From: Mytilus galloprovincialis
Lineage: Eukaryota > Mollusca > Bivalvia > Mytilida > Mytilidae
Length of the DNA: 64,000 nt
Direction of reading: 5' to 3'
NCBI RefSeq assembly: GCF_965363235.1
Contig: NC_134850.1
Coordinates: forward strand, 39,428,602-39,492,601
The position numbers and the translations under genes were made by a program. The notes beneath the pieces are model-generated. The model was not told the DNA's origin and searched no databases. It saw nothing but the letters and a program-made list of their open reading frames with translations. Below, piece after piece: positions 1 to 64,000 of this stretch (its first letter is position 1; every line of letters begins with the position of its first letter).

Positions 1-509
1 TTTAGTCTACACACCATCTATTTAACTATCTACAGAGACTGTAAACAGTCATACAACCTGATATAAACATAATAAACATAAAAATAGATAGCAAACTCAT
101 GCAATTAGATGTCTAGGTCTGTTTGATTTCATATTATAGATTAAAAATATATGTTAATCATTGTTTTAATATAATACAACCAAGTTGAACTGTAATGTCC
201 CCACTTCAATAATGGGTAAGCATGAAGTTGTTGAGTGAAACAGTAAAGCATGCTCACATGAAGATTTATTCCATATTTTAAAAGGCTTGATTTGTAATTG
301 CTGGAAACTCTAATTTGGCATTAAATTAGAAAGATCACATCATAGGGGGGGGGGGAAAAATATGCTTTTTTCATTTGTCTATTATAATATCCGTCACGTT
401 ATATACTGTACAATGTCTCATGTTTGTTGCTTATATTATCATAATTGTTAATTATAAATGCCCCCTATGGGACCCTGATTGGAATAAAAAAATAAAAATA
501 TCAAATATC

Positions 510-703
510 TAATATCATAGGAAACATTTGTACTAAGTTTTAAGTTGATTGGACTTCAACTTGATCAAAAACTACCTTGACCAATTTTTTTAACCTGAAG
601 CGGGACAGACAGATAAATAATGGTGATAAATGAATGGACGAAATAACTGACACACAGACCAAAAAACATAATGCCCCTAGGTGGGGCATAAACATAAACA
701 TAA
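510..703 (+). repeat. Dispersed repeat R1, copy a (3' part)
   Basis: Matches the shared R1 text: a GTACTAAGTTT block, GATTGGACTTCAACTT, AACTTTAACCTGAAGCGGGA, a GACAGA-type simple run, then ACATAATGCCCC and GGGGCATAAA. A detached upstream piece lies at 306-345, separated by a G run and unrelated sequence. Confidence 0.75.
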
Positions 704-734
704 AATATATTTTTACTACATACAAAAAACAAGA

Positions 735-1510
735 GGCTGTCACAACGACAGCAAACCGGATTTATTAACATTTATTTGTGTCCTGGCAATATCACAAGAA
801 CCATTACTGATGAATGGTGAAAGTGAAAATCGTCAATATCAAATTTGACCTCCATTTTGTCATCAGTATCAACATATTAAAATTTGAAAAGCTTAGATTG
901 AATGGTTCATGAGTAAATGCAACAACGTGAATGGAAACGCCATTTTACGATCTTTCAAGAACCATAACTCCTGAAAGGTAAAAGTCAAAATCGTCATTAT
1001 TGAACTTGACCTCTATTTTGTCATCAGTAACAACATATTAAAATTTCAAAAGCTTTGGTAGAACAGTTCATGCATAAAAGCACGGACACGACTGGAAACT
1101 CCATTTTTCAATCTTTCAAGAACCATAACTCCTGAACGGTAAAAGTCAAAATCGTCGTTATTGAACTTGACCTCCATTCTGTCATCAGTAACAACATATT
1201 AAAATTTGGGAAGCTTTGGTAGAACAGTTCATGCGTAAATGCACGGACACGACTGGAAACTCCATTTTTCAATCTTTCAAGAACCATAACTCCTGAACGG
1301 TAAAAGTCAAAATCGCCATTATTGAACTTGACCTTCGTATAGTTGTCAGTAATAACATATTAAAATTTTAAAAGCTTTAGTTGAACGGTTCAAGAGTAAA
1401 TGCACGGACAACATTTGATTGCCGCCCGCCCGGGCGGGCCCGACCGCCCACCCGCGTACATTCCCAAATCAATAACCGACATTTTTGTCACAAAAATCCG
1501 GTTAAAAATT
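735..1510 (+). repeat. GCTGTC repeat with internal 161-base tandem array
   Basis: Begins AAGAGGCTGTCACAACGACA, where GCTGTC and GACAGC form a small stem, followed by AACCGGATTT. It ends with AAATCCGGTT, giving short inverted ends. Inside are almost four head-to-tail copies of a 161-base unit: AAGAACCAT starts at 796, 957, 1118 and 1279, an exact 161-base period. A GC-rich palindromic stretch (GCCCGCCCGGGCGGGC) lies near 1423. Related, more decayed copies are at 4190-4590 and 62018-62260. Confidence 0.8.
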
Positions 1511-1515
1511 CTTAC

Positions 1516-1679
1516 TTGGGTTCTTAAATCCTAGATTCACTTGACATCTAGGTTTAGGAAGTTGAACTTCTTTCATCAATGTTTTCTCAAATTGACAAAT
1601 ACCAGTTGATTCTAAACATGCAGAAATATTCACACTCAGCACAACAATATTATCACTGGTCAGATCTTTTATTATAAAG
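1516..1679 (-). CDS. Exon 54: M15 segment C, last exon in window
   Basis: 164 bases, phase 2 to 1, acceptor TTTTCAG, donor GTAAGA. Opens [12 protein letters not shown]. Cysteines: SACLE, GICQF and PRCQV. The sequon N-I-S precedes ACLE. A B-type exon is expected beyond position 1, since none is found in 1-1515. Confidence 0.92.
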
Positions 1680-4600
1680 CTGAAAAGAGAGAGGTCAATA
1701 TTTTAGTCAATACATAGAATGTAAAAATATATAATAATGATGGGCTGCACTTGAATTGTTGTTCTCTATCTTGACAGTTGCTCAAAATTGTTAATGATAA
1801 ATTGAAATGCTCTTACTTAAGATAAATTACATGTAACTGTATACAGTATGGATTTTTAAATAGCAGTAAACGTTTGGCCTAGTTCTGCGCTAAAATCTGC
1901 AAATATTGACATTTTTCATTTAGTGACAGGTGAGCTAAAAAGTAGACATGATGGTTTTGGTTTTATGTGTGGTTGTGTTGCTGTCTCATATTATGTATGT
2001 AGCTCATTACCTTTAATTTATCTTTGTAAAGTACAGTACATACAAACTCACACTTTTTTCATTTAAGTAAGCTAGTCAGTGAATTAAAATATATGTTTTG
2101 TATGGAAAAAAACTGTGTTACTCTATTACTCCACATACATGTATTGAATTTTTAAGTTTTTGAAGTTGAAAACTAGTTATTGAGCCAAATGTCCATGTGC
2201 TTGTCCTAAGCATTGACTCTTGTTTGTGATTTTCTTTGTATCTTATAGATTTTGGCTCTAGAAGTTCAGTGTTGATACAGGTTTCTGAGAGTCCATTAAA
2301 TCTATCAAAATCATTTTGAGATTCAGGATGCTTTAGAGGTAAAATACTTATTATTCTTTTATAAAGACTATATTGACCTTTTTAGGTATTTTTTAAATCC
2401 TTTGGTTGTTGTCTCACTCACATGCATAACAAATATCATCTCTTTTCTTTCTAATTACAATTTATTTAATAAATAAGTGTTTGGTTTTAGTTTCTTTGTG
2501 TGTTAGTTTGCATTATAAAGAGTGATCAGTAGTCTATATGTTTGTTGTGTCTTTCATATAATTGATCCTAAATATATCTACCTGAGATCAAATAATCCAA
2601 ATAAGGAAATTTTCTTCTTGGAGCCGTATTCATAGTCAACCAATGAATATTCCAGAGTTACTTCTTCAAGTGAAACAGTTAGTCGAAAGTCACAAATATC
2701 CAGATCTATCCCAGTATTTACAGTGATGTTTAGCATTGGGATATCAGTGCAGCAGTGTAATGCTGTACATTTTTCAGGAATATAACAAGAAGAATGACCA
2801 GAAATTGATTCATTCAAACCAGTAGTTGATGCACATTCTGAAAAAAAATGTATTTATGAAATTAAAAAAAATTTAAGGCTCTAATTTCTCTAATCTAGTA
2901 ATAAAGTAAAACAGAATTCTTAAAAAAAATTCTGTTAGTTCCCGTTAGCGTTCAATTTTTAAAATATATTTTGAAAATTTAATGCATAGAATCAATTCAA
3001 AATTTCAATTCTTTCATCAACTAAGGGAAAAAATTAACTTAAAGATCTTCATATATATATATATATTCTTTAGAACTTGCCAAAATTCTTTAAAATTATA
3101 CATGGAAGTAGTTCTTGCCTTTGTTAGTCGGGTATGATTTTTAATTTTTTGTGTATAATTCGAAGTTTAGTATGACGTCAATTATCACTGAACTAGTATG
3201 CATATTTGTTTTGGGGCCAGCTGAAGGATGCCTCCGGGTGCATGAATTTCTCGCTACATTGAAGACCCATTGGTGGCTTTCGGCTGTTGTATGCTCTATG
3301 GTCGGGTTGTTGTCACTTTGACACATTCACAATTTCATCAATTTTATCTCATATATATATAAAACTAGTAATACTTTGGATAAGCTTATTTTCACAAGAA
3401 TGTATGTGATTTATGACATTTAAATATAACATTAATAAATACCTTTTGACCATCCATTGTTCAGAACAGTAAAAGGGGCTGCATTTCTGTCACAAGATGG
3501 AGACTTCAAATAAGATGATACTCCTAGAGTTTCAAGTACATGTGACACTGCCATCTGATTAAGCTGAATCACTCCTTTTTCTGACATGTATTTGGATAAA
3601 GAAAAGTCTACAATAAATCAAACAACAAAATTTTTAGCATGAATTTACTCCTTGCATTTAAATAGTTAAAACAATTGTCAATCAACAAATCATTCATTTT
3701 ATGCCAATCAGACAGATAGATAAACAGATGGAAAGATAAACAGAGAAGACAAACAGACAGAGCAAGGAATAACATATAAAAAATATTAAATATTTGTTCC
3801 TCGCAGAAATAGTGATACTGTTCTTACTGAATTATCAAAAGAAGTAGACAAAATGTAAATGGAATAATGAAAAGAAACCAAATCTAACCTGGTATTTTGA
3901 ATCCTTTATTCCAGTTACACAATGGTTTTGGTACTCTACTTCTGTCCAAGATGTGAAATTCGTGACAGGTTCCATCAGATTCTAAGCATACACTAGCAAT
4001 CATCGAAATGGCATATTCTTGTTCCGCAGATAAATCATAAATTGAGTACCTATTAACAAATTAAAAAATATATTTCTGCAGATGCCACATTCAGAGACAA
4101 AAAACTGACTCTTCCTGACCTATCACAGTAAAATTCTTTGCATCATATCATAAGCATCGTAAATTGTTTCAGCCAATAGAACCAGAAAGGAGCTGTCAAA
4201 TTGAGAGCAAACCAGGTTTTCTGTATTCATTTTAAGACACATGCACTATCATGTTTGATTGACCTGCCACATTCTGTAACTATTTTCAAATCTATCAAGG
4301 ACTAAATATGATAAGTGAAAATTGTCAATTTTGGATATACATGAACTCAATTTTGTCATTAGTAACAACATTTTATAATTTGAAAAGAACTAGTGAAATG
4401 TTTCATTAGTTATTGAAAAAGTGCTTATTTTCCATAACCATAACTCCTGAATTATATAAGTGATAATAATAGTAAATATCAAACTTCAACTCTTGTCATC
4501 AATAACAATATATAAAAATTTGAAAAGCATTGGTAAAATGGTTCATAAGTTATTGCAAGGAAACTGTTGGCAGCTTCATCATAGTATAAATCGTTTTTTT

Positions 4601-7600
4601 CCCTTAGCAGTGCTGTGAAATATAAACTAATACCCTGTTCACACTATGAAATCTGTTCCGGGTCGAACCTGGGTTAACTATTCCTAATTAATTACTCCAG
4701 TTCACATTTAAATAAAAATTAAACCAGTATTGGATTTCCCTCTCTACAAAAATAGAAAAGTAAACTAAATTGTAACCCGCATCTGCCACAGTGTACATAT
4801 TTACATTTTCTTCTTCATTACAGATGCATTTTTTACTGTACTCTTGATCGCTTTGGAGGAGTTCGAATCCACATCAAATACTTTCCGTGTTTTCAAATAA
4901 CTTCTTTTTATGCAAATTAAACCCATTTCACCCACAAAAAAGCGACGGATATCTTATAGGTTTAATCGTTTGTCATTATGCAGGTTTTTCAACATAGCCT
5001 AAATACACTTATATATCCCTCTTGCTGCCGCTTATTTAATATGGGATATTTAATTTGTGACCCATTAAATAGAGTAACTTGACTTCTGTTAAAATATGAC
5101 GTCATTCGATATAATAATTGCGTTACATTGAAGACCTATCTTATTAAAAGCAAACGTCATATGTCACTATAGCAATAACCTCACATCAATTAACAATTAT
5201 TTGGATAATTGATGTTTATATAAAGGATTAACTCAGTTTTATTCATAGATAGGATTTCCCCTTTTGTTACCTCTTTATCATGTTAGCCTCATTTTCAAAT
5301 TATTTTGGGATATACGTCATCTATATTGCTGCTCTTGGATCAATAGCAGTGCCCCTTTTGTCATCAGATATTTTCATTACATTTTGATTGGATTTTCATA
5401 TTTTAAATTTTGTTTGGAGTATATATACTGATTAATGGATATTAATACATAATTCTGTGTGATCTAAGACTTTAAAACGAATTCATGGTAACTGTCTTTC
5501 CTTATTAAATATCAACGTTCCTTGTGGAATCAAAATGGCTACAAGGAGGAAATCGGCAAGTCGTGTTCAAACAGAAACATTAGATGACCAAAATCCTTCT
5601 AATTGGACTTCATCTCAACTTAAGGCTGCCCTCAGTAAAATAGGGATCAAGATTACCGGAAATTTATCTAACAGTAGTTTAAGAAGACTGTATTTGGACA
5701 ATCGAACAAAAAATAGTTCCGCTACGATTGACAATTCCGATAATTTAGCTGAACGGAATACAGTTTCTGATGGAAACTATTCTTTAAACGTAAGTGATGC
5801 TACTATACGTGATCCTATAGACATAAATACTTCAGATCGCGATGTTCACTCAACTCCTATTCTAACCGTTCAACAGGAGATTGCTACGCCGTCTACATCA
5901 TATGCGCACGCAATTCCTCAGCTTCCGCCCACTGCTGCATCTGCGCACGCAACCATAAACAATAACAATCAAAATGTAAACATGCAAAACCTCCTAATGA
6001 ATACAATTCAACTATGCCAGCAATCTATGCAACAAATGAATAAACAAGGAGAGCAGATACAGCCAAGTTTCAATCTATCAACAGCTCTAGGACATGGTTC
6101 AACTTCCCTAGGCATTGCGCCGTCTTTTAATTCTACTATTCCCGTTTATTCTACTAATTCATCAACTCCAGGAAAATTCGGATTCCCAGCTTCATCGTTT
6201 TCAGCTGTTGACATGGTTTCCCCCGAACTAAGGAACGATATCATTACAGGTAAAGATGTCAATCTTAATATATTATTGATTCCAAACTATGAACACTCTA
6301 CTATGAAAAAGAATAAGGAATCCGATGTAAGACTCCAGAGAAATTTATCAATGGACGAATTTGTAATTGCCTTTGGGCGTTACAAACGTATTATGGGTAC
6401 AGCTTTCCCTAACAGAAACGAGGAGTTAGACTTATACTTGGCACACATCATTGAAACAGCAAACATCTGGCCAGACTGTTTTTATGAATATCACAAAATG
6501 TTCTCAGCTAAATGTGCCGTCATGCTAATTCAGCACAACATAAAAATAGATTGGTCAAAAGGGGACTCAGATTTACGCAATATGGTATGTGCAGGTTCTA
6601 AGATTAACACATGTAGAAAGTGTCACTCAACAACTCACTCCACCGTTATGTGTAGTGTACAGCAGCAAAATTTTCAGCCACAAAGAAATTCTAATTCATC
6701 TAGAAATACACCTGATTCTCTTGGCCGTGATGTTATTTTTGTAGATGGTTTACCCGTCTGCAACAATTTCAATGGATTTAAAGGTTGCACTAAACCTTAT
6801 TGTAAATATGTTCATGCTTGTAAAACGTGTAAAAGTAAAACACATGGCAAAGCTACTTGTCAAAACTACAAAGAAGGTTATCAACACTATGTTCAAAACT
6901 CAGTTAAAGCAAGCAGTAAATCTCAACCTAAAAAATGACTACCTTCCGACTTTACAGCCTCTTCACCTATAAATTGTGATCAGTTAGAATTTGAGCTAAG
7001 AAACCACCCCGACAGAAACTTTGTTAGCTTACTGTGTAACAGTGTTAGATATGGTTTTGATATGTTAGTTTCTGACATTAATATTTCTACTTATGAATGT
7101 AAAAATGCTTTGTCAGCAAGGAAAGATCCAGATTCAGTAACTGCTCTAATTCAAGATGAATTGGTTAAAGGCTTCATTCAGGGACCTTTTTTACACCCCC
7201 CTTTTTCTGTTTATAGGGTTAGTCCAATCGGAATAGCAGTACATAAATATTCTTTTAAGAAAAGACTTATATTGGATCTTTCCTCGCCTCACAACAGCTG
7301 TGATCATGATAGTGTGAATGATTTGATAGACAAAGATTTATGTTCACTTAGTTACATTAAAGTTGATGATGCAATCAATGCAATTCAAGATTATGGTGTT
7401 AATAGCATTTGTTGTAAGGTAGATGTCTGCGATGCGTTTAAACAATTGGGTATTTTACCTTCCCAATGGCATTTATTTTGTTTTAAATGGCATAATTTTT
7501 ATTATCATTATGTAAGACTTCCTTTCGGTTGTCGATCTAGTCCTAAGTTATTCGATATGTTGTCAAGAAGTATATGTTGGATAGCCAAACATAATTATAA

Positions 7601-10600
7601 CATTAATGTAATTTTTCATCTTTTAGATGATTTTTTGACAGTTGATAGGCCTACTGATTGTGGAGAAAAAACAATGGCTTTACTTTCTTTAATTTTTAAC
7701 AAATTAAGTATTCCTTTATCAAAGAAAAAGACTGTTGGTCCTTCTTGTGTATTAGAATATTTAGGCATTGTATTAGACATTGTAAATATGCAAGCTAGAT
7801 TGCCTCAAGACAAAGTAAATAGGATTACAGATTTTATAACTTTAATTTTAAGTAAAAAGTCCTGTACTAGGAAAGAACTTGAACAGTTGCTTGGACATTT
7901 AAATTTTGCAACTAGAGTTATTCTCCCAGGACGCTCTTTTGTTAGTTATTTGTACAAGTTAATGTCATCTGTCAAAGAGAGTTTTTATCATGTTCATTTA
8001 AACAAAGAGTGCAAAGCTGATTTATACATGTGGTTATCTTTTTTGAAAAATTGGAATGGTATCAATTTCTTTTATGAAAAGACTTTAACTAAAGCAGCAG
8101 ATATGATGCTTTATACAGATGCGTCCTCTTTGATAGGATTTGGTGGATATTACCAGCATAAATGGTTTTGTGACCGTTGGCCCGACAATTTACCATGCAA
8201 ATCCGACTTTGCCGCTTCTATGGCCTTTTTGGAACTTTATCCTATAGTCGTTGCAGCTGTTCTATGGGGTAAGGAGTGGTGTGGAAAAAGGATTCTTTTT
8301 TATTGTGACAATTTAGCAACAGTCCACATTATTGCTAAAGGTCGATCGAAAGAAACAAACATTATGAAATTAATGCGTAAACTTACAATGTGTGCTGCAA
8401 CTTATAACTTTGCTGTTTATAGTGAACATTTACCAGGAAAATCTAATGTAATTGCTGATGCATTGTCTCGTTTACAGATGAACAAGTTCAGACTTTTAGC
8501 GCCTCTAGCAGAAGCAACAGCCACTCCTTGCCCTCAGCTTTCAGACATTCTCTGGACAGCTCAGTAGAGACATTATGGAAGTATTCTGTAGCGGACAGTA
8601 CAAGATCGCATTACACTACAGGTTTTGACTTATATAAGAAGTTCTCCTTACTACAGGGATCATTCTGGACTTCAAATGAAATGCCCCCGGTTTCAGAAAC
8701 GTTGTTAATGAGATTTGTTGCCTTTTGCGATGAACATAAAAGCTTAAAATATAGTACTATTAAACTGTATTTATGTGGTATAAGATATTATTACTTGCAA
8801 TATGCAGGATTTAGTCCTTTAGAACAATATGGCAAGCCTTTATTATGTTTACAATCTATTTTAAATGGTTTAAAAAAGAAGCAGAAAGGTTGTGTTAAAA
8901 GGCCTAGATTGCCAATTACTATGTCTTTGTTGTATAAAATGGTTATGCTATTGAGAAACAATTTTTTCAGTCTTTTTAACACAGTGTTTTAACAATGTTA
9001 TGTTAGAAGCAGCTTGCGTTGTAGCTTTTTTTGCTTTTTTGCGTTGTGGAGAGTTCACTATACTTAGCAACTTTGATTCAGAAACACATTTGTGTGTTGG
9101 TGATTTAGCAATTTTTGAAGATCACATTTTATTACAGTTGAAAAAATCAAAAACAGATCCTTTCAGACAAGGTGTCACTATACCCTTATACAAAAGTGGA
9201 CACATTATTTGTCCTTGCTTTGCTATTAAAAATTATTTGTCTCTTCGAAAGAAAATGTCAAGTATTACATCTGATGCCCTGTTTGTCTCTGATGATGGCA
9301 ATCCTTTAAGTAGACAATTTTTTATTAAACATGTCAAAATTATTTTAGACAATTTAGGTCTTGAAAGCAAAAATTATAATGGACATTCTTTCAGAATTGG
9401 AGCAGCAACAACAGCACAGGAAGTAAGATTAGAAGACCACTTGATTAAATCTTTAGGCAGGTGGTCATCAGATTGTTATACTAGGTATATTCATACCAGC
9501 CCTAAAGTAATTCAACAAGCTCAAAATCAGTTAGTTTCATCAATTTCCTTGTCTTAAACTATTGTACTGGCAATAAAAGGAGAATTAAACTTGGGGCTAC
9601 AGCTGCTTCGCATCTGTATTTGGACTTTTCGATAAAATTGTATACTTTTATCATCAAATTTTATCTTATCCCCCAAGTTTTCTGTATATATTAATTTTCA
9701 TTTATATGTTAAAAGGGGGATAACTCTTAATGTTTATTATGTGTATGCAGCTGTTAGTCCCCAGTTTTTCCAATGTAATTTCTATTTTTATATTATATAT
9801 TAGTTTTAATAAATAGTTTTATTAGCACTGGATCTTTATTTAGTCTGAGGATAATTATATTCCACATTGAAAAACAACACATAGATAGAGTTACTTATCA
9901 CAATATTGGATATCAAAGGAGATGCAAGGTATACATCAGTGAGATAGTCCTGTCTTGGAAACTTAGGACTTTTTAAGGTCAAATACAGTCTTCAACAATA
10001 ATGTTATTTCCATCTCTGTCTACTTTAAGGATGAATATAAATTAACAATTATTTGGATAATTGATGTTTATATAAAGAATTAACTCAGTTTTATTCATAG
10101 ATAGGATTTCCCCTTTTGTTACCTCTTTATCATGTTAGCCTCATTTTCAAATTATTTTGGGATATACGTCATCTATATTGCTGCTCTTGGATCAATAGCA
10201 GTGCCCCTTTTGTCATCAGATATTTTCATTACATTTTGATTGGATTTTCATATTTTAAATTTCCGCCACCATCCCCACCTCTCTCCTTTTGTTGCCAGTG
10301 CCTCTGGGGACTATTTAGTAGTCATTACTATTGTTGTATATACATGAACTTATACCTGTAATTTTATGACCTTAATTTTTGTATTATTTTTATATTGATG
10401 TATTTTCTTTTATTCTCTACTCATGCTGACGTATGAGTTTCTTTTATACTACTCAAGCTGACGTTTGGGTTTCTTTTATATTTTCTCATGCTTACGTATG
10501 AGCTCTTATTTACTTCTCATGCTGACGTATGATTTTCTTTTTTACTTTCTCATGCTGACGTATGAGGTCTTAATTTTTACCCATGCTGACGTATGGGTTG

Positions 10601-13600
10601 CGTTTATACTACTCATGCTGACGTATGAGTTTCTTTTACATCTTCTCATATTTACGTATGAGTTTTTTAAATCTCTACTCATGCTGACGTATGAGTTTCT
10701 TTAATTCTCATCATGCTGACGTATGATGTCATGTCTTTTCTATACTCATGCTGACGTATGAGCTTTTACTCTGTACTCATGCTGACGTATGATGTCAGGT
10801 CTTTTCTATTCTCATGCTGACGTATGAGCTTTTACTCTCTACTCATGCTGACATATGGGTTGTTATTTTATCTTTCATTTTTCATGTACTTATGAGCTCA
10901 AACTTGTATTGTTAATTATGAGCTCTTATATTTGATACTCATACTGTTTTTTGAGTTAGTTAATTTTATTTACTTACTGACGTATGAAGGTGTTTAAATT
11001 TTAATCATGTTGGACTTTTCGATAAAATTGTATACTTTTATCATCAAATTTTATCTTATCCCCCAAGTTTTCTGTATATATTAATTTTCATTTATATGTT
11101 AAAAGGGGGATAACTCTTAATGTTTATTATGTGTATGCAGCTGTTAGTCCCCAGTTTTTCCAATGTAATTTCTATTTTTATATTATATATTAGTTTTAAT
11201 AAATAGTTTTATTAGCACTGGATCTTTATTTAGTCTGAGGATAATTATATTCCACATTGAAAAACAACACATAGATAGAGTTACTTATCACAATATTGGA
11301 TATCAAAGGAGATGCAAGGTATACCTCAGTGAGATAGTCCTGTCTTGGAAACTTAGGACTTTTTAAGGTCAAATACAGTCTTCAACAATAATGTTATTTC
11401 CATCTCTGTCTACTTTAAGGATGAATATAAACTTCACTTTGCATTCACATATAGAAGTGAAGTAGTTACCCCGTGTTCGCCCCACATTAACTCCATCTCA
11501 AATGAGGGCTAATTTTAATCCAGATTCGCACAGGGTTAAGGCGCTCACACTACCTAAATTTAACCCGGATTAACTAATTTGGGTTGACCCCAATTTAAAA
11601 AGGCAAAGTGTGAACAGGGTATTACTTTCCATTTGATTGTTTATAGGCAAATTCAGGTATCATGATGATTCTCCTCAAAAACCGATTGTTTTTGTTTAGA
11701 CAAACGGACATTTGTCAATTAAACATTTGATTCTGTGATTACACTTCTTTAACAAATTACTTCCCCTTGTCAATCATAGACCCATGCAAAGCATGATACC
11801 ATGTAAGTGATATATCAGCCTTTTAACAAATTTTAAATAAATATAACTTTCTGGTATCAAAAGCATTTAGCTTAATAACAATTAAATGTAATTAAAAGAA
11901 AAACTTAAAGGTTACACACGATAAATTTTCTCTTTCCACTAGCACATCATTGTCAATAACAATTTATGTCCCTCCCAAGGGAGACAAGTAAAAAGGGGAT
12001 CTCTTATAACAGGGTTCATTATGGGAATTTTATATGTCTTTTTAAGCAATCATGTCTTTATATTTTTAATCCGAAGTCCCTGATAAAAGTTTAATCATGA
12101 AAAATGCTGAATTTGCCTTGACGGAGATAATATCATAAATCATTTTGTTTGCCAGAAATGTAATAATCTTACTTTATCCTGAGTACGCCAAACAGGTCCA
12201 TTTCTTTCCATTTACCCCACTGATAATCACTTAACAAAACATCCATTTCTAATCTCTCAATTCCAACTTTTATGACATAGTTGCAGGGGTCAAAGTTCAC
12301 AAAGAAATGTAGAGATCTGTCAATTAAATCCACATCAAGACAGCACTGGACGTTGTTACAACTGTCATCTAAGTAGCATGTTATTACAGATGTATTTAGA
12401 TGAGGCAATACAGTGGTGCTTGAGCTGCAATCTGTAATGGCAGGAAAAACAAGGTAAAAAAATAATTAAAAGCTATGCTATCATTCTAAGGTTAAAGTGA
12501 GATGGAGAAATGAAAGGGAAATTAAACCACAGCATAGACATCAACCTATTCAACCTATTCATTTGTCATGGATTCTTTTTCCAGAATAAACACTTCCTAA
12601 AACTGTCCCTGAAATGGACTCATCAAATTATTTTCAATTGTTTCCTTTGATAGCCTCATTTCATTAAGTTTGAATTGGATAATTAACAGATTTCTGTTCA
12701 CTTACGGAATCGATTTAAAAATCTACATTTAAATTTTTTAAGCCTTTACTCAGGTATTGCATGGGAATACATAGTCCCCTACCAGTTTTAAAAATTTAAT
12801 TATACTGGAACAAAATGCTAGACTTGATCTATAACTTGTCATTATGTTAACTATATAACAAATATCAAGTCAATATCATCCAGCATGATGAAAAAGGGTG
12901 TGAAAACTAATCATTTTCGTGATTTTTCAAGTTCAAGGACAGCTGTTTAAAGGGAGATAATAAAGGTACTGAAATATTTTAGCTATATTCAGTTTTCTAT
13001 TACTTACACAAACCAAATAAGAACCTGTGTTAATTTGATAATAAGAGGCTGTCAAGAGAGACAGCAAACCAGATTTTCCTACAGAGGTCAAACCATGTAC
13101 AGTTGAGCAAGTATGGACACAACATTTAAGCTTAATACAGCTCTAATTTGGATTGTGATTGAATATTAGATAGAGCATAGGTTTGTATTTTGGTACCAGT
13201 ATTTTACAACATTTTGGGAACCATTTCTTCAGGTTTTCAGTAGAAAAGATCAAATAATCATATATTTTTTTTGTTTTTTTACACATGATGCCCACTTTTA
13301 GTGCTGCATGTTAAGAGTTTATTTACATTTTAAATTGCATAATTTAATCCGGGTTTTAAAAACCATATGCATTACCTGTACTCCAACCCTGGTACTGGGC
13401 AGAAAATATAGAGGTTGGATCTTGTCTACTGCATTCCTTCTTTTTAAGAAAAGGTGCTACTTCAAGGGTATCCAATAACATCAATATTGCATTAGAAGAT
13501 AGTTTTTTAGATGTTTCTATATTCATATCGGTGTACCATTTTGATAGGGACCAGTCTGAAAAATAGAATTTATAATGTAAAATGCAGATAAAAGCAAAAT

Positions 13601-16600
13601 TTGAATATATTTTGAAATGTCTAAAATAAAAATTCTAAACATTTGTAGTCATTGCCCGAAATTTTTTTATTTATCTAAATAGCAAAGACATATTTTGTTT
13701 TGTTTACATACTGATTCATCATAAGATCTCTATTATACAACTCAGAGACATAAAGTAGAATCTTACCAGGATATTACACATGGTGGCAGTGAAATTGACT
13801 TCTGAGAAGACTCAAAGTGAAGGAGGGATACCAAAGAATTTTAGTATGTTTAAACTCCAAGAATTTCAGGGCATATAAATGTTGGAAATATGCCGCACTG
13901 CCCTATGTTTTAATCTCTGAACAAAAAAGTAATGCATATCAATTTTCCATTCTAGACATAATTTTTTACAAAACTTCATAGTAAAGGAGGACAGTTTTAG
14001 CTGTAAATGGAGAGCCTATGAGAAATTGCATTGTCTATATAGATTTACACAAGAGCACCCAAAACAGTATGGGTTTTTCTCATTGTTGGAAGCTGTATGA
14101 TGGCATACGATGCTTACTACCACTTTATGTTTACTCTGAAGGATAGTTGTTTCATTGGCATTCATATTACATCTCCATATTTTAATATTGTTGAATCCTA
14201 CTTACTTGCATCTAAAAACCCTTTTGTCATGCTGCATTGAACCTTAGGTAATTCAGTGTTAGAAAATATCGTAGCCTCAAAAGCACATGGACCTCCATCA
14301 TTAAAGCAAACTTTGAAATCCAAATCTATGTAGTATACTGATAAACCATGGAAGTCTGTAATTTTGTACCTACAAAAATCATTGCATTTTCAACTTTAGT
14401 AGCTAATTAAAATTTTGAAAAAAAACAGGATCTTTGAAACAATGCTATGATTAAGCTATGAATTTTGTTGATGCAGAAACTTATGGAATGTCACTGTGTT
14501 GAATGTTCTATCCTGAATTATATTAAAACAAGAATGTGTCCCCAGTACATGGATACCCCATCCACACTATCATTTTCTATGTTCAGTGGACCGTGAAAAT
14601 GGGGGAAAATGTCTAATTTGGCATTAAAATTAGAAAAATCAGATTATAGGGAACATGTGTACTAAGTTTCAAGTTGATTGGACTTCAACTTTTACAAAAA
14701 CTACCTCGTCCAAAAACTTTAACCTGAAGCGTGACAGACAGAAGGAAGGACGGACGCACAGACCAGAAAATATAATGCCCATAAATGGGACATAAAATAG
14801 ACAACAGCAGATTAACAATTCGTTATCCTTGCAAATTTTAATTACATTTTGCATTAAAAACAAAAATTATACATTTTTGGTTTCATATTATGAAACAAAT
14901 AGCTTACAAATTACCTAATTTCAATTACTTTTCCAATATGAAACTGTTTCTCAATCCCATACTCAAAATCCATTAGGAAAACTTCATATTGATATTTTTC
15001 AATACCAATGTTTAGTTTATAATTACAAGGGTCTATCGTGAGAAAAAAGTTCACATTTCTATCTATGAACTCAATGTCAGCACAACAACTAAATCCTGTA
15101 CAGGTTTTGTCTAAGTGGCATGTAATTGAATCTGGAAGGTCAGGAAGTGTTACATTTACTACACATTCTGAAAAAAAGAAAATTAATCAGTAAACAGGAT
15201 CTAACAGAAGTAATTAGAAGAATAAACATCAACATATTTAGATCACAAAACAATTAAAGAATGCAATTCCACAAAGTGACATAACCAATTGGAACATAGG
15301 TGAAGATGAACCCATCTTGATCTTCAAGCAATGGTAATTTTGATCTTTTAGTATATGTTTGTTTTTTTGAATCTGAGATTTCTTCTGTATTATGAACTCT
15401 ATAGTATAGATATTCTTTTATTAATGTTGTTTTCCAACTTTTTAATATGGGGACGAAGTTCCCTATTACAGTAGAAAATTCAATAAAAAAAAAAATTCCC
15501 GAATTTTTCATTGTACTAATGAACTCAAAATCGTTCAATTTTTTTTTTTGTCGCATGTTTGAATTTCCGGATCGGCGCAAAAATCTACTTCCGTTTCTGG
15601 TCTTGTTTACATGAGACTTTGAATAAAATGTATATTTATCAGTCTAAGAAAGGAACTTATACTAATTCATTTAAAAAAAAATGTTTGTTATTAAAAAAAC
15701 GTTACCTGATGACAACGTTTCTTTGTTTACATTGAATATGACGTCATAATTTAAATAACGTCACAAAACTAAAATCCCTCACAACAGAACCAAAATCGGA
15801 AACGTTACGGTATTTCCATTTCTCTTTTTAATTAACATTGTTGATTTTTAAAAAAATCCTAGACTTTGTCCCCATTCACAGGTAATTCCTGCCTAATATT
15901 ACCTGAATTCCATCCATGGTTGTGGTCAGTTTTGTATATATCAGCAGACTGGTCACATGTTGGGTTTAAAAGATAATCAGCCAGGTCCAGATCTTCCAAT
16001 AACTGTGATATCAGGATTGGAGGTAACTGCTTCAAGGAACTACTAAGCCCGTTGTCACTCATCCAGTTATCAATGTTAAAACCTGAAATACATTTTTTTT
16101 TCAATTCTTATCCAATATTTGTTGGTTTTCTTGTATAATTTTTCCATATTTTTAACAAATATGTGATTTTTGGACAAATGTTCAACTAATAAAAGAATGC
16201 ACACACTTGCAAAATATTACAAGGATACCAAGGTGATGAAAAAACACTTTCAGAGCCATGCAGCCTGCTAAGTAGCTAACGTTTTTTATTATTTTTATCC
16301 TACCTTTAATTACATACTTTGAAAGATCAGTCAAACGGGTGATAGTTGTCTCATTGGCAATCATACCACATATCCTTATTTTTATATTAAATGTATTTCT
16401 GCTATATCCTTCAATTATCTTCTTTTACCATTTTTTTAAATGAAACAAAATTAGAATAATTCTTTCAATCTGTCTTCAGGCGTAAAAGTTGACTGACCTG
16501 GAATCACAAAGTCATCAGACCAGGAACAAGGTTGTTCTGGTAGCCTTACACCATTCAAAATGTCAAACTTGTATCTGCAGTCACTGTGGGTCTCAAAACA

Positions 16601-19600
16601 AACGCTCATCTTGGCATCAAACAGGTAGATCTTTTCAACTCTAATTTCTTCTATCCGAAACCTATTATAAAATTTCTTTAGAATTAAAACCAAGTATCGA
16701 GTATTCTGATTATGTACAAAATGTATATGCATTTTAAAGATAATTCTATTTGAAATGATTTTTTTCTTCTTTTTAAGTATTCACAATATAAAACAGATTT
16801 ATCAAGAAGATTTTAAAGTCGTATAATTCTTTATTAATGAATAATCTAAGAAAAAATTACAAGTTTGAGTGCTAGCTTAAGGTGGTACCTAACACTTTCA
16901 CTAAAACTAATTTGGCTTGTTTAATTTTCATAAAATTTTGACAAAGTATTAACTTTGACCCTTTGACAAAAATATATAAAAATTTCAAAAAATTTGAACC
17001 AACCAATTGATCAGAAAAATTACACTGGTTATAAAGCACTTTGACAAACACTAATTTTGACCATTGAGACACTTCAGATTCCCTTAAAAGCACAACATAA
17101 TTAAAACGTTTAGCTGATTTTACAGAGTTATCTCCCTGTAGAGTTAGGTTCCACCTTAACATGTAAAATTAAATTCCGTACTTTTAAATTTACACTTACT
17201 TCCAAAAAATGATCCAAACATGTTTTCAAGATATATAGTTTTCATGCATTAAAATGACGTTGTACATGGATTTTTTTCATGTTTAATATATAAAGAATTT
17301 ACTTACTCAAGTCTAACCATATTTCCAAGAGATACAGTTTTCCATGTATTGAAAGTGTAGTCAAACAAAGATTCATTGATGACAAGTTTCTCAATTCCAA
17401 TACTGAGTTTGTAGGCACAGGCATCTAACAAAACATGTGTTTCCAATGTTCTTTGTAGAAGTGGTACCTCCATACAACACTGAAGTCCTGTACAGTGATT
17501 TGGTAAACGACAACTTACATAGTTCGGTAGGTGGGGAATGGATATACTATCTGAACAAGCTACAATGATAAAATCAAAACATTCAGAAAACTTTTATACT
17601 GATATAAACTACATCACAATAATTTATTCTGTTTCATTACTATTACAAAAATACTATGTCTTCTTAGAGAATGGCACATACTTCAAAGGCTGAACTGTGT
17701 GCCTGATTAGAGAAATTTCAATCTTTGCAATGGCAACCTACAAGAACTGTACAGAAAAAAAATTATACATCAACAGTTATGCATCTGTTATGAACTTCTC
17801 AATATAAGATGTCCTATATAAGAACCAGTGAAGACTAAAATGTTTTATATGATAGTCACATATGGTTGTCTCATTGGCATTGATACGAAACCTCCTTCTT
17901 CATATATATATACAGTAATAGATGTATATAGTTTCTATCACACATTACGCTTCAGGTCATATAAAACTATATGTTGAATTTGTGCCAACAAAACAGTCAG
18001 ACTAGACACAAATCAAAGAGCTGAAAGCTCTGAGGAAAAATGACGCCACTGTCTCTTTTATTGCGATATTTTTAATTCAAGTCTGGATTTTCACATAATA
18101 AGTTTAACATTGCAACATGTCTTGTAAGCATATAATTGATATTCGTATGTGTGTGTGTGAAGTGAAGATGACAACTGGCTGTTTTTTTGGTACAAAAAAA
18201 TAGGTCAAGACTATTTGAATGATCTACAATATCCAATGACTGGCTTTTTTTTGTACAAATAAATAGGTCAAGACTATTTGAATGATCTACAATATCAAAT
18301 GACTACTGGCTGTTCTTTTGTACTAATAATAGGTCAAGACTATTTGAATGATCTACAATATCAAATGACTACTGACATTTCTTTTGTACTTATAAATAGG
18401 TCAAGACTATTTAAATGATCTACAGTGTGCAATGACAACTGGCTGTTCTTTTGTACTAATAAATAAGTCAAGACTATCTGAATGATCTACAATATTCTAA
18501 GTAATGTGATTTTTTTTCTTGAGCAGACAAATAGGGATATTCTTTTCATTTTTTATTTCATGTCAGTCGGGTGGCTTTATATGAAACTTGAAACCACTTC
18601 TCTGCCATATTGTTATTTTATAATAACTCTGCCCTTGACCGATATAATTGATATTCATTCTTTAACCATACATCATAGTCATATGAGGTAGTATTTGATT
18701 TTGCACTCCCACACCATATTTCAGGTGAAATGTCTGTCTCCATTTGAATTAATGACATTGAACCATCATGGTATTAAACACAATTTCAAAAGTGATAATG
18801 CTGTTAACGTGGGTCACCATATATTCAACTTCGATGGCATTCAAGATATTGAAATTTGTGTCAGTTTGGAACAATGATCTAGACCTATAAGAATGAATTT
18901 TATTTAAAATAATGCCATAGTATGTGACCCCTACACGGTAACAAACATAAATAAGCTTGAAAGGATACAACATCAAGCGGCAAGATTTATCACAAGTCAA
19001 GAGAGGACAGATGTGTCTCCAAAATGCTTGCCCAATTGGAACTAGAAGATCTATAGACAAGATGAACCAGCCAGAAGTTAATATTTATGTACTAAGTGGT
19101 TGAGGGGCTGATTCCCGCTATTGAACCAAAAGAATTCCTCAAAAAAGCACGTCCAAAGAGAACTATAACTGCCAACAAATTCGAAGAATTCCAAGCAACA
19201 AATATTGTGGAAAAGCAAGTGAAGAATAACTCTAAGTGTAAAGAATTCTAGTCAAATTAGCACCTAGTTAAAAGTCACCCGGTATAGTCAAGTATAAAAG
19301 TTATCAATTAGTTTAAAAAAAAAAAAAAATTAGTTATAGAATGTTCAAACAATTCACTTCTGTATTCTAACTGCTTGTTGATTTAACAACGATGTATTGA
19401 ATGTCACTTTTTTTAAAGTAATTTAAAATAGGAAGATCATTTATACATTATTACAATTATTTATATATTTTGTATCAAATATTATTGGATGCCGAATTGA
19501 CTCTAAATGGGTGCCGATTTGACCAAATACCGAATTGATCTATTCTATTTGTGCAGATTTGACCAGGTGCCGATTTGACTTGTACCCCAAGTAAAACACC

Positions 19601-22600
19601 GAGCAATATTCAAACTCATTCTTTGTAAAAACAGTGATCCCGTAAAATCAACTAGACAACACTGTAGTGCGCGCATCAAGCGCAGAGAGCTTCAAATCTG
19701 CTCTCAAGCCCAGTCAATAAATCGGTGGTGCTCTCTCAAACCGTTGTATTATAGCCAGTCTTGGTAACAACAACGTATTCATACAGATACAGATACAGAC
19801 TCTGCTGCTGTAACTTTGTAAACAAAGGTTCATCCGCAACGCGTGAATATTACTAATTTCTGATTCTTTAAAAACTTTGTATATCTTGATAAAGACCTTT
19901 ATCTATCCGATGGATATCAAGATGATTCCGATTATAACTTTTTTTATGATTGTAAAAATGAAATGGCAAGAAAGGTTGACATTATTTAGGAGAACTATTT
20001 TGTCTAGCAATTGCTGATCATTGGAGTGTGAAAAGTTCAAAACCACACCACGTGGGTATAACTGTATTACTTATTTCCGATTCTTAGAAAATTTATAAAT
20101 CTTGATAAAGACCATTATCTATTTAATGGATATCAAGATGATTCCAATTATTTGAATGATTTTTAAGTTCAAATGGCAAAAAAGTTGACATTATTTTTTG
20201 TCTAGCAATTGCTGATCATTGCAATGTGAAAATTTCAGAACCATAACAAAACGGATCTATTGATAAATACCGATTTGTTCCCTATTGTAAGACATGTACA
20301 TAAAAGCGAAAGCTTGAATAAATATGAAAAATATAACAAAGGGATAGCTCAAAATACCACTTGATAACAATAAACATATGGACAGGTCAAGATGTTTTTT
20401 TTCTGTATATAAATAAGGTAAGTCAACTGTTTTCCGGCTGACCACTACATTTTGTTCGAGTGTAGGGTAATACAAGAAGATTCCAGTTAGTCTATGAAAA
20501 ACAGTAAATACGAAACCAAGTGCGAAAGGCAGGTCGGAAGAAATATAATCAACTTCTGTAAGTTCTGGTCAATGGTAAAGGAAACATGACCTTGATAGCG
20601 TCATTTTCCAAAAAGGGTTTACCATGAAATTAATTGTTCTGCAAAATACAAATTTCCAATAAACCTGAAATATTAAATCAATCAACTCATATTTGCAGCA
20701 TGAAAAAAGATTAATCTACATTAACTGTCTTTCAACACCTATAAATGATGATATTTTCATTATCAAGAAGTTTCTTTTGTGTCTGTCTAATCTCTATCTA
20801 AAATCTTACCTAAAGTATTCCATCCCAGACTATCAGTATTGTATGTTGTTTGAATACATCCAGGATCTTTCAAGTATCCAGATATTCCTAACTGATGGAA
20901 TAACAGGTCAACTGTGAACTTTGGTAATGATTTTGAAATAACTACATCTTGCTTTTCTAACCAGTGTGTCAAAGAAAAATCTGAAACCAAAGGGACACGA
21001 CACAAATTATTATTATTTACATTATACAATATGGAAATTTTAAATAAAATAGTGCGTGCATCAAATACAAATGACCTTCAGTAACCTTCAGTAACTTTCA
21101 GTAACCTTCAGTTGGAAACATATGTTTGTAGCCTAACAGAATTTCCACTGAACAAATATTGTTATAAATGCCATTATATCTGTGCCTGTTTGACAAACAT
21201 TCCATACCTTTTATTCTTTAAGGACCAAATACAGAATATTTCTTCCACTTGGAATTTGTACTTACACAGTTACCAAGCTCACATTGCTTGTCTCTACATA
21301 AAAAAAAAAAATTTCCAAAGTTGTGGAGTGGAATCTTGATACAAATACAAATCCCTGCATTTCTTATAATTGTAATTTATGCCACTTTTGAAAAAGGAAG
21401 ATAAAAATGCATGTGCTATTTTAAAACACCAAATTTTTTTATAAGTCCCGTTCTGAAATAATTTCCATGTCAGTTTCTAATAGTCAAATTTAACCAAGTT
21501 ATTCTTGAAGGGAATCTCCTTGTCATATATAAAAAATATCTTTTTAAAAATGAAAAAGCCATCTAAGGAATTTAAATGTAATATTTTAATAAACCTACTC
21601 CTGAAAAATGTTTTCCCCCATTTCAGATTTTTCTGAATAATGAAATCATCAATGAAATGGGAGAAAATTTTGTAAAACTTATAAACATGTTTAAACTGTA
21701 ATGGTTGTCAGAAATTTGGAAACACCAAACCATGTACTTCATAAATATCTGAGAAACAGGCAATATATGCCTTCAATTTTAGAACCCATTCCCACATTTT
21801 TCTATAATTAAAAAATCATCAGTCAATTTGTGTTCTACAAGAATAACTAGTCCTTCACCTTAACTACTTATATTATACATAGTTTGATATTAACATGTGC
21901 ACATATGCGTAGGAACTACTTTGTATGAATATGTACTTCCTTTCAATATCTTCTTTTTTTCTCTATCCGCGGCCCAATTTGGTGGAGTTACATATTTCAA
22001 AGTCTACTTAAATTATTTTTCCAAAGAATTCCTCATATGCCAATCCTAGGGGCTGTCTCAAACTTGCAGTGAGGTGAAAGTGTTTCGCTCCATGTTTAAA
22101 GCCTGACTATGACTTTGAGATGGACAACAGCAATAAAAGCACTGTTTGTTTGTATTTTGTGTATCTTTTTGGCTGTGCATGTACTGATTTTGTGTCATGG
22201 GTTAATACCCCATATCCTTTGTTTTTCTATTATAAATCACCTTTGATAGGAAAGCCCTCGTTATAGTCACAAAGAGGTTTTGGTAGTTTTGTATCTCTGA
22301 GTACCGTTTGTTGAAAGATACATCCAGATGACTCTAAACATAAACTCATGTTGACGTTAACAACAAATACACTTTCACTTGGGAAATCATAAATCTGGTA
22401 ACTAAAATAACAAGAAATAAAGTTTTAATATTACAATACAGCTGAGAAATAAGTAATGCCACAAAATCATTTAAATATGGTCAATTCAATAACAAAACAA
22501 ATTCTTGTTGTTCATAAAATTACTAGCTATAGTAATATACAATTATTGTATATGATTCATAAATAGTACATGTTTTGTACTCTAGAAAATTTAGTGTTGC

Positions 22601-25600
22601 TTGCAGATCTTTAAGAATCTTTATGAAAATTATTCACACTCTTCAGACTGAAATATAGACTTAAATGTTTGTGCTGACAATTGTCTAGTGTTCAAGACTG
22701 TAAGTTGACCCTTTGGGCCACATGAACTTTAAAAGTTTTAGATCTTTATTGCATTGCCCCAAGCCCCTACATATCCATTTGCCATAAAAAGAAATCTATA
22801 CCTATATTCTATGAACCTGTACTTCTGTGGTTGTCATTTGTTCATGTCTGTAATATTTGTTTTTCAGAAATTGATTGGTTATAAATTGGGCTGTCATTTT
22901 TCTCAATTGAATTGTTTCATATTTTTTCTGTATAGGCCTTTTAAAGCCGACTCTATGGTATGGATTTTCTCATTGCTGAAGACTGTATGTATGCTTGGGT
23001 ATAATTGCACTATTTCCGCCTTTTTCGAACTTTTGTGCATAGTTGTCTCACAGCAATCATACCACATCTCCTTATTCTTACAACTGACAGTACAAGCATA
23101 CTTATATGCATCTTTTAAATAATCTTTAACTGGAATCACTTACCTTATTTTAAGGAGTCCCAAAAAAGAAAAAATCTGAATTGTTCCAAATTCAATTTTC
23201 AATATTGATATTGTTGTGTTCAGGTTTTCAACTCCAACTGTGAATTTGTTATTGCATATATCCAAGTTCAAATAGAAATTCAGAGAGAGTCCAAGTTTCT
23301 GTACATCCACGCAGCAATCAACTCCCATACAACTGTTTGAGACACGACAAGAAAGACCTGACTGAAGTGTTGGCAAATCCATGATTGCTGCTTCACATCC
23401 TAAAATGCAAGTAATCTTTATAAAGTCAGAAAAAGCATAAGAAGAATGAGTAAAATGCACAGGTGCTGTTTGTTCCAAAATATTTAATTTTTTTTTGAAA
23501 TTCATTTCCAACAATTCATATCCATATTTTACTTAAAACGTTTTGACTGGCTCTGTATATTCAGTGATGAAGAAGGGACTTGCAAGACACAAATCAACCT
23601 TATTTGAAATTCACTGCCAATTGTACTCGTACAAACTTCAATTCCACCCTTAGCTAAAGTACTCATCATGCTCAATAATTAAAATAAGGGATCTGGGATC
23701 ACTGCTGAACCCTTGTGAATATCTATTTTGAATAATAAAAAGATCTATGAAATTGAATTAAACTTAAAACGGCACATGTTGCTTGACTCTCAGATCAAAA
23801 GTACCTGGCTTTGTACTTCCTCAATCTGGAAATGATTGTGTCTGTATATGCAACTAAAAGATATGTCAATATTTTCTACACAAGCTTATGTATTAATTTG
23901 ACACAAAATAACTGTTACTTTATTAGAGCATAAAGCAAAATGACTTTGAATGCCACGGAGCAATGAACTAGTGGTTTGAAATAATGAAAGTCAAAATAAA
24001 AAGAATGCAAAGTCATGACAAAAGCTCATTGGGTAAAAACTGGCAGAGTATTTTTACTCTTAATATAAATGTATCTTTTAACATACCATTACTGATATTC
24101 CATCCATTTTGTGTGATGTTAAAATATGATGCTCTGTTACATTGTGGGTCCTTTAGATATGGCCTCAGATTCATTTCTTCCATTAATTGTGCTACCACAA
24201 ATGCATCTAGTGTTGTGTTGCTTACATATGTGTTTTCAGATAGCCATTTATTCAAGGAGAATCCTAAAATAAAAGCAGTATATTATCTAGAGTATCATTT
24301 TTTCTCTTAGAAAGACAAAAAATTAAACCTTACCAGATAAGTTGCTGTGTTTTTCCTTAAACAAGTATTTCATACATTTTAAAAACAATCATAATAGTTT
24401 CCAGATATGTGACGACTGAAGAGTTAGTCAAATTGTTGCATCTCCCTATCACCTGAATGAACATTATTCTTGTTTTCTTTTCAATAGCAGCTTTTAAACA
24501 TTTTTGTGAAACGTTTCAACAAGTGATGACAAAAGATCACACTGGTCCATCAGCTTTAGTGTATTGATCAAATAATAAAAAGCAATTCCACATAATATTA
24601 AATGCATCTTTGTTTATAACATTGTATTATTACAACTAGATAGATAACCATTATGCTATATTTTTCAGCAGTTGAACTCCAAAACACAAAAAAAAGTTCT
24701 GTTATCATTAATAAATATACAAATTATACAAATTTGTGACTTAAAAGTAAATAACTCATTAAGTCCACACCTGAAATGTAAAATCCTTCATCCCAGTTGC
24801 ACAAATTCTTCGGAAATTTCTGTTTATTCAGGATGTTGATATTCAGAATACAGTCATTTGGGTGTGAATATTCCAGACACAGCTGAAACTTCAAGTCAAC
24901 CATGTACATACTGTCCTCTGCTAGATCAAAAATTGTGTACCTTCAAGGAAATTGTACCATTATAGTATAACTATTTACAAACAAGAGTCCACACATTGAA
25001 AAGTCTCACCTTCTTTACTAACCATTGATATCAACATTTTACTTTAAATACAAAGACATCCTTACTACATGTATAATATAGTTATAAAATGGTACTTCAC
25101 AGTACTGAACATTGCTTGCTAAGTTGGCAATAACTGAATATGTTTAGTCTAGATAAAACAAAATAATATAAATATATGAAAAATAAATAAAATTTAACAT
25201 TAATAACTTAACTCATGCAATTGAGGTTAAAAGATAATGTTCTGGATTTTTGGCAGTAATTAGATTATTCTAAACACATGAACTTAAAAGAACATATAAT
25301 TGAACTAACTTTAGTTTGATTCCTCCTTGTAAAGAAAATGTCTCCTCTTCCCCCCATACATATGTCAAAAGGGATTTCTTGACATGCAATGCCTCTATTG
25401 CAGTTTCCATTTCATACACACATGGATCTAGTGAAATGTTTATACTGATGGTTTTATCGATAGGTGTAACATCAACACAACACTGTACTTCCATGCAGGA
25501 GTCAGGTATATAACAAGAGACATTTGATGGTAAAACTGGCAAGTCAACTAACTTAGAACAATCTAAAACAAATATTTTAATAAAAAATCATCATGATGGA

Positions 25601-28600
25601 AGTAAGCATGACTCTTCATGTGAATCTAAGAAAAACTTGCATTTTCGTGAATATTTAATTTCATGGATATACATGTATCTATAGGTAATCTGTATTTCCT
25701 CTGTACCAACAAAAACCATAAAAAATTGGTAACAATAGAATATTAATGAATCCACAGTACTATTTCTGGTACATTAAAATGTATGAAACAATTTATATTT
25801 TGTTGATATCTGCTTTACTACTCAGGCAAGAATAATGATAGTATTCTAAAAAAAAACTCCACTTGGTTGATATTTTGTGACAAAATTGGGGAATTTTCAA
25901 CAGCACACTGAAACTAGAGACTATTGAGAACAGATATATAATTGACAAATGAATTTGAAGACAAGAAAATTTTACTCACTGTTTGTCAAGGAATTGTGTT
26001 TAGAAAATGGGAAAGTGGATCTAGAGCAAGATGGTGAAAGCAAAAATTCTGTAATTCCAAGTTTGGTCAAGATGTTTTCAATGACTACTGCTGGTAACAC
26101 GTCTGTTACTGTCTCTGGAGTTTGCTTTAATAATGATGTCAGTGAAAAATCTACAAAAAAACAATTAAAGGATTGAGACATGTTCCATCATTATGTATCC
26201 AATGATTTCTTGACATGTATTATTTTTCAAAAGGTTATGAATAACAATAAGCAAAATAAAAAGAATTTAGTTTATAAAGGGTTATAATTGACTTAGAGTT
26301 TGATGTTCATTAATCAGGCCAAAATACTGCAAATTTCATATAGAAATACTTTTGATATTACAATTAATACAAAATAACTTCTTTAAGGCACATCACATAC
26401 TAATTAAATAACAAAGAAATTACCCCTTAACTCTTCATTATTAGTAACTTAGCTTTGGTAAGAAATTTCCATGATTTTAAATCATTTTGAGCACAATTTA
26501 CTTCGGCAACCCTCTGATCCCGAAAGGTTTTTTGCATTCAGTATCATCATTAGGATCTTTGGTTACAGAACATTTTGTATAGCAGGATGTGGCCATTGAT
26601 TTTTACAAGACTTTAGGTACAAAATATAAAAAAAAAATCATGATTTTGAAGACTTAAATATCATCTTATCGAGAGATTTGTTTAAATTAGAAGTACAGCT
26701 TTTGAAAATTTAGCTCCAAATTATAGCCTTTTTGATATTTTAGTATGAATTTAAAATGCAGGGCCATAACCTTTTACAATGTAATAATTACATTAGATGT
26801 ATGTTTCATTATAATACGTTATTCTGATTGGCTAACTGCACATCTCACGTTATTTCTTAATCAATTGCATTACACAATAAAATTTATCATTCATTAGATG
26901 ACATGAGGTCCCACAATAATTATAAAGTGCACAGGTGAATTTAATAAAAACTTGATAAAAGTCGTGTTTTCATGATCCTAGCTAAAAAATGTTATTATAA
27001 GTATAGAATGCTTCTTTTTGTAACTTCATAGGGTTGTAAAAGTGTTGACCCTGCACACATTTTAAGAATGAAGTGCTTCTGCGCTTCATACAAAATTTAC
27101 TTCTGTCAACACTTTTACACCCCAATGAAGGTACAAAAAGAAGCATTCAATGCTTAATTGCAGCTTAAACTTTAATTAAATAATAAAAATTTATTTCATT
27201 ATGAAACGTTTGGAATTATTTCATATTATCATATAGTTAATTGTAATTGGTAGAATGTTTACCATAAAGAGCAAATGCAACATTGATATATTACCTTGTG
27301 GATAACTAGTTCCCCAGTCACAATACACTTTTGGTAATTTGGTATCCTTTAAAACATGAACAGTTGTCAAACAGTCTTTGGAAGTTTCAAAACAAAGACT
27401 GATATTCAAATTGATCTGGAATTTTTTCTCAGAGACAAGATCTTCTACCATATACCTTAAAAGAAAAAGCAACAGTGAGCAAAACAGAATTTACTAACCT
27501 GGTTTACTGATCATGATTGAAGTTATGTTGGAAGTCTTAAATAAAAAGTTAACTCTACAAATATTTTATAGAGTTAACATTACCATTAATTTATGTAAAT
27601 GAGGTTAATGTCAGAAAGACATAATACAATTGATTGGTTAAACGATTGAGCTATATCGTGACAGTCAGATTTTATTGATGAAGGAAGCTGGAGTGCCTGG
27701 AGAGAACCAGCAACCTTTGGTGGGAAAACTGACAATCCTAGTTAATTCAGATTGGTGTCAAATGCACTTGCCACATGCCATATCGAACTCACTACCTCAG
27801 TGTTGATAGGCTAGTGATATAGCAATATTTACACCTTTTTGTCCCCAAGGGATTTCGCATGCCCAGTAGACAGCACTTCAATGTTAAGATGAATATTAAT
27901 TATATGGTAATTTTTATAAATTAACTGTTTGCAAAAGTATAAATTATTTGAAATAATTATGTCACAACTTTTCGGAATTTTGGGTTCTCAATGCTCAACA
28001 ACTTTATACTTGTTTGGCTTAGGTCTTAGGTAGATGAAAAAGGTGTCTGGCCTATCAAATTATAAGCCTGGTACCCTTGATAACTATTTACCATATGGAT
28101 CACTCAGCCATTGAAGCTCTATCAAATAGAGACCTTCTGCTTATAGTATCTGAGAAACAGACCTAACCATGAAAATGAAACAGTGATGATTAATAGAACC
28201 ATGAAAATGATTTACAGGCCTGCCAGACAAACAAAAACTTTATACAATTATTTTATACACCAAATATAGTTGACCAATTGCTTATAGTACCCAAGAAACA
28301 GACCTTACCATGAAAACCTAGCATTCACCAATGAACAGTTACAATTATGTCAAGGTCAAGATGAACCCTGACAGAGATATGTAAACCTTACAGTCATTCC
28401 ATACTCTGAATATATTTATCCTACTGATTTATTAAGTATCTGAGAAAAGAACTTCCCAATCTGTTTGTCCAAACTTTACAAACAAAGGAACATTCCTTTA
28501 TTAGGTGTAACCACTGCGCATTTAGATTCTGAAAATTTGGTCCATATAACAGACAGACAGACTGATGGGGGGTGGGGGTCTTTTTTCAGTATGTATTTCC

Positions 28601-31600
28601 ATCAATTGGAGTTTATTTTTTTGTACAACAGATCCAATCAATAGCTATTGTATTTATTCAATGAGAAAGTATAAATTAAAATGGATAGGAAGACTCCAAC
28701 TGATTTTAGGAAAAAGTTTGATTTCCTTCACAATAATGAGTTGAAGGAAAAGACATTAAAGCATAACTCTAGGGAAATTAATTATAAGTCAGAGCTTTTA
28801 GTTATTCTTCATACAAAAACTTACTCAATTAGTATGACATTCATGAAACTTAGTTTCTGTATGGATCCTGAAAAGAGAAAATATTTAGTGTAAGACAAGA
28901 AGAATGTTGTGCCCGATTTACAGAATTAATATAGCATTTACCTACAGCAGTACATTTTATGCAAGATCTTGACACAATATTTAATTTAATCAAAGAATAT
29001 CAGTAGGTGAGTGATGAAAAATGATGATTACAAATAAAAAGATATTGCCTTTCTGTAAATAGGTGTTAATAAGTTTAGATCGATTTGGTCGCAGAGGGAG
29101 ACTGTGTCCTAATTACACATTTGAGTAAGAACAGAAACACACAAATTGTCATAAACCATCCAAGATTTAACATAAGAAACCTGAGATCATGGCTCAATTC
29201 TTGACAGTATATACATAGAATTAATTTTGAAAAAAAGGTTTAGCCAGAGCCCAAAGCTATGAAAAAAATGTGTCATCTACTTTATGTGAATCAAATAAAT
29301 GTTTTGAGAAATTTGACTGCAGACTGTATGTAATGTTAACTAGATGAAAAACTAAGTTCATTTATAAATAAGTTATATACAGAAAAACAGGGAACTTTTC
29401 AAAATTCCATCTTGATACTAGCTTTTGATCATTAACAAAGCTTTTGTCCAAATCAAGGAGAGTTTAAGAAAGTTAATAATTTTTTTCAACCACAGAAAAA
29501 CTAAGTCCATTTATAAGTAAAATACAGATAATCAGGATATTTTCTTTCAAATTTGACTTATGGATACTATTTTAAGATCATAAACAAGCTTCTGTCCAAA
29601 TTTGGTTAAAATCCAGGATATTTTAAGAAAGTTATTTCAATTTCAAAAACTTTAACCACAGAGTGAATAGTTGGGAATGCTTTCGTTGATAATGATGACT
29701 ACAAGGGAATGTAGGATAGCTATGTCTCACTTTTACAAAAAAAAGTCGCAGGCTCAACAAAAATACACATCAAAAGTTTTCCGTTGACATATATCAGTCA
29801 TCATTTGATCATGGTACTAAACAAAGATCCTATCATATTTAGTAACTGTATTGAATCTAGCCAGACATGTAAAATGTCTATTCAATACGACTATTACATT
29901 TTAACATTATAATGGTTTTGAAAGATTTCATCCCTCATGCCCAATACACTGTATTGTCCAGGTGGGAGGGTGATGGGGATGGGGTTGATCACATTAAGAG
30001 AAGTACCAATCTAAATGACTGGCAATCCTAGTATTAATGTTCAAAATGCATGTCTTAATTTTTTTTTACGTTTTTTTGTTTTATTAAGTCAATATACATA
30101 TGCTTAAAACTATAACTGAATTCAGTAAGTTCAGAAATTAATATGGCATTTATTATTGCAGTCGCTATACAATCAATGCAAACTTGAGTAAAATTTTTGC
30201 ACCTTCAGGAAAAATCTAAAATGGTTGTTTATATATACCATATTTATAATCTGTCAAATTCAACGTTTTATGATATCTTTCAATCTGTAAATGCAACTGA
30301 TGCCTGCATGTGTCAAGTTCAAATGAAGCTTTGAATTTGTGCTGCAAGAAGTCTACGCCTAAACAACAATCAACGCCTAAACAAGATGTGAGAATTTTGC
30401 ATCTGGCATCTGCAGGTAAGACTGGTAATACAACATCCTCAAAACAACCTGCAAATTTAATAAAATTCAATCTTAAATTATATTTACTTGTTCATTTTTA
30501 AAAATAAGAAAGAAAACATTAGACATTTGTTTTAAAACAATATCATAAATCATAACAAATGGAACACACAAAGACAATTTATAATAAATAAAGAAACCCT
30601 ACACTGATAACTATCCAACATATCTGTGATGTTTCATGTTCCTAGAATTATTGGAACTATTCTACTTAAATAGATTATTAATACTTAATACGTTTTAAGG
30701 AGACAGATTTGTAAAAGCAAATTGCTTGTTTCTGAATCCTGAATATTACTTCATTTGTATAATATCGCTTCATGATGAATAATCTGAATAAATATTGTTT
30801 AAACTAATACGTTTTGGAATGCTGGTCAGTAGTTACTTGGATGCACTTGCATGTCTAGGTTTTTTTAACCAATCAGCAATGGGGTTTCCAAGTCACTGCC
30901 GCATCTGCTTCTCGTTTACTCATTGTTTTTTCGAGATCATACTAATTAACCAATGAGATTCATAGCTAATTTTGAATTAACCAATCAGCGCTTAATTAGT
31001 AGGGCTTTTGTTTTATGCACACAGGCTCAACTATTCCTGAAGCAACTCTTGCTTGCAGTAGCCATTATTATTTTTCTGGGAAAATATTTTCTTTATTATG
31101 ATCGTATATTTACATTATACAATGGATTAATTAATTTCGTATTGGATACAGACACAAAATTCTGCTATTGTTTAGAACAAATGATTTACAAGAATATGTA
31201 CATGTGCGTGGTACGAGTATTAGAAACAGTCCGACGAAAATCTATGATTCGTATACTACTGGACTAGGCATCATCGTGACTATTTATGACTGCTTATTCT
31301 TTCGATACCTTCAAAGATGTGCGTATGTTACATATATGAGGCTACTAACTGGTCAATGAGACGGGATTGACTATTATAACTTGCCATGTTTGTCGTGTGA
31401 CTGTGTTTACATTTGTGTTCATTTGTGCATAATATTCTCAGTGGGATATATGGTTTGGATTATTTTGGAGTACCACAGTTTTTTCAACTTGATTTTGCTT
31501 TCTTTGTAAATATGTTTATTGCTATATTGATATGCAAAGAAAATATTAAACTGTGATTTTTTCTCCCAAACCTGTGTCTGTTTACTTTATTCCTTTACAC

Positions 31601-34600
31601 GAACTATAACCAGTTGGCATTTCTTGGTCCCTTAACTAAACTCTGTTAAGTGTAAATCAGGTGCCTTTATCTGCATTGTAACTCTTCAGCATTCGGTCAG
31701 GGCACCAAAAATATAGCATACTGGTTATTGGTACAGTTGTCACGGAATAGAAGTTCCTTTATAATATAAGTTCCAAATGGAAACAATATTCTGGAATATT
31801 ATTTCCACTGGAATAAATATTACAGTAAATGTTCCTAACGGAATAAATGGTATAGAATATTTGTTCCAACAGGAACAGATATAATGAAATTGTTTATAAC
31901 AAAGTTTCCATTGGAACTTCTGTTAGGTGGAACAAATATACGTTGACACAACTGACATATATACAGCATAATAAGGGAGGATCTGGGTGGGATAGTGTTA
32001 TGGATTTATGTTGTTGATTATAATATATTAAATGTTACACAGTAATACGATTTGCGGTTGTCCTTTGTGGACTTGTGAAAATTCAATATTCTCTAAGCAG
32101 GTGACGAATCAATAATTTAGATCAAATATCAAAGTAAGACAGTAACATCTTCAATTTCAAGAATCAGCTAATAGACAGTTGGTGTTTGACATACTTGAAA
32201 TGGCATATCATTGTACAACCCATCACTTTCAAGCTGATGATAACATATAAACTCATTCTGTTCATCAGTAAAAGAGAAAATGTAACAAAAACATTTCATG
32301 ATAAAAATGTATATCAAAATGATAAAACTAGTAATGTAGTCAACACTTTGCAGCATGTTTGTTCAAGAACATATATTAAAAAATAAATGGTAAGTACCTT
32401 TAATCCATCCATCTTTGTCACTTTCATATTCCAGGCCACAAGAATCACTGTTAAGATAAGATGTTACTCCTAACAGTCCCATCATTTTCTCAACAATTCC
32501 TATAGGCAAGATTTCATACGCATTTAGTCCTTCTTCAGCAAGAAATTTCCCCAAAGAGAAATCTGTTATAATATAAATGAATTTTCTGGTTAATCAAAAA
32601 GAAACAAAACATAGCAACATCAGTACACATATAGATATGGGATATAAGTCAATAATGCAGAAAATAAATATCACAAGGAACGTTAGATGGGTATTGTCAC
32701 ATCTTTTTACAATCATACAAGTATGTCATTAGAACAATCTTTTGAAAATAGAAAGGTAAAATCAACGAAAACAGTCTTCAAAATCATCTTTGAGTTCTAT
32801 GTCTCCAATACCAACCCATAGATTTTTCTTCAACATTTATATGTTATTACTGGTAAAATCCAATTTTGACAATAAAGAACCATCATTAAATTTATTTTTT
32901 ATGTTACCAAATAAATTTTACCTCACATAACAGATGCTTTAAAAAATACCATACTTTGTAAAAGTATCAAAATAATTTACTTTTTGTGAAGTATGAATCT
33001 GCTTCCCAGTCACAGAGAGGTTTAGGAACAACAGTATCCTGGAACACAGTAATATCATATAAACAGGAACTAGACCACTCTAAGCATACACTGAGATTCA
33101 TGTTGAAAACAAGTTTCCTCGCCTCTTGTAGATCATCAATCCTGTATCTAAAATATTTAATTAGACTTCTGTATTAATCTTGAAGCAACAACAGAAACTG
33201 TATATGATTTAGCATGTTCAATGAATAATTTTTTGACTACTTAAATGCTTTTAAAATATGGCTGTCAAGCTAGTGACAATACTTTTCTTTGCCACAAAAA
33301 ATAATAGAAATAATAAATGTAAGACAATATCATGAAATTAAAACTCTACACATAGTACATTCTGCATGCAATTATTAAAATACTGAACCAGTCTGGCAAG
33401 TTTTTAAAATTGCCATATACTGATCATCCACTTTTTAAAGAAAGATATCCAAGGATAATTACACTGTTTCAGTTCTTTATTTCATTTTTTTCAATAAGAT
33501 ATCTTTATAACAATACATACGTTATTCTTAACACTCCTTTCAAGTTGAAATGCTCTGTTTTACCTGATTAATATAAATAAAATTTAAAAATAGTACAACT
33601 AAATGCTTTATTACAGTGGCTGAATGAAAAAGAAAATTTACATGGAATTTACTTAAAAATGATAGAGCCTTAGTGGAAACTAAAACATTACCTACCTGCT
33701 TATATTCTTTTAATTGGCATTGAATATTAGTTTCTAATTGTACGATGTCATCAATTTCATTTTAGAAACTGTTGCACAAAAGTTTTAAAAAATGAAAGAG
33801 ATTTCAAATTGACTGCACAGGGTTTTCTGTTTTGAAGATGCTTTCAGGTTTAAAACTTTGTCACACCATTTATGATACCATTTTGACAACCAGAATTTTC
33901 CTTTGGAAAACTCTTTACAAACGGTGTGACAAAGTTTTCACATATGAATAATACAATTGTACTAAAAATTTTGGCACAGTAATTCACAGATGGTATTGGC
34001 TGAATGGATAAGGAGCATATAGGAACATTTGGTTTTGACCCTCACAATATTTTGAATGGTTGTCCACTCAAACTTTCTCCCTCAATGGAATACTTGCTCA
34101 AGTTATTCCCAAACAAAAATGGGTTCATAATACATGGATGCCCCAATCGCACTATCATTTTTGATGTTGAGTGGACAGTGAAATTGAGGTCAGAACTCTA
34201 ATTTGGCTTTCAAATGAAGATCATATCATAAGGAACATGTATACTAAGTTTCAAATTGATTGGACTACAACTTCATCAAAAACTACCTCAACCGAAAACT
34301 TTAACCTGAAGCAGGACGAATGAACTAGCGAACAGACGAAAGGACGCAGACCAGAAAACATAATGCCTATAAATGGGGCATAAAAAATGTTTTAAGACTA
34401 AAATCAAGTATTTTTGTGTGTATTTGTTTTCACTTTAGAAAAACTTACCAAATGTATAGTTCAACAAACTTATTGGATCTATTTCTAGTTTTTCTATTCC
34501 TACTGTCATGACACTGGTACAAGTGTTGACATCCAGGAATACATTGAATGATCTGTCCAGGAAATCTACATCAATACAACAGTCCACTGCTGTACAGTGA

Positions 34601-37600
34601 GATGGAATCATACAGGATATAGGATTAGGGAGAGGTGTCAAAGATACTTCTAATGGGCAAGCTGAAATATAGAGAAAAGTAGGTCTACATAAATAGTCTA
34701 CAGCTGAAATTTACCATTTATATATATACATACCGGTATACACTTAAAAAGATAAATGTAAAATTTTTGTTCCTTTGTCAAATTAAAAACTATGATGATT
34801 CCATATCTTTGACTGGTCACCTTTATGATGTGTGCTGCATGAATATAGTGACCAAAGTATTGAAAACCTAAATTAATGATGTTGAAGTACAACTTGAAAT
34901 GGTTGTGTCTAAAAAACACAATTGATACCACACCAAAATTTATTATTAACTTATCTTATAAGTTTGGTATATTGTTTTACCCATGTCAGTCTGGAACATG
35001 GTTGGTCCAGTTAATACTGGCTATAGTTTTTAAAATTAGAACATTAGTATTGTTCTAATATGCAAATGTGTGCATATAATTTGGAATTTCTTTAAATAAT
35101 CCACAAACGACTGTTGAACTTTGCTATTTTTTAGGGTAAAATTATTATGGTTGCCAGGTACATCATTTATCGAGCTAACTCCTCTTAGTTTTCAAGTTAC
35201 ATTTCTTACATGGTCTTAGCACATATACTAAAGGTGTGCATATATTCAAGAATTTCAATTTCTTTAAATTTTCATGAATTTTGGGGTTAAAAAAACTTTT
35301 GATGGTCTTCATTTCTTTGCGAGGAACAAAGTTTTCCCAGTGAACTCTTATAGTTTCCAAGCAGGAACTTTTATATCATATAGATTGTTAATCAATATAA
35401 ATTAAAAGCTTTTCTACAAAAGATTATTTTCAATACATACCATTCTTCCAACCATTTAAAGCTGGACTGTACTTTGCACCAGATCTCTGACATGATTCTT
35501 CATCTATAAGCCTACCAATACCAAGTTCCTGAAACAACTGAACAATCGCCATTTTTGACAGATGCTTTTCTGATGTAACATTAACTTCCTGAAGCCAGGT
35601 CTGTAGGGAAAATCCTGAAATCAAAAGAATTTTTTTTAGATGTTATTATTTAAATACACTGCAGTTTATCTCTATCTCTAATAATATTCAAGATAATTAC
35701 CAACAAGAATGTGTCCAAAGTACATGAATGCCCCACTCGCATTATCATTTTCCATGTTCAATGGACCGTGAAATTGGGAAAATATATAATTTGGCATTGA
35801 AAGAAGAAAGATCATACAATAAGCTTTTACCTGAAACTGCACTTATATTTTGTATGTTCAGTGGACTGTGAAATTGGGGTCAAAAGTCTAATTTGGCTTT
35901 GAAATTAGAAGATCATATCATAAGGAACATGTGTACTAAGTTTCTATTTGATTGGACTTCAGCTTCATCAAAATAAACTACCTTGATCAAAAACTTTAAC
36001 CTGAAACTCGCACTTTAATTTTGTATGTTCACTGGACCGTAAAATTGGGGTCAAAAGTCTAATTTGACTTTAAAATTAGAAAGATCATATCATAAGGAAC
36101 ATGTGTACTAAGTTTCAAGTTGATTGGACCTCAACTTCATCAAAAACTACCTTGACAAAAAACTTTAACCTGAAACGGACGGACAGACAAACGAACAGAC
36201 GGACAGATGCACAGACCAGAAAACATAATGCCCTTCTACTACTTTCGTAGGTGAGGCACAAAATTGGCAAAATTTTCTTTAAATTATCAATTCAGGGGCA
36301 GCAACCCAACAAGGGGTTTTCCAATTCATTTGAAAATCTGAGGGCAGATAGACAAATTTACCCTACAACAGATTTGCTCTAAATGCTTAGGTTTCATAGG
36401 TATAAGCCAAAATCTACATTTTACCCCTATGTTCTATTTTTAGCCATGGTGGCCATCTTGGTTGGTTGGCCGGGTCACCAGACACATTTTTTAAACCAGA
36501 TACCCCAATGATGATTGTGGTCAAGTTTGGTTTGGACAACACTGACTACAACGATGACATCGACGGACTACAGACGACGGACGACAAGTGATGAGAAAAG
36601 CTCACTTGACCTTTCAGGTCAGGTGAGCTGAAAATAAGAGCAGGTAAATATAACATGTTTTGATAAAAAATATTGGTGTTATCAGTCAAAACATATACAT
36701 TTTTCAGGATAAAAATGAAAATGATGGAAAGGTAACCAATAAGTTTGAACACTTGTGGCAAACACATTTTGTGCTAATTAGAACACAGCTTTGCTTACAA
36801 ACCGAAATAAGGCTTTACAGGAGATACAACTAGTTTGAAACAGTACAATATACAGGGAAAGTGTATTCCATATGGAGGGAGGGTTGCAACAGTGTGTGTA
36901 TAACTAAATCCAACAATTGAGAATAAATTGTCTTGGATTTATATCATACTATATAAATTGCTGTTTGCTTGCTTAACATCCAGTGGCCATAATAAATAAA
37001 GATGCTATGAAATACCATAAATAAAATGCATCTTCTACCTTGAATGTCAAAATCTGTGTTGAAATCACATGGTATCTTTGGAAGAGATGTATTTGTGAGT
37101 ACTATCCAATGAAACATTGTATCCCCTGGATTAAACTGTACACTGACATTCAGGCTGACTCTGAACTCATTTGCATCTTCTGAATTATCTAAACTGTAAC
37201 TGTGAAATTAAAGAAAAACTCAGTTATAAAAACTAGTTTTCTTTCAAAACAAAACATTTGCTTATTTTAGAAAATTGTAAATACTTTCACAAGACATTTG
37301 ACGAGTTTTTTTGAAATAGGATTGTTGTTACATGCAAAGCAGGATATGCTTACCATTCCAAAGCACCTGATATTAACCCAGTTGTGATGGTGTATTGCAT
37401 ATGCATGCTTTTAGTTGTTTGTTTACTTTTGTATTCCTTTGAGTTAGTTAATCCATACACCTCTCTTCTTTTCTTATGGCCCAGCAACAAATTTTTACCC
37501 TTATCTGTCATTCCTTCATTTCTATACAAACATTTATACTGACTTTTTAAACATCTCCATTTTTTTATATGAGAGTCTACTATGATAAGTAGCAGATACA

Positions 37601-40600
37601 TTTGGTTCTGCTCTGTTGATTTTTGCAAAAATTATGGGTTTTTGACTTACAACATTTTGTGAAAATAACATTCATATATAGACTTTTTTTCTAAATGCCT
37701 TCATATCATGAGCTGATTTTTAGTACGCAAGTCTACTATAAAGAGTTTCATATCGAGTTTATGTTTCCTCGAAGCTAAAATTGTGTGGGGTGTAATTAAT
37801 CAAGAAGAGGTATTTTATGAAGTACAGTAATAAGAATCCACAAAAATTCATTTTTTTATCCATAGAGCTCAGTATTTACAGAAATAAAAATATCCTCAGA
37901 GAATAGTACTTACTCTAAGTATAAAGCTGATCCTAGTTTTAATTTGTCTTTAACACCTGAAAAAAAAATGACTCTGAAATATTTATATGACAGTATCTTC
38001 TAAATTACAGTTTTCTTTTTCTAAGACATCAATTTTAACATAAACTTGAAGCTTAATCTATGAAATAAATTTTTCTTTTTTCATTTTACTAGTTAGAGAA
38101 GAATGCATTTAGTTAATTTTAAAAAGAAAATACTTGAGATGAACATAAGATAAAGGTATAAATGATATTTTAAGCAATTTGGTAGAACTGGTATGCATAA
38201 TTAATGTTAAATCTCATAGCTTAATCATACCTACAGATTTTTGAATTCTTACAGAATTGAAACATTTTTTGTACATATGCACAGGCATGACTAAGTTGAA
38301 ATAAGATTTTGACAATTACTTCAACTACCAGGGTTTTCTTATTAATATGTGACACACCTTCTATATATATATGTGGTCAATAATCATTTCAAACTTAATT
38401 TTCCCAACTCCAAGGGGTATCAAAGTTACAGAGCTGAAAGGAGTTTTGTACATATGTGTACAGGGGTCACTAAGTTGAAGTAAGTTTTTGACCAATGACC
38501 TGCTATTTTGTATAATGTTACTTTCTAGCAATGGTAAATAATTATGTCAACTTTCATTACTGAACTCTAGTTTTTAACGGATAAAAAGATAAAACAATTT
38601 GTGACAGACAAGTTGATTACCACAACCCTTCTTCTGATTAATCAGCTGAGCCCTAACAAAACTTCACTATAAAAATACTCACCCCACTGAAAGTTAAGTA
38701 ATGAATATTCAAACTTCAGCTTTTCAATCATAAAAATAATGTTTCTATTGCAATAATCAATATCCAACTGAACATGAAAATTTCTCTTCAGAAAGGCAAC
38801 ATTAAAGCAGCAATCTACAGATGTACAACTCTTCATAAGTTTGCAAGAAATTGATCCCGATAGTTGTGGAAACTGTACAACATGGGGACATTCTGAAAAA
38901 GAACGTTAAACTTAAAATAGTTTTTATTATATTAAATTGTTTATTTTATTTATCAAAGTTACACAAAAAAATTTTAATCATCAAATTACATAAAATGCAA
39001 AATAAAAAAGGTGTTAATGTTCATCTATTTAAGGAATGACTGTAATATTTTTTCTGTCTATGAAGAAATAACATAAAAAATTTGGTGCACACTGAATAAC
39101 GCATGTAGCGGGTTATTTAACAGTGTGCACCACATTTTTTATGTTATTTCGAATACAGAAAAAATATTACATTCATTTCTTATAATTTAATTCTAAATTC
39201 CATTTTAAACCGTAGAAAACCATGAAAAAACGTTGATGACGTCACAGTCACATGACTAAATTATGTCTACGGGCTGATAACGAAATAACGTCAGCCAATC
39301 AGAAGACGAGTTACATCCAAAATTAAATTATTTAAGGTTAATTATATTTCTGTTAATAACTCTTGTATTTTGATTATTTTCAGACTCCTATAGTATTTGG
39401 GGTTTTTTTTTTGGATCATCAAAACAAAAGCACTAAAAAAGGTAATTTTTGCAAGTTGGTCACATTGCAATAATAAGACGTCATTCTCAAACATATAAGC
39501 AGTACTTGTTGATAATATAAAAATGTATGATTTAAACACCTTCCAAAGGCCATATTGGGGAAAGTCTTCAGACATATGCATTTATGGTACATAAGTTGTA
39601 AACTGGCAAGGTTCAAAACAGCTAAAAAAATATAAATAAAAAATAATTGATTATTTTAAAAATATTTAACTGTACCCCAAAATTAAAACATTTTCATTCT
39701 TACCATTCACCCAGGTGCTTCCTGCCACTACACATTGTGGACTTTGCAGATTATCTGTTATACTTAAATGGTTCATGATCTGAGTAATGACAATGTCATT
39801 CAGATTGTTATTGATAGATAGTCCTTTGTTACCAAGAAACCTGCTCACAGAAAATCCTGTAACATAAAATTCAGTAAGTTAAGACTTAATATATTTGGTA
39901 TATTTGGCATATCATTTATATTTGGGAATATTCTAGCAATTCCTACTTTTTTCTATTTTCCCATAAAATAGACTATCATTATTAATTTCCCTATAAAGTT
40001 TCATTTATGTGTAGCTGCTGACAGACAGACAACTAACTGTTACTTCACATAAACCAACAGTCCTTCAAAAAGATAGGAACTACGTATATTCTAATGTATC
40101 AAACAGTTTATCATGAACATATATATTTCAATATGTGGTTTTTATACCTGCTGCAGTGGAACTCCATTTACAAAAAGTCTTTGGTAGATACACATCTTGT
40201 AGAACAACTTGCTGTATCAAACATTCATCTCTTTCCAGACATACACTCGCATTCATGTTCACAAGGAAAACATCATCATCAACAAGATTGTAGATTGAAT
40301 AGCTTTAAATATATAACATAAGTTTAATAGATTTAAAACTACTTACTATGGAATACTTTTTTAAAGCTTTCTTAATTTAATTTAGATACAAGATTCTTAC
40401 TGAAACATTTTCAAATTATCTGAGTTATCTCCCCTTAATCAAACTCTTTAGTTTCTTTTCAAATCCACAAATCTAAGACTTCCAAAAGTTTAGATATTCA
40501 AATAAACATTTTTCAAGGTCACATATTGTTTCTAGCCATATGTTTTCTATGGAAAGAATAAAACATCAGGAAGCAGAATTTTATCAACCGGTAGAGCAAA

Positions 40601-43600
40601 TAATACACTATGGGCTCAAAAGTAAAGTTGTATAGTTTACTGTAACAAATTGTGACTTGGATGGAGAGTTGTCTTATTGGCACTCATTAGGTATACCACA
40701 CCTTCTTATATCTATCATAAGATATCACTTACTTGATAGTGAAAAGAGATGTTAACTTGAACTGTTCTACAATGCCTAAAAGTACAAATCATATAAATAT
40801 GGATAATCAATTTTGAGTAAGAGGTACACAGAAAATAAAAATGAGACCCATCTTATGATCAGGCCTGGGCTCACACTCCTTCAAAACCATAGCTTATTTT
40901 GAAAAAAAAATGGAGAAATTGAGAGATAAAAAGAGAAGTGCTTGTTTGCTTTTAGTGCCGTGTTTGGTTTTAACAATATTTTGCCATTAACATCTTACTT
41001 ATTTAATTTCTTTTTGTACAGTAAAATTCCAATAATGTTTTATTTCATATTTATATCATAGCATGAATGAAATGTCATCTGATATTTTAAATCTCTATCC
41101 TCTATCCTTTCTTAAACAACAGCCATGTTCCCTAGTCCAGAATGTCATGATGAGAATATGTGAGCTTAAAAATTTAATAAATTAAAACATTTTTATCATC
41201 TGCAAGAAACAATATTTAACAATTAAAATAAATAATCACCAAATTCATAATCAAACAATGAAATATCTATTTCATATTTTTCAATGCCCATTCGAAGTCT
41301 GTAGGAACAAGCATCAAGGAAAACAAACACATGGAATGATCGTTTTATAGGCTCTACATCAATACAACATTCCACCCCTGTACAGGTGTCTGGTATATGA
41401 CAAGTCACTGGTCCTGTCATTGGCTGAAGATCAATAGGCCTCTCACATGCTGAAAATAACAATGACATTAATAGTCTGGAGAAAATTTATAACAAGATTT
41501 ATCTAAGTGCAGTTAAGTATTTACTGTAAAAAAAATATAGTCTGCTGGTTTGCCACAATTTCAACTTAAACTGATCCAAATAATTGTGTATTTGCAAGTT
41601 CATTCATTTCAAGAGACATTTTTTATAAGCAATCAAAGCTTAAGTCTACCCATGAATTGAATGAGTTTAAATAAAAAGCTTACAATAGCACCAGTACATC
41701 TTTTGTAGAAACCTAATTTTGGCAATTCTTGCTAAGGGCTGGCTGCTTCATTAAAACACACATGCGACACAGGATTTTTTTTTTGTACAGTGAGAGTCTG
41801 GTGTAAAATTGCCTTTATAGGTCTTCGTCCCATTTTAAATAGTGTTTATAATAAAATGTTCTTACTTGTATTCCATCCACCATTACTAGGACTATAAGGA
41901 GCACCTGTCCTGTTGCACATAGGATACAACAAGAATTTGGCTATACCAAGCTCCTCTAGAAGTAAATCTACAGCATAATCTGTCACTGAATCCATATCTA
42001 TTCCATTGAACTGAGTCCAATTCCTCAATGAAAAGCCTGTAAAGTAAAAAATTAAATATCACTAATACTTAAAGTCTTTTTACATTGTATTTATAATTGT
42101 CAAAATTAAAGAGCATCCATAATGATTCACATCACTTTATCCTGCATTTGTGTGTCTTATCATACATTAACAGTCCAACAGATATTGCTAGCCTGTATTT
42201 GTATACTATATAGATATTGTTACTGTTATTGTTGTTGATAAGTGTTGTATGAACTTTCGTGACCCAAGATTTTGTATTGCAATCACATTCTATTGACATA
42301 TTGCTCTGTCTGTGAATTTCTCGGTCTCCTATCAGCAACCCACTTTCTGCAAATAGACAAACATGAACAGCAGGTTTAACTACATTTTCTATGGCTTTTT
42401 AAAATTTGAATGTGTAAATGTGTTACACTCAAAATCAACCATGCAACAATGTCATTTATCAGTGAATGCAGACTGTTCAAATTCTGAAGCGTAGGACAAA
42501 TCAAACATTTTTGTCTTTTGTCTTCTGCTCTATTTCTTCAATAACTGTTATCTGTTGAAAAAATTGTACAAAAATATTTAAAATACTGCAAACAGAACAA
42601 ATACCAAATAGTCATTTAATTATAATGATAAATCATACCTGTGTCAAAAGTGCCATCTTGCCAATTACAAAGTGGTTTGGGTAGAGATACATCCTTTAAT
42701 ATTATGATTGTAAATTGACAGCTTCCATGGGATTCAAAGCATGCACTCACATTCAGGTTGATCAACAATAAACCTTCAGACCTCAGGTCATCAATAGAAT
42801 AACTGCAAAAACAAACAAAAAATCTTAGTATTTCATCTATACTGTCCTACAAATGATGCTTCTGGTACACCTTAAACCTGGTTTGACCATAACATTTGTC
42901 TTTTCTATTAAGGTACTTCCACTGGTTAGAGCAGTTTAATTATTTATTTGTTCCATTGGATGATTTATATAATCTAGATAGTAAACATGTGATGGACTGA
43001 ATATAAATATAAATGGCAAGTATACTTGTGCAATTGCATTTTTTATAACATCTAAAATATTGTCTCAGATAGGTATTAGGTTCTTTAAGCTTGAAAGATT
43101 AAAAGATTTTAAAGTTTTTATCATGGACAACTTCTTCTTTCATTGGACAATTCCATTAGAAATCCCCATGATACATATATATGTTCCGGACCATACAAGT
43201 ATTTGGACCATACACGTATGGTCATGACCATATGGGTATATACTCATATGGTCCGACCATACTCGTATGGTTCGACCGTACGCGTATGGTTGGGGTAATT
43301 AACACTCTGTTACAGTTTACTTTGAATATTTCTAAACTCTTCATATGGTTTATGACCGTTCCTTAAAATTACGCTATCATATAGGTAATTTTATTATCAT
43401 ATTACAATAAAGAGATTAATTAAATAAAAAATAAGAAGTTTCACATAGTTAATTTTACTACCTAGTCAAAACTATAATAAACACATTTTATACTGATGTC
43501 CATTACCGATTTGCTATTACGAGTGAATAGCAATATGTCGTCTTGAAAAGATAACTTCCAAAAATTTCTCAATAAACTGTTACACAAGAAGTCACTGGCA

Positions 43601-46600
43601 AGGAACATATTTTATTTAAGTTCTTTTGTGAATATGATGTACTGTATAGTCATATTACGATATTTGAAATCTAGAGCTTCCTAAACACCGCAGACACATA
43701 GGAATAACCCAAAACCCTGGCATCACTGCACGCAGCTGCAGAGAAGACTATCTTTTCACTTGCAAACAAAGGGTGTAACTGAAAAGGATAATGTGCAAAT
43801 GCGAAAAAAATTTTGTTACCATGTGGAAGTAAATGGCACCATAAGCCTACATGCAAGAATGTAATAAGCGATGAAAATTAACTTTGGCATCAATATTTAT
43901 TTTCAATGTAGCCTTTAAATTAATACATTGTCATGTTACCATCATTGTATTTTTTTAGATAAAGTTTTGTATTATTGAAACATTTTGAAAAAAACCTATA
44001 TGGTCAAAATACTCATATGGTCCGGCCCGTCAATAACCATATGAGTATATACTCATATGGTCCGACCATACGCGTACGGTCGGACCATATGAGTATAGGT
44101 ATATGGTCATGACCATACGTGTATGGTCCAAATACTCATATGGTCTGGAACATATATTTTTAGTTAAATTGTGGGTACTAAGACTATATGCATGCATGTG
44201 TAAAGATAATCTAGTTAAATTTATCATAAATGATTGATATAATATAAACTTTCTTTTGCTTTGTTTTAAAAATATACTGGATCAGCATAGTAATAAAAAC
44301 ATTTATACTTACTCAATATTTAAGATATTAAAAAGACGAAAGCTTTGCCTTTGGTCAAAGTAAAATTCCAACAGAGATGTTTTAAAGTTGAGCTTCTCTA
44401 TTCCAATTTCCAAACTATAACTACATGTATCCAGAATCAGATATACACTGATGGACCTGCTCAGTTGTTCTACATCAATACAGCACTGTATCCCTGTACA
44501 GGTATCCATCAGGTGGCAGGAGACAGGACCAGATAATGGTGGCAAGATTGGCATAGAGGCAGAACTACAATCTGTAATCAATGAGAACATAATGTTATAT
44601 TCCATTTTGTTCTTTTTGTTTCTCAAAACCAAAGTTAATAAAAACCTAAATAAAAAGTTATTATTCAGGCATCTGTTTGAAACTTATACAGTGTAGCCTG
44701 TGTAATCCAACACACTGGGGACCAGAAAAAAATGTTGGATTAAGCATGGTGTCAGAATACTCAGTTTTTTTCTGTAAGGATATGCATATTTTGGGACCAT
44801 GCAAATGTGTCGGTTAAAGCAGGATGTTGGAATACTCAGGTTTTATATATGGCAGGTTACACTGTACTGGACTTGTAAATACTCAATGAATTATAAGCAG
44901 GGATGTCAAAAGATTGGAAATTAAATACTTGAGTACCCAGTCATGATATTCTTATATTTGTCCGCTAAAAAACATTGCAAACAGGAGTTATCTTTCTTTT
45001 TTTAATGCCTGGATGAAAGTGTCCGCATGGCGCTTCTGTTTGTTGAAAACAAGTTCAAAATCAAATGAATTATACACATTTTTACTGAAATTTGAAATAA
45101 GGCAGCAACCATTTGATTTTCTGGGGGGGGCTATGGTTTTTTTTGGAAAAAAAAGTTTGTTTCCAGGTTTTGGTGAAAAAAAATAATTTTTTGTTTTGGA
45201 CCTCAGCTGCCACTGTATGTAATGCTAAAATTGAAAGAAAAAAATTGTCTTCGGTTTGTCGCTAAAAAAATAGATTGTTCTTCGCCAAAGGCGAAAAAAA
45301 AAGTTTGCACAGAAAAAAAAACCATAGCACCCCCCCCCAGGAAATCAAATGGTTGCTGCCTAAGGAATTTTTTTTTTTTTTTAATAATATTGAAGAATTA
45401 AAGCCTGATTAGTTTTCGAAGACCAGTGCTTTAGTTCTTAAATAAAACTGTTGTATTCACTATATTTTCATAGTAAAGGGGCCATAAATAAAAGTAATCA
45501 ATCAAAATGAAATATGTACAAATTCTTTACTAAGTTATACTAGAGAGATTTCAACTGTTAATTTGCAGGATGTTTATTGGTAAAAAAAAAGGAACTAACT
45601 AGGCTTGCAGAAAAACAAGAATTTTTCCTCTATCCTTTCAGTTGGGCATACAATTTCAAATAAATTTTTCTAGAGTAGTAATTATAATATCAAAGTAAAT
45701 AAACTTACCATTAGTCCAGCCATCTGTGGATGACAGATATGGTGGAAGTGTTCTACCACATTGGTCTTCTTCAAGATAAGTAGATATTCCTAGGTCTTCA
45801 ATTAGTTTAATTAGCAGCAAACCTTTTACTTCTCCTGTTATACTGTTATCAGCTTTAAACTTAGTCAATGAGAAGTCTACAGAATAAAAATCATATATTT
45901 TGCCTATAAATTTCACTGTTGATATTTCATTTACCATCAATCCTAATTCATTTATTTTTGAAGAAAGCAAATTTAATTCATCACCTACTGCACAGCTTTA
46001 ATGATCACATGCATAACCATAACAAGAATGTGCCTCCAGTACACGGATGACATATCCGCACTATCATTTTCAATGTTCAGTGGACTGTGAAATGGGGGAA
46101 AATCTCTAATTTGACATTAAAATTAGAAAGATCACATCACAGGGAACATGTGTACTAAGTTTCAAGTTGATTGGACTTCAACTTCATCAAAAACTACCCG
46201 ACCAAAAACTTTAATCTAAAGTGGGACCAAAGAATGAACAGATGAACGGACGCAGACCAGAAAAAAACATAATGCCCATAAATAGGACATAAAAAAATAT
46301 ACAGGTAAATGTAGTGCAATTTGATTCATTTATTGGCACAATTAATACCATCAGAAAAAATAGAGAGTGTCACAATTAATACCTTTTAAATACTGTTATT
46401 GGGGAAAATTGATTCTGCAACTTATGGAATATCAATTTCTTCTTTTTTCTTTCTTCTTTTTTTTTACCACAGAATCTAACAATTTTACTTTTATTTTGAA
46501 ATAGCACACCAAAACCTGCACTATCAATATCTGTGAAATACATTCACTATGCATTTAAATAAACTGACTAGAGGTTGCATCTCTGTAAATATATACAATG

Positions 46601-49600
46601 CAATTTCCCATAGGAACTCTCTTTGTGTCTAAAACTGACACTTTTACTATGAAGTTTCGTGAAAAATCATATCCTAGAATGGAAAGATTATATGCACTAC
46701 TATTTTATTCAAAGGTCAAAACATAGGGCTGTAAGGCATATTTTCTACATATATATGCCCTGAACTTGTTTTATTCTAAAATTATGTACTACCCCTATTT
46801 TTACTTTTTGCCTACTTCAGAATTCATTTTTCACTGCAATAGTATGTTTTTATACTGGTATGTCTCTATGAGATGTAGCATAGAGATCATATCTTGGAAC
46901 ACATATGTCAACAAATCAAATTATTATCTATGAATATTACTGTAAATTCAGAAATTATTGCAAGGTTTTTATTATTGGGAATAATGCGACAGAGTTGTAA
47001 ACGCAATAATTAAAACTTGCATTTTGTAATATTTTAAATGAACTAAGCATGACTTCTCTCAAGATCGTTCATACTAAATTGCATGACAAAATCGCAAAAA
47101 AAAATGCACACAATAATTTCTGAATTTACAGTATATATCCCCTAAAAAGAGGCGTGGTTTTAGAAACAGCTGTATTTACAAAGTGCAACCTAAATGAATT
47201 GTTTGGGGTTTTTTTTCATCCAATAACCTTTTTTTTTTATATACATGTAATGTTTACCTGGAATTTTGAACCCTGCATCAGACCAGTCACATCCTAGTTT
47301 TGGTAGTTTAAAGTTTTCTAGAATTGTTGAAGATATCAGACAGGCACCATCAGGTTCTAAACATACACTAAGTTTCAAGTTCAACAAATATTTCTTTTCT
47401 CCAAGCAGATCATGGATAGAAAACCTGAAACAGTTAAAAGACAATAGTTCATTACTGTGCAACCATTTTTAATTTTTTGATACTGGTATTAATTTTTTTT
47501 AATTCTTGGGTGTTGTCAAACAAAGATTTTAAAAACTCAACAAAATGAAAACCATATATAATTTATAGGTGTAAAACTTCATGTTTAAAGGGCAACAAAG
47601 CATAGAAAATTCTGTTTTTTCTTTTTTTTTGTGTAATTGTCTCTGATTGCGTGGTGATCCATGTTTGTTGTCAATCATACTGCTATAATAGTATAATTAC
47701 TCTAATGGCATGAATGAACTGCTAAAAAAATATACCATAACATTTACAGTCATTTATGCATATGCAGTTATGTACACAGACATGAGAGTTATATATATCC
47801 CCCCCCCCCCTAAATTCCAGTGTGTATACATTTTGTAGATCTAGAAGCTAACCTGTGCTACTTATTGTTAGGGAGACTGGTGCCTTAGAAAGATTTAAAA
47901 CTATTTTCAATCTTTCCAAAAATAACAAAGTTTAAGAAACAAATGTTATATATTAATAATATATAAATAATGGAACTTAAAAAGAAGAAAATAAATGAGG
48001 AATATGGCCATGGACACAGATGATAACCCCGCTTAAAAATGACATTTCAATGAAATTTGTTTTTGAGATATAATTAATTGAAAATTTGGCCAGAAATGAT
48101 TCTCATTAGATTTTTTTCACACATTATACATTGTCACCATTTTTCTTTCAAAAACTATGAAAACTATCTTTTTAGACTATGTATAATAAAATTATGAAAA
48201 GAAAAGAAGGGATTTGGGGGCGTTATTTTTCTTGGTGCTACATGCATAAAATTACAGAATTCTGAATATCTGACAAATAATCAAAAACAAGAGTAGCAAA
48301 CATCCTTTACCTAATTATAGCAATTTTTTCTCAATTTACCTCAATATAATAATATTCAGCAAACTAAATGTTTCTTCAGTTCCTAAAGTAAAAAAAAAAT
48401 GTAAACATAATGTGAAAATTATATAATTAGACATTGAACATACTGCTCTTAATCATTATTTTTTTCTTACATATATACTAAAGCAGATAGATATCAGTGT
48501 TCTTAAGACATTGAGTAACATATAATTCAGATAAAAAATTTATATTGAAAACACTTTAATGACAATAACAAATTTTAGTCAATCTCTCAACTTAATGAAA
48601 CTTTATAAACTACTTTCATCTACCTACTTTTGATTTTGTATAAACATTTTTATATATGTCTAAAAATGGATTGGTATTAATGTAAATTCATTAAGCTGAA
48701 GGACTTGGATTGCACATGCACTGTGTCTGAACTACTTTGACAAAAAAAGCATTCAACTTAATAGTATCTACTTTCCAGTATCTCCAGTAATTCATATAAA
48801 ATATTTAAAAATGCGAGTTTAAATGGTTGCGTTTACAACTCTGTCTCATTTTTCGCAATACTAATAACCTTGCAATAAGGACAAGGTACGATAAGGCTTG
48901 TTTTTGGCCCCCTATTTTCTCATTTTCTAAATTCTGTTTTGGAAAGCTACTTATCACGTTAAAATATTCCCTAAAGTTTGAAGTTTGTTTGGATGAACTT
49001 CAAAACCATTAATTTCAGAAAATGGGTGAGATTAGGGGGGTTAAAAGGCATCAATCAAAAACATCAAAAGAAGGTAAAATAACGTTTTTTGACAATTGTT
49101 TCTTAGAATTTAATACCGTGCGCCTACGTGACCTGGAAAAAATTATGGCGATTTTGACAGCAAAAACAGCTCTCATGACATTGGAATAAAAAAAATCTGG
49201 GTCATGTTCACTGCGCAGGCACTAAAAAAATAAAAATTTGTTGTAAAATCACCTGCAAAATGAATAATAATTACTTTATTTGAATAACAGAAAGTTAACC
49301 GCCCTCACCCCACCCAGTTACGAAAATTAGTAATTTTGAAGTTCATCCAAAAACAGGCCTTATCGTAGCTTGTCCTTTCTGAATTTTTAGTAGTTATTTG
49401 CATGTAATTGTAGAATTTAATGCACAAATCACTATTTTTGTAGTGCAATGAAACATCAGCCTATACATATGTTTCCTTCTTGGGGTAGTACATAATGCCA
49501 AAATTCAGCACATTCATCCAAAGCTAATGTGTATTCTTATGATGATAAGATTCTTGATTTTTTTTATAAGCAAACATATGTCAAATTATGTGTTATCAAA

Positions 49601-52600
49601 GCTAAGATATATCAATCGACCATAACTTACCCCATTTGTAATCAATTAGTGGGATTTCATAATGTCTTTTCTCAATCCCAAAAGAGAGTTTCATATTACA
49701 GCCATCAATATCTGCATATACTGTGAATGATTTCCTGATTTTTCCAACCTCAACACAGCAAGTAATTCCTGTACATTGGGATGACAGAACACAACTTATG
49801 GTACTATGTATCTTAGGTAAAGATAAAGTCAGTGGACATGCTAAAAAAATATAAAGTAAAAGTAAATGGCTAAATAAGAAAAAGAATATCAAGTAAACCA
49901 TGATCAAGCAACAATAAACTCATTTAAAAAATCTGTATAGGCTCAAAGTTGCATCTCAGTATAATGTTTGCAGATTTCAAACAAAGCATTGTGCAATGGC
50001 AGTTAAAAGTGTCTTAACATGCTTAAAATCACCTTTTACTACCAGAACAAGACAAAAATAGGATGAGAGAACAAACAAAAAAATACCCCTCTCTCTTGCC
50101 CACAATTTTTTATTGGATTATATTCCTTTTAACATGAATGACCATGATTATATTCCCTTATGCTGTAGTACACATGAACTGTGTAAAGTGTCATTCACAT
50201 TAATATCCAGTTTCCCATAATATAGCTGTGCTCACGTGAGACTAATATCACATATGAAAACATTGCAGTAAGTCAAACTAGCTTCTAATTAGCATGTGGG
50301 ATGCAAATCTCCCAGGTAGCGTTCTACATGTGAGAAATTTCATGAACTTCAATTCAGACTTGATCTAATAATACACATCAACAAACAGAAAAACTAATAG
50401 AGGCAAATTATAAATGGCTTGACGTGGGAAAAGGGAAGCCACAGAGAAAAAAACAGGTGGTTGGAGGAAAAATTCTGAGTTATGGGTAATTACATCTGGA
50501 CATGAAAAATAGATGGACGGATATAAGGGATGACACAACCCTAAAACTTTACTAGTAACTAAGTCTGGTGGTATTCATCCTCAACATTTCAAAAAAACAA
50601 ACAACAAGTAAGTTACCATTAAAATTATTTGTCATTTGCAATTCCTTAGCAAAGCATCAAGGGTGCTGCGATTCAGCCAACTTGACTTGATCATCCACAT
50701 GGAAAACTATTTTACAGTTCAATTGCCCTTTTTTAAGGTTGATAAATAGAGAATATCATATGGCTTTTTCAATATAGCATCCGTATCAACCCGAGACACC
50801 AATATAATCCCTCGAGCAGAGGGATTTGAAAGCCTTTGCAACAGTGACTGCAATCGATGACGTGACGTCATACAGATTAAAGGTGTGATAAAGCTTTTGC
50901 AATCGTGCTGATATCGATATCATCATAGGTGGCTGATACAGCACGCTTGCCAATGATTGTATTACACATACAATTTATCTGTATTTACTACTTAGTATAT
51001 AATAAAAGGATTTATCATCAGACATCCTGAAAGCTATATATATGAACTGAGGACGCAGTCCCAGATTAATATTCTTGTTTAAGTTGATATATACTTGTAT
51101 GGACCTCAGAAATAGGCTACGATATATTATTGTAGACCTTAGATATAGATGATAGATAACCTTGAAACTTTTTCCTGAGGTGACACTATTTCATACGACA
51201 ATATTTTGCTATACCATTGCAATAAACCACTGTTAGATTAATAAATTACCTGTAGTATTCCACCCATTAACAGCACCATTATATGGTATTTCATTTCTGT
51301 CACATTGTTCTTCATTAAGGAATGGCTTTATACCAAAATATTCCATCAGTTCATCTGAAAGTCCTGTTGTTAAACTTTTACCAATGTGAAAACCTTTATC
51401 TTCCATCCATTTGAACAAAGACATGTCTGAAAATATATTTATATAATTACACCTTATGTAAGAATCCTTGGTTTTGATTGGTTGATAGCCAGTGTATTTT
51501 TCACAAATTTACTGTTATCAAATGAATATCGTTCATTTTTTAACGCCGCTGGGGTATAAGCAAAAAGGATATGCCTTTTTTACCCTCTCTGCTGTGGTTT
51601 TTGCCAAAAAATACTCTATATGACTGGACGCTTGTAACGTGATCATTAATGCGTTTTTGAAAGTTAACATTAGGTGTAATTAAACAGATATAGCATGTTC
51701 TTGAGGGGTATTTGCGAAAAATACTAGTCTTGAGAATGAATTTCCCTCGCCTTACGGCTCGCGAAATTTAACATTCTCTCGACTGGTATTTTTCGCAAAT
51801 ACCCCTACTAAAATATGATATATCTGTTTAAAATTCTTTGGTTATTTGCCAGATGGTATTTTCTCATAAGTCCAACTGAACTTTTTGTTATACCTGACAA
51901 AAAAATAAGCACTGCTGGACTTTTGAGGAAAATTATCCTTTCTGTAGAATGAATAGCAGGGTTTGTGTCTTAGAAAATTTTACTCATTTATGAGTAGGAA
52001 CTATCCTTATAGCAATAGTAAAAAGTTTGCCACAAAATATTCTGTTCTTTGAAAGAAAACATTCTTTCAAAAATATGTATGTTATCAAATTTTACAAGTA
52101 ATTGTATAAGTTAATGTTAAAATGATTTATTTGCTACATACTTTTAGTTCAAACTATAGGATGTGATCCTTGCTCAAGACTTCAACTTATAATTCAATTC
52201 ACCAATTAACACCCTACAACAACAGTGTATATATGCACTGAAAGCAGGAAGATATAGAAAATCCATTATTTAAAGTTGAACATAAAAGCATACTTTCTGA
52301 CTTAAATCCCATATCCAGATAACACAAAGGTTGAGGAATCAGTTGATCTCTAAACAATGTCAGTGTTGGATTACACACATTTTTCTCAAGACAAACACTG
52401 AATTCCAAGTCTACTATGTATTTCTTTTGGTCTGAGAGTTTCTGTATTCTGAATCTGTGAAAAATAATAGTTTCATGTCAAGTAATCTGATCATACATTT
52501 GAAAATACAGTCTTGCAGAACTCAACAATAATAAATTGTGTGCCTTGTTATCATGAAAATGCAACCAAACTGGCAGTGTGTTTGAAATATGGACCTAGTT

Positions 52601-55600
52601 GTGTTGTTCTGAAAGCAGCAAAACAGGCCACTGTTGAATGCAAAAAAGGTAAACAGCAGAATATTTCTTTTTTTTTAATATTAACAAATTTGCATAATGG
52701 ACATTTAAAAAGTCTGCATCCACGTCGCGAGTTTTCACACGCTTTTTGACCTGTCATGTCATGACATGATTAGTCATTGTCAGACATTGGCAACTATGAT
52801 GAAGTTATTTGATAATTTATCGGAGGAAAAAGAATGGAATAAAATAAAACACAGAAAAAAAGTATTTTATAAACATTGGGAAACATATTTATTCCAATAA
52901 ATCTAATCAATCAGTATATCATTTAAAACCACTTGATCAATTCTTAAAAAGAACTTGACCTCCATCCCTCATTTTATAACATGTTAGATTTGTCTGACAA
53001 CATTTCACATTCTAATGCAACAACATTTGTAACGTTCATTTTAATTGGATAACGTCACTTATTTACATGGCATCAATTGTTAACATGTTTTAACATTGTT
53101 TTCTGTCAGTTTCATTAGAATGGAGATAACAATATTGTATTTTAAGCTCTGACGTCATCAACTGGGCATTGGATGGTCGCAAATACCAGTTTACTGTCTC
53201 CGCTAATGCGTCACCAGTAAACTTAATTTGCGACCATCAAATCCCCAATTGATGCCGTCGGAGGTTAAAATACAATACAGTTATCTCCTAAATAACCTAA
53301 CGATTGTGCAAGCTAATATTGGCCAGAAAAGATTTAACGGTAATTTAAACACAAGTGAATTAAATGAACAGGGTCAAATGATTTGTCATAACGACTAAGT
53401 CTAATAGTCCCAGATTCTGTGCCATTTTTTTTAACCGAAATTTTCTCTACTAAAACAGTCAAATGTGTTGAAGGAATAAATCATGCATACAGCTTTAGAA
53501 ATCTTTACATGTAAGAATCCAAATTTACCAACCACAGAGTAACAGAGTAATTTAATATCTTCCAGCAAAGTATTACGCAGGTAATATCACTGCAGGGGTT
53601 ACAGTCAGACATATTTTCCGACTAGTCAGACTTCTTGTCTCATAAGGACATTTATAGGAGCAAGACTTAAAATGTACAGTTATGACTTACTTTAATCTGA
53701 ATATTTCCTGTAACCTTTCTTCCTTGACATCACCTTTTTAAAAAAATTAAAAAAATATTACAAATAATAAAAACTTCATTAATTGTGTAGGTTTTGACCT
53801 AGTTCCCGAGTTTTTGATAATATATGTTTTTAGAATAGTCAACATGGGTTGTAAACCCTGTTCTAGAAAATCTTTGTATCTGTGAATTCAATATAAACAG
53901 TCCCACAATTTGGTAATTTAGGAAAGAACCTTTAAGTTTGAAGAATGGGGACAAGATCCAGTGGTGATACTACAAAGTGGATATTTTTATTTTGAAATCA
54001 ACAATTCTATATTTTGGTCAACAGATAATGAAAATAATGCTAAATCACCCGACTGTATATATCACATGACTTACCCCAGGTATAATCAAAGAAACTTATT
54101 TCAAACTCTAGTGTTTCTATTCTGCCTCTTATCTGGTATTTACAGGTATTTATGTACAAGTTTATGTTCAGTGACAAATCCAGGTAGTCAAAGTTGTAAC
54201 AACAATCTATTCCTGTACAGTAATCTGGCACGTAACATACAAGGGACTCTGGCAATATTGGTAACCCTGTGATGGCTGGACAATCTGTAAGAAATTATGT
54301 TCTAATGAAACTGTTGACTATACTTTTATTCTTATTACTAGTCACTTTATTTGTGGATGATAGTTTTCCCTTTTACTACATGTTTATATTTGAAAGGTGT
54401 TGTAAAGCAGTACCTTTTTCCTATTAGTTAAATGCATCAAATAAAACCTCAGATGTTAGAATACATAATGGGATATTCAAAACTTGACAAAATTGAACTA
54501 TACTGGCTGCTAAAAATGAATCATTATTTCCCTTTCAGTTAGATATGTATTAGATTGAATACACAAATTCTTGACCTCAATACCAGAAAAGTATTATGAC
54601 ATCAACACCAGAGTTTAATCCAATCCCTACTTACACCTTTGAGAGTTATTGTAAGAAAATCCTGGCAGCTGTCCATCATACTGGTAATGTATCAATAATC
54701 TCATTTGCCTAATGCAAGAACAGGAATAATAGCATTTCGAAAAAGTGTGGGAATCAACTCTATCAATATCTTAAACCAAATTTTATTCAATGGGTTACAT
54801 AAGACACTGATAAATCACTTTCATTATTCTTATCAACTGCTTAAATTTGATAAATCACATTTTCCACATTAATTTATAAATGTTGATTTAATGTAAATTT
54901 TAATTTACAAAGGAACTGTAGGCAAGTGTATATCTAAAATAAAGAAGTTTTTTCACCGAACATTTTCTTAATTTAAAGACAAATAACATTCAAAAGTTGG
55001 CTGTTGATGATTTAAATGGTGATAGTTTTTGCAAGTCATAGAAACACTTAATTATTTTCATGACATATGTTCAAATCTGGATTTGTCACATAGATCTAGC
55101 ATGGCTGTTAAAAAATATTTAAATAAATCTATTGTGTTACACATTTTCAATGCTTTCAATAACAATGAATACCATTTTCCCACCCATCTGATGAAGAAGA
55201 ATTATATAAATCATGTCTATGACTACATGGTGAAGACTTTATCAGAGTGTCCAATCCAAGCTGTTGTAGCAAAATTCTAATGATTGCTGGCTCCATCTGA
55301 CCAGCTATATCAACTCCTAAATTGTCTGCCCAATTGGTTAATGAAAAATCTAGAAAAAGACAAAAACAATGTCTACTAATTTGCATATAAAATTCCTAAT
55401 TTCTAAATTTTCTTAAAGCCAGAATCTGGATGTCAAAAAACAAAAAAGTGAAAACCTTAATTTATGCAAGGGAGTTAAAATTTTGAATGTTCAATTTTTT
55501 TTAAAATATGAAATATTGAAGATGTGGTAGGATTGCCAATACAATATTACAAAGAACATATATTTAAGCACTGTTAAAACTCATTATAAAAAATCTATAA

Positions 55601-58600
55601 AAGTTTTCAAAATACTGTTGAAGACGGAAAACCACTTTTCTTGATTTAAAAAATAAGACAATAGGCCTTAGAAATACAAAGAAACAATCAATTTATAAAG
55701 TCATTAATACTGACATTTAATCTTGATATCAAATAATGTTCAACCATGGCCTATGTTAAGGAATTAGGAAAGTCTGCATTGTATTTACAACAAGACATAT
55801 TCTCCATTTTTCCAGGTTATGGTAGACTTTCTAAAATCATTTAACATCTCACAGTGGTAAACTACTGTTGCCTTTATTTATTGACCCCTTATCTTATTCA
55901 TTTTGTACTTACATTGTGTCATAGATTAAATTTATTTGTTTAGTGTATATTCACTTGTGTTAATTTGTCTTTTCATTGAGTTAAGCCATATCAATTGATA
56001 TTTCATAATGTGTCTTTCTGTGTTGTGATGTTATACTATTGTTTCGGTAAGGGTGAAGGTTGGTACCTATTAAAACGTTTTAACTTGCTGCATTTGCGAG
56101 CACCTGTTCTAAGTCAGGAACCTGATGTTTTGTAGTTATCGTTTGTTGATGTGGTTCATAACTGTTTCTCGATTATTACATAGATTAGACAGTTGGTTTC
56201 CCCATTTGATTGGTTTTACACTAGTCATTTTTGGGGCCCTTTATAGCTTGCTGTTTGATGTGAGTCAAGGTACCATATTGAAGACTGTACTTTGACTTAA
56301 AATGGTTATTCTTTTACAAATTGTGACTTGGATGGAGAGTTGTATCATTGGAACTCATACCACATCTTCTTATATCTATATAGAATATCAGATGTCCCAA
56401 GTCATTAACTTCCCGCCAAAACAGCAACCTGAATAAACTGGCCCCTTTTTATGGTCCCATTGCTGGCAGGTTTTAATGTATTTATCTATTTGTTCCTTCA
56501 TTTATATGCATATAAAGTAGTAAACATATACCTTTCAGATCAATAACAGTTTCAATGTCACAAATAACTTGAGGAATCTCTGTTTTATCAAACACTTTTA
56601 TATCTGGGACACAGTTATCTTTGTCATACAAGCAGACTTTTACAGCAACATCCAGAACAAATTTCTTTGAATTTGGTGGCTTTTTCATAGAAAACCTATA
56701 AATAAGATGTGGTTAATTAATGAAGCAGTTACAATCAAACTTTTACAGCTTAAAATAAGGTCTGATATTTTTAAAACAGAATCGGTAGTTAGAACACTTC
56801 TACTTATACATTATAACTACAGAATCTCAAAGAAATCCACTGTTATTCAAACAATTTCATAAAATAGTACAATTTTCTTTATATAGCTATGTAACATTGC
56901 ATTTTCAAATTTTTTCTCGAAATCAGATGAATTTTATATGACATCATTATTTATATAAAGTCAAAAACACCTAATATCAGTTATTTGATATATTAATTAT
57001 ATACACTGTCATCACTTACTCAAATACAACTACATCTTGTGCTAGGGATATTCTTTCCGTCTTTCCTACAAAATAAAAAAAAAAATAATATGAATATAGA
57101 ATCAAGGCTTTGTAAAACACAAGGTCTAGGCTATACTATTCTTTAAAGTTACAAAATTGATTTATCTTCATAAAAATTTAATACAAGATGCATACAATTT
57201 TTGTTACTGTTCAGCAAAAAAAAAATCAATGTTTACACTCTCTTCTATCTCTATCTCATTTGAGATCAAATGTTGCTGCTGGACATTTTAGCATTTTAGT
57301 ATAAACAAGATAAGCTAGTAATTTTGATTAATTTTTCTTCATCCTAGGTTCATTTGGTTTTCTAGTTTCAATCTGACATTATGATTTGACATAAACAAGA
57401 ATGTGTCCCTAGTACACGGATGCCCCATCCGCACTACCATTTTCTATGTTCAGTGGACTGTGAAAATGGGGTAAAAACCCTAATTTGGCATTAAAATTAG
57501 AAAGATCATATCTTAAGGAACATGTTTACTAAGTTTCGGATTGATTGGACTTCAACTTCATCAAGATCTAACTCGACCAAAATCTTTAACCTGAATCAGG
57601 ACAGACAGACAGACCTACAAACAAAAGAATGAATGAAGGAAGAAAGAACATACGAACCAACAAACCAACGAACAGACACACAGACCAGAAATCATAATGC
57701 CCATAAATGGGACATAAAAATATTCAAAAATATGTAATAAATATATTTCAATCTTAATTAAACCTGTATGACCTACCCCATTCGTAGTTAACCAGGGATT
57801 TAGTAAAATTTTCTGTATTGATTCCATATGTTATCTTGTAGTCACAAGGATCCAACACAAAGAATGGCCTAATTGTCAGTCCAAAGGAAGGGATATTGGC
57901 ACAGCAATCAATTCCAGTGCAGGATTCTGTAATGTGGCAAGCTATTTGGTCTCCCAAATCTGGACGATTAAACATACTCAATGGACATCCTAAAATTAAA
58001 AAAGAATATTTGGAAATGGTTTTATTTCCTTTTAAGCTAAATTTTGGAACATTAAAATCACAATTTCTTTTTTTAAAAATCCAGTGCTGTGAATGGTACT
58101 TCGACTGAAATTGAGCCTAAACAAAGTTTAATCCCAAAACTAGTGGATGCCAATTTTGGAATTCCATAAACATTACATATGGGTGGAAATCATCATATTT
58201 CTTTTTATTGTATTAATGAAAAAGTGTTTGAATACAACTGAAAATGGTTTCAACCTTTTAATTTGGTATGAAACTATTTTGCTTTTTACGATTGAGTGAC
58301 TAACCTGATGAACACAAATTCATGCATGCATATTACAATAGTATAACAATAGTGCACATCCTGAAATGACCATTAATTTTATGCTCATAGTCCTACATAT
58401 AAAGTTTTACTACAAGTATTGCATAAACTTCACATGATAAAACAAGAGTGCACATGCTTAGTGATTGTATTTGCTGTTTTATTACCTGAAAATAATTTCA
58501 AAAACAAAAGTTGTGCTAAAGGTTGATTAAGAAACCAGATTTCTATTGTATACTAGTCAACTAAAGTAACAAGTTCAAACTTCAATTTATCATAAAATTA

Positions 58601-61600
58601 GATAAAATAGGGTTTGCTTAAATTTCAAATGATATATATAATAATATTATCTTCAGCTTTGGCTTTAAGATAACAATGAGTGTGCATTTCCATGGTAATG
58701 CAAACAAATTAAATTTTCACCGTCATGGGTTATAAACATACCACTGTTCCATCCCTGAACACTAGGTGAATAAGGAGCTCTTTCAACATCACACTTTGGA
58801 CCACTGAACAAATCAGAAAGGTGTAACTGGTCAAGGATGAATATTACAGCAAAATCTTTCAATCCTTGATTAATATCTAGGTTCACTTCATCTAACCAAC
58901 CCTTGACAGAGAAATCTAATAAATATATAAAGTATTATCAATATCATTAGCATATAATAATTATGTCAACATTATACTAAGCTTAGAGTAATAACCCATT
59001 TCTGTTGTGAACTTTGTTTCAATTTTTAACTGTTGCATGCTGATATTTTCATTTTTTTTTTTTTCAATTTTCGGGGGTCACTGTTGGGGATAAAGTCATG
59101 TTGATTACTCAAAGCTCCTCAAGTACTTCTTAACCAGGCTTTTTAGTCATAAAATATCACTTTTATTGCTCTTATCATTTTAAAAATTACATTTAATAAA
59201 CTATTTTTTTTTAAATATTTTGTGCTATTTACTTTGAAAAAAAACGTGGTTTACCTAGCAGGACCATTTGGCTCAGCGAATATATTTTTTTTTTTATTAA
59301 AGTAAATAACACAACACATAAACCTCATAAAAGACAATTTATATATAAGTGTATTCTTATATTATACAGCATAAAACAAAATTCATCTAGTAACCCTTAA
59401 ACTTAACAGAAAACCTTTAACACTGATGAACTTGTCAACAACAGCATGATTTCTGAATATTATTGCGGTATTCAAATACTGTATCATTATAAAAAAAAAA
59501 TTAATTATAATGAGTTGTTCTACATTTAAATTTTTAGCCTTTTGCATGTTAATCAACTTGTCATAAAGCTGCTAATACCTGTGCCTGTGACAGTTCTGGA
59601 GCAGACAGGAATTTCATGCTGGTTTAAAATCTGAAGACCATTTTCTGGGATACAAAACACTTGATTATCCATTGGAAGACATATATCTATCCTGAGATCT
59701 ACCACATATCCCCTTCTTGCTTCAAGTTTATTTATTTTGTATCTTTAAATATATCAATAAGAAATAAAGATATTGTAAGAAGCCTAAACTAGTTTCATTG
59801 AAATCATGATAGATTGGTAGGAAAATGTAGGTAAAGTGGAAAAACATATTCTGAGTATTATTAAAATACGAACAAGATCTCTAGATCTTATTTTATTTTA
59901 TTTGTTTAGAATTCTTTCAGAAAATAAATTATGGGACCATACCTTTTTTCTTCTTCTCATATTTGAGTAATCTAGTAATTGACTATATGACAAATAAACC
60001 TGTCCATGTAAAACAAGGATGATAATTTAAAATCTTATTTGTAGATTTATTATATATAATATATTCCAAAGCACATATACACTACAATGAGACCATGAAC
60101 AAGCAATTCATTTTATAATTATTCTGTTTATCAACAAAAAAATCTGCATTCATTGCAAAACATATCCCTTGTCGTATATAGCTATAAATAACTTGAAACA
60201 TACTGACCTAATGGTCACAGGTGCTGTATCCCCATTTCCAATTTCCAGCTTATTTTCTATACCTAAATTTGAAAATAAAGCTAGGTTATGCATATTTTGA
60301 CAAGAAACAGCTGGCCACTAAACAAAAATGTGTACTAGTTAGGCTAGTAAAAAAGCTACTTAAATATTCAATAGATAATATATGAATATCATGTGAAATC
60401 AGAAAAGAAAGTACGATTTACATGTCCCTATCAATGAACTGAAATTAAATATTTGTATGATGATCAGTTTCGATGTGTTAAAGGCATTTCAAATGTATTA
60501 AATAATTATTCATATGTTTCAATGTAATACTGTTAACTATTACGCCTTCCAACTATTATCCCATTTCCTATATCCTCAAAGTATAAGGTACCTCTAAATC
60601 TTAGCCTCTTAATTTTGAAGGGATTTAATGATAAAGTTTTATTTTATTTAATATCCTGCTCACTAAATTACTTTTTACAATAACTCTGAAATATACAAGT
60701 ATTGGATATTGGACCAATGTATTTGGCCAAACAATTGGAATAAGATGTTGGCAAAGGAGTTACACATGTTATCTGTGCCTTACATTGTTTGGTTTTTGTC
60801 TCCAAGATTTGTAAGCTCTAAATAACATATCTGATAGTCCCAATCTTAAACTTGTTTAATTTCATATTCTTTGAGTATGAAGATGGAATACCCCATATCA
60901 ATTTATTTGAAAACATTTAATTAAACAACATAACTTACCCCAGTCATACTCTAGTAGAACCATCTTATGGTAGTATGTTCCAAAACTTATTTCAATTTTA
61001 AAATCACAAGTGCTTAAATTAAATCTAAATGGAATATTGTATGCAACATCATCTCCATTAAATGGAAGCTTGAATTTCAATCCTAAGCAGCAATTGAGTC
61101 CTGAACAACTATCTGTTAATTCACATTTCACTTTGTCTCCCGATGAATTTGGTATTTGTAATGTGTTGGTACACCCTGCAATGAAATATTTTTTTTTTTT
61201 CTTTGTTACTGATCAATGAAGAATTACACAGTAATGAGGGGTGGATAGACAGATGTATACTATTACCAAAAAGTATTTGATTCTTCTATCTAGAGACTCT
61301 AAAGAGCAAATGTCACTTGCCTTGGTCTATGTGCATATGCAACAAAACACTTTCCCACATTGTAGACAAGAGAAATTCTGTTTGTTGATCTTGTATTGCT
61401 GATCATATTGTCTTTTTAGTTTACACAAGACACAAATGGGTAAAAAAAAAATCACTCATATAAAGAATAACATTCTTGCCTTGCTGATCATTTAAAGTGT
61501 TTATTTTATAACGTCTTCTTCCAAGATGCAATAGGAAAGTTTAAAGTTTATATACAGGAAAATATGTTGAAAGAAGTAACTCTCAATAAATTCCTTTTGT

Positions 61601-63238: not shown

Positions 63239-63389
63239 CTGAAAATTGAAGAAATTATTATTTAATCATATCCAAATGACAATTGGAATTCATGACAAAA
63301 TTTCTTTTCTTTTGGTGATCTTGTATGGCTTATCATTTTGTTTGTATAGTTTCTTTCATCTTCTTAAGTTTTTGCTTAAAACACCAAAA

Positions 63390-63703
63390 AACAAGAATGT
63401 GTCCTCAGTACACAAATGCCCCACTCGCACTATCATTTTCTATGTTCAATGGACCGTGAAATTGGGGTAAAATCTCTAATTTGGCATTAAAATTAGAAAG
63501 ATCATATCATAGGGAACATGTGTACCAAGTTTGAAGTCGATTGGACTTCAACTTCATCAAAAACTACCTCGACCAAAAACTTTAACCTGAAGCGGGACAG
63601 ACGGACGAACGGACGAACGGACGAACGAACAGACGGACGGACGAACGGACGCACAGACCAGAAAACATAATGCCCCTCTACTATCGTAGGTGGGGCATAA
63701 AAA
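63390..63703 (+). repeat. Dispersed repeat R1, copy g
   Basis: The best preserved copy: AACAAGAATGTGTCC, ATTGGACTTCAACTTCATCA, AACCTGAAGCGGGACAGACG, a GACGAACG run, then ACATAATGCCCC and GGTGGGGCATAAAAA. Confidence 0.82.
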
Positions 63704-64000
63704 TCCCAATTTAAGGGCAATCCTTCTTATGAAAAGTGACAATCTACTTCCTATATTGATTGCTTGTTGGTTGCTTAGCGCCCAGTGGCAAATATTTCAT
63801 GCATATTCAGGACGATTTACTTACTATATATACAAGCAAAATTTCACCTGTTTGTGGATCTTGCCATGCAGATTATTTTTGTGATATAAATTGTCTATTT
63901 ATCTATAATATTTATCATCATAAAAGACAAAGTGCAAAATATTGGTACAAATAGTCATTTAAGAGAAGAAGTCATCAGAAAATTTCCTCAATATTGTCTA

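Follow-up and report, generated by a model that had tools for sequence, protein, structure and literature searches.

Fifteen tandem cysteine-rich cassettes in the mussel Mytilus galloprovincialis point to part of one giant gene for a modular protein

Introduction

Do the many small cysteine-bearing exons along one strand of a Mytilus galloprovincialis chromosome belong to a single very large gene, and is the module that they encode a known one? The window analysed here is a stretch of 64,000 nucleotides, and all coordinates below are positions within it. The original prediction had proposed a giant gene of tandem cassettes, each made of four segments called A, D, C and B. We examined the exons, their splice phases and cysteines, their introns, and the relatives and folds of the encoded module. 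We conclude, with a probability of roughly 0.75 for the whole reading, that the window holds part of one giant gene whose secreted or surface product is made of disulfide-stabilised beta modules and helical linkers.

Results

Profile detection of the exons

The C, B and D exons of one cassette were used to build iterated profiles, which were run against the stop-to-stop frames of at least 25 residues on both strands (1,465 frames). Strong matches numbered 15 for C, 15 for B and 14 for D; every one of them fell on the minus strand, and their order was kept without exception. These accepted exons scored 45.8-104 bits, while the next-best match in the window reached 8.2 bits; in six control windows (one reversed and five first-order Markov) the top score was 14.5 bits, and nothing passed 40 bits in any of the six. 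Profiles rebuilt with one exon left out recovered 44 of the 45 C, B and D exons: every C exon at E <=3.6e-11, every B exon at E <=1.2e-5, and 14 of the 15 D exons at E <=5.2e-10. The exception is the first D exon (63147-63238), which gave E 0.28, or 0.062 when joined to the neighbouring segment 62523-62565, and which we accept by position, phase and splice sites only. The predicted 15 copies of every segment were thus recovered for C and B and for 14 of the D segments, with a weak first D; A is a separate exon in only eight cassettes.

Layout of the array and gene model

On the minus strand, 54 exons run from 63238 to 1516; they keep the order D-C-(A)-B throughout and share one open frame. Joined, they amount to 8,847 nt or 2,948 codons and contain no stop, against about 203 expected from the minus-strand stop frequency. 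The order, strand, span and exon count of the original prediction were reproduced by the profile search and the splice checks, and its single frame is borne out by the same stop-free 2,948 codons.

We placed the exon boundaries manually, guided by the in-frame translations, and then checked them for AG/GT and phase. AG precedes and GT follows all 53 tabulated exons, and the inferred exon 62523-62565 is likewise cut at AG/GT. The sites are hand-picked rather than blind choices, with a donor score at +3..+6 of 2.91 of 4 compared with 1.29 for all GT, and with C or T at -3 in 49 of 54 chosen acceptors compared with a fraction of 0.49 among all AG. The 53 introns have a median length of 735 nt; the longest, of 8.1 kb, separates C from B in the cassette that we call K13. 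The G+C content of the window is 31%.

Splice phases follow exon class: D is 1-1, split C 1-1, fused C 1-2, A 1-2 and B 2-1. All 15 C exons and all 15 D exons start in phase 1, and the repeat unit is flanked by phase-1 introns at both ends, so that its duplication keeps the frame. The identical splice phases that had been claimed therefore hold within an exon class and fail across all exons, since the first D exon ends in phase 0 and needs an extra exon. Segment A forms its own exon of 43-55 nt in eight cassettes (six of 43 nt, one of 46 nt and one of 55 nt) and closes the C exon at its 3' side in the other seven, where the fused C+A exons have their lower coordinates at 44313, 25310, 23144, 17307, 14915, 12173 and 2582. 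The A exons of the two most 5' cassettes (60208-60262 and 57020-57065) were missed by the motif score and are placed by splice quality and phase; an exon running from phase 1 to phase 2 must in any case lie between C and B here, given that split C leaves the frame in phase 1 and B takes it up in phase 2.

The array begins with the first D, one D lying upstream of each C to give 15. Its diverged 5' half (63147-63238, phase 1 to 0) is recognised by AG/GT, phase and a weak D profile match, and its inferred 3' half (62523-62565, phase 0 to 1) by frame and splice score; the latter has the top splice score among the stop-free, cysteine-holding candidates in the interval, and its motif is too short to score alone. 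The cassettes, all on the minus strand, are numbered from here. K0 (58742-61175), the most diverged, has C at 60939-61175, A at 60208-60262, B at 59579-59742 and D at 58742-58915. K1 (55173-57989) has C at 57777-57989, A at 57020-57065, B at 56532-56695 and D at 55173-55349; for K2 (51250-54284) the corresponding exons are 54075-54284, 53691-53733, 52294-52454 and 51250-51426, and for K3 (45709-49840) they are 49631-49840, 48340-48382, 47258-47424 and 45709-45876. K4 (41866-44571) has a fused C+A exon at 44313-44571, B at 42639-42802 and D at 41866-42036. The split form returns in the next four, again listed as C, A, B and D: K5 (39704-41449) with 41240-41449, 40733-40775, 40148-40302 and 39704-39856; K6 (35441-38892), which is without the first two B cysteines, with 38683-38892, 37914-37956, 37039-37199 and 35441-35614; K7 (32398-34661) with 34449-34661, 33521-33563, 32981-33147 and 32398-32562; and K8 (25980-30448) with 30239-30448, 28825-28867, 27295-27455 and 25980-26150. 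From K9 onwards C and A are fused, and the exons are C+A, B and D: K9 (24087-25562; M10 of the original prediction) with 25310-25562, 24771-24940 and 24087-24263; K10 (20810-23399) with 23144-23399, 22241-22401 and 20810-20980; K11 (15903-17559) with 17307-17559, 16498-16661 and 15903-16082; K12 (13376-15167) with 14915-15167, 14206-14369 and 13376-13555; and K13 (3443-12431), which carries a retrotransposon in its C-B intron, with 12173-12431, 3889-4049 and 3443-3607. The last, K14 (1516-2837), is incomplete, having C+A at 2582-2837 and B at 1516-1679 and no D.

All identified exons are internal, each bounded by an acceptor on one side and a phase-matched donor on the other. No strong C, B or D profile match lies above 63238 or below 1516 in the window, and a D exon following the last B was not found in 1-1515, where the best of 74 splice-bounded candidates had E 90. 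A D-like match at 770-829 (8.2 bits), which is in none of the listed candidate exons, we take as chance. When the window was crudely scanned for first exons that resemble a signal peptide and have a strong donor, the gene strand gave none and the other strand one; searches of the window for Rfam matches and for tRNA genes (in the bacterial setting) also returned none. Both ends of the gene most likely lie outside the window, and the 54 exons are probably part of one very large split gene.

Cysteine frame and divergence

The alignment of the 14 complete cassettes has 224 columns; K14, which is without D, was excluded from the cysteine counts. Cysteine occupies ten columns, of which C contributes six, including an adjacent pair, B three and D one. 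Cysteine fills 138 of the 140 positions in these columns and occurs nowhere else in the 14 cassettes. The number per cassette is even throughout: the ten that had been proposed for every cassette are present in 13 of the 14, and K6 has eight. The two absent cysteines are in neighbouring columns, the first two of B, and their joint absence, although a single event, resembles the loss of one disulfide and suggests that the two cysteines pair.

Outside this frame the copies differ widely. Pairwise identity among the 14 complete cassettes is 19-39% (median 30%), and neighbouring cassettes have a mean identity of 0.31 against 0.30 for all pairs. The exon DNA is too diverged to align between copies, except for two short matches, and similarity between introns is confined to dispersed repeats in unlike positions. 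Given the low identity and introns that share only dispersed repeats, we regard the array as old and without recent homogenisation. A tree of the 15 cassettes is star-like, with none of its 12 inner branches well supported and a median end branch of 1.11 changes per column, so the order of the duplications cannot be read from it.

The C-A intron

The intron between C and A is missing from K4 and from the unbroken run K9-K14, and is present in the other eight cassettes. The fused and split states are clustered along the gene (four runs, P = 0.015, in a test chosen after the pattern had been noticed). On the cassette tree the same labels do no better than chance, 96 of 500 shuffles being as low for fused and 102 of 500 for split. 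The clustering suggests block duplication or local intron loss.

Repeats and mobile elements in the introns

Inside the K13 C-B intron we observed a retrotransposon at 5185-11309 on the plus strand, opposite to the gene. We take it to be a tyrosine-recombinase element of DIRS/Ngaro-like type, with a split-repeat layout. Of its four plus-strand open reading frames, two (5535-6938 and 8528-8992) have no Pfam match. The frame at 7062-8567 matches a reverse transcriptase model at E 1.2e-5, short of the Pfam cut-off, and the frame at 9000-9557 matches Phage_integrase at E 7.3e-8, which passes the cut-off. Two pairs of direct repeats, 5185-5410 with 10037-10262 (99%) and 9620-9919 with 11010-11309 (100%), give the order A1-ORFs-B1-A2-B2; from this order and the 99-100% identity of the repeats, the insertion is probably recent.

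One dispersed repeat family occurs in the C-A introns of K1 and K7, the C-B intron of K12 and the B-D introns of K3 and K6, with 78-86% identity over the longer pieces (193-279 nt) in same-strand comparisons only. One intron repeat may resemble repeats of mussels. We also noted a 161-bp tandem satellite of 3.8 copies at 795-1410, directly downstream of the final exon identified; a set of short tandem repeats at 43210-44128 in the K4 C-B intron, whose units look inverted and which may be a small transposon; and intron minisatellites at 18168-18495 (67/133 bp units) and 35816-36176 (171 bp units).

Family searches

Scanned singly against Pfam, the 14 complete cassettes gave no match above a curated cut-off (best E 0.095); for the complete product of 2,948 residues, scanned as pieces of 1,762 and 1,186, the best E was 0.071, with 13.6 bits against a cut-off of 25. 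NCBIfam returned nothing beyond chance for the fourteen cassettes, and a 14-cassette profile found no match among PDB sequences at E <=10. A profile search of the cassette thus yielded no hit that would assign it to a well-described family, and the earlier statement that its motifs match no known family holds in Pfam, NCBIfam and PDB sequences. Every weak family name in the 14-cassette scans appears in just one of the 14. Among the candidates set aside as chance were DsbD_N (Pfam, E 0.071, a piece of the whole product) and the best Pfam name for the other piece (E 0.11), both under the curated cut-off; MoaA (NCBIfam, E 0.023), which touched only the first and most diverged cassette and scored under its curated cut-off; and the PDB sequence matches NAD+ hydrolase (E 0.17) and Transcription intermediary factor 1-alpha (E 0.53).

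Absence from Pfam does not mean that the module is confined to this gene, and relatives were sought in viral and prokaryote sequences. Single-protein queries, which reach close relatives only, gave pattern-matching stretches of which none was confirmed: 11 in viral contigs with the K7 C exon, two in viral contigs with the joined K13/K14 stretch, and, with the K5 C exon, 52 in genomes of bacteria and archaea. Similar sequences may occur in other bivalves, corals and lancelets. Literature searched by peptide strings and descriptions did not describe the module in the titles and abstract openings of the matches listed. By these comparisons the module is without a family in Pfam, NCBIfam and PDB, and a giant phase-1 modular extracellular protein is familiar as a kind.

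Predicted structure

Of K9, the cassette proposed earlier for structure prediction, the C and D exons were modelled singly with AlphaFold2. With a 15-row alignment the C exon gave a mean pLDDT of 77.7 and five strands; the D-exon model (mean pLDDT 79.9) has three helices and a less certain tail. Neither model matched a PDB fold at E <=0.001: the C exon had 347 matches up to E 10, the best at 0.87, and the D exon two matches, the best at 7.6. Most likely C, A and B would together form one disulfide-stabilised beta domain and D a short helical linker, the joining of the parts being extrapolated from single-exon models.

Discussion

Ordered cassettes, consistent exon phases and a frame that stays open establish the outline of a minus-strand gene, and one gene grown by duplication of a phase-1 cassette is well supported. 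The growth by phase-1 modules that had been proposed agrees with exons that are all internal and with a frame open through all 54. We propose that the protein would be a string of modules of about 200 residues; that, as the cassette begins and ends in phase 1, tandem duplication could have proceeded without breaking the frame; and that the duplications happened long ago, each copy then diverging while retaining its cysteine frame.

A possible objection to one giant gene is that the exons make up a cluster of several shorter genes using the same module, with one or a few cassettes each. Tandem gene clusters are common in animals, the gene ends are not within the identified exons, and introns of up to 8.1 kb could agree with such an arrangement; against it, acceptor and donor sites of matching phase bound every identified exon, and the crude scan put no signal-like first exon on the gene strand, so that we hold a cluster to be unlikely. 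Less probable still is a VERL-like protein of fertilisation or the egg coat, built from repeats and shaped by recognition-driven evolution. Marine molluscs do carry long egg-coat proteins of tandem modules, and the abalone VERL protein resembles our gene in being a long array of similar modules; VERL repeats, however, are ZP modules, many of them nearly identical, whereas the mussel copies are about 30% identical, neighbours hardly more alike than pairs overall, with no ZP-N or ZP model among the Pfam matches at E <=1. A decayed array, a former gene now unexpressed or only partly used, is the least credible of these readings: it would suit the strong divergence of the first cassette and first D exon, but a stop-free frame with canonical splice borders and the retention of nearly every cysteine among copies of about 30% identity argue against it.

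The alternative that carries most weight is that the module belongs to a known family of extracellular domains but has diverged too far for profile searches to reveal it, which we consider a serious possibility, if one at less than even odds. Our profiles were built from 15 copies of this one gene and the queries in the Pfam and NCBIfam scans were single sequences, which leaves room for it, while the 14-cassette profile met no PDB sequence even at E <=10; the failure of the C and D models to match a PDB fold also counts against it, weakly, as these are single exons modelled with moderate confidence. Fibrillin, hemicentin and tenascin, like this gene, are commonly described as long module arrays grown from symmetrical phase-1 exon sets by internal tandem duplication; in the mussel gene, by contrast, no Pfam domain scores meaningfully and each module is split over three or four exons. 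Von Willebrand-type VWD-C8-TIL arrays similarly repeat cysteine-rich assemblies with a CC pair, but no VWD, C8 or TIL model in Pfam matches our cassettes at E <=1.

To return to the single giant gene, its product is probably one secreted or surface modular protein. Sequons are in excess in the joined frame, which has 35 where 2,000 shuffles average 23.0 (P = 0.006), and one common column carries a sequon in six of 14 cassettes; the strongest 19-residue hydrophobic window averages only 1.49, nothing in it resembling a membrane span. The window yielded neither a signal peptide nor a transmembrane end. The regular cysteine frame, the sequon excess and the absence of a membrane-span-like segment fit a secreted product or an ectodomain, and the secreted or surface role suggested originally, which leaned on cysteines and sequons, gains indirect support from an even, nearly invariant cysteine set and from the sequon excess. 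Its function can be named only tentatively: so long a series of modules, alike yet diverged from one another, suggests a structural scaffold or adhesive, in which every divergent module would offer its own contact face, and which, if secreted or displayed at the surface, could act as a long multivalent molecule in matrix, mucus, egg coat or haemolymph.

We also put forward, as a conjecture that may well fail, that the cassette represents a domain not described before, whose fold is its own and combines a ten-cysteine beta domain with a helical linker; strung by the dozen in some animals into proteins well above 3,000 residues, it would make up a new structural class of extracellular scaffold. 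With the C-A intron present in eight units and absent from seven, the array serves as a natural archive of introns gained or lost within repeated units. If the gene is transcribed as modelled, the mussel has a very large extracellular protein whose visible part consists wholly of one module missing from the searched libraries, and that module would define a new domain family, possibly with a fold worth solving.
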